The translations under genes were made by a program, and so were the position numbers. Positions 1 through 64,000 of a stretch of 64,000 bases of DNA are shown here, piece after piece. The notes under the pieces are model-generated. The model saw nothing but the letters and a program-made list of their open reading frames with translations. It was not told the origin of the DNA and did not search any database. This DNA is from Pseudo-nitzschia pungens (Eukaryota > Bacillariophyta > Bacillariophyceae > Bacillariales > Bacillariaceae), in NCBI GenBank assembly GCA_037355855.1, contig CM074758.1:5925001-5989000 (forward strand), given 5' to 3'. Every line of letters starts with the position of its first letter. The first letter of the stretch is position 1.

Positions 1-1
1 T

Positions 2-262
2 GACGCTGAACAACACCAATCTCTTGATGCTTCCATCACCTCTGAACTGGCCATTGGCGCAGCTGGTGCACTTCCCCAGTCACACTCCCTTTTACAAACC
101 CCTTTCCACGTCCTACAAGGTTACACCCTGACTGCCAAGAGGCAGTGGCTTGCAACCATCCACCTTGCCAGGAAGCAATATGCAGCACCTGTCCAACCAG
201 TGCAGCCATACCAACAAGAGGCTGCTCTCCTCAGAGCCTGGCTTACTGGACCTCAGGGTTGA
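2..262 (+). pseudogene. C-terminal fragment of an unidentified ORF, possibly LINE polyprotein
   Basis: The reading frame is open from the left edge of the window for 86 codons and stops at TGA 260-262. The last third is basic and aromatic (AKRQWLATIHLARKQY) and contains no domain I can name. Its position just upstream of an AT-rich tail ending in ATT repeats suggests the C-terminus of a non-LTR retrotransposon polyprotein. That is inference from context. The N-terminal part is outside the window, so completeness cannot be judged. Confidence 0.3.
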
Positions 263-569
263 TTCCACTTTGTACCTTGGTTTTGTCTTCTGTTCCTGCT
301 TCTTATCCTGTCATATACCTTTTGATACTGGATCTTATCCCAATATCTCCATTTCCATCTCACTTTCTCTCAAGTCCCTATTTTGTGGGACTTGTTTGTC
401 TTTTTCCCTGCTTGATGTTCAAGGTTTGTTTGAAAATTTGTCGTTCTACCACTTGGGGTCCTGACTCTATGATGGAGGCGACGTTAAAGTCTGGTTACAG
501 ACTGAGTAATTTAGTTTCACTTTCGGTGATTAAAGTTATTTAAATATGGATATTATTATTATTGTAACT
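263..569 (+). mobile_element. Possible LINE 3' UTR and tail
   Basis: This non-coding stretch follows the stop codon at 260-262. It ends in an AT-rich segment and a short ATT microsatellite (about 549-564). At 570 the sequence changes abruptly to a gypsy fragment on the opposite strand. A simple-repeat tail abutting another element is typical of LINE 3' ends, but no target duplication is visible because the 5' end is outside the window. Confidence 0.3.
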
Positions 570-1925
570 CCAGAGCACCTCTGTGGGTGTAGAATATGGA
601 TTTCGTGGGATTGCTCTATTATTTTTGGAGCTTCCTGTGGACTATTTGTTTGTCCGGGAACAAGGTTGGCCTTGTTGTTGCTGCTGTACCCTTTTGTTTT
701 GTTTTGCGTCTGTACCCGTATCGATATCGATGTTGTCGATTCGATTGATTCATGGCCTTTAGCGTCTGTACCCGTGCAAGTCTCGCTTTATTTATCTGCC
801 ATTGAATCTATTTATTGTTTTTAGTTGGTTGATTGTTGTTGCCGTCACTGTGGATCGGTCTCGAGCGCATTGATGTAGTTCGAATATTTTGTTTGCAACA
901 GGGCTCATCTCTGTAGGTTCCTTCCCCTCTTTTTCTGGGAGTTCTCCTCCATGCGTCTTCCCAGTCAGCAGAAGTGAGCTGGCATTCAGTTCCAGGGGAG
1001 CTGAAGGCACGGTGCTGGATACAGTGATCCTTATATTCATTGTTGTTTATGGTGGCTATGGTTGCCAAGTGAGGCTGCCGTCAGGGTTTCTCGCGACGCG
1101 TCCTCCATGTTGCATGCAATAGGCTTCAATTGCTTGCTGTTCGTGGGCTTGGAGCGATTCTGAAGCAGTGCTTCCAGTTTCATTGCTAGGAGTCGTGGCA
1201 GTGCTGTTGTTGCTGCTTTGGCTCCTTTTGGAATATCTGTTCTTTGGGCATTCGGACCAATCGTGATCATGACCTGGGATCCTGCAGGGGTTATTATATT
1301 TTCTTTTGCCATTGGGTGTCTCTTGCTCTTGATCGTCTTCGGATTCAGCGTCGCTGTCACTGTCCAAATTAGAGCTGTTGTTATCAGAGCTGCTGTTATT
1401 GGCGTCCGAATCAGAGCTGTTACTGTCGATGCTTTCAGCGTCCGAATCAGCATTTGGGTGCGTGTCCGAAGACGCTTTTCTTTTGCCTTGACGTTCTAAG
1501 CAGCTCATATGGTCGACGATGAATTGGATAGTTGTATCTTCTTGTATTCCTTGGTGGATTAGACCATAGCTGTTGATCCATTTGCTTGGGAAGCTGTGCA
1601 GGAGGATTGTTTTTGCTTCTGTTGGTGATAGGTCAGTTCCATGGCCTTGGAGCCTTTTGGTATATTTGAAGAGAATTTGCATCCGGTCTGCATGGTCTTT
1701 GCAGGAGACGTTGCTTGGTTTCTTGCATTCGGAGCTTTGAAGGTAAGTGTGCATGATATCTTTTGCATCTGTTGCATTGCAATAGTGTTCCTTAATAAAG
1801 TCATTGATTGCTGCGTTATATCCTTCGACGCTGTCTTCATATTGGTATTCGTCGGCTTCTAATGGATCTTGTAGCATGTGTGTCCATTTGCTTTGGGCGT
1901 CTGTATTTAGGCATCTGGTGAAGCC
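570..1925 (-). mobile_element. Ty3/gypsy fragment A (gag plus start of pol)
   Basis: This minus-strand fragment is homologous to the gag/protease junction and gag of the gypsy elements at 3740-6798, 20254-26059 and 20149-31724. It has no LTR. It is cut at 570 by the presumed LINE tail and at about 1925 by unrelated plus-strand sequence. The conserved block after gag includes the motif THGGELPEKEGKEP, matching THGGDLPDKEGKEP in the intact elements. Confidence 0.8.
1056..1925 (-). pseudogene. Gypsy Gag, 5'-truncated (fragment A)
   Basis: About 290 codons of capsid/nucleocapsid-like protein. From N to C it has a conserved capsid block (DAKDIMHTYL, ILLHSFPSKW, IVDHMSCLER), a Ser/Asp-rich linker, and the Cys/His segment NPCRIPGHDHDWSECPKN shared with the other gypsy Gags. 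Roughly the first 85 residues present in the complete copies are missing, because homology starts at CLNTDAQSKW next to the break at 1925. The frame ends in TAG at 1056-1058 and meets TAA two codons later. Intact relatives use a single TGA here. It is non-functional as it stands. Confidence 0.75.
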
Positions 1926-2150
1926 AGTGTGGCACTGTTTGCTGAGCATTGTTTGAATGAATCCAAACTCCTGCCCTGTGATCTTTTCAATCGGCGCATG
2001 AAGAATGTCTGTCCCTCAAGTTTTTCCTATCTTGCCAATAACAAGCATGAAGCTTCTGAATGCACATGGCTTCAGCCTGGAGGCACAGGTTTTTCCATTG
2101 ACCAACTGTTCAGCTCCCACAAGGTTGCCCATGGGGCTGATCATCAACGC
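1926..2150 (+). pseudogene. Possible LINE endonuclease fragment
   Basis: A plus-strand frame running from about 1929 encodes a stretch containing WLQPGGTGFSIDQLF and later GADHQ. The PGGT motif followed by a G-x-D is reminiscent of the apurinic-endonuclease domain of diatom LINE proteins, where a similar motif precedes an LGRW segment. No LGRW or catalytic His is visible, and after about 2150 the frame becomes low-complexity. The reading is tentative. The fragment directly abuts gypsy fragment A. Confidence 0.25.
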
Positions 2151-2599
2151 GCCCTGTCTACTAGTAGCAATGCGCTGCGAGTCCAAGCTGTGCTTGTCTC
2201 CTTGCTCCTGCCAGTCCTTTTAGCTGCTGCTATAGGCCTCTCTCCTGTCAGGGCATCGATGTTGTCCCCTTGTTGCTGCTGCTGCTCTTTCGCCGCAAGG
2301 ACGGACATAAACGATGTTCTTCAAGGAAAGAGGCTTAATCAATCTGGCAGCATCTTTGCATCTAGCGTCTGCTGTGAATCCTCGCGTCTAGCGTCTGTTG
2401 TGAATCGCATTTTAGCTTCTGCTGCGGCATCGACTTGAGGACGGGAATATACCAATCCTTTCCCTTCAGGTCGTCTACCGATTTATTGCTATGGATTTGG
2501 TCATCGATCCGTTGCTATCGATCCGTTGGAATACATCAATCCCTCGAGCGCTTTCAGTGCAAGGACAAAATATACAGGGCACATTGTCTCATACAGGAT
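2151..2599. other. Spacer without recognisable gene
   Basis: About 450 bases of stop-rich sequence between the possible LINE piece and the copia remnant. It contains a short GCT trinucleotide run (about 2273-2283) and a repeated ATCTAGCGTCTG-like word near 2360 and 2390. I see no supported coding region or RNA gene. Confidence 0.5.
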
Positions 2600-2797
2600 T
2601 CAGGGGATTTCTTCGGGTTCCTGGTTTGGGCGTCCGCTCGTAAGGTAGTCTTCTTGGCCATCCACGACTAATCTTGCCTTCCTTGTAAGGGACCCCAACT
2701 TCGCGTCAAAGATCATGTGCGTCGTGATCTTGCTGAATCCTTCTTCAAACGCCATTTCTTTGTTCCCCATTCTTTCTCGTAGATCAGTCGTCGGGCA
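2600..2797 (-). pseudogene. Ty1/copia reverse transcriptase remnant
   Basis: A 66-codon minus-strand frame contains ITTHMIFDAKLGSLTRKARL followed by VVDGQ. This matches the start of the copia reverse-transcriptase domain, where a Lys-Ala/Ser-Arg-Leu-Val segment and a Gly follow the first beta strands. The same region in the copia element at 50042-52756 reads YKSRLVAGGHL. The frame is closed by stops on both sides, and no catalytic aspartates remain. It is an isolated remnant with no LTRs nearby. Confidence 0.6.
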
Positions 2798-3015
2798 CTA
2801 CCGATGACACCTTTTCTTCTGTCACGAGCAAAGATGGGCTTCTTGTTGAGGACGTTGGTAGTTTCAGAGATACTTTTTGCAAATATAATACTTGCAAACA
2901 TACAGGCCTTCCGGACGTAGAACGTCATAGACATTCAGATTCGATATCTATAAGACATACAGGCCTTACAGACTCCGATCCTTCCGGATCCATCTAATTG
3001 CGAACGTCGCAATCT

Positions 3016-3159
3016 TCAATTCCTTCGGATACCGTATCCAATGGCAGCAATAAGATCCTCCTTGTCTTTCAAAGAACGAAAGTTCTTGTCTGTTCGGTTC
3101 TGTAGAACTTGGAGTTGCTTGACAACCATAGTCATGAAATCATCCTCCGCATGCACCAT
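3016..3159 (-). pseudogene. Short coding remnant, unidentified
   Basis: A 47-codon minus-strand frame (starting MVHAEDDFMTMVVKQLQV) has a helical, charged composition. It is preceded in another frame by an Ala/Pro/Gly-rich stretch (about 3160-3306), which suggests a frameshifted two-part protein. It lies upstream, on the same strand, of the copia RT remnant, so it could be a piece of the same element's Gag. I do not recognise the family. Confidence 0.25.
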
Positions 3160-3306
3160 AGATCCTGCCACCTTGGTGTTGGCGCTGGCTTTGGCGTCTG
3201 CGCTCCAGTTGCGCCGGCTCCAGGTGGAGGAGCGTCGGTTCCAGGGACGGTTCCAGGTGCAGTCGTAGCAGCGGCAGCTGCAGCGGCTTGGCTATGGTTA
3301 ACTTGA

Positions 3307-3734
3307 CTTAATGTTCTGAGTGACTAACTTGCTTCAGTTTCTAAACCAAATTCTTTTGTGGTGGGGGACTGTTTCCATCCAAGTTGTCGATCGAAGGTCT
3401 GTATCGATGACGACCAAAAGAAAAGGTATCGTGTCGACAATACCGTGTCGATAGTTTCGAAAGAAAAAGGTATCCACATCGATGGTTCCGAGTCGATGGT
3501 TGGTTACGTGTCGACCAAAAGAGAAGAATTCTATTCGGTCTTTCTGCTCTGGACCAATCGATTTGATTTTGAGATAGTATGACTGATCTCAGGGTTCTTG
3601 GGTTGTCTGATTCCAAGTTCCCTTGGCTAAAAATCAAAAATCGATGGTATGGCAGATTTGAGGTTGTCTGCGCCTCATGAGGTTGTCTGCGCCTCATTTG
3701 TTGGATGGGCCTGACGTCATGTCCTTGGTCTGCT
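3307..3734. other. Spacer with short direct repeats
   Basis: No gene is seen here. Words such as GTGTCGACNA and ACCAAAAGAAAAGGTAT recur between 3410 and 3520, and a 19-bp direct repeat (GAGGTTGTCTGCGCCTCAT) occurs twice in tandem near 3660-3700. The right edge is the target site of element B. Confidence 0.5.
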
Positions 3735-3739
3735 GGACA

Positions 3740-4041
3740 TGTTACACTCTAAGGTAGAAATACGCGATAGGAGTATTTTAAAGAGGTATGATTAATAAAT
3801 TGTGATAAGAGAATGGTTGAATACTTTACGAGATGGGAATGATTTCTTGAGTATGGAATGAATGATCGAATATTGTTTGTCGAGTCATTTGAATCTTTGT
3901 TTGAATTGTATGTGTATTCTTGTACGTTGGATATTCAGTATATGTACACGAATATTATATATATTCTTGTATATTGGAGCACATGCGGGATTCAATAATC
4001 ATTTAGAGCCTCTCGTAGGGTACCTACGTCAGCATGTAACA
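3740..4041 (-). repeat. LTR of element B (3' LTR)
   Basis: The 302-bp repeat begins TGTTACACTCTAAGG and ends GCATGTAACA on the plus strand. It is near-identical to 6497-6798. The first 12 or so bases and the last 10 resemble the LTR termini of elements C and D, so the families are related, although the LTR interiors differ. Confidence 0.93.
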
Positions 4042-4641
4042 TAGTTCCCCAATGATTAGGTGAAGTTTGCATGTGGTTCGATAGTAGAATAAGGTTCGAT
4101 AGTAGAATAAGGTTCTGAGTTGAGTAGTATCAATGGAAAGAGATATGCTTGTTCGGAGAACTGGTTGAAGATGATATATGCCATTTGAAATATTTCGAAG
4201 ATATATGGCAATGTCGATTGAAGAAGGTTCTTTGTGATACTCAAAAAATCGAAGATTTGTTTCTTGTTCTTGAGAAGGGTCATAATGACATGCTAAAAAT
4301 AGCAAAAAGAGTCGAAGAAAATTCTTTTCCTCCCCCAACTGTGATGTACCTCTCGGGGTAGTGGAGCTGATTTTGAAATTGAGTTGATGTTTGAAATCGA
4401 TTGCTCTTAGGCATAAAAACACCTCCTGTTGTAATAGGAGTTAGTCGGTAGGTGAAAAGCCGAGCTGCGTTGGATGTGTCGCTTGCCGTATCTGCGATCG
4501 TATGTTTAAAGCAGAGAGCGGACGCATTGTTAGTGTTGTATGGAATTGCGTTCAAAGTCAATTACGATTTGCCGTATACTTGGGCCGGTCTTTCATTTTT
4601 GGGTGTTATTTGCAGCAGTCTACTGGAGGTTCGAATTCTTG
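4042..4641 (+). other. Non-gypsy insert within element B; possible captured gene pieces
   Basis: This stretch replaces most of pol in element B. On the plus strand, opposite to the element, are two short frames with protein-like composition. The first (4149-4361) contains EDLFLVLEKGHNDMLKIAKR. The second (4452-4641) is hydrophobic and could hold membrane helices (ALLVLYGIAFKVNYDLPYTW). A 15-bp tandem repeat (about 4077-4111) reads AGGTTCGATAGTAGAATA-like. Capture of host exons by the retrotransposon is inference. There is no family assignment. Confidence 0.3.
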
Positions 4642-5150
4642 TACCTCCAGAGCACCTCTGTGGGTGTAGGATATAATTTTGTGGGATTGCTCTTGTTTAT
4701 TATCTAGAGCTCCCTGCGGATGATCTGTTTATTTAGAACAAGGTTGGCCTTGTTGTTGCTGCTGTACCCTTTTGCGATTTACCCTTTATCGATATCGATA
4801 TACAATTTGATTCAATTCGATCGTTGATTGATTCATGGCTTTAGCGTCTGTCCCCTTGCAAGTTGATCTGCGTCCAGATCGCTTTGCGTTTGTCTATTTG
4901 CCATTGAATCTGTTTATTGTTTTGTTATTTGGTTGATTGTTGTTGCCGTCACTGTGGATCGGACTGAGCGCTTTGTAGTTCGAACGTATTGTTTGCAACA
5001 GGGCTCATCTCTGTAGGTTCTTTCCTCTCTTTTGGGGAGTTCCCTCCATGCGTCTTCCCAGTCAGCAGGGCTGAGCTGGCATCCAGGTCCAGGGGAGCTG
5101 GAGGCACGGTGCTGGATGCTGTGATCCTTATATTTTCTTTGTTCGAGTGG
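4642..5150 (-). pseudogene. Start of pol, truncated (element B)
   Basis: The minus-strand sequence is homologous to the gag-pol junction of the other gypsy elements, including SALLTGKTHGG, followed by decayed protease-proximal sequence. It shares its left edge (CTCCAGAGCACC on plus) with fragment A. It is out of frame with the preceding gag, so it could not be read as a fusion. Confidence 0.55.
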
Positions 5151-6218
5151 CTATGGTTGCCAAGTGAGGCTGCCGTCGTGCTGGCGTTCAACGCGGCCTC
5201 CGTGTTCCATGCAATAGGATTCTATTGCTTGCCTGATATGGGCTTGGAAGGTTTCGTTGGTAGTGGTGGAAGCAGCAGTGCTGCCATTTTCGTTGCTAGG
5301 GGCCGTAGCAGTGCTGTTGTTGCTGCTATTGCTCTTATTTCTTTTGGAATATCTGTTCTTTGGACATTCGGACCAATCATGATTGTGTCCTGGGATCCTG
5401 CAGGGATTGTTTTATTTTCTTTTGCCACCGGATGGCTCCTGCTCTTTCTCTTCTTCTTCGGATTCAGCGTCGCTATCACTGTCTGAATTAGAGCTGTTGC
5501 TGTTGGCGTCCGAATCAGAGCTGTTGCTGTCGGTGCTTTCAGCGTCCGAATCAGTAGCCGACGCTTTTCTTTTTCTTTGGCGCTCTAAACAGCTCATGTG
5601 GTCGACGATGAATCGTACAGTGGTATCTTCTTGGATTCCTTGGTGGATTAGACCATAGCTGTTGATCCATTTGCTTGGGAAGCTATGTAGCAGAATGGTC
5701 TTGGCTTCTGTCGGTGATAGGTCAGTTCCATGTCCTTGGAGTCTTTTGGTATATTTGAAGAGAATTAGCATTCGGTCTGCATGGTCTTTGCATGATTTAT
5801 TGCTTGGTTTCTTCAGCGTTCGAAGGTATGTATGCATGATATCCTTTGCATCTGTGGCGTTGCAATAGTCTTGCTCGATAAAGTCACTAATTGCTTGGTT
5901 GTATCCATTGAGCGTTAGTGGGTATCGACGTTGGTTTCTTGTTAAGTCTGTCCATTTTGTTTGAGCGTCAACAGAGAGAGATCGATTGAAGTGAGCGATG
6001 TATGTGTTGACTGGTAGACTTAGAAGCTTTGCGGCGTTCCTGAAGGCTTCTTCCACGAATAGGAATTCTTCTAGACCTCCTTTGTTGGTGAATAGAGGGA
6101 TCTTCATGCTGTCTTGTTGTCCATTGGCATGTGTAATGGAGAGCTTGGTGAGTTTTGGCTTGCTTCTCTTGAAGGAAGGGATGTAGTTGATTGGAGGATC
6201 TCTGTAAAGTCCTGCCAT
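5151..6218 (-). pseudogene. Gypsy Gag with premature stop (element B)
   Basis: The frame starts at ATG 6218 (MAGLYRDPPINYIPSFKRSK) and is open for 268 codons. It is broken by TAA at 5412-5414 and then continues in the same frame through the Cys/His segment (NPCRIPGHNHDWSECPKN) to TAG at 5151-5153. Its conserved blocks DAKDIMHTYL, ILLHSFPSKW and IVDHMSCLER match fragment A and elements C/D. The TAA falls just before the nucleocapsid-like motif, so a truncated capsid without its RNA-binding tail would be made. Upstream, 6219-6496 is leader sequence adjoining the 5' LTR. Confidence 0.8.
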
Positions 6219-6483
6219 TGTTTCTTGATTTGATTCAGAGCGTTCGATCGATTCGGTGTTCGATCGATTCGGTGTTTGATCGGTCGTATCGGAGATTGCG
6301 GTTGTTCCGTTTGATCGATTCGTAGATTTGGATTGGTTCTTGCTTCGATGGATTCTTTCGGAGATTGCGATCGATCGTTGTTTCTTTTTGCTTGTCAGGG
6401 TATCGAGGTATCCCTGTTGTTTAGGTTAAAGGTTGTTTTGGATTCAGTACTGATTTCCTGTCTGTCTTCTACTTAAAAGATAA

Positions 6484-6497
6484 ACAGTAATTACTGT
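6484..6497. promoter_or_regulatory. 14-bp palindrome at the primer-binding-site position (element B)
   Basis: ACAGTAATTACTGT is a perfect palindrome touching the inner end of the 5' LTR. The same palindrome is found beside the 5' LTRs of elements C and D. No TGG-starting tRNA-complementary stretch is seen here. Its role (primer site, hairpin or dimer site) is inference. Confidence 0.6.
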
Positions 6498-6798
6498 GTT
6501 ACACTCTAAGGTAGAAATACGCGATAGGAGTATTTTAAAGAGGTATGATTAATAAATTGTGATAAGAGAATGGTTGAATACTTTACGAGATGGGAATGAT
6601 TTCTTGAGTATGGAATGAATGATCGAATATTGTTCGTCGAGTCATTTGAATCTTTGTTTGAATTGTATGTGTATTCTTGTACGTTGGATATTCAGTATAT
6701 GTACACGAATATTATATATATTCTTGTATATTGGAGCACATGCGGGATTCAATAATCATTTAGAGCCTCTCGTAGGGTACCTACGTCAGCATGTAACA
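6497..6798 (-). repeat. LTR of element B (5' LTR)
   Basis: This 302-bp partner of 3740-4041 has matching TG...CA ends and is followed by GGACA, the repeat of 3735-3739. On the minus strand this is the promoter-bearing 5' LTR. Confidence 0.93.
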
Positions 6799-6803
6799 GG
6801 ACA

Positions 6804-7352
6804 CTGTCTTCACTGGAAGGTACGTGGCGTTCTGTCTCCACGAAAGTCCTTTTCCAGCGTTGTCCCATCCGTGGCAAACGTCCCCTTGAATCCTGTAAAA
6901 TAACAGGGAATCATGGACGCTGCTTTCTCCACGTCCTGCTCCTTCCCCACCGGATCAAGCCTCCATGGTGCCACCATGACGCTCGTCTACTGTATTTAAC
7001 AGGCCCCAGAGGTGGATGTGTGGGCTCCGGTCGGTTCGCGGGTCTGGGGAAGGGCTCCCCATTAACATCAGGGATCTCGCGATGTCAGCTACTGGTCCAG
7101 TTACAGCTGAGGTTTTACATCCAAGTGAAGGCATGGATGCCAGTGGTGATCAGCCAGCTGGGTTTCATCACGCGCTCTAGCCGGCGTCCCGGTTCGTAGT
7201 GGGTCGAGCGGTGGGTCTGATAAACTGCGTTGATATTGCTCGTCAGCAACCTTCGTGGAACTTGAATCGTCTCGTAGATAAACGTCTTGTACTGGTCTGA
7301 AAAATAGGGGAAAGCCTTAACAATAATAAGACGTAAAGTCCTGGCAAATTGT
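6804..7352. other. Spacer between elements B and G2
   Basis: No firm gene is seen. A 55-codon minus-strand frame at 6810-6977 (starting MVAPWRLDPVGKEQDVEKAA) looks protein-like but is short and matches nothing I know. A longer frame near 7115-7363 crosses into the G2 LTR and is therefore a chance frame. This DNA was contiguous with 13220 onward before G2 inserted, and with about 3734 leftward before B inserted. Confidence 0.4.
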
Positions 7353-7357
7353 GAGTC

Positions 7358-7547
7358 TGCCATACCCCGGGTCTACTAGTGATTAGAAAGTAGTAGTGAT
7401 ATGCAAATTGTGAGCCCTATTGGTTAGTCTATTTGCTACAGTTCTAAGAGCCCTCCGAATCAGCGATTCTGTCGGCTCGCTGATTCTTTTATCCTTATCC
7501 TTAATCCAGTCCCGAGTGGACTCGTGACTGTATTTTGGTGCACGGCA
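7358..7547 (-). repeat. LTR of element G2 (3' LTR)
   Basis: This 190-bp direct repeat has TG...CA ends. The purine-rich GGAGGAGTA (minus strand, 7548-7556) immediately precedes it and is the likely polypurine tract priming plus-strand DNA synthesis. Confidence 0.94.
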
Positions 7548-7565
7548 TACTCCTCCATGGTACTG

Positions 7566-10500
7566 TTACGATTTAATAGGATCCCTGCAATAATAGGGGT
7601 GTACTCTCCTAATGTTAACCCGATCGGTTACAAAGGGAGCCGTTTCAATAGTTACAGTTCCATTATCATGGGCCTTGAGCACCTTGTAAGGTCCTTGCCG
7701 TGGGAAGGATAGTTTTGGAATAATGCCCTTCCTTTCCAGGGTGACATAGTCTCCTTCTTTATAGACATGGGGGATCCTCTTCTGGTTTTCCCTGATGTTG
7801 CTCTTGTGGATGCTTTTCTGCTTCCTTGCTTGGATTGCTTCCCAATCCACTGGGAAGTTCACCGGCATGAACATGTCTCGACCAAACACCAGTTGCGCTG
7901 GGGAGTACCCCAGGGTGGTATGGATGGCGCTTCTGATAGCATATGCTGCCTTGGTGGTGAATTCCTCAAAAGGGTCCTTCTCGTGGAGGTCCCTGTTTTC
8001 CAGGTTGAAGGACAACAGACAGTCCTTTAATACCTGATGGATCCTTTCCAACACCGAGTTGGATTGTGGGTTCCAAGCCCCACTGGGCTTTCTTTTCATC
8101 CCCATGTTCTCGCAGAGCTCTTGGAACTCTGCTTTGAACTCACTCCCGCCATCAAAGCCAATTTCCTTTGGGCGCGGATATCTTGCCAGCCAGGTACTGT
8201 CCAACAATCGTTGAGTTTCTGCTGCATTTGGGGAGTCCTTCAGGTGAGCCAGTTCAAACCATCCGGTCACTGGGTCCACCATGGTGAGGACATGGATTTG
8301 GTAGTCTTTACCATTTTTGTTGTGGACAGTTGCAGGTCCCCAGAGGTCCACATTGACCCTCTGCCATTTGGTGACCTCAGCTGCTTTTTCCGGTAGTAGT
8401 CCATACTTCTTCCGGCCACTCTTCTTAAACATCTGACACGTGTGGCAGTGCTTACAAAGGTCCTGGACGTCCTTCCGTAGGCCTTTCCAGGTGAAGACTG
8501 AGCGTATGCTCTGTTCCATTCTCTTTTCTCCGGGATGGACCAACATGCTGTGGTACCATTCCATAACTCTATCCTTGAGTTTATCGGGAATCAGGATCTT
8601 TCCTTCTTTATGGATTAGGTTGTAACCTTCCACCATTTTGGTGGTTAGTCGATTGTCTTTTTCCAGAGCATTCACGATTCCTGTGTCCTGTTGCTGGTAG
8701 AACTGAATCATGTCCGGGGCAAGTGGGAATGCACTATTGCCCTGGAATTCTTCCGGCGCTTCTCCAAGCGGGAATAGGAGTTGCCGGAGGTGCTCTTCCT
8801 CATCCGCGTAGGTGAGGGGCTTATTTGGTGGTAGCCATTCCACCGTATCTGCTGGGTCATCCGTAATATCCAGTCGTGATAGTGCATCTGCTGCATCGTT
8901 GTCTTTGCCAGCCACATGCTTGACTACCGGGTGGAACTCCTCCATGAGGAGTCTCCACCGGACCATCCTTTGGGTGGGCATCTGCTGATAGAGCAGGTTA
9001 AGGTGGTCTGTGTGAATAATCACATCTTGTCCTCGTAGGATTCCTTCGAATGCCTTCAGGCCTTCTACTATGCCCAGGAGTTCTTTTTCTCCAACAGTGT
9101 AGTTGAGCTGCGCCGAGTTCAGCTTCCGGGTGTAGAAACCAAGGGGCTTGCCATCTTGGCATACAGTTGCTCCCAGTTGCCTATCGCTGGCGTCTGAGTA
9201 GAGATGAAATGGTTTCGTAAAATCTGGGAATGCGAGTTTCGCTTCGTCTGCGAGCATCCTCTTCGCCTCCATGAAAGCTTTCTGCTCTGCTGGGCCCCAG
9301 TACCAGTTCATTTTTTCATTTTTCCCTGCCAGTTTGTTGAGAGGAGCCAGGATGTGGGAGCGTTGCTTCCACATGTCCCTGTAAAAATTGACCATTCCAA
9401 GGAACATCTTGAGTTGCTTGGTATTCTTTGGGGCTTCCAGGCGCTTCATCGCCTCCAGCTTCTTTGGCTGGGGTTGAATGCCCTCTGTTGTTAACAGGAA
9501 ACCCAGATAATCCACTTCTTTTTGCATGAAGAAGGATTTTCGGAGGTTGGCTCGAAAGCCGGCGTCATCCAATCTTTGTAGGACTGTGTCGATTTTGTTG
9601 AGATGATCCTGTTCGGACTCGCCTTCCCTCTGTATGATTAGGATGTCATCGATATAGACGAGGACATAGTCCAGGTCCCCTAGTAGGTTCATCATGACTG
9701 ACTGGAAGATATCGGGTGCACATGCAATTCCCATTGCCAATCGTTTGTAGGCATATTTTCCCCATGGTAAAATGGTAGAGCAGATCTTCTGGCTCTCCTT
9801 GCAAATGGGAATGGTATAATATCCCTGGGACAAGTCAAGCGCCGTAGCTGACTTGAACTTTTGTAGTCTTTGGATCGTTTCCCCTATTCGTGGTAGGGGG
9901 AATGGTTTCCTTTGGATGGCTGCGTTCATCTTTCGAAAGTCGGTTAGGACGCGAATGTCCCCTGTCTTCTTGGGTTGGCAGAAGGTAGGGGATGCCCACG
10001 GTGAGTCGTCATCGTGGGGGAGTTTTTCCAGGACTCCAATATCACAGAGCCTGGTGATCTCCTTTCGGAGTGCTTGTTCAAAGGCATGGGGTACAGAATA
10101 GTACCTCTGCCGGACCGGTTTGACCCCTGGTTGGAGTTCAATGGACACCGGTTCTATATTTTTGAGCAGACCCAATCCTCCTCCAAAGAGTGTTGGGAAT
10201 TTCTTCAGTGTTTTCTTCAGCGCTTCCTTGGACGCGTCTGTAATCTCCAGGTCATTGACCATAGCATCTATATCGACTTTGGAGTAGTCGGCGTCCAGGA
10301 TTTTGGCTTGCCTTTCTTCCTCTTGTTGGAGGATTGGACTTTGTGTGTTGGCAAAGAATACTGCCTCACATTTGTCCGGGTCAGAGAGCTCCCCCATCCC
10401 CTTCATGGGAATAGAGTCACCCTGCCATTCGATCGTACGGGAGCTGTATTTTATATCCAGTCCCAGTTGTGCCATTAGATCGGATCCTATAATCATGTCA

Positions 10501-10832
10501 TAGGGTACTTCCTCATGGTGATGATACTCATCCACTTGGAAGGTCCATTTGATGGTCTTGGAGTTTGAAAACTCTATCAACCTCAGTCCCACTGAAGCCG
10601 CAGACTTGGTTCGGAACTTGCCCCCATAGGTATTATAGGTGACAGATCTTTGGTCTCGGTTCGTTAGTTGACTTCGGTTGACAAAGTGCCTTAGTATGAT
10701 GGATTTGGAGCACCCGGAGTCGAGTAGGCCCCGGAGCATCCTCCCCCTTCCCTTGTGGTCCAATACCTCCACACAGACGTCTGTGAATCGGTTGATTACG
10801 CGCGGTCCGGTGTGGATGGTATCAGAAGCCAT
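7566..10832 (-). CDS. pol: Gypsy Pol polyprotein (G2): protease, RT, RNase H, integrase
   Basis: A 1088-residue retroviral-type polyprotein. The protease active site is LRGLLDSGCSK (residues 34-44), with a later YDMIIGSDL flap region. The RT has VLTDFRKMN, a FPLPRI motif and the catalytic LVYIDDILI near residue 390. RNase H has FHLYSDASDRQLG and a HTDH motif. Integrase has a His/Cys finger (CKHCHTCQ), then NVDLWGP, FDGGSEF and NSVLERIHQ carrying the D, D and E residues. The frame is continuous with gag: the gag TGA at 10833-10835 is followed directly by ATG at 10832. Pol is therefore made either by UGA readthrough or by restart. No internal stop is present. Confidence 0.95.
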   Translation of the reverse strand: MASDTIHTGPRVINRFTDVCVEVLDHKGRGRMLRGLLDSGCSKSIILRHFVNRSQLTNRDQRSVTYNTYGGKFRTKSAASVGLRLIEFSNSKTIKWTFQVDEYHHHEEVPYDMIIGSDLMAQLGLDIKYSSRTIEWQGDSIPMKGMGELSDPDKCEAVFFANTQSPILQQEEERQAKILDADYSKVDIDAMVNDLEITDASKEALKKTLKKFPTLFGGGLGLLKNIEPVSIELQPGVKPVRQRYYSVPHAFEQALRKEITRLCDIGVLEKLPHDDDSPWASPTFCQPKKTGDIRVLTDFRKMNAAIQRKPFPLPRIGETIQRLQKFKSATALDLSQGYYTIPICKESQKICSTILPWGKYAYKRLAMGIACAPDIFQSVMMNLLGDLDYVLVYIDDILIIQREGESEQDHLNKIDTVLQRLDDAGFRANLRKSFFMQKEVDYLGFLLTTEGIQPQPKKLEAMKRLEAPKNTKQLKMFLGMVNFYRDMWKQRSHILAPLNKLAGKNEKMNWYWGPAEQKAFMEAKRMLADEAKLAFPDFTKPFHLYSDASDRQLGATVCQDGKPLGFYTRKLNSAQLNYTVGEKELLGIVEGLKAFEGILRGQDVIIHTDHLNLLYQQMPTQRMVRWRLLMEEFHPVVKHVAGKDNDAADALSRLDITDDPADTVEWLPPNKPLTYADEEEHLRQLLFPLGEAPEEFQGNSAFPLAPDMIQFYQQQDTGIVNALEKDNRLTTKMVEGYNLIHKEGKILIPDKLKDRVMEWYHSMLVHPGEKRMEQSIRSVFTWKGLRKDVQDLCKHCHTCQMFKKSGRKKYGLLPEKAAEVTKWQRVNVDLWGPATVHNKNGKDYQIHVLTMVDPVTGWFELAHLKDSPNAAETQRLLDSTWLARYPRPKEIGFDGGSEFKAEFQELCENMGMKRKPSGAWNPQSNSVLERIHQVLKDCLLSFNLENRDLHEKDPFEEFTTKAAYAIRSAIHTTLGYSPAQLVFGRDMFMPVNFPVDWEAIQARKQKSIHKSNIRENQKRIPHVYKEGDYVTLERKGIIPKLSFPRQGPYKVLKAHDNGTVTIETAPFVTDRVNIRRVHPYYCRDPIKS

Positions 10833-12272
10833 TCAGTTGTGGGATCCTTTCTTTTTAAAGGTCTTTCTGTACTTTCTTCTGTACTCTTTGAGTTCCCGTT
10901 CGGAGATGTCGATCTCGTCATCGGAGACTTCGTGGTCAGCTTGGGCCGTGGCCAGTACATAAGAGTACTCGTGGTTCGATAGGTTCCTTCCCCAGTGGGG
11001 TTTGGAGTGTTGCTCAGTGTCTGAGTCTTGTTCTTTAGCCACAAAGTGCTCCTTGAGCAGGTTGATGGTTTCCCGGTCGAACTTCCCCTTCTTGTGGGGA
11101 CCACCGGTTAGTTTCCAGCATTTGCCGGCATGGACCTTGCCACAGGTCTTGCATAGCTGTTTGTTGCTGTTGTCCACAGGGCGCTTCTTTTTGCCAGGGG
11201 ATTTCCCGTGGTGGGTTCCTCCCCCAGATGCGGCCTTGGGGGTCTTCTTGGTGACACCGGTCTGTTTTTCGAGGTCGGTGATGCGTTGTTGCATTAGTGC
11301 TTCCTTCCGGATGGTGATTTCCAAGTTTTCGAGCTTGTCGATGGTGGTGTTAAAGGGGTGGGTGTAGACGTCCCAACTAATGTGCTCCAGCTTCTCGCGT
11401 TGGGAGTGGGTCATGTTGGCATCTAGGATTTCCTTCATTTCTCCTTGGGTGAAACTTCTTGGTGTTTCCATTTGGTCACTGCCACATTCCCAGAGGCAAT
11501 CTGGGAGGTAGCTTTGGAGTTCGGCCATTCGGTTGGCCCAGGCTCTAATGCCATGTTTGAGGTCCACGCGCATGCCTCGCATGAATCGGCGGAGGACGAT
11601 ATACGAGCGTTTGCCGTGTTGGTCATTGCCAAAGATTTTGAGTTTGAGGGCATGCATGCATTCCTCGATGACATCCTTTCTGTACTCCTGGGATTGGTAG
11701 TACTGGATGAGGGCGCTTGCGACCTTTTTCTTTGGGATTGGAGACTCGAGGGTGTCGGTCTCCGATTCTTTGTCCGAGCTCGCCTTGGCTGTGTCGGCTT
11801 TGTCGGCGTTTGGAGCTTGCTCCTTTGCCGTCTCCTTGGAGGCTCCCGTGGGAGTTTCGGTGGCGTCTTGCCCCATTGATAGCAGGATGTTTGCTTGGTC
11901 CCTTTGCTCGATCTCTTGGATCTTTTTCTGTACGTGTCTGGTGTGATGGACCTTGTGGGTCGGTTCGGCCAAGTAGGTCCGCGCGAGCGTTCGCTGGACG
12001 AGTCCGAGTGCCTCAATAGAGAGGATTCTCTGTAGAACCTCCAATTTCTGGTCTCCGTTGAGTTTGTCATTGCCAGCAATTTTCTGGTCAAAGTCTCTCT
12101 TCCAGATAAGGAAGAGTTCTGGTCTCTCGGTACCATTGAGAACTTTCAGGTAGTCGCTGAATGCGATTCCACCTTGTTCGCTGTCTACGTTCATCTTTAC
12201 GGTGGTGGCGTCTTCCGGCCAGTCCTCCCGTGTGATGTTGAAAGGTTTCAGTTTGGTTCCTTTGGTCGCCAT
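10833..12272 (-). CDS. gag: Gypsy Gag polyprotein (G2)
   Basis: A 479-residue protein starting at ATG 12272 (MATKGTKLKPFNITREDWPE), 752 bp downstream of the 5' LTR. A charged Ala/Lys/Glu-rich linker sits around residues 130-180, followed by a helical capsid-like region. A nucleocapsid-like zinc knuckle, CKTCGKVHAGKC (C-x2-C-x3-H-x3-C), lies near residue 375. The C-terminus is basic (KKKGSHN). The final TGA abuts the pol ATG in the same frame. Gag would form the virus-like particle and package the element RNA. Confidence 0.92.
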   Translation of the reverse strand: MATKGTKLKPFNITREDWPEDATTVKMNVDSEQGGIAFSDYLKVLNGTERPELFLIWKRDFDQKIAGNDKLNGDQKLEVLQRILSIEALGLVQRTLARTYLAEPTHKVHHTRHVQKKIQEIEQRDQANILLSMGQDATETPTGASKETAKEQAPNADKADTAKASSDKESETDTLESPIPKKKVASALIQYYQSQEYRKDVIEECMHALKLKIFGNDQHGKRSYIVLRRFMRGMRVDLKHGIRAWANRMAELQSYLPDCLWECGSDQMETPRSFTQGEMKEILDANMTHSQREKLEHISWDVYTHPFNTTIDKLENLEITIRKEALMQQRITDLEKQTGVTKKTPKAASGGGTHHGKSPGKKKRPVDNSNKQLCKTCGKVHAGKCWKLTGGPHKKGKFDRETINLLKEHFVAKEQDSDTEQHSKPHWGRNLSNHEYSYVLATAQADHEVSDDEIDISERELKEYRRKYRKTFKKKGSHN

Positions 12273-13024
12273 GGTGATTTAATCAGTTGTTTATTAAGTT
12301 ACGTTAGTTACACTATTTCTGTTATCTTTGCTGCTTGTGTTGAAATTGAGCAAAAAGTGATTGCTCAGTTCCTCCAGTTCTTTTGCTGGATTTTTACACT
12401 GTTCTCGTGATAACTCGTGTTGTAACTGATCTTCCCCCTGGTTTGTCCAGTGGTGGGAGTTGTTTCTCTCTTTAGTTCCCGGGAATCCTGTGGTTCTCCG
12501 GAGTTGTTTCTGTTTTTATTTTGTGGGATTCGATTCCCGTGGTTCTCCGGCGTTGCTTCTCCATTAAGCGTTCACCGGGCCGGTCCCACTTCCCGTTTCC
12601 CGTGGGATTGGTGGTGTTTAAGTATTCATTATATACCTTTCCGGATATCCGTATACTTCGGTTTTGGTTGGCATCCCCTATTCGGTCTGTCCATCCACTC
12701 AGTGTTGGTCCAATTAGTCCACTCACTGGATTATGTGTCACTTTTTCGACACTTATTTCATTATTTCTTTGTTCGATTATTTCTGCTGTCGACCATGGTC
12801 CTGTTTAGGTACTTAGGTGTCTCTGTTGCTGCTGTTGCTCCCTTCTTTGGGCGCCAACAGTTGCTGGGGTCGGTCTTCCTTGTGCTGCAGACACTGGATA
12901 TCCTTCTCCCTGTTTTTGCTTCTCCGCGCCTCCATTTTAGGCAGTCTTTCGGTCTCGTCGGCGCCTTGGCCGATCGATCTCTTTCTGCTCATGGTCATCA
13001 GCGCTCAGCTTGATTTTAAAATCA
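12273..13024 (-). promoter_or_regulatory. G2 5' leader with palindrome next to the LTR
   Basis: This is the untranslated leader between the 5' LTR and gag. Immediately inside the LTR, 13011-13024 is the perfect 14-bp palindrome TGATTTTAAAATCA, where a tRNA primer site would be expected. No TGG start is visible. Open frames in this leader on either strand look like chance. Confidence 0.6.
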
Positions 13025-13214
13025 TGCCATACCCCGGGTCTACTAGTGATTAGAAAGTAGTAGTGATATGCAAATTGTGAGCCCTATTGGTTAGTCTATT
13101 TGCTACAGTTCTAAGAGCCCTCCGAATCAGCGATTCTGTCGGCTCGCTGATTCTTTTATCGTTATCCTTAATCCAGTCCCGAGTGGACTCGTGACTGTAT
13201 TTTGGTGCACGGCA
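13025..13214 (-). repeat. LTR of element G2 (5' LTR)
   Basis: This 190-bp partner of 7358-7547 is followed by GAGTC, the copy of 7353-7357. Confidence 0.94.
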
Positions 13215-13219
13215 GAGTC

Positions 13220-14413
13220 TACAGTGGACTGTTCAAGGTCTATTGAATACACTTAGTCAATACAAGGCACTTCCCTAGAGGTACATCGGAATCGATCGAA
13301 AGGGGAGGGCATGATAGGCTTTTAATTTAGAGTGAAACATAAAGAGTGAATATAGCGTCGGAGCTGAGCGCAGCTCAGCTCTGTATCGTATCGTGACAGC
13401 GTTTCGCTAACTCGTATAATAACAGAGCTCTGTAGCTCTGGTACTGTATTCTACGGAGTAGCGTATCGCACGGAGTAGTGTAGCTTCGCTTAATTATTAG
13501 CGATCCAATCGTATGCTAGCTCACTTATGCTAGCCCGTTGGATAACTGTCTGGGCCGGGTATCCGGTCATAGTACATATTATACACCAATGACCCAACCC
13601 CGGCGGTAGTATAGTATCTTAGCATGGTATCATGGTAGGTTAGCATCTTTCAGTATCTCGTAGCATTAGCAACCCTAACCCTGTAGCATTTAGCTACACC
13701 ATAACAGGTGCTTTACTCGGGGTACGTACGATTGGTACAAATCGTACGCGACGACCCTAGTAACTTCTGCTAGCATCCATACTAAGCAGGATATAGGTCT
13801 GTTGCTAAGCCTGCTGCTAAGCCTGTATGCTACCAATTAGCACACAGCTTAGCACTCAGCTCAGCACCTGTTAGTCAGCTACTGGATGTTGCTGTCTGTA
13901 GCCCCAGTAGCCCTTCTACACAGGAGCCTTAGCACAGATCATAGCACCCACCTTGAATATCTTCATAACGTGATGTGTTGGAGTGATTACAACTAGCAAA
14001 AACAGTGGGGCTTTCCATGTTGCTCTGTCTCATAACCTGTCGCCGGAAACCAGACGACTTTAGCGACTAAACCTTTACTCAAAGAACAAGCGCCGATTTT
14101 GGGCACCGCTGCGACTGGACGATACCACTTGATTGACAGCCGAATTCTTGTTGTTTTTTAGCTTTTTAATTATCTATTATTGCCCATTGAATTTTCGGCG
14201 AGCATGTCACGACGAAGTAAGATACTTGTAATTACCGTAATTACTCGTACCGGTAATCTTATTATTTTCTCGATCGAGAGAATTTTTTCTCTACCGTGGC
14301 TCAATAATAAATTACTGTACCTTGTACTTTCCGAGCTATTACATTAACTTGACGGTAGTGCAGTCGTCGACCACAAGTCTTTCCTCTCAATCAAAAAACC
14401 TTCACGGTTGATC
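13220..14413. other. Host intergenic DNA, no gene recognised
   Basis: About 1.2 kb without a supported gene. It is rich in TAGC/GCTA words, for example TTAGCAT and the repeated GCTAAGCCTG near 13800-13830. A similar CTAAGCCTGTATGCTA word recurs at 56590-56700 inside transposon E copy 2. Near 13365 there is a small imperfect palindrome (GAGCTGAGCGCAGCTCAGCTC). I see no tRNA or other RNA gene. Confidence 0.5.
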
Positions 14414-15062
14414 ATGGAAATAAAGCAAAATAATATTCAGAGCGTTTTTACTCTCGTATGTGCGTAAACAACAAAGAATATTATCACACAGCACCAGTTC
14501 TATGGTCAAAATGAGTTTATTATTGTCGGGTTTGAAAAACTCTTCCGTTTTGTGTTGTTTCAAAGCAAAGAATCAGACCAAAATTTCGTGGTTGAAATTC
14601 CAAATTTTGCAGTTGAAGAAGAAATTCGGGATAGACTATCTGACGTTGGTGGGCGACAATGCTTCAGTTGAGGAATTGAAGGATTGCTTGAAGATAGCTC
14701 TTGACGAAGTTGCTAATCTCCAAGAAGAAATAGACGACCTCCTTAACGAAATTGAGGGGAAAGAGCAAAATTTGAACAATAAAATGACACGAGCATCTAC
14801 GCCACACAACGATAAATCACCAGAATGTCATGAAAGCAATTCAAAACAAACAAAAATGAAACCGGAACCAACGAAACGAAGAAAATGTAGGGATGATGTG
14901 TTGAATGACGAAACGAATGACGATGACGACTGTGACAAGGATTCAAATTCTAAAACATGCGAACAAACGTCTCAAAAAACGCGTGGTAGCAAGTCAAGAG
15001 AGAAGTCTACAGAAACGTCGGCAGGGAAGAAGAAGAAGAAGTCGATGAAGAAAGGAAAGTGA
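14414..15062 (+). CDS. Hypothetical protein, coiled coil and basic tail
   Basis: I do not recognise this gene. Two frames are plausible. One starts at ATG 14414 and needs removal of a 42-nt GT-AG segment (14456-14497) to avoid a stop; it then reads protein-like (QNEFIIVGFEKLFRFVLFQS) until a TGA near 14670. The other frame, open from about 14460 to 15062, carries a helical stretch (EELKDCLKIALDEVANLQEE, then DDLLNEI) with coiled-coil spacing, followed by a Lys/Ser/Asp-rich tail ending KKKKKSMKKGK. A globular head plus coiled coil would fit a single gene with one frameshift or unannotated splice around 14600-14670. It is convergent with EMC2, 206 bp away. Confidence 0.4.
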
Positions 15063-15268
15063 AGATCGACAGCTTCATTCAAGCACAAAACGAGGAAAAA
15101 TTGTGAGAAAGCTGTATTTATTTCTCGTTGCACAGAAATCATATCAGCGAAGTTGAATAGATTTTCAAGGAATGAAACACAAAAAGGAACAGAAAACATT
15201 TTGCATTGCTTTCTAATTGTCCAACTCTGTAGCAAGTGTCATGCTTTCAACACGGAGTTTTTTACTTA

Positions 15269-16219
15269 TTATAGATTGGTTGTATAGTCATCCATGACTC
15301 TCTTTACGTCCGCATACATTTCAGAGACATTGTAGGAGTCGAGGACTTCGGCGGCTCCGTATTTGACGAGTTCAGACGCAACTAGTCGCTCGTGCTCGTC
15401 CAATTTTTTTTTCTTGGCACTAGATGCATCTGACTCGTCCAAAAATTGCTGGGAAACACTCACTAAACCCAGTTGCGCTCTAAGGTTTCTGGGCTCCAAT
15501 TCAAGAGCCTGTGCCATATGTTTCCTGGCACAAGCCGTATACTCCAATCCACCTATAGTAGCATACACTTCTGCGAGTTCTCGGTGAATATCAGCATCTA
15601 GTGGACTTCCCAAAACAACTTGCTCCAAGGCATATGCTGCTCCCTTGAAGTCTGCGACTGATAAACGTAGTTGGCACATTTCATACCAGCCACCAACATC
15701 CGACAGCTGTTGTCCGAGATACTCATTGAGCGTGTTCATAACGGTCTCTGGTGAGAAACTTTCTTGCGACCTTAGGACGCAGTATTTCCGTTGCAACGCC
15801 ACTAGATTCGAAGGGTTCCGTTTCAGCATTTCGTCATACAACGCCATTGCACCCTTGTAGTCACTCGCTGCCTCGAGGCATCGTCCCAGCAGGCGCCGAT
15901 ACCGATCTGAATCTTTGACAAGACTCCTTTCGGCATTACCGTCGGAAACAGCAGCTGAAGATGACTTCAATTGAGCTAGGCATTTCTGTGCTAATGCATG
16001 ATCGTTCTTATCAATAGCAGCCAAACAGATTTGTTCGACCGCCGCTACATGAGATGCGGCGTTGACACTTCCCCTATCCAATTTTTCTCCCAACAAGGCC
16101 AAACCATGTTGAATGACCGAAGTTGGTTCTCGAAGTTCATGAGCTCTAATGTATCGCAAGACGCCAATATGGTCATTGTTGCTGCTCAGTGTATTCAAAT
16201 CGCCTCCTGGTCTCATCAT
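15269..16219 (-). CDS. EMC2: ER membrane protein complex subunit 2 (TPR protein)
   Basis: A 316-residue protein, close to the usual length of the family (about 300). It consists of tetratricopeptide-type helices. Family-like blocks are YKGAMALYDEMLKRNPSNLV, LNEYLGQQLSDVGGWYEMCQ, ADFKGAAYALEQVVLGSP and HRELAEVYATIGG, then a segment on re-ordered arrays (ARKHMAQALELEP). No signal peptide or membrane helix is seen, as expected for the cytosolic, soluble subunit of the EMC, which inserts tail-anchored and multipass membrane proteins into the ER. The start at ATG 16219 gives two consecutive Met codons; the second could also serve. It is the only clear conserved cellular gene in the window, and it is uninterrupted. 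Confidence 0.85.
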   Translation of the reverse strand: MMRPGGDLNTLSSNNDHIGVLRYIRAHELREPTSVIQHGLALLGEKLDRGSVNAASHVAAVEQICLAAIDKNDHALAQKCLAQLKSSSAAVSDGNAERSLVKDSDRYRRLLGRCLEAASDYKGAMALYDEMLKRNPSNLVALQRKYCVLRSQESFSPETVMNTLNEYLGQQLSDVGGWYEMCQLRLSVADFKGAAYALEQVVLGSPLDADIHRELAEVYATIGGLEYTACARKHMAQALELEPRNLRAQLGLVSVSQQFLDESDASSAKKKKLDEHERLVASELVKYGAAEVLDSYNVSEMYADVKRVMDDYTTNL

Positions 16220-16391
16220 GTTGTGAATTCACTGTTACACGTTATTTGAAGTGAGTTGTGTTGAGAATTGATTGCGATCCGAAAATGAGCTGTACTCTCC
16301 CGTCGGCTCTCCGAGGTCAAAGAGCTTCGTTGTGACAGTAAACTTAACCTTACGGAATTGCTATCAGCTCTCACCGCTCAATTTTTTTTAA

Positions 16392-16702
16392 TTAAGGCAG
16401 ACCCTATACGAAAAAAAAAAAAACGAAAATATTTTCGTTTTCGCTGACCAGAAATCACTCCATACCTACTCTTATTTGTTTCCACTAGAAGTAAGTTCAT
16501 GTATTATAATTTTTTGAAATATGCGCATCGCGCAGTATTTCGACCAATCATAATGTTCCAAAACTGTTTTGTTTTTAGTTCGAACCGTTCTTGTTTTTAG
16601 CTGAGAATCAATTCTCAGCGAAAATGAAATTCATTTTCGCTGAGAATTTTTTTCAGCAAAAATGTTTTGAGACTAGGGTTAAAGTTTTCGAAATATTAAC
16701 CA
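16392..16702 (+). promoter_or_regulatory. Possible piggyBac 5' terminal region with hairpin palindromes
   Basis: A TTAA at 16392-16395 is followed by GGCAGACCCTATACG and a long A run. TTAA is the target site of piggyBac transposons, so this may be the element's left end; the right end is outside the window. At 16612-16646 there is an inverted repeat with perfect 17-bp arms and a 1-base loop, and it overlaps a second palindrome at 16601-16618. Whether these belong to the transposon is inference. Confidence 0.35.
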
Positions 16703-17835
16703 ATGAGAATCCGTTATTATTTTCGGTTTTTTTTTGGTCGTCCAAGGAAGAAGAACAAGGAACCATCTAGTAGAAGAAGCAGAAACTTGATGCGATTGTT
16801 CCCTGATACTGTATTCTGGCGAGAGCTTCACCCTGAAGGCACAGTGGTGGAGGAGCCAGCAAATCCTTCTTTTACAATTGCAAGAGCTCCAACTGTACCA
16901 GAAGTGGACGCGAGACTTGCTCCTCCCCCAAAGAAATACAACTATGCGGAGATCTTTGATATCCCTGAGTTCAAAGGAGTGAAGACAGAGCCTGACTTGG
17001 ACCGTCGTGGTAAAATCAGGAAGGGTCCAGACGGCAAGCCCCTCATGACACGGTCAGTACGGGAGAAAGGCTGTTGCGATCCAGCGTTCAAGGAGAAATA
17101 CAAGCTATCAGTTCATTCCCCACCATGGCAGTTTGCTGACGTCTTTCTTCCATTGAATTCGGATGCAAAGGACAAGCAACACTTCAGTTTTGAATCGATG
17201 CGGCACTGGACAAATGTCAAAGCCTCTCTTGCTGCTGCTGGCGAGAAGATCTACCCTGAGTTTGTTCCATTTGAGACTGTGGAGTTGCGCCAATTCTTTG
17301 GATTGTATGTGTTACACGGACTTGTTCCAACAGCTCGTGTTGAATACAAGTTGCGATTGACAAGGAATGACAGAATTGCAGGGAACGACTTCATCTATCA
17401 AGCGATGAGCCGGAGCTTCAGCAATCCGCAGAAACGGCACAAGCACTTCAAGGCATTTCTTGCTTGCCAAGATCCCCGCATTGATGTTCCTTCGCGTAGT
17501 GATTTCCCCAACTGGAAGGTCCGCCCTCTACTCAAGTGGATTAATTGGCGGTGTCCCCAGGCTTGGATGCTGGCTCGTCAAATAGCAGTGGATGAGATGA
17601 CCATGCGCTTCAAGGGTGCCCACCAAGACAAGCGACGGATCACATACAAGAAGGAGGGTGATGGATTTCAAGCTGACGCCCTCTGTGATAATGGATACTG
17701 TTACCAAGTCTACATGAGGAACGATCCTGCCCCTAAAAAGTACTTGGACTGGAATCTGTCTCCGCTGCATGCCCGTACAATGGCTCTGTTTGATTCCTTG
17801 AAGGACGAGCACCACCATGTGGGGATGGACAACCT
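16703..17835 (+). pseudogene. PiggyBac-like transposase, 5' part (interrupted)
   Basis: About 378 codons of a DDE transposase of the piggyBac superfamily, from ATG 16703 to the left end of transposon E copy 1. Recognisable segments are VELRQFFGLYVLHGL, the first catalytic-acid block QIAVDEMTMRFKG, and the later MDNL segment, where the second conserved Asp lies. The frame then runs 280 codons or so less than full length and hits foreign sequence after MDNL. The remainder is found at 40011-40647 and from 63890. The gene could be a transposon or a domesticated copy. Because it is cut twice it is dead here. Confidence 0.85.
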
Positions 17836-17859
17836 CGTCCGAAAACTGTTTTGCGACCC
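17836..17859 (+). repeat. Left terminal inverted repeat, E copy 1
   Basis: The repeat starts CGTCCGAAAACTG and continues TTTTGCGACCC. It pairs with 39985-40008 with one mismatch. It is followed by four ATCGCGACC-type subterminal repeats up to about 17900. Confidence 0.88.
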
Positions 17860-18231
17860 ATCGCGACCAATCGCGACCAGATCGCGACCGGATCGCTACT
17901 TCTCTAAAAAAAACACGACCCCAATTTTTTATTTCATAACCTTTTTTCCATTATTCTCAACTTTTTTCCATTATTCTCAACCACATTTCTCCTTTTTCTC
18001 AACTCCCCCAACGTGGCGACGGAAATGTTCTGTTCTAGTCCCTGGCATTCAGTCCCTCCTCACATTTTCATTCCATTTTACACATTTGACACACTTGACT
18101 CAACACAACAAATAATTTTTAATCCAATTTACTTCAATCACACAAAAGTGTTACGTCGTGCACCTTTGTCAACTTTTTTTCAGTGGTGTCACATCACATA
18201 CCGGAATCGCATCACAAAAACACACACCACC

Positions 18232-20148
18232 ATGCCGAAAGCTTCCTCCGACCCAAGGCACTTTGCCAATGAGCCCAGAATACCCAAGACATTCCAATGT
18301 CGCAACTGCATTGCCTCCGGAAGAAGAAGAAAATCAAAATCCTTCAAGGGATACAAACAAGAATCGAGCCACTTTCACACCTACCGATACGTATCTCAAG
18401 GCCTCTCCAGGCATCTCTATTCCAACAGCGATTGCCAAACTTATTATGTTAAGAACGATCTTATGGATTTTATTTCTTCTGCGAAAGAAGAAGTCACCCT
18501 CCCTTTGGTCCGACACACACCATCACAGTATGGACTGACAATGACACAGAATGGACCACAAATCCCCCCCTCCCTTGCCCCAAATGACAACGCCGCAACA
18601 ACTTCTATCCACACCTCACTCAATCCTCAAGTGATCGCCAATGTATTCATCCCACCCATGGACAGACAGGCAATCGAATCGCATATGAATGAAAACGAGG
18701 AACAAATGAATGCAATCGAATCCAATGTTGATTCCTCGGACCATTTTGATGCCAGTTCCGACACCGAAATATCTGATTCCGAAATCATGAAAAGCACCAT
18801 CATTTCCATAAACGAAAGAGAGGAAACATTCCGGAATCGCACTCTGTTCCCACCCCGTCCGGAACTTATTGCCGAAATCAACCTCCTCAACATGATATTG
18901 CAGCACAAGCTACCTCTTTCCACTTATCAAACCATTTTCAATTGGGCGAAAGCCAGCAACAATCTTCCCGGTTTTGATTTCAAGGTTACACCAACAAGAA
19001 AACGTGATGCCATTTTTCAAGAAATAAAAAAAAATCTTGGCATATCTTCTGAACCAAAATTTGAGCCCAAAATTGTGAATTGGCTTCCTGACAACAAACC
19101 TGCTCAGATATATGTCCGTCCTTTTTTGGATGCTTTGTATTCCCTTCTGTCGAACCCAGATTTAATGTTGGAAGAAAATTTGTCATTCCCCAACAGCAAC
19201 ACCCCCTTGTCACCAGAGCATGTCCCAGTTCGAACTGATTCTTGTCCAATCACCGAGTTGCACCATGGATCATGGTGGTCGGATTCCTGGAGATCCCTCT
19301 GCATAGAAGAAAATTCTGAAATCCTTGTTCCCATCATTTTTTACATGGATGGAATTAGCTTGGATGCGCACGGAAGACTATCACTGACTCCACTCAACAT
19401 GACCCTAGGCAAATTCAACATCGAAACCAGGAAAAGGCCGGAAGCATGGACAACAATCTATTTTCATCCCGACTCCGATTTGGAGAGCATCCACCATTCA
19501 AGAAAACCATCTCCAAAAGAATCAATCCAAAACCTGCACAATGCCCTAGAAGTGGCGCTCCGATCTTTCAAAGAAGCATGTGAGTCCACCCATGAAGGCA
19601 TCCAATGGGATTTTCTCCCTTATGACGGCCAATTGTGGCAAGTCAAAATGAAATTTGCAATAGCCTATGTCATCAGTGACACAGAACTGCATGATAAATT
19701 ATGTGGCAAATATGGATCCCAGTCAGGTGGTGTACAAAAGCTTTGCTGACACTGTAACTGTTCCACCAAGGACATAAATATTCCATCAGCACAACAAACA
19801 GCCTCTCTTTGGGTCCCATCAGATTTTCAAACATTTCCAGACTCAGATGACACCACCACCAAGGAATATTTCAACAATATTTCTCACCACCAAATCAGAA
19901 ATGCATTCCACAGTCTCAACTTTGGTACAAATGTCAACAACATCCACTTAGCCTCCCCTGGTGAATGCCTTCATATGCACCAGCTGGGGTGTGCCAAACG
20001 AGAGGTAGAATCCCTGGAGCAGCTGATGAAGGGTTCAATACCATGCCCGTATGCTGATCACCTAAAGACCGGTGTTTCCACAGTAAATACAATCGGGCAT
20101 ATATCTCAAAAATATGGAGCCCTTCTCTCAAGGCAGTCGGATCGTGAC
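18232..20148 (+). pseudogene. Plavaka/CACTA-like transposase, 5' part (E copy 1)
   Basis: This is homologous to the intact 1064-residue protein at 41063-44257. The start is placed at ATG 18232 (MPKASSDPRHF) because the frame opened upstream at 18013 has no counterpart in copy 2. It is broken by TGA at 19747-19749, where copy 2 has CGA, and then physically interrupted by gypsy D at 20149. Most of it is nearly identical to copy 2, but residues about 51-76, after the CRNC motif, differ at 10 of 31 aligned positions. Confidence 0.88.
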
Positions 20149-20253
20149 TGTAACACTCTAAAGTAGAAATTTCGGAGTAGTATGAATAATTGTGTGTTAT
20201 TTCACTTTACGAGATGGGATTGAAATTAGACAGAGGAAATAATGAGCGATGAG
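20149..20253 (-). repeat. LTR of element D, 3' LTR, first piece
   Basis: These 105 bases begin TGTAACACTCTAAAG and run up to the ATGAG target site (20249-20253) of element C. The rest is at 26065-26276. Confidence 0.92.
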
Positions 20254-20564
20254 TGTAACACTCTAAGGTAGAAATTTCGGAGTAGTATGAATAATTGTGT
20301 GTTATATCACTTTTTGAGATGGGATTGAAATTAGAGAGAGGAAATAATGAGCGATGAGGTCATCGCGACCTCCTCGTATAATAACCATCCCTGTATATAA
20401 CATATATTCCGTATGTAACCTTAATCGTATAATCGCTCTCTTCTGCATGTCCGTTCATACATACCGGATATCCATACATGGATATCATACATATATTTGA
20501 ATCCCATGTGGGATTCGGTTAATTATTAATTCGTAACACTACTAGCCTACGCTGGCATGTTACA
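20254..20564 (-). repeat. LTR of element C (3' LTR)
   Basis: This 311-bp repeat runs from TGTAACACTCTAAGG to GGCATGTTACA. It contains inverted words such as GATATCCATACATGGATATC near 20467-20486. On the minus strand the internal sequence just before it ends ATCATGAGGCACTA, a weak purine tract. Confidence 0.94.
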
Positions 20565-20594
20565 TAGTGCCTCATGATTGAACGAATCCCACAG

Positions 20595-23500
20595 TTAACC
20601 CGACCAGTGACTCATGGAACAATCTGAATCATTTGATTGGCTTAATTCAATATCTGCGGATTCAGCTGGCGTAGACTCCGACTGATTCGATTCCCGATAT
20701 GGAGTCAGCTTCCGAATATTCACTGTTTCTACTACTGAAGGAGCTCGTTGTAACTTTACAGTTCCGTTCGTATTGACTTGCGTGATTGGAAAGGGACCAA
20801 GCTTCCTGGGTTGTAGCTTGTCCGGATCTGGCTCCTGGATCCATACCTTGTCATTGACTTGGAAGGTGTGGTTGATACGCTTGGCATTATCTCTGAGTAG
20901 ATTCTTGTTAATCCCTTGTTGCCGGAGCTGTTGCAAAGCTAATAGGTTGGATGTTAGTGGCAGATCAATCAGCATGTCCCGGTTGAATACTAGGGAGGAC
21001 CCTGGGGATGCTTGTAAGGCAGCATTAACAGCACACCGAGAGGCATGCATGCAAGTTGCCAGGGCATTGTCCATGAGCTGACTAGCTCTGGTGTTGACTT
21101 GAGGGGGATTTACATGAACTAAAACTCTGAGAATATCAGCGACTGTATGATGGACTCTTTCACAGATGGCATTAGACTGGGGATTCTTCACTGTGGTGGG
21201 AATGGACTGAATCCCATACTGCTTGAGTGTAGTTTGAAATTCAGCCCCTAGGAATTCACCACCATTGTCATGGACGCATCTGATAGGTCTTGGGTATCTT
21301 GAGAGCCAACAGTTCTTGAATTGGTCTGAGACGTGTTGCGAAGACTTGTCTCTGATTCGGATGATCTCCAGTAGGTTGGTGACTGGATCAATACAGGTTA
21401 GGGCTTTGAAGTTATAGTTCTTGCCCTGGGCTGTAATCTTCCATGGGCCTATAAGGTCCACATGTATTTCATTGAATGGAGCTAGTGGGGCTTCTTTCGG
21501 TGGTAGTTTACCATACTTGGAGTGCTGGTTCTTGTACTTAATGCAGCTGTCGGGGCAGATGTAAGTCTTGCAAAGATTGGATAGATTGTCAATGTAGAAT
21601 CTTGCGGAGATAGTTTGATATAACCTGGTGGATCCACAATGACCCAACAGAAGATGGTACCATTTGATGGTATCATTGGAAAGAGAACTTGGTATGTATA
21701 TGCGCCAGTTGTCTGGGTTCAATTGGTTGGCATAGCAGAGGATGTTATTGCCTTCTAGTTCTTGGTAGAAGAAGGCTTTGGATTGGATCTTGAACTTGAT
21801 GGTAGGGTCTTTCTGTTGATGGAGATAGATATTGGAATAGTTCACCGGGCATTCCAGGTCTTGGTTATTTGGTAGGTTAACTAGGCACTCATTATTCAGC
21901 AAGCAGGCTTGTAGTTCACTGTCTGCGTCATTGCATAAGTGCTGGAAGAGGTTCGGGAACTCTGCTAAAAACAGTTCTTCATCTTGTTTGGGGACTTCAA
22001 GCTTCAAGAAATCGATTAAGGTGCCCTTGGAGAGGGCTTTCTTCCCTTCAGTAGGTGGATCCATCCTGGGTAGTCTGGAGAAGGCATCAGCAAGAACATT
22101 CTTCTTGCCTTCCACATAAGTGAGGTTGACACCAAATTCTTCAAGGAATAGTCTCCACCGGAGGACTCGTTGGACTGAAAGGGTTCGAAAGGTTAGATTC
22201 TTATGGTCAGTGTATACATTGATAACACCACCAAGTAGCATTTTTCTGTACTCTTTGCAGCAGAGTACGATTGCGAGGAGTTCTTTCTCCATCGTGGTAT
22301 AGTTCTTTTGGGCATCAGATAGTTTCTTAGACCAGTATGCAATAGGCTTACCGTCTTGTAGTATGGCAGCACCAAGCTGTAGGTCTGAGGCATCAGTGTA
22401 CAGTTCAAAGGGCTTGTTAAGGTCTGGATAGGTATTCAGCGCATCTGCTGCTACCATGGCTTTCATTTCTTGAAAGGCTTTATCTTGAGCAGGTCCCCAA
22501 GTGAAAGCTGAAGGAGCCTTCCTTTGCTTGCCTTTGATGGCAGCTGCTTGAGGAGTCGTTTGCTTGGGGGTTCCGGTGATATCGAAGAGAGGAGCTAGGA
22601 CATGAGATCTGCGAGGCCACATATCCCTGTAGTATCCTACTGCGCCGAGAAAGGACTTGACTTGAGTGACAGTCCTTGGTCGATCCATATGTAAGATGGC
22701 TTCAATCTTCTTGCGCCATGGTTTAACTGCTGTGGGAGTCATCCAATAGCCTAGGAAGTCAGTTTCTTGTACAGCCCAGTCACACTTGAGTGGGTTGCAT
22801 TTAAGTCCATTTTGGTTGAGCCGGTCTAAGATTTTGTCAATGGTCTTCATGTGTAGATCGAAGGAGCCATTGGTCCAGATGCCAATATCATCAATATAAA
22901 CAGTGCAGTCAGTGTCTTGTAGGATATCTTCCATTAGTTGCTGGGCAACGTCTGGGGAGACTTTGACACCCATTGGCAGTCGTTGATATTCATAGCAACC
23001 ATATGGAGTTACTATGGTACAGAGTTTCTTGCTTGCGTCATCCAGTTCAAAGCAGTAGTATTGCATGGACAAGTCGATCTTGGTAAAGTGGGTATACTTG
23101 CCACGCTTGTTCATGATATCTTGTATCCTTGGTATGGGATAAGGTCTTCTTTCAAGGAGTTCGTTGAGTTCCCTGAAGTCTGATACCCATCGTACCCTGT
23201 TATCTTTCTTTGGTACTATGAAGGTTGGAAATGCCCATTCAGCTGGTCCAGAGCATCTCTTGAGTACTCCATCATTACAAAGATTCTGGAGCTCCCTTTT
23301 GAATAGGGCTTCTCTTTTGTATGCAACTGGATAAGGCTTCTTGTGTATGGGCTTGGATCCGGGCTTCAGTCTCAGAGAGATCTTCTTGTGAGGGTACTTG
23401 CCAAGTTCTCCATTGAAGACGTTTGGATACTTGGTTAGGATAGCTTGAAATTGTTGCTGTTCTGCTTTGGACATGTGGGACTGTTGCTGTGCGACTGTGG

Positions 23501-24563
23501 ATGGATCTGTTTCTTGGTAGGCTCTGTCTAGGATCACCTTGGACTTGTATGGATTAGCAAAGGAAAGGTCGTCAGCAAAGAGTTCGGCATCTTCGAGTTC
23601 TTCCATGAGCATGGTATGGTTGTCATGGTATAAGGAAGTATCTTTCATGGGAATGGTTCTATCCATCCACTGGACTGCTCCTTCTTTGAATAGGAGATTG
23701 ATCTTTGCTAGGTGGAGGAAGTCTCTGCCTAGTATCAGATCATATTTGCAGTTGGGTGAATGGAAGAGCCTTGCCTCTTGTCTGTCGATGGTGTAGTTGC
23801 CAAACTCTTGTAACTTGGTGTTTTTCATGACAATATACTCGGTCGTGTCAAAGGTTCCATTTGCTGTGGTTGTTAGGACTTGGTGTTTGCTTCGTATTGG
23901 CATGGTGCCAAATGGTAGTGCTCTTTTGTTGATTAGAGTTCCGGAGGATCCACTATCTAGTAAGGCGAGTAGTGGTCTTGATTTCGTGGGGATGCCTTGT
24001 ATGTACTGTACGTTGGTTAGTAGAATAGGAGCCACGTTGCTCGTATTCGTCCGAGTCGGAGCCACGTTGCTCTTATTCGGGGATGCCTGTTCTGCTGTAT
24101 TTCCAGCAGTTGACAGCAGCTTTAAATAATTTTGCTCCAGCGCACCTCCTTTGGTGTAGTCTTTGGAGTTTTGGGTATTGCAATAGAGATTTTTTGCTGT
24201 CCCAGTGGACCAATTCCTTGCCAGGGACAAGAGTGGTCTATTTATTGCTGCTGTACTATCTTTCGCGTCTGTACCCTTGGATCGATTCGGTTGTTTTCGA
24301 TTCGGATCCATGTTCGGGTTCTCTGTAGCAGAGAATCGAACTGTTTTTGTTGTTGTTGCTGCGATTGCAGGCTTTGCTGAGCGCTCAACAGGAATACTCC
24401 ATCCTGTAGGTTCCTTCCCCTCTTTATCTGGGAGATCTCCTCCATGCGTTATCCCAGACAGCAGGGCTGTGCTGGCATCCAGGTCCCGGGGAGCTGGAGG
24501 CAAGGTGATTGCTTGTTTGGGTGAAGCCGGGGGCTTCTTGTTAGGCTTGGAGCCTTGAATGGA
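20595..24563 (-). CDS. pol: Gypsy Pol polyprotein (element C)
   Basis: The frame runs from directly after the gag TGA (24564-24566) to a stop at 20595, about 1320 codons, with no own ATG required. A Pro-rich linker comes first. The protease is LLALLDSGSSGTLI with YDLILGRDFL. RT has VRWVSDFRELNELLERRPYP, IDLSMQYYCFEL and catalytic VYIDDIGIW. RNase H has FELYTDASDLQLG and VYTDHKNLTF. Integrase has a Cys-containing finger (CKTYICPDSC), then HVDLIGPW, VHDNGGEF and NAICERVHH carrying D, D, E. Gag and pol are in one frame, so UGA readthrough is the simplest expression mechanism. A C-terminal tail rich in Ser and acidic residues ends the protein. Confidence 0.93.
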   Translation of the reverse strand, partial: SIQGSKPNKKPPASPKQAITLPPAPRDLDASTALLSGITHGGDLPDKEGKEPTGWSIPVERSAKPAIAATTTKTVRFSATENPNMDPNRKQPNRSKGTDAKDSTAAINRPLLSLARNWSTGTAKNLYCNTQNSKDYTKGGALEQNYLKLLSTAGNTAEQASPNKSNVAPTRTNTSNVAPILLTNVQYIQGIPTKSRPLLALLDSGSSGTLINKRALPFGTMPIRSKHQVLTTTANGTFDTTEYIVMKNTKLQEFGNYTIDRQEARLFHSPNCKYDLILGRDFLHLAKINLLFKEGAVQWMDRTIPMKDTSLYHDNHTMLMEELEDAELFADDLSFANPYKSKVILDRAYQETDPSTVAQQQSHMSKAEQQQFQAILTKYPNVFNGELGKYPHKKISLRLKPGSKPIHKKPYPVAYKREALFKRELQNLCNDGVLKRCSGPAEWAFPTFIVPKKDNRVRWVSDFRELNELLERRPYPIPRIQDIMNKRGKYTHFTKIDLSMQYYCFELDDASKKLCTIVTPYGCYEYQRLPMGVKVSPDVAQQLMEDILQDTDCTVYIDDIGIWTNGSFDLHMKTIDKILDRLNQNGLKCNPLKCDWAVQETDFLGYWMTPTAVKPWRKKIEAILHMDRPRTVTQVKSFLGAVGYYRDMWPRRSHVLAPLFDITGTPKQTTPQAAAIKGKQRKAPSAFTWGPAQDKAFQEMKAMVAADALNTYPDLNKPFELYTDASDLQLGAAILQDGKPIAYWSKKLSDAQKNYTTMEKELLAIVLCCKEYRKMLLGGVINVYTDHKNLTFRTLSVQRVLRWRLFLEEFGVNLTYVEGKKNVLADAFSRLPRMDPPTEGKKALSKGTLIDFLKLEVPKQDEELFLAEFPNLFQHLCNDADSELQACLLNNECLVNLPNNQDLECPVNYSNIYLHQQKDPTIKFKIQSKAFFYQELEGNNILCYANQLNPDNWRIYIPSSLSNDTIKWYHLLLGHCGSTRLYQTISARFYIDNLSNLCKTYICPDSCIKYKNQHSKYGKLPPKEAPLAPFNEIHVDLIGPWKITAQGKNYNFKALTCIDPVTNLLEIIRIRDKSSQHVSDQFKNCWLSRYPRPIRCVHDNGGEFLGAEFQTTLKQYGIQSIPTTVKNPQSNAICERVHHTVADILRVLVHVNPPQVNTRASQLMDNALATCMHASRCAVNAALQASPGSSLVFNRDMLIDLPLTSNLLALQQLRQQGINKNLLRDNAKRINHTFQVNDKVWIQEPDPDKLQPRKLGPFPITQVNTNGTVKLQRAPSVVETVNIRKLTPYRESNQSESTPAESADIELSQSNDSDCSMSHWSG

Positions 24564-25607
24564 TCAGGGGAGCCACACGAGTTCCCCATCGATACTGCGT
24601 TCAGTTCGACCACCATGATTGGCATGGTATTCTTCGATTGCTGCATTGATGTGCGCTTGGAAGGTCTCATTACTTCCTGGTATCATGAGAGCTTGGGTCT
24701 GAGTGTGGAAGGACTCAGTTTGTTGCTGATTTCCGGAGCTTCCGGAGCCCTTGTTGTGGTTCTTTGAGAACCTGTTCTTGGGGCACTCAGACCAATCGTG
24801 GTTGTGACCGGGGATCCGGCATGGATTGGACTTCTTCTTATTGTTGGCGTTTCCTTTGTGGTTGGAATTGTGGTTGCGCTTACGAGAGTTGTTGTTGTTC
24901 AAGCGCTTCTGTTGCTGTTTGTTGTTCTTGTTGCCTTTCTTGTTGGCTTGGCGCTCGTGACAGCTCATGTAGTCCACGATGTGTCGAACGGTCGTGTCCT
25001 CTTGGATTCCATTGTGCATCATGCCATAGCTTTCGATCCATGCAGAGGGAAAGGAATGGAGAAGGATGGTGAGTTTCTCCACTCTAGAAAGAGGCGCACT
25101 GCTTCCTTCTAGTTTCTGGGTATATTTCATGAGGATAAGAATGCGGTCAGCATGTTCCTCGCATGTGACTGATGGCGTCTTTCGGCAGTCGTGGCTTCTG
25201 AGATAGGTGTGCATGATGTCTCTCGCGTCCTTGGCGTTGCAGTAGAGCTGAGTGAAATCAATGAACGCTTGTTCATATCCACCAATTTCTTCTTGGGAGT
25301 ATTGGAATTCTTCGGGATCCAAGGGGTCCTTGATCATGTCATTCCACTTGCTCTGTGCATCTGTGGTGAGGCAGCGTCCAAAGTGGGTTAGATAGATGCT
25401 GATTGGCAGGCGAAGGTAGATAGCAGCGTTCCTGAAGGACTCTTCCACAAAGAGCAGTTCTTCCAGGCCTCCTGTTGCTGTGAACAGGGGGACTTTCATG
25501 CTGTCGGTTCTGTCTTCGTCGACGTTGTACAGGGTGAAGAGCTTCGGTTTAGTTCGATCGAAAGAACTCTTGTAGCTGATGGGGGGATCTCTGTAGATAC
25601 CGGTCAT
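24564..25607 (-). CDS. gag: Gypsy Gag (element C)
   Basis: A 347-residue Gag starting at ATG 25607 (MTGIYRDPPISYKSSFDRTK), 141 bp inside the 5' LTR. Conserved capsid blocks are DARDIMHTYL, ILLHSFPSAW and IVDYMSCHER. They are followed by an Asn/Lys/Gln-rich RNA-binding-type linker and the Cys/His segment NPCRIPGHNHDWSECPKN. The C-terminus GELVWLP precedes TGA. The pol frame continues after that TGA without a shift. The protein would form particles and package element RNA. Confidence 0.93.
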   Translation of the reverse strand: MTGIYRDPPISYKSSFDRTKPKLFTLYNVDEDRTDSMKVPLFTATGGLEELLFVEESFRNAAIYLRLPISIYLTHFGRCLTTDAQSKWNDMIKDPLDPEEFQYSQEEIGGYEQAFIDFTQLYCNAKDARDIMHTYLRSHDCRKTPSVTCEEHADRILILMKYTQKLEGSSAPLSRVEKLTILLHSFPSAWIESYGMMHNGIQEDTTVRHIVDYMSCHERQANKKGNKNNKQQQKRLNNNNSRKRNHNSNHKGNANNKKKSNPCRIPGHNHDWSECPKNRFSKNHNKGSGSSGNQQQTESFHTQTQALMIPGSNETFQAHINAAIEEYHANHGGRTERSIDGELVWLP

Positions 25608-25735
25608 GGTCGAAGGAGTTGGATAAGGAGGTTGCTCTTGTCAGGGGTACAGGTTGCCTCTGTTGTTGAGGCTGTTGGTTTGGTTTTCGTGAGAGTTCAG
25701 TACTGAATTCTACTACTGTTCCTACGTGAAAGCGG

Positions 25736-25749
25736 ACAGTAATTACTGT
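25736..25749. promoter_or_regulatory. 14-bp palindrome at the primer-binding-site position (element C)
   Basis: ACAGTAATTACTGT overlaps the first base of the 5' LTR and occupies the place of a primer-binding site. It is identical to the one in elements B and D. Downstream in the leader a second short palindrome, TTCAGTACTGAA, is also shared with D. Confidence 0.6.
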
Positions 25750-26059
25750 GTAACACTCTAAGGTAGAAATTTCGGAGTAGTATGAATAATTGTGTGTTAT
25801 ATCACTTTTTGAGATGGGATTGAAATTAGAGAGAGGAAATAATGAGCGATGAGGTCATCGCGACCTCCTCGTATAATAACCATCCCTGTATATAACATAT
25901 ATTCCGTATGTAACCTTAATCGTATAATCGCTCTCTTCTGCATGTCCGTTCATACATACCGGATATCCATACATGGATATCATACATATATTTGAATCCC
26001 ATGTGGGATTCGGTTAATTATTAATTCGTAACACTACTAGCCTACGCTGGCATGTTACA
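25749..26059 (-). repeat. LTR of element C (5' LTR)
   Basis: This 311-bp repeat appears identical to 20254-20564. It is followed by ATGAG and the continuation of D's 3' LTR. Confidence 0.94.
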
Positions 26060-26064
26060 ATGAG

Positions 26065-26276
26065 GTCATCGTGACCTCCTCGTATAATAACCATCCCTGT
26101 ATATAACATATATTCTGTATGTAACCTTAATTGTATAATCGCTCTCCTCTGCATGCCTGTTTACACATACCAGATATCCGTACCTGGATATCTTATATAT
26201 ATATATATTTGAATCCCATGTGGGATTCGGTTAATTATTAATTCGTAACACTACTAGCCTACGCTAGCATGTTACA
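26065..26276 (-). repeat. LTR of element D, 3' LTR, second piece
   Basis: This piece continues the LTR begun at 20149 and ends GCATGTTACA. It has a longer TA run near 26197-26210 than the 5' LTR of D. Confidence 0.92.
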
Positions 26277-26306
26277 TAGTGCCTCATGATTGAACGAATC
26301 CCACAG

Positions 26307-29300
26307 TTAAGCCGACCAGTGACTCATAGAACAATCTGAGTCATTTGATTGGCTCAATTCGATATCTGCGGATTCAGTTGACGTAGACTCCCGGTATGGA
26401 GTTAGCTTCCGAATGTTCACTGTTTCCACTACTGAGGGAGTCCGTTGCAACTTTACAGTTCCATTCGTATTGACTTGCGTGATTGGAAAAGGACCAAGCT
26501 TCCTGGGTTGTAGCTTGTCTGGATCTGGTTCTTGGATCCATACTTTGTCATTGACTTGGAAGGTGTGGTTGATACGCTTGGCATTATCTCTGAGTAGATT
26601 CTTGTTAATCCCTTGTTGCCGGAGCTGTTGCAGAGCTAACAGGTTGGATGTTAGTGGCAGATCAATCAGCATGTCCCGGTTGAATACTAGGGACCCTGGG
26701 GATGCTTGTAAGGCAGCATTAACAGCACATCGAGAGGCATGCATGCAAGTTGCCAGGGCATTATCCATGAGCTGACTGGCTCTGGTATTGACTTGTGGGG
26801 GATTCACATGAACTAAGACTCTGAGAATATCAGCGACTGTATGATGGACTCTTTCACAGATGGCATTAGATTGGGGATTCTTCACTGTAGTGGGGATGGA
26901 CTGAATCCCATACTGCTTGAGAGTAGTCTGGAATTCCGCGCCTAGAAACTCGCCACCATTATCGTGAACACATTTGATAGGTCTTGGGTATCTTGAGAGC
27001 CAACAGTTCTTGAATTGATCAGAGACATGCTGAGAAGATTTGTCTCTGATCCGGATGATTTCAAGTAGGTTGGTGACTGGATCAATACAGGTTAGGGCTT
27101 TGAAGTTGTAGTTCTTGCCCTGTGCTGTAATCTTCCATGGGCCTATAAGGTCCACATGTATTTCATTGAATGGAGCTAGTGGGGCTTCTTTCGGTGGTAG
27201 TTTACCATACTTGGAGTGCTGGTTCTTGTACTTAATGCAGCTGTCGGGGCAGATGTAAGTCTTGCAAAGATTGGATAGATTGTCAATGTAGAATCTTGCG
27301 GAGATAGTTTGATATAACCTGGTGGATCCACAATGACCCAACAGAAGATGGTACCATTTGATGGTATCATTGGAAAGAGAACTTGGTATGTATATGCGCC
27401 AGTTGTCTGGGTTCAATTGGTTGGCATAGCAGAGGATGTTATTGCCTTCTAGTTCTTGGTAGAAGAAGGCTTTGGATTGGATCTTGAACTTGATGGTAGG
27501 GTCTTTCTGTTGATGGAGATAGATATTGGAATAGTTCACCGGGCATTCCAGGTCTTGGTTATTTGGTAGGTTAACTAGGCACTCATTATTCAGCAAGCAG
27601 GCTTGTAGTTCGCTGTCTGCGTCATTGCATAAGTGCTGGAAGAGGTTCGGGAACTCTGCTAAAAACAGTTCTTCATCTTGTTTGGGGACTTCAAGCTTCA
27701 AGAAATCGATTAAGGTGCCCTTGGAGAGGGCTTTCTTCCCTTCAGTAGGTGGATCCATCCTGGGTAGTCTGGAGAAGGCATCAGCAAGAACATTCTTCTT
27801 GCCTTCAACATAGGTGAGGTTGACACCGAATTCTTCAAGGAATAGTCTCCACCGGAGGACTCGTTGGACTGAGAGGGTTCTGAAGGTAAGGTTCTTATGG
27901 TCGGTGTAGACATTGATAACACCACCAAGTAGCATTTTTCTGTACTCTTTGCAGCAGAGTACAATTGCGAGGAGTTCTTTCTCCATTGTAGTATAGTTCT
28001 TTTGGGCATCAGATAGTTTCTTGGACCAGTATGCAATAGGCTTGCCATCTTGTATAATGGCAGCACCTAGTTGTAGGTCGGAGGCATCAGTGTACAGTTC
28101 GAAGGGCTTGTTGAGGTCTGGATAGGTGTTTAGGGCGTCTGCTGCCACCATTGCTTTCATTTCTTGAAAGGCTTTATCCTGAGCAGGTCCCCAGGTGAAG
28201 GCTGAGGGAGCCTTCCTTTGCTTGCCTTTGATGGCAGCTGCTTGGGGAGTCTTCTTGGGCGTACCAGTTATATCAAAAAGAGGAGCTAAGACATGGGATC
28301 TTCGGGGCCACATATCTCTGTAGTAGCCTACTGCGCCAAGGAAGGACTTAACCTGAGTGACAGTTCGGGGCCTATCCATGTGTAGGATTGCTTCAATCTT
28401 CTTCCTCCAAGGCTTAACTGCAGTAGGAGTCATCCAATATCCAAGGAAGTCGGTTTCTTGTACAGCCCAATCACACTTGAGTGGGTTGCACTTGAGGCCA
28501 TTCTGGTTAAGTCTGTCAAGGATCTTGTCGATAGTTTTCATATGGAGATCAAAGGATCCATCAGTCCAGATACCAATATCATCAATATAAACAGTGCAGT
28601 CAGTGTCTTGTAGGATGTCTTCCATGAGCTGCTGCGCCACATCCGGGGAGACTTTAACTCCCATTGGTAGTCTTTGGTATTCATAGCAACCATATGGTGT
28701 CACTATTGTACAGAGTTTCTTGCTTGCATCGTCCAGTTCAAAGCAATAGTATTGCATAGACAAGTCAATCTTGGTGAAGTGAGTGTACTTGCCTCGTTTG
28801 TTCATGATATCCTGTATCCGGGGGATTGGATAAGGACGCCTCTCAAGAAGTTCATTTAGTTCTCTGAAGTCTGATACCCATCGAACTCTGTTGTCTTTCT
28901 TTGGGACGATAAAGGTAGGGAAAGCCCATTCAGCTGGTCCAGTGCACCTCTTGAGTACTCCATCATTACAAAGATTCTGGAGCTCCCTTTTGAATAGGTC
29001 TTCTCTTTTGTATGCAACTGGATAAGGCTTCTTGTGTATGGGCTTGGATCCGGGCTTCAGTCTTAGAGAGATCTTCTTGTGTGGATACTTCCCTAATTCT
29101 CCATTGAAGACGTTAGGGTACTTGCTTAATATTGCTTGAAACTGCTGCTGCTCTGTCGTGGACATGTGGGACTGTTGCTTGGCTACTGTCGATGGATCTG
29201 TTTCTTGGTAGGCTCTATCTAGGATCACCTTGGACTTGTATGGATTAGCAAAGGAAAGGTCGTCAGCAAAGAGTTCGGCATCTTCGAGTTCTTCCATGAG

Positions 29301-30227
29301 CATGGTATGGTTGTCATGGTATAAGGAAGTATCTTTCATGGGAATGGTTCTATCCATCCACTGGACTGCTCCTTCTTTGAATAGGAGATTGATCTTTGCT
29401 AGGTGGAGGAAGTCTCTGCCTAGTATCAGATCATATTTGCAGTTGGGTGAATGGAAGAGCCTTGCCTCTTGTCTGTCGATGGTGTAGTTGCCAAACTCTT
29501 GTAACTTGGTGTTTTTCATGACAATATACTCGGTCGTATCAAAGCTTCCATTTGCTGTGGTTGTTAGGACTTGGTGTTTGCTTCGTATTGGCATGGTGCC
29601 AAACGGTAGTGCTCTTTTGTTGATTAGAGTTCCGGAGGATCCACTATCTAGTAAGGCGAGTAGTGGTCTTGATTTCATGGGGATGCCTTGTATGTACTGT
29701 ACGGTGATTAGAATAATAGGAGCCACGTTGCTCTTATTCGGGGATGCCTGTTCTGCTGGATTTCCAGCAGTCGACAGCAGCTTCAAATAATTTTGCTCCA
29801 GCGCACCTCCTTTGGTGTAGTCTTTGGAGTTTCCGGGATTGCAATAGAGATTTTTTGCTGTACCGGTAGACCAATTTCTTGCTAGAGACAAGAGTGGTCT
29901 ATTTGTTGCTGCTGTACTATCTTTCGCGTCTGTTGTACCCTTGGATCGATTCGGTTGTTTTCGATTCGGATCCATGTTCGGGTTCTCTGTAGCAGAGAAT
30001 CGAACTGTTTTTGTTGTTGTTGCTGCGATTGCAGGCTTTGCTGAGCGCTCAACAGGAATACTCCATCCTGTAGGTTCCTTCCCCTCTTTATCTGGGAGAT
30101 CTCCTCCATGCGTCATCCCAGACAGCAGGGCTGTGCTGGCATCCAGTTCCCGGGGAGCTGGAGGCAGGGTGATTGCTGGTTTAGGTGAAGCCGGGGGCTT
30201 CTTAGGAGGCTTGGGGCCTCTGGAGAT
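26307..30227 (-). CDS. pol: Gypsy Pol polyprotein (element D)
   Basis: This frame follows directly from the gag TGA at 30228-30230 and is open to 26307 (about 1306 codons). It is very similar to the Pol of element C, with the same motifs: protease LLALLDSGSSGTLI, RT VYIDDIGIW, RNase H FELYTDASDLQLG, integrase HVDLIGPW, VHDNGGEF and NAICERVHH. It differs by small in-frame deletions, for example in the linker before the protease and at the C-terminus (YRESTSTESAD). It has no internal stop, so the older element D still encodes a full set of enzymes. Confidence 0.93.
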   Translation of the reverse strand: MSRGPKPPKKPPASPKPAITLPPAPRELDASTALLSGMTHGGDLPDKEGKEPTGWSIPVERSAKPAIAATTTKTVRFSATENPNMDPNRKQPNRSKGTTDAKDSTAATNRPLLSLARNWSTGTAKNLYCNPGNSKDYTKGGALEQNYLKLLSTAGNPAEQASPNKSNVAPIILITVQYIQGIPMKSRPLLALLDSGSSGTLINKRALPFGTMPIRSKHQVLTTTANGSFDTTEYIVMKNTKLQEFGNYTIDRQEARLFHSPNCKYDLILGRDFLHLAKINLLFKEGAVQWMDRTIPMKDTSLYHDNHTMLMEELEDAELFADDLSFANPYKSKVILDRAYQETDPSTVAKQQSHMSTTEQQQFQAILSKYPNVFNGELGKYPHKKISLRLKPGSKPIHKKPYPVAYKREDLFKRELQNLCNDGVLKRCTGPAEWAFPTFIVPKKDNRVRWVSDFRELNELLERRPYPIPRIQDIMNKRGKYTHFTKIDLSMQYYCFELDDASKKLCTIVTPYGCYEYQRLPMGVKVSPDVAQQLMEDILQDTDCTVYIDDIGIWTDGSFDLHMKTIDKILDRLNQNGLKCNPLKCDWAVQETDFLGYWMTPTAVKPWRKKIEAILHMDRPRTVTQVKSFLGAVGYYRDMWPRRSHVLAPLFDITGTPKKTPQAAAIKGKQRKAPSAFTWGPAQDKAFQEMKAMVAADALNTYPDLNKPFELYTDASDLQLGAAIIQDGKPIAYWSKKLSDAQKNYTTMEKELLAIVLCCKEYRKMLLGGVINVYTDHKNLTFRTLSVQRVLRWRLFLEEFGVNLTYVEGKKNVLADAFSRLPRMDPPTEGKKALSKGTLIDFLKLEVPKQDEELFLAEFPNLFQHLCNDADSELQACLLNNECLVNLPNNQDLECPVNYSNIYLHQQKDPTIKFKIQSKAFFYQELEGNNILCYANQLNPDNWRIYIPSSLSNDTIKWYHLLLGHCGSTRLYQTISARFYIDNLSNLCKTYICPDSCIKYKNQHSKYGKLPPKEAPLAPFNEIHVDLIGPWKITAQGKNYNFKALTCIDPVTNLLEIIRIRDKSSQHVSDQFKNCWLSRYPRPIKCVHDNGGEFLGAEFQTTLKQYGIQSIPTTVKNPQSNAICERVHHTVADILRVLVHVNPPQVNTRASQLMDNALATCMHASRCAVNAALQASPGSLVFNRDMLIDLPLTSNLLALQQLRQQGINKNLLRDNAKRINHTFQVNDKVWIQEPDPDKLQPRKLGPFPITQVNTNGTVKLQRTPSVVETVNIRKLTPYRESTSTESADIELSQSNDSDCSMSHWSA

Positions 30228-31268
30228 TCAGGGAAGCCAAATGAGGTCCCCATCGATGCTCCGTTCTGTTCTTCCACCATGATTGGCATGGTATTCTTCA
30301 ATTGCTGCTTCACGAGCTGCATTGATGTGGGCTTGGAAGGTCTCGTTGCTTCCTGGGATCATAAGCGCGTGTGTGTGAGTATGGAAGGACTCAGTGTGGT
30401 TGGTTCCGGAGCCCTTGTTGTGGTTCTTAGAGAACCGGTTCTTGGGGCACTCAGACCAATCGTGGTTGTGACCGGGGATCCGGCAGGGATTGGACCTCTT
30501 CTTGTTCTGATTTCCTTTGTTGTTGGAATTATTGCGTTTGCGAGAGTTGCTGTTGTTGTTCGAATGCTTCTGCTGTTTGTTGTTGTTCTTGTTGCCTTTC
30601 TTGTTGGCTTGACGTTCGTGACAGCTCATGTGGTCTACGATGTGTTGGACTGTGGTCCCCTCTTGGATTCCACTGTGGATAATACCATAGCTCTCGATCC
30701 ATGCTGAGGGAAAGGAATGGAGGAGGATGGTTAGTTTTTCCACTCTAGATAGTGGCGCGCTGCTTCCATCTAACTTTTGGGTGTATTTCATGAGGATAAG
30801 GATCCGGTCCGCGTGCTCTTTGCATGTAACCGAAGGAGTTTTCCGGCATTCGGCGCTCCGAAGGTAAGTATGCATGATGTCTCGGGCATCTCTGGCGTTG
30901 CAATAGAGTTTGGTGAAGTCTATAAAGGCTTGGTCATATCCACCAATCTCTTCTTGCTCGTATTGGTATTCTTCTGGATCCAGTGGGTCCTTTATCATGT
31001 CGTTCCACTTGCTCTGCGCGTCCGTAGTGAGACAGCGACTGAAGTGTGTGAGGTATACGTTGATTGGTAGTCTTAGGAGCTTTGCTGCATTTCTGAAAGA
31101 CTCCTCCACAAAGAGCAGTTCTTCTAGTCCTCTGGTCTCGGTGAACAGGGGGACTTTCATGCTATCGGTTCGGTCCTCATCGACGTTGTACAGGGTGAAG
31201 AGTTTCGGCTTGGTTCGATCGAAAGAGCTCTTGTAGGCAATAGGGGGATCCCTGTAGATTCCGGCCAT
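30228..31268 (-). CDS. gag: Gypsy Gag (element D)
   Basis: A 346-residue Gag from ATG 31268 (MAGIYRDPPIAYKSSFDRTK), homologous to the Gag of C across its length. Capsid blocks DARDIMHTYL and IVDHMSCHER and the Cys/His segment NPCRIPGHNHDWSECPKN are intact. The Asn-rich linker differs in length, and a few residues (ARE) are inserted near the C-terminus. It ends at TGA 30228-30230, with pol continuing in the same frame. Confidence 0.93.
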   Translation of the reverse strand: MAGIYRDPPIAYKSSFDRTKPKLFTLYNVDEDRTDSMKVPLFTETRGLEELLFVEESFRNAAKLLRLPINVYLTHFSRCLTTDAQSKWNDMIKDPLDPEEYQYEQEEIGGYDQAFIDFTKLYCNARDARDIMHTYLRSAECRKTPSVTCKEHADRILILMKYTQKLDGSSAPLSRVEKLTILLHSFPSAWIESYGIIHSGIQEGTTVQHIVDHMSCHERQANKKGNKNNNKQQKHSNNNSNSRKRNNSNNKGNQNKKRSNPCRIPGHNHDWSECPKNRFSKNHNKGSGTNHTESFHTHTHALMIPGSNETFQAHINAAREAAIEEYHANHGGRTERSIDGDLIWLP

Positions 31269-31409
31269 GGTTGAAGGAGTTGGATAGGGAGGTTGCTCTT
31301 GTCAGGGATACAGGTTGCCTCTTTTATTGAGGCTGTTGGTTTGGTTTTCGTGAGAGTTCAGTACTGAATTCTACTACTGTTCCTACGTGAAAGCGGACAG
31401 TAATTACTG

Positions 31410-31724
31410 TGTAACACTCTAAAGTAGAAATTTCGGAGTAGTATGAATAATTGTGTGTTATTTCACTTTACGAGATGGGATTGAAATTAGAGAGAGGAAA
31501 TAATGAGCGATGAGGTCATCGTGACCTCCTCGTATAATAACCATCCCTGTATATAACATATATTCTGTATGTAACCTTAATCGTATAATCGCTCTCCTCT
31601 GCATGCCTGTTTACACATACCAGATATCCGTACCTGGATATCTTATATATATATATTTGAATCCCATGTGGGATTCGGTTAATTATTAATTCGTAACACT
31701 ACTAGCCTACGCTAGCATGTTACA
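31410..31724 (-). repeat. LTR of element D (5' LTR)
   Basis: This 315-bp repeat is bounded TG...CA and followed by GTGAC (31725-31729). The palindrome ACAGTAATTACTGT (31397-31410) touches its inner end. Confidence 0.93.
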
Positions 31725-31729
31725 GTGAC

Positions 31730-33004
31730 TTCCCCAGAACTAAATTCAGCTCCAATCTTCTGTCTGTCACTAAAAAGGAGGGGCACGATTACAGTGGTAT
31801 GCTGATTTTGATTCTTTTAACATTGGTTTCTGAATCCGGCAATGCAGTTTTGAGCGACACCTCATTTGTGAAGAAACACATTGATGTCATCGAACAAATC
31901 ATCTCTATGGAAGAATTTCTCAAACACGGCCGGCCTACCACTAAGTGCATCAAAAATCTTCCCAAAACCATCATTCACTTCCTCAACTCTATCAATGGCA
32001 CCTGCCGTCGGAAGGGTATGGGAACAAAACTGATCAAAAATCACCTCTACTTTCACATTCCGAAGTACATCAGTCTGTGGGGTCCAACATTAGGTTTCGA
32101 TTCTGCATATAGTGAAAGTCACCACAAGACAGAAATAAAAGCACCGTCCAAAAATACTCAACAAAATGCCGCAACCTTAGTCCATCAGACAACCCGTCGC
32201 AAAGAAGAAGCATCTCTCCTTCGACTCGCAACCTCTCATTACAAGTTGAAGAAAGTGTCTGGTGATCCTAAAGTCATATCCCGCAGGCCATCCCAGTATG
32301 GTGCCCGTTTCACCATTTTTCTGGATGGAACCAAAAGTTCAATGCAATGGATCAGACAACGGAACTACAACAAACCATTTCATTCATCAATTGTACTAGA
32401 TTTTGTTTGCAACTCTGTCCTTCCTTTGCTCAATGACACATCCAGCATATCGGGGTTCACCGAACACAACAGATGGGATTCTGTGAATCGTGTCAACTAC
32501 CTGTTCCGATGTCACCCCTCATACAGGTCTGATTCAGGCCAAGTGAACAGTGTATGGTTTGACTGGGCAATGTTTGCAGTCGATGATAACACTGAAATCC
32601 CCTGTCAAATGCTGTGTTTTCTGCATGTGAAAGATTTGAAACAACCCACATCGGCTGTGAATGGATACGATGTTGATTCAGATGGCATATACGCGGTTAT
32701 CAGAAAGTTTAAAGAGGATCCAAGGTCTACATCATCTCACTTTGTAAAAAGTGGCTATCTTGACAATACTTTATATGTATTCAACACTGATACTATTCTT
32801 TCGGAACTGGCAGTTGTTCCTGAACTGGACGAGAATGCTGAACCGGTAAACAATGGTCGTTGGTTGGTTGTTCACAATCGATTGCAATGGCTCGAATTCT
32901 TTGAAAAGAGGAATAATTCTATGACATATACTACCTACGAGAGCCTCTACTCCGCTTGTCCTGTACAACGAGAGGAATCAGACAGCACCGGCATTGCAGA
33001 ATGA
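31730..33004 (+). pseudogene. Plavaka/CACTA-like transposase, 3' part (E copy 1)
   Basis: This continues the transposase interrupted at 20148 and matches the last 425 or so residues of 41063-44257, ending EESDSTGIAE. Segments FRCHPSYRSDSGQ and WFDWAMFA are typical, to my memory, of the C-terminal domain of diatom transposases of this type. It is open, but cannot be expressed with the 5' part because of the upstream stop and the inserted element. Confidence 0.88.
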
Positions 33005-33059
33005 ACCATTCCACAATACTAGGCACGTAACTAAATAATAAAAAATCTTTGTATCTTTT

Positions 33060-33588
33060 GCTTTCGTCATGATTGAAATCGTCGTTGCTCTTCGCTCTGA
33101 TCGCCTGCCTCGATGTTGTCCTCGCTGAAATCGTCGTTCTTCCTTAAATCATCGTTGCTCTTTGCTCCGATCGCCTTAGTCGTCATTGACATCATCGTCG
33201 CTCTTTGTTCCGATAGCCTTCCTCTTCGTTGTCCTACCTGAAACCGTCGTCCCACCTGAAACCGTTGTCCCACCTGAAACCGTCGTCCTCCCTGAAATCG
33301 TCGTTCCGATCATCTTCGTCGTCCTCCCTGAAATCGTCGTTGCTGTTCGCTTCGACCGTATTCGTCGTCCTTAACATCGTCGTTGCTCTTCGTCGTCATT
33401 GAAATCGTCGTTGCTCTTCGCTCCGATAGCCTTCCGCTTCGTCGTCCTCCCTAAAATTGTCATTCCTCTTCGTCGTCCTCCCCGAAATCGTCGTTCTCCC
33501 TGAAATTGTCGTTGCTGTTCTTCGATCATATTCGTCGTTGTCCTTGAAATCGTTGGGGTTGGGGTTGCACTTCGCTCCGACAGATCGC
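33060..33588. repeat. TCGTCG minisatellite block, E copy 1
   Basis: A degenerate array of units like GAAATCGTCGTTGCTCTTCG with connectors such as CTCCGATCGCCTTCGTCGTC lies between the convergent ends of the transposase and gene 2. Long open frames on both strands here follow from the lack of stops in the repeat and are not genes. The same block is at 44312-44880 in copy 2. Confidence 0.8.
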
Positions 33589-34675
33589 TCATCGAAATCC
33601 CCATCCCGAATCTGACTCCCAATCCGAATCCCATCCCGCACGCAAATCCTTTACCAAATCATCGTCAGCATCCTGCTCATAGAAATCCTGGTCAGCCAAA
33701 TCATCATCAGAATCTGAGCCCAAACCCGCATCCACAACCCAATCCTCATCAGAATCTGAGCCTGAACCGGCATCTGCATCAGAATCTGAGCCTGAACCGG
33801 CATCGGCATTCTCTGCGGCTTCAGCCTGTGTAAGAGCAGCAACTGCATCATCAAAGACAACTTGGGCAGCGTCTCTGGCTGCCACGGCTTCATCACGAGC
33901 TGCTTGGGTTGCCATTTCTTCCGCCTCTGCCTCATGCCTCTCATCCTGAGTGGCATTTTGATTCTCATCGATTTCTATCCAACGGTCCAACGCTGCTTGC
34001 CACTCAGCCTGTCTTTGCGTCAGCTCTACTTGCGCTGCCTGCAAATTAACTTCGGCCGCACGTCTTGCTCTTCTGTGCTTGCCCCAATCAAGTAAGCAGA
34101 ACACAAATGTTTGTGGACCACGACCTCCCCTTCCCATTCCGTACTTTCCATAAAATTCAGGATTCTTGGTGGCAAAACCAATCTTATTTTCCAGACTGAA
34201 AACGGTACCTTCTTCATCTCTACCAAATTTGTCATAGTGAACACCAACCGGGTGTTGCACAAGTATTTCGGAATTAAGGGAACAAAACTGATACAAAATT
34301 TCACCAATGTCATTCGAACCGGCACGGGTCATGGCTTTCTTGTGGTTTCTCAACTCTCGCGCAACAGCAAGAGGCACCACATTCAGCACCCCTTTCACTC
34401 CCTCTAAAACAATGTTGCTCAGCTCTCTCAGAAGTAATGCACTGACTATCTTTGACTCTGTGAATGGCCGAAAGAATTTGTATCGTGAAAACAAATCCTT
34501 GGAGATTGGCCCGATCTGTCCTCCATACTGAGGGTTGGAATATGCCCAATGAATTGGACGTCCTCTTCTGTTGATGTAAAACACACGTATTTTGTGCCCG
34601 TCTGGAACAACGAAGGTTGCATTTCCCTTCCTAGGTGTAACACTCGGGTTTTCAAGCATCTGGAAGAGGGCTCGA
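33589..34675 (-). pseudogene. E accessory gene 2, 5'-truncated (copy 1)
   Basis: About 360 codons matching the C-terminal part of the gene at 44906-46407/53331-53985. Homology stops at 34675, where an internal deletion joins it head to head with gene 3. The visible part contains a globular block (VFYINRRGRPIHWAYSNPQY), then an Ala/Glu/Gln coiled-coil stretch and an acidic tail with Gly-Ser-Asp repeats. I do not recognise the family. The N-terminal Cys-rich half is missing, so this copy is dead. Confidence 0.75.
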
Positions 34676-35721
34676 CTGAAACGAAAAGAAAGATAATCCT
34701 CCCAAAGCCATCGGGGCTGTGGAGGACGACGTTTCTAAAGCGAACGAAGCCACAACCCCCCAAAAAAAAAAAATCGACTATGACAATAAACGGGTACGGA
34801 TTGAACGCAGGCTTGGCCGCAAACAAACTACACAGCCAGAAAATGCCAAGAACATGAAAGACAAAGGCGTTAGAGGAAAACTAAAAACGGTTGCAAAAGA
34901 AGTAAAACAACTTCAGTTTTGCAGTACCTATGGGGATATGGATAAACAAAGCAACAGTCCCGGCTTTATTAACTTTTTGGGTTCCTACGACGACATCATT
35001 CCGAGAACAAGTACTAAATCAAATTTTGAGTCCGATTGGGACTATCAGAGAAAGAAAGGACCAAAACTCACATTTCTGGTTGATCCCGCTTTCGACCTAT
35101 ATAGAGAAAGAATTGGTGATCAATTAATCAATGCTGGCAATTGGTTTAAGGAGAACGAATGTAAAAAGCCTGGACCATATCAATGCTGGCAATTGGTTTA
35201 AGGAGAACAAATGTAAAGAGACAGGACCATATCACACACAAACTGTGGAAGATTATTTCGATAGGAACTTCGGTGATGATTCGACGGCACCGAATGGGAA
35301 TAACATACCTACAGATATAAAAAATGCCGCCCCCTCTGAAATAGAAAAGTTGACGGAGAAACAAATGGAAGACATTGTTCAGAAGGAGACTAAGGGTATG
35401 ACAACAGAAGAAAAAGGGTTGTTCCGACGCTCAGTGAATGCTGTGATGGGTAAGCAGCAGTGCGAATGCTACAAGAAGAAAGGGAAAGATCCGGTCCGTG
35501 AAGGAAAGAAAAATTGTTTCAAAATCGCCCACAAGCAAGTCAACCATAAAAGAGTGGAACAGGAGACTGAACAAGACAGAGAGAAAAAGAAGAAAAGGAA
35601 AAAAAAGGGGAAGAGGATGCAAAACTCAACGTCCAACCTTCCACCTCATATGAAGAAGCATCCTCCACCAGGACCACCGAAGCCAGGGAAAAAGCCGCAA
35701 GCAGGGTCACAACAAAAGTAG
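34676..35721 (+). pseudogene. E accessory gene 3, deleted and frameshifted (copy 1)
   Basis: Only the end of the acidic repeat region and the conserved C-terminal domain remain. The frame is open across an A tract at about 34762-34773 into KDKGVRGKLKTVAKEVKQLQ and FINFLGSYDDIIPRTSTKSN. A 52-bp tandem duplication (copies starting about 35131 and 35183) then shifts the frame and ends it at 35199-35201. The rest of the domain (EDYFDRNFG; EKLTEKQMEDIVQKETKG; a Cys-containing segment; a Lys-rich tail) continues in another frame to TAG at 35721. The function is unknown; copy 2 keeps the N-terminal part. Confidence 0.7.
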
Positions 35722-35779
35722 GATTCCGCTTCCGCGAAATTTGGTACACCCAAGAAAAGTAAGACACAGGTGTAATGGA

Positions 35780-36860
35780 ATATTATAAAACATAGTACTA
35801 CTATGTGATTGGGTAATTTTATCTAGTAAATCCTGAATTATTGGTGATTTTTGAATACTTCTTTTTGAATAGTCTAAATAATGGTCAGTATATGCATCTG
35901 TTAGAATACTAAAAAAGGAATAAACTTGCTACCAATTTTTGAATACTTCTTTTTGAATACTTTAAATAATGGTCAGTATATGCATCTATTAGAATACTAA
36001 AAAGGTATAAAGTTGCTACCAATTATATTTTGGATGTAAGTTCTGATTTGTCAGAGAAATTCTGGGTACACGAAATTACAGCACAGAATGTGCATATTTC
36101 CTGTGGATGGGTGAAATTGTCCTAGATTTTTTGTGTTCCGCACTGAATAATGGTCAGTATATGCATCTATTAGAATACTAAAAAGGTATAAAGTTGCTAC
36201 CAATTATATTTTGGATGTAAGTTCTGATTTGTCAGAGAAATTCTGGGTACACGAAATTACAGCACAGAATGTGCATATTTCCTGTGGATGGGTGAAATTG
36301 TCCTAGATTTTTTGTGTTCCGCACTGAATAATGGTCAGTATATGCATCTATTAGAATACTAAAAAGGTATAAAGTTGCTACCAATTATATTTTGGATGTA
36401 AGTTCTGATTTGTCAGAGAAATTCTGGGTACACAAAATTACAGCACAGAATGTGCATATTTCCTGTGGATGGGTGAAATTGTCCTAGATTTTTTGTGTTC
36501 CGCACTGAATAGTGGTCAGTTTATGCATCTATTAGAATACTAATAAGGGAATGAACTAGGTTATATTTTGGATGTAAGTTCTGATGTCTCAGAAAAATTC
36601 TGTGTACCCGAATTTACACCACAGAATGTACATATTTCCTGTGGATGGGTCAGATTGTACTAGATTTTTTGTATTCCACACTGAATAATGGTTAGTATAA
36701 CTATCTATTAGAATAGTACTAAAAAAGGAATAAACTGGGTGCAACTTATATTTTGGATGTGACACTTGCTTTGTAAAAAAAATCCTCAGTTGACCAAAAT
36801 CCACCCCAAAATATGCTTTTTTCCGGAACGGGGATCATACTGACCAATATTTTCTTGTCT
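35780..36860. repeat. 181-bp tandem repeats, E copy 1
   Basis: The word TGGTCAGTATATGCATCTATTAGAATAC recurs at about 36151, 36332, 36513 and 36689 (the last two slightly altered), with partial units upstream. The spacing is 181, 181 and 176 bp. Units include TTTCCTGTGGATGGGT and end in CCGCACTGAATAA. The array lies between genes 3 and 4 and is matched at 59975-60800 in copy 2. Confidence 0.88.
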
Positions 36861-36960
36861 TAGAGTGTTAAAAATGCACGGATACACAAGTGGCTATGAA
36901 AGATAATGGTGATTGTTTGGTTACTTTTATGTCCAAGAGTATAAAATAGAATAAAGCGGG

Positions 36961-37170
36961 ATGAAAAATCTGACAAAAAAAGTAGTAGTCCAGCCCATTG
37001 GCAAAGAAAAATATAATTCTTGTGAAGGATTCCATCCTGCCACATCTGACCCTTATGAACATAATGCTACCACAGAGACGGTACGATTCTTTTGTTCCAG
37101 CCATGGATATTGTCATTATATATCAGAATCTATCACTGCCGTTACTACAGCACGTACGAGTCGTAGTTGA
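36961..37170 (+). other. Small conserved ORF upstream of gene 4 (copy 1)
   Basis: A 69-codon frame (starting MKNLTKKVVVQPIGKEKYNS) is open in both E copies (see 60985-61194). The differences are mostly amino-acid changing, so there is no clear sign of selection. It could be a leader peptide, a real small protein or chance. Confidence 0.25.
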
Positions 37171-37517
37171 CCTTCTGCTACTGCTGGTATACTTATGTAG
37201 TAGTACTACTACTAGTAATTTTTGCCTACTGTACAGCAGGGAATAGTAGAGCCAACAATACAATCGGTAGTGAATATGGGTACAGTAGAGAATGAACAGA
37301 GATGTGCACAGGTGGATAGAAAAAAATTATGGCGCGGGTGGGAATCCTCTTAAACATTTGGCCACGTCACCTACAATTTCCATAGTGAAGTGTATGCCAT
37401 TACAAGTTGCGGGGATGGTGGGTGGAAAATGATTAACAGGTTTTTTGTTAGTAGTGAAAATGCTGTGTTCACAATTTTATGGCTTCACATATTTTTTTAC
37501 TTCCGACACTTGAAAAA
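37171..37517. promoter_or_regulatory. Upstream region of gene 4 (copy 1)
   Basis: About 350 bp of non-coding sequence with TAC/GTA repeats (about 37195-37215) lies before the gene 4 start. It is well conserved in copy 2 (61195-61543) apart from small indels. It probably contains the gene 4 promoter; no defined motif can be assigned. Confidence 0.4.
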
Positions 37518-39121
37518 ATGCCTACCGTATATGATGAGTATCAGGAAATAACAAAAGCACCCACCGATTGCAATGCACCGAGAAAGAATCGAAGTGGAAA
37601 AATTGTATCCAATGCTAATACAGGTGGTGATACTACTACTAGTAGTACTACTAGCAGTACGAAATCGAACCCAAAGACAAGTCGAAAACTACCACCCACC
37701 TCAGGTGGTGGAGGGGGAAGAAATAAAAAAAGCAAGAACAACCCGACCGAGGTTTTGGTTGGTACCACACCACCAACCAACAAACCCGCCGCCGCCCCGG
37801 GTGTTGTTACACCGAGAACTATTACGACCGGTACCAAAATAACACCAAGACCCACCTACGAAGCATTGCTACAACAGCTAAAAGAGAGCCAGCAGAAAGT
37901 AGCTTCTTTAGAGAGGGATGTGACAAGACTGCGGGAGGATACAAAAAAAGAAGAGCCCACGCTGAAGGCAACTGAAACAGGGAAGAAGCCAAAGCCACAG
38001 ATGGTACGAACCGTAAGTGAAGCAAAATTAGAGATAACTAAGCTGCATTGGGATAAACTTAAGGAACATCAAAAAGACGCGGGTTTGGAAGCACAGTTGA
38101 CACTGCACATAAAAAATAGGTGGTTTCGTAACTTGAAGTTTATTGTGGATGAGAATAAGGTCAAATCAATTTTGAAGAAAGCGATTGCGTCGAAAGCTGT
38201 GGTTCCACCCCATGGTATTCCATTTCAAATTTTTTATGGGTTTAACAGAAGGTTGGTGTACAAGGGTCTTTCCACGCTGCGGCACAATGCTCAAACTTTG
38301 GCTAGAAAACACTATCTCGGTACGTGCTTACTAAGTGAATAAATTGGTTGCTATTACTGCTTGGTTGAGATTGATGGTATATCCCCTGCTACTCTAACAC
38401 TTTTTACTGCTGTGTAATCCTACTAGAGGACACACTCGATCGCGAAGGCATTGTGCCCGATTCCTTTCCGGGTAAAGTGGAGATTGTGATGCGGGAGAGT
38501 ACTAGTAGTAGTGGAACTAGTAGTAGAAAGAAGCTGGGACTGAACCCAGAGTACAGAAGGTATGACAACAACAGTGACAATGATGATTTTTATTACTTTG
38601 TGACTCGGATTCTATCAAGCATCTCTCCATTAGAGAGGGACTACAAACACAAAAAGACGACATGTTTGATGAGTGAAATATTCACAGAAACTGATGAAGC
38701 ATTTGCATTGATGATGATTCATAATGAGTATGATGTTTGGGTGAATCATGTTGAGCAAAAAAGGAACGGCGGTGGCAGGATTGTGAGAAGGAAGAAGAAA
38801 AAGAAATTTTGTGACCAATACAGTGGAGAGGAGCAATCATGGTCGAAGGAAGGTCTAGCACTGTTCAATAACTTGTGCAGGGAGATTGTGGAGTTGAGGA
38901 AAGATCCAAGAACGGGTAGAGAGTGTGAGGAAAGATTGAGAGAGAGGCTCCGTCGCGAGAGTGTAAACAATGACAACAACAACAGTGCGTTCGATGAGGA
39001 ATGGGTGCAGGAGGAAGAAGTTACTGAATACATTAGTCCGGAGCTACAAGCTTTGCTAGATGTAAATGTAGATGAGGAGGACTTTACTGGCAGTAACGAG
39101 ATCGCGTTGGCCAGTCTTTAA
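37518..39121 (+). CDS. E accessory gene 4, two exons, intact (copy 1)
   Basis: Exon 1 is 37518-38319, the intron 38320-38426 (GTACGT...CTACTAG, 107 bp), and exon 2 38427-39121. The spliced product is 498 residues. The start is ATG 37518 (MPTVYDEYQE), because frames upstream are shifted by an indel in copy 2. The protein has a Thr/Ser/Pro-rich low-complexity region with a Gly run, a coiled coil (about residues 115-150), a conserved basic/hydrophobic block (LTLHIKNRWFRNLKFIVDEN), then in exon 2 a segment ETDEAFALMMIHNEYDVWVN and a charged C-terminus. The exon 2 motif reminds me of ORFs common in protist transposons; this is unverified. No enzyme motif is seen. A role in DNA binding or transposition is a guess from location. 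Confidence 0.75.
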
Positions 39122-39149
39122 AAATCTTTTGAACCAAAATTTGTGTGGT

Positions 39150-39410
39150 GTGCATGAGGACGAAGACAATTGAAGCGAAGAGCAACGACGATGTCAAGGA
39201 CGACGAAGGCGATCGAAGCGAGAAGCAACGACGACTTCAAGGACGACGATGAAGACAATCGAAGCGAAGAGCAACCACGACTTCAGGAAGGACGACGTAG
39301 ACAATCGAAGTGAAGAGCAACGACGACTTCAGGGAGGACGACGAAGACGAAGGCGATCGGAGCGAAGAGCAACGACGATTTCAAGGACGACGACTTCTTA
39401 ATTTGTGTGT
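39150..39410. repeat. Minisatellite block downstream of gene 4 (copy 1)
   Basis: Units like GAAGCGAAGAGCAACGACGA followed by CTTCAAGGACGACGAAG are the reverse complement of the TCGTCG block found after the transposase. The two blocks therefore face each other near the two 3' ends of the element. The matching block in copy 2 is shorter (63180-63300). Confidence 0.8.
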
Positions 39411-39984
39411 GAGTGTGTGAGAAAATTGAACAGAGAATAAACAATTATTATTGAACAGAGAATAAACAATTATTAGAGTAGTATCAATATTTATCAAAAG
39501 AAAGACTTATATTTTGCATCATAGTGTTTCAAAATTTTTTTCATGGAGGTCGCGATTCCTGGGCTTCGGATGATAATTGTGATTTTTGTGAGGATTTTCT
39601 TGAGGGGTGTGATGGGAAATACTTGGTGTCGGGATGAGAAATAAATTTTTGGGAGTGAATTTTTGCAACAGTCTCATAATATATAATGATGGTAGGGTCG
39701 GTAATAATGAGTCAGATTAAAAAAAATTGGGGGAAGGGGGGAATTATTTTGAGAAAACAAATAATTTTTTTGAAAATATTGATTAATTTGATTAAGTGAC
39801 TGAAGAAAAAATATTTGAGTCTTAAAAAAAAATTGGGTCGAGTTTGAATTTTTTTTTTTTTTCTCGTAATTGAGGTAGTTAGGCGGTCGCGATTGAGGTC
39901 GCGAATCGCGAGAGAGCTAGGAATCGAGCTACGTCAAAATGAGCCAGGAATAAATCGCGACCCCCCTAAATAAATTGTTGGGAG
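39411..39984. other. Right subterminal region, E copy 1
   Basis: AT-rich non-coding sequence with homopolymer runs, then TCGCGAT/TCGCGAA words close to the terminus. It is nearly the same as 63310-63863 in copy 2. It likely holds transposase binding sites, given the density of TCGCGA. Confidence 0.5.
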
Positions 39985-40008
39985 GGGTCGCGAAACAGTT
40001 TTCGGACG
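39985..40008 (+). repeat. Right terminal inverted repeat, E copy 1
   Basis: The repeat ends GCGAAACAGTTTTCGGACG and is the inverted match of 17836-17859. It is followed by the target dinucleotide CT. Confidence 0.88.
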
Positions 40009-40647
40009 CTGTACAACTCAGTACTGTTCTGCAAAGCAGCGTTCAAGCATTCAAAGCGAGTCCTTTGTCATGGAGTTGCTCGTAAGGCAAACTGTGGCAT
40101 CCCTGACTGTGTGTTTCAGCAGGAACTGAAAAATGCCCGCGAAGAACGAGCGGCTCGTGGTACCGTTAAAACTGCTGTTCTTGAAGGGGATCCGGAGTGT
40201 TCGTTTCTTATTGCATCCAGTGTGTATGATATCAAAAGGAGAGGATGAAATTCCTCCGTCTCAACCAGTTAGATACATACAACAACGGTATGGGCGACGT
40301 TGATATTGCTGACCAGCTCAGAGGAGTCTACAGATTGGATCAAAATGTAAGGAACAGGAAGTGGTGGTGGTCTGTTATGTTTTGGGGAACAGGAGTGCTC
40401 CTGACGAACGCCTACAAGCTGTACTTATCTTTATGTGAAGAAGAAGGAGTGAAGAATCCCCGGTATGCACGTCAATATGACTTTAGGAGGGCAATTGGAG
40501 AGTACTGGGTGAATCCTCATGGTGTTGAAGCTGAATTTGATGCTCACATGTTCAATTGTACAGCCCATTTTGATCTTGATGGACTTCTTGACCCAACCAT
40601 CTCTCCTTTAACAAGCCCCTCCACAGCAACTGGTGGTGAAGGTGCTG
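40009..40647 (+). pseudogene. PiggyBac-like transposase, middle part (interrupted)
   Basis: This resumes exactly where 17835 stops: YNSVLFCKAAFKHSK, HGVARKANCGIPDC. It ends in TGA near 40242 after SSVYDIK. The next frame, from 40245, carries the typical MGDVDIADQLRGVYR, NRKWWWSVMFWGTGV, LLTNAYKLY and YDFRRAIGEYWVNP segments. A frameshift and probable loss of several tens of codons separate the two. The third catalytic Asp is in VDIADQLR. The frame then enters E copy 2 at 40648. It was therefore already decaying apart from the insertions. Confidence 0.88.
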
Positions 40648-40671
40648 CGTCCGAAAACTGGTTCGCGACCC
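40648..40671 (+). repeat. Left terminal inverted repeat, E copy 2
   Basis: The repeat starts CGTCCGAAAACTGGTTCGCG and is followed by CATCGCGACCC-type subterminal repeats to about 40725. It pairs with 63864-63887. Confidence 0.9.
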
Positions 40672-41062
40672 ATCGCGACCCATCGCGACCCGATCGCAAC
40701 CCAATCGCGACTTGTCTAAAAAAAACGCGACCACAATTTTTTATTTCACAACCTTTTTTCCACTATTCTCAACCTTATTCCTTTTTTTCCTCCATCTCCG
40801 CATCGGTTTCTGGAAAATGTTCTTATCTAGACCCTGATATTCAGTCCCTCGTCACCTTTTCATTCCATTCTACACATTTGAAACATTTGACTCAATATAA
40901 CAAATAATTTTTAATCAGATCATCTTCAATCACACAACAGTTACATCGCGCACCGTTGTAAAACTTTTTTTAAGTGGTGTCACCTAACATACCGGTACCC
41001 CAGCTAAGAATCCTCCCTTCGCATCACAACAAACAATTATTTCAATTTATTTTATTTTCACC

Positions 41063-44000
41063 ATGCCGAACGCTTCCTCCGACCCAAGGCACTTTGCCAA
41101 TGAGCCCAGAATACCCAAGACATTTTATTGTCGCAACTGCATTGCCTCCAGAAGAACAAGAAAATCACAGCAATCCTTCAAGGGATACAAACAAGAATCG
41201 AGCCACTTTCACACCTACCAATATGTCTGTAGACGACTTTCATTTCACTTGAAGTCGAACATTGATTGCCAAACTTATTATCGTGCGAACAATCTTATGG
41301 ATTTTATTTCTTCTGCGAAAGAAGAAGTCACCCTCCCTTTGGTCCGACACACACCATCACAGTATGGACTGACAATGACACAGAATGGACCACAAATCCC
41401 CCCCTCCCTTGCCCCAAATGACAACGCCGCAACAACTTCTATCCACACCTCACTCAATCCTCAAGTGATCGCCAATGTATTCATCCCACCCATGGACAGA
41501 CAGGCAATCGAATCGCATATGAATGAAAACGAGGAACAAATGAATGCAATCGAATCCAATGTTGATGCCTCCGACAATTTTGATGCAAGCTCCGACATCG
41601 AAATATCTGATTCCGAAATCATGAAAAGCACCACCATTTCCATAAACGAAAGAGAGGAAACATTCCGGAATCGCACTCTGTTCCCACCCCGTCCGGAACT
41701 TATTGCCGAAATCAACCTCCTCAACATTATATCACAGCACAAGCTACCTCTTTCCACTTATCAAACCATTTTCAATTGGGCGAAAGCCAGCAACAATCTT
41801 CCCGGTTTTGATTTCAATATTACACCAACAAGAAAACGTGATGCCATTTTTCAAGAAATAAAAAAAAATCTTGGCATATCGTCGGAACCAAAATTTGAGC
41901 CCAAAATTGTGAATTGGCTTCCTGACAACAAACCTGCTCAGATATATGTCCGTCCTTTTTTGGATGCTTTGTATTCCCTTCTGTCGAACCCAGATTTAAT
42001 GTTGGAAGAAAATTTGTCATTCCCCAACAGCAACACCCCCTTGTCACCAGAGCATGTCCCAGTTCGAACTGATTCTTGTCCAATCACCGAGTTGCACCAT
42101 GGATCATGGTGGTCGGATTCCTGGAGATCCCTCTGCATAGAAGAAAATTCTGAAATCCTTGTTCCCATCATTTTTTACATGGATGGAATTAGCTTGGATG
42201 CGCACGGAAGACTATCACTGACTCCACTCAACATGACCCTAGGCAAATTCAACATCGAAACCAGGAAAAGGCCGGAAGCATGGACAACAATCTATTTTCA
42301 TCCTGACTCTGATTTGGAGAGCATCCACCATTCAAGAAAACCATCCTCGAAAGAATCAATCCAAAACCTGCACAATGCCCTAGAAGTGGCTCTCCGCTCT
42401 TTCAAAGAAGCATGTGAGTCCACCCATGAAGGCATCCAATGGGATTTTCTCCCTTATGACGGCCAATTGTGGCAAGTCAAAATGAAATTTGCAATAGCCT
42501 ATGTCATCGGTGACACAGAACTGCATGACAAATTATGTGGCAAATATGGATCCCAGTCGGTGGATGTACAAAAGCTTTGCCGACACTGTAACTGTTCCAC
42601 CGAAGACATAAACAGACCATCAGCACAACAAACAGCCTCTCTTTGGGTCCCATCAGATTTTCATACATTTCCAGACCCAAATGCCACTAGCCCCCAGGAT
42701 TATTTCAACAATATTTCTCACCACCAAATCAGAAATGCATTCCACAGTCTCAACTTTGGTACCAATGTAAACAACATCCACCTAGCCACTCCCGGTGAAT
42801 GCCTCCACATGCACCAGCTGGGGTGTGCCAAACGAGAGGTAGAATCCCTGGAGCAGCTGATGAAGGGTTCAAAACAATGCCCGTATGCTGATCACCTAAA
42901 GACCGGTGTTTCCACAGTAAATACAATCGGGCATATATCTCAAAAATATGGAGCCCTTCTCTCAAGGCAGTCGGATCATGACTTCCCCAGAACTAAATTC
43001 AGCTCCAATCTTCTGTCTGTCACCAAAAAAGAGGGGCACGATTACAGTGGTATGCTGATTTCGATTCTTCTAACATTGGTTTCCGAATCCGGCGTTGGCG
43101 TTTTGAGGGACACCTCATTTGTGACGAAGCACATTGATGTCATCGAACAAATCATCTCTATGGAAGAATTTCTCAAACACGGCCGGCCAACCACAAAGTG
43201 CATCAAAAATCTTCCCAAAACCATCATTCACTTCCTCAACTCTATCAATGGCACCTGCCTTCGGAAGGGAATGGGAACAAAACTGATCAAAAATCACCTC
43301 TACTTTCACATTCCGAAGTACATCAGTCTGTGGGGTCCAACATTAGGTTTCGATTCTGCATATAGTGAAAGTCACCACAAGACAGAAATAAAAGCACCGT
43401 CCAAAAATACTCAACAAAATGCCGCAACCTTAGTCCATCAGACAACCCGTCGGAAAGAAGAAGCATCTCTCCTTCAACTCACAACCTCTCATTACAAGTT
43501 GAAGAAAGTGGGTGGTGATCCTAAAGTCATATCCCGCAGGCCATCCCAGTATGGTGCCCGTTTCACCATTTTTCTGGATGGAACCAAAAGTTCAATGCAA
43601 TGGATCAGACAACGGAACTACAACAAACCATTTCATTCATCAATTGTACTAGATTTTGTTTGCAACTCTGTCCTTCCTTTGCTCAATGACACATCCAGCA
43701 TATCGGGGTTCACCGAACACAACAGATGGGATTCTGTGAATCGTGTCAACTACCTGTTCCGATGTCACCCCTCATACAGGTCTGATTCAGGCCAAGTGAA
43801 CAGTGTATGGTTTGACTGGGCAATGTTTGCAGTCAATGACAACACTGAAATCCCCTGTCAAATGCTGTGTTTTCTGCATGTGAAAGATTTGAAACAACCC
43901 ACATCGGCTGTGAATGGATACGATGTTGATTCAGATGGCATATACGCGGTTATCAGAAAGTTTAAAGAGGATCCAAGGTCTACATCATCTCACTTTGTAA

Positions 44001-44257
44001 AAAGTGGCTATCTTGACAATACTTTATATTTATTCAACACTGATACTATTCTTTCGGAACTGGCAGTTGTTCCTGAACTGGACGAGAATGCGGAACCGGT
44101 AAACAATGGTCGTTGGTTGGTTGTTCACAATCGATTGCAATGGCTCGAATTCTTTGAAAAGAGGAATAATTCTATGACATATACTACCTACAAGAGCCTC
44201 TACTCCGCTTGTCCTGTACAACGAGAGGAATCAGACAGCACCGGCATTGCAGAATGA
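41063..44257 (+). CDS. Plavaka/CACTA-superfamily-like transposase, intact (E copy 2)
   Basis: A 1064-residue protein from ATG 41063. The N-terminus has a Cys/His motif (CRNC near residue 23, then HFHTY, SFHL and a Cys) that would fit a zinc-binding, DNA-binding module. An acidic linker follows. The core has VPIIFYMDGISLDAHGRLSL, FAIAYVIGDTELHDKLCGKY, a Cys cluster (LCRHCNC) and GECLHMHQLGCAKREVESLE, then LLSRQSDHDFPRTKF. The C-terminal part has WFDWAMFA. This order is what I remember for diatom and fungal transposases of the Plavaka/TNP2 type. The exact catalytic triad cannot be assigned by eye; acidic candidates are in YMDG and VIGD. Terminal repeats and a 2-bp target duplication agree with that superfamily. 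Confidence 0.7.
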   Translation: MPNASSDPRHFANEPRIPKTFYCRNCIASRRTRKSQQSFKGYKQESSHFHTYQYVCRRLSFHLKSNIDCQTYYRANNLMDFISSAKEEVTLPLVRHTPSQYGLTMTQNGPQIPPSLAPNDNAATTSIHTSLNPQVIANVFIPPMDRQAIESHMNENEEQMNAIESNVDASDNFDASSDIEISDSEIMKSTTISINEREETFRNRTLFPPRPELIAEINLLNIISQHKLPLSTYQTIFNWAKASNNLPGFDFNITPTRKRDAIFQEIKKNLGISSEPKFEPKIVNWLPDNKPAQIYVRPFLDALYSLLSNPDLMLEENLSFPNSNTPLSPEHVPVRTDSCPITELHHGSWWSDSWRSLCIEENSEILVPIIFYMDGISLDAHGRLSLTPLNMTLGKFNIETRKRPEAWTTIYFHPDSDLESIHHSRKPSSKESIQNLHNALEVALRSFKEACESTHEGIQWDFLPYDGQLWQVKMKFAIAYVIGDTELHDKLCGKYGSQSVDVQKLCRHCNCSTEDINRPSAQQTASLWVPSDFHTFPDPNATSPQDYFNNISHHQIRNAFHSLNFGTNVNNIHLATPGECLHMHQLGCAKREVESLEQLMKGSKQCPYADHLKTGVSTVNTIGHISQKYGALLSRQSDHDFPRTKFSSNLLSVTKKEGHDYSGMLISILLTLVSESGVGVLRDTSFVTKHIDVIEQIISMEEFLKHGRPTTKCIKNLPKTIIHFLNSINGTCLRKGMGTKLIKNHLYFHIPKYISLWGPTLGFDSAYSESHHKTEIKAPSKNTQQNAATLVHQTTRRKEEASLLQLTTSHYKLKKVGGDPKVISRRPSQYGARFTIFLDGTKSSMQWIRQRNYNKPFHSSIVLDFVCNSVLPLLNDTSSISGFTEHNRWDSVNRVNYLFRCHPSYRSDSGQVNSVWFDWAMFAVNDNTEIPCQMLCFLHVKDLKQPTSAVNGYDVDSDGIYAVIRKFKEDPRSTSSHFVKSGYLDNTLYLFNTDTILSELAVVPELDENAEPVNNGRWLVVHNRLQWLEFFEKRNNSMTYTTYKSLYSACPVQREESDSTGIAE

Positions 44258-44311
44258 ACCATTCCACAATACTAGGCACGTAACTAAATAATAAAAAATC
44301 TTTGTATCTTT

Positions 44312-44880
44312 TGCTTTCGTCATGATTGAAATCGTCGTTGCTCTTCGCTCTGATCGCCTTCCGCTTCGTCATCCTCCCTGAAATCGTCGTTCTTCCTTAA
44401 ATTGTCTTTGCTCTTTGCTCCGATCGCCTTAGTCGTCATTGACATCATCGTCGCTCTTCGCTCCGATAGTCTTCCTCTTCGTCGTCCTCCCTGAAACCGT
44501 TGTTCTCCCTGAAATCGTCGTCCTTGAAATCGTCATTGCTCTTCGCTTCGATTGTCTCCGTCGTCCTTGAAGTCATGGTTGCTGTTCGCTTTGATCATCT
44601 TCGTCGTCCTCCCTGAAATTGTCATTGCTGTTTGCTTCGATCGTATTCGTTGTCCTTAACATCGTCGTTGCTCTTCGTCGTCATTGAAATCGTCGTCGCT
44701 CTTCGCTCTGATAGCCTTCCTCTTCGTTGTCCTCCCTAAAATCGTCATTCTCCCTGTAATCGTCGTTGCTCTTCGCTTCGATTGTCTTCGTCGTCCTCCT
44801 TGAAATCGTCGTTGCTTTGGACTTGCATTGTCTTCATCTTCGTCGCTCCTCGCTTCGATTGCCTTGGGGAAGCTAATCCA
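44312..44880. repeat. TCGTCG minisatellite block, E copy 2
   Basis: Degenerate repeats of GAAATCGTCGTTGCTCTTCG and variants lie between the convergent 3' ends of the transposase and gene 2. They correspond to 33060-33588 but are internally rearranged, with units gained and lost. Confidence 0.8.
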
Positions 44881-44905
44881 AATCCCAATTGGGTATTTCA
44901 ATCGC

Positions 44906-46406
44906 TCATCGAAATCCCCATCCCGAATCTGACTCCCAATCCGAATCCCATCCCGCACGCAAATCCTTTACCAAATCATCGTCAGCATCCTGCTCATAGA
45001 AATCCTGGTCAGCCAAATCATCATCAGAATCTGAGCCCAAACACGCATTCACAACCCATTCCTCATCAGAATCTGAACCTGAACCAGCCTCCGCATCAGA
45101 ATCTGAGCCCGAACCGGCATCAGCATTCTCTGCGGCTTCAGCCTGTGTAAGAGCAGCAACTGCATCATCAAAGGCAACTTGGGCAGCGTCTCTGGCTGCC
45201 ACGGCTTCATCACGAGCTGCTTGGGTTGCCATTTCTTCCGCCTCTGCCTCATGCCTCTCATCCTGAGTGGCATTTTGATTCTCATCGATTTCTATCCAAC
45301 GGTCCAACGCTGCTTGCCACTCAGCCTGTCTTTGCGTCAGCTCTACTTGCGCTGCCTGCAAATTAACTTCGGCCGCACGTCTTGCTCTTCTGTGCTTGCC
45401 CCAATCAAGCAAGCAGAACACAAATGTTTGTGGACCACGACCTCCCCTTCCCATTCCGTACTTTCCATAAAATTCAGGATTCTTGGTGGCAAAACCAATC
45501 TTATTTTCCAGACTGAAAACGGTACCTTCTTCATCTCTACCAAATTTGTCATAGTGAACACCAACCGGGTGTTGCACAAGTATTTCGGAATTAAGGGAAC
45601 AAAACTGATACAAAATTTCACCAATGTCATTCGAACCGGCACGGGTCATGGCTTTCTTGTGGTTTCTCAACTCTCGCGCAACAGCAAGAGGCACCACATT
45701 CAGCACCCCTTTCACTCCCTCTAAAACAATGTTGCTCAGCTCTCTCAGAAGTAATGCACTGACTATCTTTGACTCTGTGAATGGCCGAAAGAATTTGTAT
45801 CGCGAAAACAAATCCTTGGAGATTGGCCCGATCTGTCCTCCATACTGAGGGTTGGAATATGCCCAATGAATTGGACGTCCTCTTCTGTTGATGTAAAACA
45901 CACGTATTTTGTGCCCGTCTGGAACAACGAAGGTTGCATTTCCCTTCCTAGGTGTAACACTCGGGTTTTCAAGCATCTGGAAGAGGGCTCGAGTTGGTCC
46001 TTTGTACACTCCACTGCTACCCCCAGTGCGACTCCTTTCTATGTGGTTAGTTCTCGTCATTTTCTGCAGTTCCTGAAACAAGGATCCAACATGCTTTTGG
46101 TTCATTTGAAGGGCATCACTTCCATGATAGAACCGAGCCAGTAGCAGGTTTTGTTTGTGTCCCAATTCAGGTGATTGAGAAAAACTGCCAACGATGATGG
46201 TAACATCACATTCTTCCCCACGATCCTGAACCGAAAACACCCTATACCCCGTATTATTGGCAATGGCTTTTGTACATGGAGTACCGTGCACCACAATCAG
46301 TTGGACCCGGTATGTTCTCTTTTTATTCGGACTGGCAATGTCAGGACACTCGACATCGACCACGTTTACCTTTCTTTGCACCATGTCGGAACTGGTAAGT
46401 TTGTAG
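44906..46406 (-). pseudogene. E accessory gene 2, 3' part (copy 2, interrupted by copia)
   Basis: About 500 codons from the copia insertion to the stop at 44906. Segments: KRTYRVQLIVVHGTPCTKAI; VFSVQDRGEECDVTIIVGSF; RKGNATFVVPDGHKIRVFYI; LSNIVLEGVKGVLNVVPLAV. An Ala/Gln/Glu coiled coil (about LQAAQVELTQRQAEWQAALD) and an acidic Gly-Ser-Asp tail ending SDWESDSGWGFR follow. A frame that appears to start at 46612 includes copia LTR sequence and is not the real N-terminus. The family is not recognised. The gene is divergent from gene 3 and convergent with the transposase. Confidence 0.7.
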
Positions 46407-46844
46407 TAACAACGCAGTAACAGGGTTGTTAAGTATAAGAAACAGAAAGTGCGCATAAAACCTCGCGATTGCGAGCTACTACACATGGAATCGTACTGAG
46501 CACTATATCTGCTCCGACCACGAGGATGCTGGAATCTTACACGTGGAATTGTACTGAGCACTGCTCCAACCATGCCCGTGACCATGCTAAGACCATGCGA
46601 AGTATACATCACTGAATAAACAAAGCAGACACATACAAATACATAAGAATAAATACATACAGGCCCAGCGAGTTATGCGAGCACAAGACCTGTGAGCGAG
46701 CAAGCGACCAAGTGTTAAGCGATCGTCGCTAATCAATCCAATCGCTAACACACAGTCCACACAGAGCAATCGAGTGTTAACACAGAAAACACATGATTCG
46801 CTAGATAGAATACTAAGCTCATAATTCCAGTTAAACAACTTGTT
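46407..46844 (+). repeat. LTR of copia element (5' LTR)
   Basis: This repeat starts TAACAACGCAGTAAC and ends TTAAACAACTTGTT. The next internal bases are GATTAACAGTCGCAC, which do not look like a standard tRNA-Met primer site. Confidence 0.9.
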
Positions 46845-46980
46845 GATTAACAGTCGCACTTTGACAATACTCTACTATTTGCGTTATTCGATACTCAACG
46901 ATTCGAAACACGCAATTCTTGTTTTTACTGGAAAACTAAAACTACGTTAATACAATACACACACACACTAAAAAACAACC

Positions 46981-48095
46981 ATGACGTCAGAAGAAACCAA
47001 CAACGATAACACGAATACTACGGAGGTCGACGTACCCGCAACCTCACCCAAAACACAAACGATGATGCCGTGGTGGAGGTGCCGAAAGACGAAGATGTAC
47101 ACAACAACCTCGAATACACGTCATATTGGGACCGATCCCTTCTTATGAAAGGAATCAAATGGATGCTCACACCTACACTGACACGACGATATATTAAAGA
47201 GAATAACAACAACCACCTCGAAGAACAGATTAAAGAGCTGAAGAAAGCGCTCGAAAAGAAGGAAGAGCGTGACGATAAGATTGCTGAACTGAAGACGGCG
47301 CTTGAAAAGAAAGAAAAAGAAGAAAGAGAGAAAGAAAAAGAAGAAAGAGAGAATGAGATAAAGGAATTAAAGAAGGCACTCGAGAAGAAAGAAAAAGAAG
47401 AAAAAGAGGCACGCGAGAAGAAAGAAAAGGAAGAAAAGGAGGCACTCAAGAAGAAAGAAAAAGAAGAAAAAGATAACGAGATAAAGGAATTGAAGAAGGC
47501 CCTAGAAAAGAAGGAAGAAGCTCTGGAAAAGAAGGAAGAAAGAGAGGGGTTCCAGTCGCTTCGTGTTGGAGACGTGAAACCATTCGACGGGAACGAATTA
47601 CACTGGGTGAAATGGAAGGCAGAGGCCGAAAGTATTCTATATGGGACAGGGTTCCAGAAAGTTATGGATAGCAGAATTGAAGCAGATAAGGATCCAAACA
47701 GGAACAACGTTCTGTTTTCCACGTTAGCATCAGCAACCTGCAACGGAAGCGCATACTCAAAAATCAACCAACATCGAACTGATGGACACGGCGCATGGCA
47801 GAAACTCCTAGATTGGTACGACGACGAATCACAGCTGGAGACCCACGCAGATACCCTACGTATCAAGTTGCAAAACGTCAAACTCTACGAAGGCGGCAAT
47901 ATCTCCGACTACATCAACAGATTCGAGTTAATCTATTACGAGCTCAACCGTATCCCGACATTCAGCATGCATGAATCCGAAGGCAAAGGATTATTCATTC
48001 GGAATATACACGACCAAACCCTGGATTATATTCGACGTTACATGGAACAAAACAAATCCAGGCTCAAGATTCAGGACCTGGTTATGGAGCTTTGA
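46981..48095 (+). pseudogene. gag: Copia Gag, frameshifted
   Basis: ATG 46981 starts a frame (MTSEETNNDNTNTTEVDVPA) that must shift by one base near 47040 to enter the long frame ending at TGA 48093-48095. The long frame has a highly charged coiled coil of about 110 residues (repeats of IKELKKALEKKEK), then a Gag-type domain: WVKWKAEAESILYGTGF, HADTLRIKLQNVKLYEGGNI and ISDYINRFELIYYELN. This matches UBN2/copia Gag architecture, with an unusually long coiled coil. No zinc knuckle is visible in this frame. The single-base shift makes it non-functional unless it reflects a sequencing error. Confidence 0.8.
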
Positions 48096-48191
48096 AACGA
48101 GGAGAAAGTGGCGCTCCGCAATAGGATCCTCAGACAAGGGGAAGCCAAACGCCGCCAAGAACTGACGTATTATTCCGGAAAGTGCCGTTGA

Positions 48192-51100
48192 GTGGAAGGG
48201 ACATTTGAATCGGAATCACCATCTGCTTCCCTTCCCGCCACTATGAACCCCAATCTTATCGGGATCCTTCGTGTCCCCCCAGATCTGTGGAGAAACTTGA
48301 AATCGGACCACCAAAAATACGTCCTTGAGTACAATACCGCCGTCAGACACAAGATGTCCCCGGAGGAATACCCCAAGCCTCTTGTTGGGGTGCACATTGG
48401 TGAGCCAAAAGATGATGGGATGGGGAATACTGATGTTCCCCGGCGCGTTCGATCCCGTGACTCGGGACGACAATGCCGTGTTCGACGAATCATGTTAGAT
48501 ACTTGCGAGAATCCAGCGGCGGCGACAACGGAGACTCTTTTGCTGCCTCCTCCACCTAGTGGGCCCCCTGCGCCCCCTGGGCCAGTGGATACTATTGCGC
48601 CCACTGGGACAGTGGATACTACCGACGACCACAGTCTTGGGTCTATCGATGACTCTGAACTGTTCCCCCCCAGGTCCCTTCCTTTAAAGGCCATCCGCTT
48701 TCATATGGTTGAAAAGGGGAAAGAACACGAAGAGATGCAGACGCTACGAGAGCACGAAGAGATGCAGACGTTACAGCAGCAAGAGGAGCAGCAACAGGCC
48801 TCAGCATCTCCACCAGCGGTTTCAACCAATACTCCAGCTGCTGGTCCACGCCGGCGCAGTCAGCGCCTGAAACAAAGATCCATCATAAAGACAACCAGAA
48901 GATTTCCTATGAAAATATCCAAGGGAGAGAATATTGCAATCATGGATAGTGGAGGTGGGAACAGACCCACAGTGACAGAAAAAGCCTGGGTTAAAGTTGG
49001 AGGAGAGACAGGATTGACCTCAGCAGTAAAGCCTTTCATGTCAAATGATGTGATGGATGGCCACCCAGTGGTGAGTGCAGTAACTAAAGCAACAATCCCG
49101 GGAAGAGAGGATCCGGTTCTATTGCTTGTCCATTATGCAACCTATATTGCTGAAGACAGAGACAGCACTGAAGGCAAGTCGCTGTTAACGTCCATTGACA
49201 TGGGGGATCATGGAGTGAGAGTTGGAGTTCAACCCCAATACCCAGATTGTGGAATCAAGATTGGGGATACATTTTTACCCTTTTGGCATGATGAAGAAAA
49301 AGTGTTTTTCAAACTGTCCAAACCAACAGAGGGAGACCTGGAGTCTTTGGAGTTATTTGAGTTAAATTCCCCAGCGCCACCGGATCTCAGGGAATATCCC
49401 ATGCTTAGACGTAAGAGGAATTTCCAGAAGTTCAGTTTTGCTCAGCTGCCCATGTTGGAATTAAGAAAGAGAATGGCGATGCTCCCTGAGAGAGTGGTGA
49501 AGAAGACCTTGGAGAATACAACCCAATTCTATACAGAGATTGAAGAAGAAAACCGAGACGCCCCCCGGAAGCACTATAGGAAGAGATTCAAGGCGTTTCA
49601 TTACACACGGCAGAATGAATCAGTGGGCACAGATTACACCTTTTTCTCCGAAAAGACAAGTCAAGGGCACAATGGAGGCCAGTTTTTCTCTGGAGTCAAG
49701 TCAAAGAAGTGGTCCTTTTATCCATTAAAGACAGTTTCCCAGTGCACTACTGCCTTGAAAGATTATCTCAGAGAGCATGGTGACCTGATACCATCATCAG
49801 TGACAATGCACAAGCAGAGACTGGTGTCAAGTGGAGTGATGTATTGAGAGAAGCTAGAGTGAGCACGAGGTCGCGAACAAGTGAGGCCGACCATCAGCAC
49901 CAAAATCCAGCTGAACCAGAATGGGGGAGACTCAGCAAGATGATTACTAACTGTCTGACGATGTTCAAAGCTCCTAAATCGTTAGCGCATTGGTGTGCAA
50001 AATGGGTTTGCCAAGTCAACAACGTCTGATCTTGTGCATATTTGAATTGGAAAACCCCGTCTGAAGTTTCAAATGGATGGACTCCTGATATCTCACACCT
50101 GCGCTTCCATTTCTATGAGCCCATCTGGTACTATCAACCACAGAATAAAACACCAAAAGAAAGCATGTTAAAGGGGAGATTTTTGGCATTTGCAGATTCT
50201 TGTGGAGACGCGATGACCTACTATATTTTGACTGAACCAGATACTAAGAAGACCAAGCGACAGATCCTCATGAGATCCGTTGTACGAACCCGGAGGGAGA
50301 ATATTGGCACTACAAAGGAAACCTTTATTGATGACCCCAATGCGTCCAAGTTTGAGTTGACTGTTGCTGAGAAGGAACGCACCATTATTGAAAGCACTGA
50401 TGAGGTCCCCATCTTGGTTTCAGGGGAGGAATTTGCAGCTGATTCAAATGGGATTGAACACTCTACGAGCACTTTAGAGGATTTTCTGCAACAGGATTCG
50501 GAAACCAAGGATGATGATGCCCAAGATGAACCGGAAGAACAAGACGATTTGGATGCAGATATCGCCGGTGAAGAGGATACCGAACTTGATGAAGAAGAAG
50601 CCCTACCAAAAGACCTTGATTGCACCAACAACGCAGAGTCCCACCTGGATATCCTGGAAAGCACCGACCAGAACTTGACCAGTGAATTCAGAAAGATCTT
50701 AAATCACCATTGGAAGGAAGGAATGTTGATTTTCAAGGCTCAGTTTGTTACAGATGTTGGTACAGTTGTTATGGATATTCCACTAACTGTTTTACAAAAA
50801 GACCAACCAGTTGCTTGTGCCAAATATATCAAAATGTACATTGTGGAGAACAGCAGCAGACGCTCAAGTGGACCATTGGGCACATGGGCTGATTCTGTTC
50901 TAAAAGAAAACAGCAATATTGTGAGAAGATTGAGACAAATCAAGTCAGCGTCATCTCATCCCCCTCGTCCACAAGTTAAACTTTCAAAGAAACTTCGAAG
51001 AGCCATCCAGAATCCGAGCAAAAAGAAGAAAAGACTGTTATCCCGGAACCAAAGACTTGCAGCAAAGAAACAACGAGAGAAATTTGGTATCAAGATCCCA

Positions 51101-52756
51101 AACACATACCAACAGTGTGTCCAGTTCGATTTGGAAGCAGGCAACAGAAAGTGGCAAGAAAGCATTGAGAAAGAGATGCAGAACCTGGAGAGACTAAAGT
51201 GTTTCAAATTCCACCATCCGGATACTGAGTTCCCTGCATCTGAAGGTTGGCAAGAAGCCAAGCTGAAAATGATATGGGATGTCAAAAGTGAAGATAGAAG
51301 ATACAAATCGCGTCTAGTTGCAGGAGGGCATTTGGTTGATTCCAGCAACGTCAATACATATTCAAGCCAGGTGGATAGTCTCTCAGTGTTCCTGTTATTC
51401 CTTATTGCACAACACCAGAAATTGGACCTCATGACAGCTGATGTAGGGAACGCCTTTCCTACTGCTCCAAACCAAGAGAAAGTGTGGTGTTGGGCAGACG
51501 ATGTATTTGGTGAGAATAAAGGAAGCAAAGTAGAGATACAACGAGCCCTATACGGACTGGCTGGAAGCAGCAGAGCCTACATGGATTTCTTTGCCGATAC
51601 ACTTGCAGGCTTAGGATTTAGACCCTCTCGCGCTGACCCTGACCTATGGATGAGACAAGAGCCAGAAGGTGAAGGATACTGCTATATTGCAACCCACGTG
51701 GACGATTTGATTGTGGTTGCAAAGAAACCTCAAGATTGGATTTCCCTAATTGAACAGGAGTTTGCCCTGAGGAATATTGAGAAGGAGCCGAAGTATTATC
51801 TTGGTACCAGCGTCCGGAAAATCAAAGATGGAAGGATTCTCTTGAACTCTGGTTCATACATTACAGAAGTCCTTCGAAAGTATGAAATCAAGCATGGACT
51901 CACACTTCATAAGAATCCAATTCCTATGCCAACAAAATGCAGACCTGAAGAAGATACCTCAGAGTTTTTAGATCCGGCAGGACACAAGGAATTCCAGCAT
52001 ATCATTGGGTTGTGCCAATGGGTGATTTTGACCGGTAGGATTGATATAGGGTATGCGGTGTCATCACTTTCGAGGTTCTCAGCAAGTCCAAGGAAGAATC
52101 ATCTTGAAATGGCAAGATATATATTGGGTTACCTGAAGAAATACAAGCATAAAGGATTGGTGATTGACGCAAGGCCTCCAAGAACTACCATAGACGAAGA
52201 ACCTACGAGAATGGAAGACTTTACCCATCAATATAAATACTACAAGGAAGAGCTGGATCCGATGTTTCCCATTCCAAAAGTCAAAGAACTACAGATCACC
52301 ATCTTTTGTGACAGTGATCATGCACACGATTTGGTAACTGGAAGAAGTATTACAGGGCTCCTCGCGTTTGTTGGTTCCACTCCAGTATATTGGAAATCTA
52401 AAAGACAAACCTCAGTCCATACCAGTACTTTTGGTGCAGAGTTCACAGCCTTGAAGGATGCAGTGGCCCTCGCCATCAGATTGAGATACCATTTGAGATC
52501 CATGGGAGTTGTTGTAACTGAACCGGCTGATATCTATGTGGATAACAAGAGTGTGGTTCTAAACTCGACCAACCCTGCGAGTTCCTTGAACAAGAAGTCC
52601 ATTGCATTGGCATACCATTTCGTGAGACAACACCAAGCAGGCAAAGTGATCTCTGTAAACCATATCCGATCCGAAGACAACTATGCAGACATCCTCACAA
52701 AGCCTCTTCCCCAAACAGCCTTCCATAGCCTCATCAACGAATTCATGACCAAATAA
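48192..52756 (+). pseudogene. pol: Copia Pol: protease, broken integrase, RT, RNase H
   Basis: The first frame (48192-49847) carries a Pro-rich spacer and a protease with IAIMDSGGGNR. The integrase core begins FSGVKSKKWSFYP. Near 49790 the reading shifts, with SDNAQAETG and later HQHQNPAEPEWGRL continuing in another frame (to 50029), where a TGA interrupts. The frame from 50042 to TAA 52754-52756 encodes the end of integrase, an acidic linker and a full RT (YKSRLVAGGHL, LMTADVGNAF, THVDDLIVVA with VDD in the catalytic site). RNase H follows (CDSDHAHDLVTGRSITG; IYVDNKSVVLN), ending in ADILTKPLP. Integrase is dead; RT and RNase H are open. Confidence 0.9.
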
Positions 52757-52863
52757 GTTAAGTAACAGCTAATACATTTTATAGAGTTCAACTGAAAACC
52801 AGAACAATAATGTGTACCTCAGTTATCCTGTTTATTTCCTATTCCGCCACACATTAAGGAGGG

Positions 52864-53325
52864 AACAACGCAGTAACAGGGTTGTTAAGTATAAGAAACA
52901 GAAACTGCGCATAAAACCGCGCGATTGCGAGCTACTACACATGGAATCGTACTGAGCACTATATCTGCTCCGACCACGAGGATGCTGGAATCTTACACGT
53001 GGAATTGTACTGAGCACTGCTCCAACCACGCTCATGGAGTCGCGTACATATATGCCCGTGACCATGCTAAGACCATGCGAAGTATACATCACTGAATAAA
53101 CAAAGCAGACACATACAAATACATAAGAATAAATACATACAGGCCCAGCGAGTTATGCGAGCACAAGACCTGTGAGCGAGCAAGCGACCAAGTGTTAAGC
53201 GATCGTCGCTAATCAATCCAATCGCTAACACACAGTCCACACAGAGCAATCGAGTGTTAACACAGAAAACACATGATTCGCTAGATAGAATACTAAGCTC
53301 ATAATTCCAGTTAAACAACTTGTTA
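52864..53325 (+). repeat. LTR of copia element (3' LTR)
   Basis: This repeat is preceded by the purine tract AAGGAGGG (52856-52863), a clear polypurine primer. It ends CAACTTGTTA and is followed by TGTAG. It contains 24 bp absent from the 5' LTR. Confidence 0.92.
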
Positions 53326-53330
53326 TGTAG

Positions 53331-53985
53331 GGTGTAACATCCATTGCTGCAGCTTCTCTAGCAAGATTGTACCCCACAACAAAATGTTTCACTCCAGCAA
53401 GGTTTGGCTCCTTCCCAAATCCATGGCAATTGATTACATTTTCCGAGATAAGGGGAGTGTCGATCATCACATTGTACTCTGGTAAAATGATGTAACCATC
53501 ATACCTAAGCTGCACTTGTCTGCTTATGACTTCGACGAAATAACGGTGGGACCTCATAACCTCCTGCTTTTGGTTATCAAAAATGCAGCCGTGACAGACT
53601 GAAACCTGACTCTGGTTGTTAATCAATGCATTTTTCATCTGATGGATTTCATCTGGCAGATCGATGCTATCACTAGTCTTTTTTTCTATGAGTCTAAAAA
53701 TAGACCTCAGGCATTTCCTGCATGAAAATTTGTTACACCTTGTGAAACAATTCCATCAGAGGTGTGTCGACAATTTCTAGTGCCCTTCTTCCCCCTTGTA
53801 CTTGCCTGCGTCAACGTCGCTATGCAACCCAAATTGCACCAGCACGTATTGTCCTTGCTCTTCTGCTCGTCCTTTCTCCTGAACCTCTCCTGCCTGATCT
53901 GCTTGTTTTCAACAATGTCAGTCCCAATTTTTTGTTCTTCTTGGAAGATGTGGATCGTGTCATTCTTTTCGCGCCTCTTTGTCAT
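53331..53985 (-). pseudogene. E accessory gene 2, 5' part (copy 2)
   Basis: The likely start is ATG 53985 (MTKRREKNDTIHIFQEEQKI). A Cys cluster (NTCWCNLGCIA) is followed by a one-base frame break near 53723. It then continues in another frame with a second cluster (CNKFSCRKC), later VCHGCIFDNQ and a globular region ending REAAAMDVTPY at the copia site. The cysteines suggest a zinc-binding N-terminus, which would suit a DNA-binding protein, but I cannot assign a family. The frame break plus the copia insertion inactivate this copy, and copy 1 lacks this half. Confidence 0.65.
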
Positions 53986-54680
53986 CCTTTAAATCGTCGT
54001 CGCTATTCGTTTCGATCGTTTTGTCATTGTCCTTGAAATTGTCGTTGCTCTTCGCACCGATCACTTTCGTCTTTGTTGTCGTCCCTGAAATCGTCAGCGA
54101 TCTTCGCTTCGATTGTATTCGTCGTCGTCCCTGAAATCGTCTTCGCTTTTGGCTTCGATCGTCTTTGTCGTCGTCGTTGAACCTTCGATTGCAATACGTC
54201 GTTGATCGCAATTCGTCGTCTCTCCTATCTTCGATCGCAATTCGTCGTCTCTCCTGGCTTTGTCGTCTCTTCTAGCTTCGTCGTCTCTTCTAGCTTCGAT
54301 CGGAATTGGTCGATTTTAAAGTGTTCGATTTTAAGTCGTCGTCTCTCCTGGCTCTGAACGGAATTGGTCGATCGTAAATCGTCGTCTCTCCTGGCTTCGT
54401 CGTCTCTTCTAGCTTCGATAGGAATTGGTCGATTTTAAAGTGTTCGTTTCGATCGTTTTGTCGTTGTCCTTGAAATCGTCGTTGCTCTTCGCACCGATCA
54501 CTTTCGTCTTCGTCGTCGTCCCTGAAATCGTCGGCGCTCTTCGCTTCGATTGTATTCGTCGTTGTCCCAGAAATCGTCTGCGCTCTTCGCTTCGATCGTC
54601 TTTGGCCTCGTTGTTGAAATCGTCGTTGCTATTCGCCCCGATCGTTGCTCTGCGTTTTGATCGTGTTCGTTGTCAAGCAG
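53986..54680. repeat. TCGTCG minisatellite upstream of gene 2 (copy 2)
   Basis: Repeats of TTCGATCGTTTTGTC, GAAATCGTCGTTGCTCTTCG and CGTCGTCTCTCCTGGCTTCG lie over the presumed promoter side of gene 2. A roughly 200-bp portion is duplicated (compare 54000-54180 with 54445-54610). It is absent from copy 1, which has the internal deletion. Confidence 0.75.
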
Positions 54681-54840
54681 TGGTTAGATGCGAAAAATGT
54701 TAGTACTAGTAATGAGTCTAAATCAAACATGCACAATACACCTACATCTTAAAAGCAGAAAATACGAGAATATTTTTAGGGAACTATGCATACATTTTCT
54801 GATCGTTCTGGTTGTCGGTCACCTCTGTTCAGATCGTCGT
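54681..54840. other. Spacer, nothing recognised
   Basis: A short non-repeat stretch between two repeat blocks; no supported gene. Confidence 0.4.
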
Positions 54841-55435
54841 CGTCACTATTTGTTTTGTGAATGTACAAAATAAACAACAGGCAGTTAGTCGTCATCGTCG
54901 GCCCGGTTGGCATCGTCGTCTCTCTCTGTTCCGAACGGTATTCAATTACGGTACCTTTTAGTGTCGTCGTCTTTGTTGCGAACGTCGTCGTTGTTCCTCT
55001 TCTCTCCGAACCCTCCTGTGTGAGTGTACAAAATAAACAACAGGCGGTTAGTCGTCATCGTCATCGTCGTCATCGTCGTCCCACTTGTTATCGTCATTCT
55101 TCGCTGTCTTGATCGGTATTCAATTACAGTACCTTTTAGTGTCGTCGATCTTCGTTGTCCCGATCGTTGTCGTCGTTCCTCTTTGCTCCGATCTCTCCTG
55201 TGTGAATGTACAAAATAAACAAAAGGCGGTTAGTCGTCATTATCGTGTCCCCGTCGTCGTCTTACCAGTGGTCGTCGTCCTGGTTGTCGACGATTCGCTC
55301 GTCGTCATCGTCCCTCCCTGTCACGATTGGTATTCAATTACAGTACCTTTTAGTGTCGTTGTTCCGATCGTCGTCGTTGTTCTTCCGATCGTCGTCGTCG
55401 TCCTCTGGAGGTTCGTTCGCGCGTTGTACTCGTAG
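54841..55435. repeat. About 175-bp tandem repeats, three units
   Basis: The word GTACAAAATAAACAACAGGC with GGTTAGTCGTCATCG recurs near 54860, 55027 and 55209. Each is followed by GTCGTC runs and by GGTATTCAATTACAGTACCT. Open frames here come from the repeat. Confidence 0.75.
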
Positions 55436-56030
55436 ATATCTGGGTAAGCCAGATGACCCAAGGTCTGCAGCCCACCCTATCTTGATAGCAAAAGATAACA
55501 GCAAGGATTTCAAGAATGGCCAGTTCTATACTTTCTTTGCCATTTGTCTCTCCAAGATGGTACCAGGCGCCTTGATCCCACTTTAAACTGGTCCGGCCAG
55601 AAAATTCCAACACTGAAACGTAATTGAAAATTATGACACATCCTGTACGAGGGAGATGTGGGGCGGAAAATAAACACCGCGATAAACACCGCGATGATGA
55701 CGTACTTTACAGTAGGCTACGGTACCGGGTGTACAGACTACGTGAAAAAATGACATCAGTGTACGTAACTTCCACTAGGAACTCTACATGCTGATCAGTA
55801 CAACAAAAAACGACTGGTGTGTAGAGGCTTGTACGCAGGGGATGTGTAGGTTTCCAGTACTGTGTACACTGTACGTACGGTACTGGTACAAATCTTTTGG
55901 CGCGAAGTGGTTGTTGGTTGTCCAGGGTTGGTATGTATGGTATTAACCTTAGCATCATAATATTGCCCACTGTTGTATGTTGATATCATCCGTCGTGTGT
56001 AATCGCGCACTATTATGATGGTACCAAATA
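55436..56030. other. Spacer in E copy 2; one weak coding-like patch
   Basis: A plus-strand patch near 55440-55586 reads protein-like in one frame (AKDNSKDFKNGQFYTFFAIC, then stop at 55584-55586). It is preceded only by repeats and has no start of its own. The rest is non-coding. Confidence 0.3.
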
Positions 56031-56375
56031 ATATTACAGCCTAGTGCTAGCAACATACAGTAGGCACTAATGTTGCTGGCACTAGGCTGTAACATTATGT
56101 ACTAGCATCAGGCTGTAATGTTATTTGCTAGCAACATAATAGTGCCGAACTGTATGTTGCTAGCAGTAGGCTGTGATATTATTTGCTAGCAACATATTGG
56201 TGCCCACTGTATGTTGCTAGGAGTAGGCTGTAACATTATTTGCTAGCATCATAATACTGCCCACTGTATGTTGCTAGGAGTAGGCTGTAACATTATTTGC
56301 TAGCATCATAATACTGCCCACTGTATGTTGCTAGCACTAGGCTGTAATATTATTTGCTAGCATCATAATAGTGCG
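56030..56375. repeat. 57-bp tandem repeat array
   Basis: TGCCCACTGTATGTTGCTAG starts units at about 56201, 56258 and 56315, exactly 57 bp apart, with diverged units before and after. Each contains GCTGTAACATTATTTGCTAG. No coding potential. Confidence 0.85.
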
Positions 56376-57147
56376 CAACGTGGTGGTTCTTGGTTCTTGG
56401 CCTGGTCGTCTGTATGATGTTGCTAGTATGTACCGTACATATCACCTTGTGCTACGTGTACATACTAGTAGTGCCGTGGGTAGCACCAACCAGTGCCTGA
56501 TATTAGTATTAGTAGCAAAATAATATTGCCTAATATTACTACTAGTAGCAAAATAATAGCGCCGGTGCTACAAGCCTCTTTGATGTTAGTAAAAGCTAAA
56601 TAATAGTGTGTTAAGCCTGTATGCTACTAGTGCCCATGGGTGCATGCCAATCCTGCTGTATGCTAAGCCTGTATACTAAGCCTGTATGCTAAGCCTGTAT
56701 GGAGATTAGCACCCCTTATAGCCTGTATGCGAAGCCTATATACTACTAGTGCCCATTCCCATTATTGGATGGTGCTACTACGGTACATTTTAACACGATG
56801 CCAACAGAAAGTGGTGGGAGTAACATTGATTTCTTTGCAAACCAATACGTTACTCCTATTATTATTATTACCCCCTAAACAAAACCTTGCCCACGACGCA
56901 TGACCGACCCTTGACTGTTAGTAGTGCCTATGGACAACGGTTTTTTTTTCAGTTTCCAAAACATTCAGTTCAAAGTTGTTTTGTTCCACGGTGCAAAAAA
57001 GGATCACATCGTGTTTACATTTTAAACCTTTTGAGATCAATTGTTACAATCAAGCAATTGCCTAATGAATTCATGCTTCGGAGCCTTCAAGATGAACAAA
57101 CATAATTTCCATTTTCATACAGGAGCATCAGTTCACTGTGAAACATC
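56376..57147. other. Region upstream of gene 3 (copy 2)
   Basis: It contains short repeats (CTAAGCCTGTATGCTA, near 56590-56720) and an ATT run (56857-56870). A strong acceptor-like TTTTTTTTTCAG (about 56941-56952) is followed by a short frame with CFVPRCKKGSHRVY. It may include an upstream exon or the promoter of gene 3; neither can be shown. Confidence 0.35.
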
Positions 57148-59820
57148 ATGGCAAGGAACAAGAGGAATAGAAATTCACCATCCCGTCGGTCTGGAAATCC
57201 ACCTCGGTCCATACGGCGACGAACAACAAATGCTCCGAGAAGATCACCCCGTTCACCCCCCGAACGAAACTATCAGGAGGATCCATCTAGCAGTGATGAT
57301 GCTGCTGAACCAGTACCTGATGGTGACCAATATGTACCTCCCTCAGCATCGGAGAATGAGGAGGAACTTGAGCAAGATTCCACTGACACTGAACAACCCC
57401 AACAAGAGAATGAGGAGGAACTTGAGCAAGATTCCACTGACACTGAACAACCCCAACAAGAGAATGAGGAGGAACTTGAGCAAGATTCCACCGACACTGA
57501 AGAATCTTCTGATGGAGAATCGGAAAGTGAGAACAAAGACAGTGAATCGCAAAGTGAGAATGAAGACAGTGAGGATGAAGACAACGACCGGGAATTAGAG
57601 AGTGACACCCATCCGCGAATGCCCGACTTCCCATGGGAAAAAACGACGGAACAACCAAAACAAATCCTACTGCCGTCGTGGGTAAGGGAACCGACGATCC
57701 CGAAGATAACGAAGGCGAAGATGATGAACAAAATAAAACTAATCCTGTCGTCGTGGCTAGGGGAATCGACGATCCTGCGGATAGCGAAGAGGATGCAAAA
57801 AATAAAACTAATCCTGCTGTCGGGGCTAAGGGAACCAACAATCCTGACAATGACCAAGACTGGGTAAGTGAGATAACACATTTCACTCTGCAGGATGTTC
57901 TTCACCATCCTCCGGCCGGGGCAAACAACCGAAAGACCAACAATCCTGACAATGACCAAGACTGGGTGAGTGAGATAACAAATATCACTTTGCAGGATGT
58001 TCTTCGCCATCCTCCGGCCGGGGCAAACAACCGAAAGACCAACAATTCTTTCGGGGCTCGCGGTGCCGACAATTTGAGCGAGGACGAAGACAAGGACCGA
58101 AACGAAAACAAAGATAATGACGACGATTCGAGCGAGGACGAAGACAAGGACCAAAAAGAAAAGAAAGACGAAAACCAAAATAATTCCGTCAACCGAAATA
58201 ATTCGACAAACGATGCCGAAGAAGACGATGGGGGTGGGGAAGTCGACGGTCCTAAAGCGAACAAAGCCACAAACCGAAACAAAGACATCGGGGGTGGGGA
58301 AGACGACGGTCTTAGTGGTGCCGACGATTCGAGCCAGGACGAAGACAAGGACCGAAACGAAAAGAAAGATAATGACGACGATTCGAGCGAGGACGAAGAC
58401 TCAAGCCAGGACAAAGACAAGGACCGAAACGAAAAGAAAGATAATGACGACGATTCGAGCGAGGACGAAGACAAGGACCGAAAGGAAAAGAAAGATAATC
58501 CTCCCGTCGGGGCCAAGGGCAACGACGACCGAAAAACCAACAATTCTTTCGAGGCTCGTGGTGCCAACGATTTGAGCGAGGACGACGATTCGAGCAAAAA
58601 CGACGACAAAAACGAAAACCAAAACGAAAACGGTGATGATGTTGGCGGGACTGGTGAAGTCGACGATCCCACCAGCGATGATGAAGACAAAAACCAAAAT
58701 AATTCAGTCAACCAAAATAATTCGACGAACGATGCCGAAGCCAACGACAGGGGTGGGGAAGACGACGATCCTAAAGCGAACGAAGCCACAAACCGAAAAA
58801 AAGCCATCGGGGCTGTGGAGGACGACGTCCCTAAAGCGAACGAAGCCACAAACCCAAACAAACAAAAAAAAAACTCGACTATAACAATAAACAGGTACGG
58901 ATTGAACGCAGGCTCGGCCGCAAACAAACTACAAAGCCAGATAGTGCCAAGAAGATGAAAGACAAAGGCGTTAGAGGAAAGGTAAAAACGGTTGCAAAAA
59001 ACGTAAAAGAACTTCAGTTTTGCAGCACCTATGGGGATATGGATAAGCAAGAAGAAAGTCCCGGCTTTATTAACTTTTTGGGTTCCTACGACGACATCAT
59101 TCCGAGAACAAGTACTAAATCAAATTTTGAGTCCGATTGGGACTATCAGAGAAAGAAAGGACCAAAACTCACATTTCTGGTTGATCCCGCTTTCGACCTA
59201 TATAGAGAAAGAATCGGTGATCAATTAATCAATGCTGGCAATTGGTTTAAGGAGAACAAATGTAAAGAGACAGGACCATATCACACACAAACTGTGGAAG
59301 ATTATTTCGATAGGAACTTCGGTGGTGCTTCGACGGCAACGAATGAGAATAACATACCTAAGGATATAAAGAATGCCGCCCCCTCTGTAATAGAAAAGTT
59401 GACGGAGAAACAAATGGAACAGATCATTCAGGAGGAGACTAAGGGTATGACAATGGAAGAAAAAGGGTTGTTCTGACGCTCGGTGAATGCTGTGATGGAT
59501 AAGCAGCAGTGCGAACGCTACAAGAACAAAGGGAATGGTGCGGTCTGTGAAGGGAAAAAAAATTGTTTCGAAATCGCCCACAAGAACGTCAACCATAAAA
59601 GAAGGGAGGATGAGAAGAAGAAATTAGCAAGCCTCGGTAATAGTGTTCAAAACATGGAACAGGAGACTGAACAAGACAGAGAGAAAAAGAAGAAAAGGAA
59701 AAAAAAGGGAAGAGGATGCAAAACTCAACGTCCAACCTTCCACCTCATATGAAGAAGCATCCTCCACCAGGACCACCAAAGCCAGGGAAAAAGCCGCCAG
59801 CAGGGGCACAACAGAAGTAG
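57148..59820 (+). pseudogene. E accessory gene 3, frameshifted (copy 2)
   Basis: ATG 57148 opens an Arg/Pro-rich basic N-terminus, then three near-identical acidic repeats (ENEEELEQDSTDTEQPQQ). The frame shifts at an A6 run near 57641, continues through many Asp/Glu/Lys/Asn repeats (DDDSSEDEDKDRNEKKD type) to 58950, and shifts again at an A10 run near 58866. It enters the conserved C-terminal domain (KDKGVRGKVKTVAKNVKELQ; FINFLGSYDDIIPRTSTKSN; FLVDPAFDLYRERIGDQ), which is cut by TGA 59474-59476. A Cys/His-containing piece and a Lys-rich tail follow, with one more shift before TAG 59820. It is not recognised. A 102-bp tandem duplication lies at about 57840-58043. Confidence 0.65.
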
Positions 59821-59974
59821 GATTCTGCTTCCGCGAAATTTGGTACACCCAAGAAAAGTAAGACACAGGGCGTGTAATGGAATATTATAAAACATAGTAC
59901 TATGTGATTTGGTAATTTTATCTAGTAAATCCTGAATTATTGGTGATTTTTGAATACTTCTTTTTGAATAGTCT

Positions 59975-60800
59975 AAATAATGGTCAGTATATGCATCTGT
60001 TAGAATACTAAAAAGGAATAATCTTGCTACCAATTATATTTTGGATGTAAGTTCTGATTTCTCAGAAACATTCTCAGTACCCGAATTTTCACCACAGAAT
60101 GTGCATATTTCCTGTGGATGGGTCAAATTGTCCTAGTTTTTTTTAATTCCACACTGAATAATGGTCAGTATATGCATCTGTTAGAATACTAAAAGGGAAT
60201 AAACTTGCTACCAATTATATTTTGGATGTAAGTTCTGATTTCTCAGAAACATTCTCAGTACCCGAATTTTCACCACAGAATGTGCATATTTCCTGTGGAT
60301 GGGTCAAATTGTCCTAGATTTTTTGTGTTCCGCACTGAATAATGGTCAGTATATGCATCTATTAGAATACTAAAAAGGGAATAAACTGGCTACCAGTTAT
60401 ATTTTGGATGTAAGTTCTGATTTCTCAGAAAAAGAATTCACAGTACCCAAATTTTCACCACAGAATGTGCATATTTCCTGTGGATGGGTCAAATTGTCCT
60501 ACTAGATTTTTTTTATTCCGCACTGAATAATGGTCAGTATATGCATCTATTAGAATACTAAAAAGGGAAAAAACTGACTACATGTTATATTTTGGTTGTA
60601 AGTTCTGATTTCTCAGAAAAATTCTCTGTACCCGAATTTACACCACAGCAGAATGTGCATATTTCCTGTGGATGGGTCTGATTGTACTAGATTTTTTGTA
60701 TTCCACACCGAATAATGGTCAGTATATCCATCTATTAGAATACTAAAAAAGGAATAAACTGGGCGCCACATATATTTTGGATGTGACACTTGCTTTGTAA
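59975..60800. repeat. 181-188-bp tandem repeats, E copy 2
   Basis: TGGTCAGTATATGCATCTAT starts units at about 59981, 60162, 60343, 60531 and 60716, spaced 181, 181, 188 and 185 bp. It matches the array of copy 1 (35780-36860) and sits in the same place between genes 3 and 4. Confidence 0.88.
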
Positions 60801-60984
60801 AAATAATCCTCAGTTGACCAAAATCCACCCCAAAATATGCTTTTTTCCTGAACGGGGATCGTACTGACCAGTTTTTTCTTGTCTTAGAGTGTTAAAAATG
60901 CACGGATACACAAGTGGCTATGTAAGATAATGGTGATTGTTTGGTTACTAGTATGTCCAAGAATATAAAATAGAATAAAGCAGG

Positions 60985-61194
60985 ATGAAAAATTTGACAA
61001 AAAAAGTAGTAGTCCAGCCCATTGGCAAAGAAAAATATAATTCTTGTGAAGGATTCCATCCTACCACATCTGACCCTTATGACCATAATGCTACCACAGA
61101 GACGGTACGATCCTTTTGTTCTAACCATGGATATTGTCATTATATATTTGAATCTATCACTGCCGGTACTACTGCACGTACGCGTAGTAGTTGA
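60985..61194 (+). other. Small conserved ORF upstream of gene 4 (copy 2)
   Basis: This 69-codon partner of 36961-37170 has the same start and length and six or so amino-acid differences. Its status as a gene is uncertain. Confidence 0.25.
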
Positions 61195-61543
61195 ACTTCT
61201 GCTACTGCTGGTATACTTATGTAGTAGTACTACTACTAGTATTTTTTTCCTACTGTACAGCAGGGAATAGTAGAGCAAAAAATAAAATCAGAAGTGAATA
61301 TGGGTACAGTAGAGAATGAACAGAGATGTGCACAGGTGGATAGAAAAAAAATTATGGCGCGGGTGGAAATCCTCTTAAACATTTGGCCACGTCACCTACA
61401 ATTTCCATAGTGAAGTGTATGCCATTACAAGTTGCGGGGATGGTGGGTGGAAAATGATCAACAGGTTTTTTGTCAGTAGTGGAAAAACTGTGTTCACAAT
61501 TTTATGGCTTCACATATTTTTTTTACTTCCGACGCCCGAAAAA

Positions 61544-63145
61544 ATGCCTACCATATATGAAGAGTATCAGGAAATAACAAGCAAAGCACCCACCGATTGC
61601 AATGCACCAAGAAAGAATCGAAGTGAAAAAATTGTATCCAATGCTAATACAGGTGCTGATACTACTACTAGTACTACCACTACGAAATCGAACCCAAAGA
61701 CAAGTCGAAAACTACCACCCACCTCAGGTGGTGGAGGGGGAAGAAATAAAAAAAGCAAGAACAACCCGACCGAGGTTTTGGTTGGTACCACACCACCAAC
61801 CAACAAACCCGCCGCCGCCCCGGGTGTTGTTACACCGAGAACTATTACGACCGGCACCAAAATAACACCAAGACCCACCTACGAAGCATTGCTACAACAG
61901 CTAAAAGAGAGCCAGCAGATAGTAGCTTCTTTAGAGAGGGATGTGACAACACTGCGGGAGGATACAAAAAAAGAAGAGCCCACGCTGAAGGCAACTGAAA
62001 CAGGGAAGAAGCCAAAGCCACAGATGGTACAAACCGTAAGTGAAGCAAAATTAGAGATAACTAAGCTGCATTGGGATAAACTTAAGGAACATCAAAAAGA
62101 CGCGGGTTTGGAAGCACAGTTGACACTGCACATAAAAAAATAGGTGGTTTCGTAACTTGAAGTTTATTGTGGATGAGAATAAGGTCAAATCAATTTTGAA
62201 GAAAGCGATTGCGTCGAAAGCTGTGGTTCCGCCCCATGGTATTCCATTTCAAATTTTTTATGAGTTTAACAGGAGGTTGGTGTACAAGGGTGTTGCCACA
62301 CTGAGGCACAATGCTCAAACTTTGGCTAGAAAACACTATCTCGGTACGTGCTTACTAAGTGAATAAATTGGTTACTATTACTGCTTGGTGGTGATTGATG
62401 GTATATCCCCTGCTACTCTAACACTTTTTACTGCTGTGTAATCCTACTAGAGGACACACTCGATCGCGAAGGCATTGTGCCCGATTCGTTCCCGGGTAAA
62501 GTGGAGATTGTGATGCGGGAGAGTACTAGTAGTAGTGGAACTAGTAGTAGAAAGAAGCTGGGACTTAACCCAGAGTACAGAAGATATGACAACAACAGTG
62601 AAAATGAGGATTTTTATTACTTTGTGACTCGGATTCTATCAAGCATCTCTCCAATACAGAAGGACTACAGACACAGAAAGAAGACATGTTTGATAAGTGA
62701 AATATTCACAGTTACCAATGAAGCATTTGCATTGATGATGATTCATAATGAGTATGATGTTTGGGTGAATCATGTTGAGCAAAAAAGGAACGGCGGTGGC
62801 AGGATTGTGAGAAGGAGGAAGAAAAAGAAATTTTGTGACCAATACAGTGGAGAGCTGCAATTGTGGTCAAAGGAAGGTCTAGCACTGTTCAATAACTTGT
62901 GCAGGGAGATTGATGTGCTGAGGAAAGATCCGAGAACAGGTAGAGAATGTGAGGAAAGATTGAGAGAGAGGCTCCGTCGCGAGAGTGTAAACAATGACAA
63001 CAACAACAGTGTGTTCGATGCGGACTGGGTGCAGGAGGAAGAAGTTACTGAATACATTAGTCTGGAGCTACAAGCTTTGCTAGATGTAAATGTAGATGAG
63101 GAGGACTTTACTGGCAGTAACGATATCACGTTGGCCAATCTTTAA
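61544..63145 (+). pseudogene. E accessory gene 4, one-base frameshift (copy 2)
   Basis: It has the same layout as the intact copy: ATG 61544 (MPTIYEEYQE), a Gly/Thr-rich region, a coiled coil, an intron at 62344-62450 (GTACGT...CTACTAG, 107 bp), and exon 2 to TAA at 63145. An extra A in a run near 62135 (A7 versus A6 in copy 1) shifts the frame after LTLHIK and creates an immediate stop. Exon 2 remains open, with TNEAFALMMIHNEYDVWVN. The identical intron position and length in both copies supports real splicing in the ancestral element. Confidence 0.75.
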
Positions 63146-63179
63146 AAATCGTTTGATCGAACCAAAATTTGTGTGTGAG

Positions 63180-63300
63180 TGTGTGAGGAAGACGATCGAA
63201 GCGAAGAGCAACGACGACTTCAGGGAGGATGACGAGGGCGGTCGGAGCGAAGAGCAACGACGATTTCAATGACAACGAAGATTTCAAGGACGATGACTTC
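63180..63300. repeat. Minisatellite block downstream of gene 4 (copy 2)
   Basis: A short version of 39150-39410: GATCGAAGCGAAGAGCAACG and GACGACTTCAGGGAGGA units in the orientation opposite to the 44312-44880 block. Confidence 0.75.
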
Positions 63301-63863
63301 TTAATTTGTGTGTGAGTGTGTGAGAAAATTGAACAGAGAATAAACAATTATTAGAGTAGTATCAATATTTATCAAAAGAAAGACTTATATTTTGCATCAT
63401 AGTGTTTCAAAAAAAAAATTCATGGGGGTTGCGATTCCTGGGCTTCGGGTTATAATTGTGATTTTTGTGATGAATTTCTTGAGGGGTGTGATGGGAAATA
63501 CTTTGTGTCGGGATGAGAAATCAATTTTTGGGAGTGAATTTCTGCAACAGTCTCATAATATATAATGATGGTAGGGTCGGTAATAATGAGTCAGATTGAA
63601 AAAAAATTGGGGGAAGGGGGGAATTATTTTGAGAAAACAAATATTTTTTTTGAAAATGTTGATTAATTTGATTAAGTGACTGAAGAAAATATTTGAGTCT
63701 TACAAAAAAATTTGGGTCTTGTTTGAATTTTTTCTCTTTTTCTCGGAATTGAGGTAGTAACTGGGTCGCGATTGGGGTTGCGAATCGCGAGAGAGCTAGG
63801 AATCGAGCTACGTCAAAATGAGCCAGGAATAAATCGCGACCCCCCCAAATAAATTCTTGGGAG
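63301..63863. other. Right subterminal region, E copy 2
   Basis: AT-rich non-coding sequence ending in TCGCGA-containing words, nearly the same as 39411-39984. A minus-strand 60-codon frame near 63808-63990 crosses the element end and is chance. Confidence 0.5.
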
Positions 63864-63887
63864 GGGTCGCGAACCAGTTTTCGGACG
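63864..63887 (+). repeat. Right terminal inverted repeat, E copy 2
   Basis: The repeat ends GCGAACCAGTTTTCGGACG, the inverted match of 40648-40671, and is followed by target dinucleotide TG. Confidence 0.9.
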
Positions 63888-64000
63888 TGACGCTGATGAA
63901 ATCACGAGTCGAAAATCTTTTAGAGTTACAGACAAGTCCCTGCAACACAATGGAAGTCTCTGTCGGCGACTGGATAGAAACTTGGACCACTACCCATTTC
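63888..64000 (+). pseudogene. PiggyBac-like transposase, 3' part (continues beyond window)
   Basis: The reading frame of 40245-40647 resumes after the TG duplication with ADADEITSRKSFRV and runs open to the window edge (LDRNLDHYPF). It should contain the C-terminal Cys-rich region of piggyBac transposases further on; this cannot be seen here. Confidence 0.75.

Follow-up and report, generated by a model that had tools for sequence, protein, structure and literature searches.

Two long insertions of similar content interrupt a single gene in the 64,000-nucleotide stretch of DNA analysed here (the window), and the question is whether they are copies of one multi-gene transposon and whether the genes beside the transposase belong to it. 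The original prediction, made from the window sequence, described a very large DNA transposon, E, present twice (E1 and E2) and carrying a transposase and three accessory genes (genes 2, 3 and 4). The results showed that the two large copies with their accessory genes are real (Table 1).

Boundaries, size and decay of the two copies

Both E1 and E2 were found in one piggyBac-like gene (Pfam DDE_Tnp_1_7). The terminal sequence CGTCCGAAAACTG is exact at all four ends and, with up to two mismatches allowed, matches six times in the window, compared to a mean of 1.40 and a maximum of 5 in shuffled sequence. Each copy is flanked by a 2-bp target site duplication (TSD), and seven paralogous loci match both halves of the interrupted gene at 96–99% identity and are unbroken at both sites. 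The exact termini, the CT/CT and TG/TG flanks and these empty sites confirmed the predicted boundaries. The order transposase (+), gene 2 (−), gene 3 (+), gene 4 (+) was identical in E1 and E2, as had been claimed. The claim that excision restores the reading frame held at each junction, where omission of the element and one flank copy leaves an open frame, but not for the gene overall: a frameshift between the two insertion sites means that the gene as a whole is not a single frame, and its paralogues have about 80 bp extra between these sites.

Genome-wide, the terminus pattern gave 472 matches (233 + 239), compared to 2 (1 + 1) for a reversed control pattern. Thirty termini, all on C1, were examined individually, the places listed being the first ones (C1, C2); they form 13 stacked pairs (11 left/right, one left–left and one right–right), with four termini unpaired. 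Equal 2-bp flanks were present in 9 of the 11 nested left/right pairs and in neither the left–left nor the right–right pair. This genome scan, which the original prediction had proposed, thus bore out inverted ends with 2-bp duplications in E1, E2 and the wider family. At left ends, sites of the motif TCGCGACC are spaced one helical turn apart, and at right ends the arrangement differs (40 left and 16 right ends); the search pattern itself all but dictates the site at position 16, but not the other positions. A repeated subterminal motif that is asymmetric between the ends is an En/Spm-like feature.

The predicted very large size was correct as to multi-gene content and only partly as to length, since E1 and E2 reach 22–23 kb because nested retrotransposon inserts enlarge both copies. 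One copy without evident inserts measures 13,572 bp (C1:6315316-6328887; search coordinates, with the DNA read near the transposase only), and the family size is roughly 13.6–15.5 kb. The nested LTR elements read as Gypsy-like and Copia-like from their ORFs. Both window copies are decayed, with an in-frame stop in the E1 transposase, broken frames in E2 gene 3 and stops in exon 1 of E2 gene 4. In addition, 12.8 kb of E2 is missing from E1, so that remnants of genes 2 and 3 are fused in E1.

Table 1. Positions of E1, E2 and associated features in the window
Feature	Position	Strand	Details and basis
piggyBac-like host gene (DDE_Tnp_1_7), piece before E1	16703–17835	+	Pfam match, junction frame, paralogues
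piggyBac-like host gene, remaining pieces	40011–40647 and 63890–64000	+	Frame over junctions, paralogues
Element E1	17836–40008	+	22,173 bp including inserts; TSD CT; termini, flank and paralogue comparison
E1 left terminal inverted repeat and TCGCGACC array	17836–17890	+	Terminus and motif searches
E1 transposase (Plavaka lineage), split by nested LTR elements, in-frame stop	18232–33004 (pieces 18232–20148 and about 31727–33004)	+	Repeat/ORF maps
Two nested Gypsy-like LTR retrotransposons with common central LTR, inside E1 transposase, not part of E	about 20149–31724	−	Repeat and ORF maps
E1 gene 2, 5′ part deleted	33589–34675	−	Repeat/ORF maps, gene-2 search
E1 gene 3, C-terminal remnant with broken frame	34704–35721	+	ORF maps, gene-3 search
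181-bp tandem repeat between genes 3 and 4, E1	35965–36760	+	Repeat map
E1 gene 4 exon 1	37518–38319	+	ORFs, homologue comparison
Gene 4 predicted intron, GT..AG	38320–38426	+	Sequence; homologues align over it
E1 gene 4 exon 2	38427–39121	+	ORFs, gene-4 search
E1 right terminal inverted repeat	39996–40008	−	Terminus search
Element E2	40648–63887	+	23,240 bp including insert; TSD TG; termini, flank and paralogue comparison
E2 left terminal inverted repeat and TCGCGACC array	40648–40700	+	Terminus and motif searches
E2 transposase, 1064 aa, open	41063–44257	+	Plavaka profile 29.3 bits (cut-off 26.3); residues
Imperfect 46-bp unit array between transposase and gene 2 (A type)	44325–44835		Repeat map, A–B comparison
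E2 gene 2, C-terminal part	44906–46407	−	ORFs, gene-2 search
Nested Copia-like LTR retrotransposon splitting E2 gene 2, not part of E	about 46408–53324	+	LTR pair 94%, ORFs
E2 gene 2, CxxC-containing N-terminal part	53327–53962	−	ORFs; far N-terminus frame-broken, read against L065
E2 gene 3, acidic repeats, frame broken	57148–59476 (conserved C-terminal domain 58955–59476)	+	Repeat map, ORFs, gene-3 search
181-bp tandem repeat between genes 3 and 4, E2	59976–60784	+	Repeat map
E2 gene 4, stops in exon 1, exon 2 open	61544–63145	+	ORFs, gene-4 search
E2 right terminal inverted repeat	63875–63887	−	Terminus search

Transposase lineage and accessory genes

The genome was searched with the Pfam Plavaka profile (PF18759) and with a Pseudo-nitzschia transposase. 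The E2 locus scored above the curated cut-off of the profile, as did none of 14 control genomes, and Pfam Plavaka was matched in 12 of 26 aligned transposase relatives; hmmscan of the whole E2 transposase protein listed no family at E ≤ 1. The alignment of 26 gave residues D374, D484, C506-x2-C509, H745-x3-H749 and E769, that is, a D-D-E with C(2)C and H(3-4)H between the second D and the last E, as in Plavaka, and the 2-bp TSD is one of the two lengths (2 or 3 bp) of that lineage. The Pfam score and these residues bear out the predicted Plavaka-type transposase, and the sequence comparisons support E as a cut-and-paste DNA transposon of this lineage. However, its ends, CGTCC..GGACG, are unlike those given in the available sections of the published account, TGT..ACA for PlavakaA and CATCA..TGATG for PlavakaB (PMC12730594), and E was filed under neither. 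CACTA/EnSpm proper, which needs CAC..GTG ends and a 3-bp TSD, was rejected, as was KDZ, for which the same sections state an 8-bp TSD (for Zisupton; PMC12730594).

The accessory proteins scanned gave weak matches only in Pfam, PDB, PHROGs and NCBIfam, and a gene-2 homologue search found none among 7707 candidates, where low-complexity words may have crowded out true ones. The Cys-rich start of the 588-aa E2 gene-2 ORF, taken in the original prediction as the N-terminus of gene 2, turned out to be LTR read-through; in L062 and L065, a CxxC-rich N-terminus belongs to gene 2 itself. The transposase had a dN/dS ratio of 0.20 and gene 2 one of 0.25 (for gene 2, about 0.2 where dS exceeds 0.4), with overlapping loci of one and the same copy included.

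Cassette versions and association with the transposase

Genes 2 and 3 lie head to head and make up a cassette, of which there are two deeply diverged versions, A and B. Among transposase-associated copies, the gene 2/gene 3 type was A/A in 18, B/B in 13 and mixed in none, as counted with a 20 kb window for gene 3 and with nine short gene-2, two short gene-3 and 32 earlier-excluded gene-3 rows omitted; a Fisher test on this pairing takes related copies to be independent. At 12 of 43 transposase matches, gene 2 or gene 3 was missing within range, and an A-group gene 2 stands with a B-group gene 3 at three loci, in another arrangement. The absence of mixed cassettes may merely mean that genes 2 and 3 share no recombinable stretch between them. 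Of 30 loci, 17 were of type A and 10 of type B, and three lacked a full type; in the typed loci, transposase dS was 0.107 both within A and between A and B, and gene-2 dS between A and B was 1.12 (median codons compared: 206 for AA, 136 for AB and 87 for BB). Homology between A and B ends 58 bp past the transposase in all nine comparisons of one A locus (L039) with nine of the ten B loci; six A loci were also set against L039. Since A and B cassettes sit on transposases that do not sort by version, recombination between elements is needed.

An alternative without cassette exchange is that A and B are old lineages whose ends, transposase and gene 4 were homogenised by gene conversion, leaving a diverged middle. 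It predicts an equal picture, with a homogeneous chassis, a diverged middle and a sharp break, and the constant +58 position fits a single ancestral break point. However, the A/B label needs at least six changes on supported branches of the transposase tree, and therefore conversion would have to act repeatedly, over the whole 3.2-kb gene; in addition, at 5 of 25 places the gene 4 downstream of a B cassette is of another type. We consider gene conversion a somewhat unlikely explanation.

The accessory genes were located near 43 transposase matches, those scored of 249 candidates (two further genome searches scored 40 of 252 and 40 of 231). Gene 2 was present in 32, gene 3 in 35 and gene 4 in 38, when gene 2 was sought within 8 kb and genes 3 and 4 within 30 kb; at the latter range, a far gene 4 may belong to a neighbouring element. 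The corresponding counts were 1, 4 and 5 in the upstream control and 0, 0 and 2 on the wrong strand. These counts rest on coordinates and identities of search matches (59 of 59 rows for gene 2, 58 of 90 for gene 3 and 61 of 136 for gene 4 exon 2, distant or partial rows being left out); 65 loci (298,770 bases) were taken overall, and the DNA itself was read around 30 termini, 30 transposase matches and five gene-2 matches. All three genes occurred in the order and orientation of E at 29 of the 43 matches, so the case that other copies never carry genes 2–4 fails. In a second Plavaka family, found with the Pseudo-nitzschia transposase query (47 scored of 195 candidates), gene 4 follows the transposase in 12 of 12 second-family loci among the matches listed, with 0 and 0 in the controls.

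An alternative is that genes 2–4 are passengers, captured host genes on a transposase-only element with no role in its life. Besides the order at 29 of 43 against few in controls and the 12 of 12 listed loci of the second family, a gene 4 homologue occurs in Pseudo-nitzschia gene models (counted here as another diatom), where models 43789 (transposase homologue) and 43790 (gene 4 homologue) bear consecutive numbers; the gene 2 dN/dS of about 0.2 at higher dS also speaks against passengers. On the other side, gene 2–gene 3 pairs are also found far away from every family-1 transposase listed, and no gene 2 lies within 20 kb of 13 of the 14 distant gene-3-like matches (59 gene-2 rows and 72 of 90 gene-3 rows surveyed). 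Gene-4 relatives of 495–498 aa stand at 13 places without a listed Plavaka match alongside, 6 kb deletion derivatives are common in the genome and have spread without genes 2–4, and gene 4 dN/dS is not low, though from few pairs (0.67 over six and 1.04 in one). The passenger explanation is improbable. The claim of one system was thus upheld by co-occurrence and gene 2 constraint and weakened by the pairs and lone matches elsewhere, and the sequence data partly support that the accessory genes belong with the transposase.

In some integrated viruses, several genes of unknown fold accompany an integrase-like enzyme. E has several accessory genes in such a position, and the idea that it is what remains of an integrated DNA virus, or of a virus-like element, using a Plavaka transposase was considered and dropped as very improbable, as the four E proteins scanned had no strong PHROGs match and viral contigs scanned with the transposase and gene 4 gave no confirmed relative (word scan of limited divergence reach).

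Proposed mechanism and related elements

Taken together, E is probably a family with a Plavaka transposase, an end-binding gene 4 product and gene 2–gene 3 cassettes that are exchanged between elements and regulate the element or counter its silencing. The transposase would cut at the inverted repeats, and an element-encoded protein, most likely that of gene 4, would bind the phased sites and help to join the ends, by analogy with TNPA in En/Spm. The gene 2–gene 3 pair would regulate the element or counter its silencing, and cassette versions might stay together because their proteins fit each other or face different defences. Both the end-binding and the anti-silencing role are what we infer for the accessory proteins. 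A bolder version, which we hold tentatively and judge rather unlikely, is that a chassis of ends, transposase and gene 4 receives idiomorph-like two-gene cassettes, whose matched genes 2 and 3 set regulatory identity (self-repression, or evasion of a sequence-specific silencer), comparable to phage immunity modules or mating-type idiomorphs.

Fungal PlavakaA and PlavakaB (CMCT clade), in the available sections of their description, have D-D-E, C(2)C, H(3-4)H and a 2-bp TSD, with TET/JBP extra genes in some; E resembles them in its Pfam Plavaka transposase, catalytic residues, TSD and extra genes and differs in its ends, its three different accessory genes and its diatom host (PMC12730594). No TET/JBP match to Pfam was found in the E proteins scanned. 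Plavaka giant repeats of Amoebidium, as described in the accessible text, reach 50 kb and hold tandem gene clusters, many encoding tyrosine recombinases; E is likewise a long multi-gene unit beside a Plavaka transposase, but has four single genes between inverted repeats, not tandem clusters (PMC11244446). The giant EnSpm elements of Chondrus (16–20 kb, 4–5 ORFs) and Ectocarpus (up to 15.2 kb, accessory genes) are similarly large, belong to the same wider clade and have several ORFs, nested inserts and non-autonomous copies, also in algae; they are EnSpm, not Plavaka, and the available parts of their descriptions contain no exchanged two-gene cassette (PMC6431247, PMC12477816). En/Spm and other CACTA elements, according to the portions of the source at hand, encode TNPA and TNPD and have asymmetric subterminal repeats and a 3-bp TSD; E shares a transposase with a further element protein and the asymmetric repeats, whereas its ends and TSD differ and its protein binding is presumed (PMC2613891). 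No TNPA homology was seen in the E proteins. VANDAL elements have a transposase of another superfamily than that of E. Their VANC anti-silencing proteins, in the extracts of the source used, have diversified versions, with tandem repeats in noncoding parts, and may be a functional analogue in that E too has a candidate element-encoded factor, diversified versions and noncoding tandem repeats; in E, however, the ends are constant while two genes differ, and no homology was found (PMC10398659).

The use of accessory genes in giant transposons is mostly unknown, and E is a case with natural variation: gene 4 accompanies the transposase of two diverged families, and genes 2 and 3 come as a pair, in alternative versions on a common chassis. 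Plavaka, treated for fungi and a few other lineages in the literature drawn on here, is now an abundant family in a diatom. Dozens of natural E copies allow core functions to be separated from variable ones, and near-identical copies that differ in gene 2–gene 3 version make it possible to study how the element uses its extra genes and to test directly if cassettes determine element identity or escape from silencing. If chassis and cassette identity is the true reading, several types would persist in one genome under frequency-dependent selection.

Boundaries and anatomy of the two copies

The 66.9-Mb genome (28 contigs), in which the window occupies C1:5925001-5989000, was searched for relatives of E1 and E2, the two copies of element E that interrupt one piggyBac-like gene. 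The inverted ends and 2-bp duplications first described were borne out, as both copies have exact CGTCCGAAAACTG termini and are flanked by CT (E1) or TG (E2). Seven paralogous piggyBac-like loci, with 96-99% identity to both halves of the gene, were unbroken at either insertion site, which fixes the boundaries of both copies. The original observation that excision restores the reading frame held in part: without the element every junction is open, but the gene is frameshifted between the two sites, where the paralogues are about 80 bp longer.

Segments shared by E1 and E2 showed 86-94% alignment identity. The very large size first ascribed to the element needs qualification, because E is indeed a multi-gene element but the length of both copies is partly foreign, coming from nested retrotransposons; a Copia-like one sits in gene 2 of E2. 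A stretch of 12.8 kb present in E2 is absent from E1, where remnants of genes 2 and 3 are fused. Neither copy is intact.

Gene 2 is a single 719-aa frame in two loci (L062 and L065); CxxC motifs cluster towards its N-terminus, and its other end is acidic. Gene 3 contains acidic repeats, and its C-terminal domain is conserved. Gene 4 is split into two exons by a 107-bp GT-AG intron, over whose junction Pseudo-nitzschia homologues align. The structure is demonstrated at the sequence level, and we hold this structural part with great confidence. Imperfect, mutually related arrays of ~46-bp units lie at several gene boundaries of E; the array stretch after the transposase is specific to type A or B of the gene 2-gene 3 cassette. 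At 7358-13233, two long ORFs on the minus strand (1088 and 479 aa) lie between the copies of a 210-bp direct repeat (96%); this is probably a further LTR retrotransposon.

Coordinates of features (positions without a contig are those of the window)
Feature	Position	Remark
Paralogous uninterrupted piggyBac-like locus (example)	C1:9550250-9551314	matches both halves
Two Gypsy-like retrotransposons, tandem, common central LTR	20149-31724	inserted together in E1 transposase
Copy with all four genes (by coordinates)	C1:6315316-6328887	13,572 bp
A-type end pair	C1:5372472-5387923	15,452 bp
~46-bp-unit arrays	33226-33513, 39159-39394, 44325-44835, 53980-54645, 63190-63300	
Tail-to-tail gene 2/gene 3 relatives	C11:740073-742470, C7:1799688-1801966, C12:2060918-2062738	
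Single-ORF gene-4 relatives (examples)	C8:477474-478778, C1:5306808-5308112	

Transposase class and element ends

The Plavaka-type assignment was supported by a profile score at E2 of 29.3 bits (cut-off 26.3; 0/14 control genomes matching), by the D-D-E/C2C/H3H residues and by a fitting TSD; hmmscan with the whole E2 transposase listed no family. Twelve of 26 aligned transposase proteins matched Plavaka. In this alignment D484, C506, C509, H745 and H749 never vary, and D374 and E769 hardly do. This agrees with the D-D-E pattern plus C(2)C and H(3-4)H that excerpts of PMC12730594 give for Plavaka, EnSpm, Transib and RAG1. The TSD agrees with Plavaka, whereas the ends match neither PlavakaA nor PlavakaB, and from its sequence we class E as a member of the Plavaka lineage whose termini are of a new type.

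Large multi-gene elements of the Plavaka/EnSpm clade are already known, since the available excerpts describe giant EnSpm elements with several ORFs in red and brown algae (PMC6431247, PMC12477816) and Plavaka giant repeats in Amoebidium (PMC11244446). Judged by their titles, the Plavaka papers listed deal with fungi, an animal relative or a green alga, and none with diatom Plavaka elements. The literature searched, partly excerpts, with Repbase and most subscription papers outside it, contained no description of this set of genes and none of two-gene cassettes being exchanged.

Genome-wide, the terminus pattern gave 233+239 matches, compared to 1+1 for the reversed pattern (≤3 mismatches). 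Left ends carry TCGCGACC at positions 16, 26, 36 and 47 (39, 39, 38 and 31 of 40 distinct ends), a spacing of 10-11 bp or one helical turn, and right ends at 16, 47 (inverted) and 117/118 (16, 14 and 15 of 16), position 16 being almost forced by the search pattern. The window holds 17 copies of the motif, none of them in the 18.5 kb counted outside E1 and E2. This arrangement resembles the asymmetric subterminal repeats of CACTA elements, bound by TNPA-like proteins according to excerpts of PMC2613891, and we infer that proteins may bind the E ends.

Nesting of 30 terminus loci on contig C1 gave 11 left/right pairs, nine with equal 2-bp flanks; E1 and E2 are two further such pairs. Short end pairs of ~5.6-7 kb are common, and the insides read in two loci (L005, L026) hold a truncated transposase start followed by satellite-like repeats, so these pairs are deletion derivatives. 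Satellite-like repeats also occur in L008, L017, L020 and L027 (the L027/L028 derivative is 13 kb), and short derivatives have a truncated transposase start or the left end alone, plus long repeats of this kind. At C1:3618777-3659421 (L011, L012, L015, L018), equal-flank ends (TG/TG, TA/TA) are interleaved, not nested, as after rearrangement. The full-length transposases of three loci (L049, L050 and L051, on C6, C1 and C2) are identical or almost identical in the tree, suggesting recent transposition.

Association of genes 2-4 with the transposase

Among 43 scored transposase matches, 29 are free of stops and span residues 3-1061 or more. Gene 2 lies within 8 kb downstream of 32 of the 43, on the opposite strand; genes 3 and 4 lie within 30 kb downstream of 35 and 38, respectively, on the strand of the transposase. 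Other copies do carry the accessory genes: all three follow in order downstream of 29/43 matches, and of 27/31 near-full-length ones. Upstream controls gave 1, 4 and 5 of 43 for genes 2, 3 and 4, and the wrong strand 0, 0 and 2, demonstrating the gene association. The transposase had a median dN/dS of 0.20 (823 pairs) and gene 2 one of 0.25 (290 pairs; 0.20 for 163 pairs with dS >0.4), demonstrating constraint on both; gene 4 gave 0.67 (6 pairs) and 1.04 (1 pair), with dS there only below 0.1 or so.

In a second Plavaka family, with ORFs of 1051-1068 aa, a gene-4 relative lies downstream on the same strand in 12/12 among the loci listed (exon 2 at 2.2-2.3 kb in every locus, exon 1 at ~1.3 kb in 10), and none of these 12 has one within 10 kb upstream or on the wrong strand. 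All 19 divergent gene-4 exon-1 matches have exon 2 at 177-220 bp, which fits an intron at the equivalent place. Named relatives of the window proteins are Psemu1 models, presumably from Pseudo-nitzschia multiseries; the Pseudo-nitzschia transposase and gene-4 models bear consecutive numbers (43789 and 43790), suggesting adjacency. Single-ORF gene-4 relatives (495-498 aa; 42-48% identity in the exon-2 part) occur at 13 places, with no Plavaka match alongside among the matches listed.

The gene 2-gene 3 cassette

For genes 2 and 3 alike, identities to E2 split into two groups, A and B. Elements holding both (n=31) were A/A in 18 cases, B/B in 13 and never mixed (Fisher p 5e-9, the copies not being independent), and 72 gene-3 rows gave 24 A/A and 18 B/B head-to-head neighbours. 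At three loci a gene 2 of group A and a gene 3 of group B stand tail to tail, 540-736 bp apart, >60 kb from listed E-type transposases or on a contig with none among the matches listed; here the pair persists in another arrangement. Of the distant gene-3-like matches (27-35%; e.g. C8:1806654, C10:1609108, C12:1584192), several lie within 580-945-aa ORFs, and 13/14 are without a gene 2 at a distance of up to 20 kb.

Median dS of the transposase was the same within A (136 pairs) as between A and B (170), at 0.107, and was 0.095 within B (45); in this order, the gene 2 values were 0.26 (120), 1.12 (110) and 0.05 (18, few codons). By this measure transposases do not sort by type. On a transposase tree of 30 loci the A/B label has to change 8 times, and supported branches impose 6 of these changes; 253/500 label shuffles did as well. 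One A locus (L039) is 94-98% alike to nine B loci until 58 bp past the transposase and then unlike, homology returning at 67-77% ~900 bp further, in the gene-2 part, in 7/9; its likeness to six A loci continues past this break. B-group gene 3 lies upstream of a second gene-4 type at 5/25 places. The unsorted transposases, the sharp break and this last combination demonstrate, as far as sequences tell, repeated recombination between the transposase and the block formed by genes 2 and 3. Cassette exchange is the probable form of this, although homogenisation of the chassis (ends, transposase, gene 4) by gene conversion is a live alternative. Under cassette exchange or otherwise, genes 2 and 3 may remain linked through a mutual fit, or for want of a place between them where recombination could occur.

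Since gene 4 alone accompanies the transposase in both families, its protein is tentatively proposed as a partner of the transposase at the element ends. Genes 2 and 3 would be the variable unit, for which a regulatory or anti-silencing role, in functional analogy to the VANC anti-silencing proteins (excerpts of PMC10398659), is conceivable at a lower probability.
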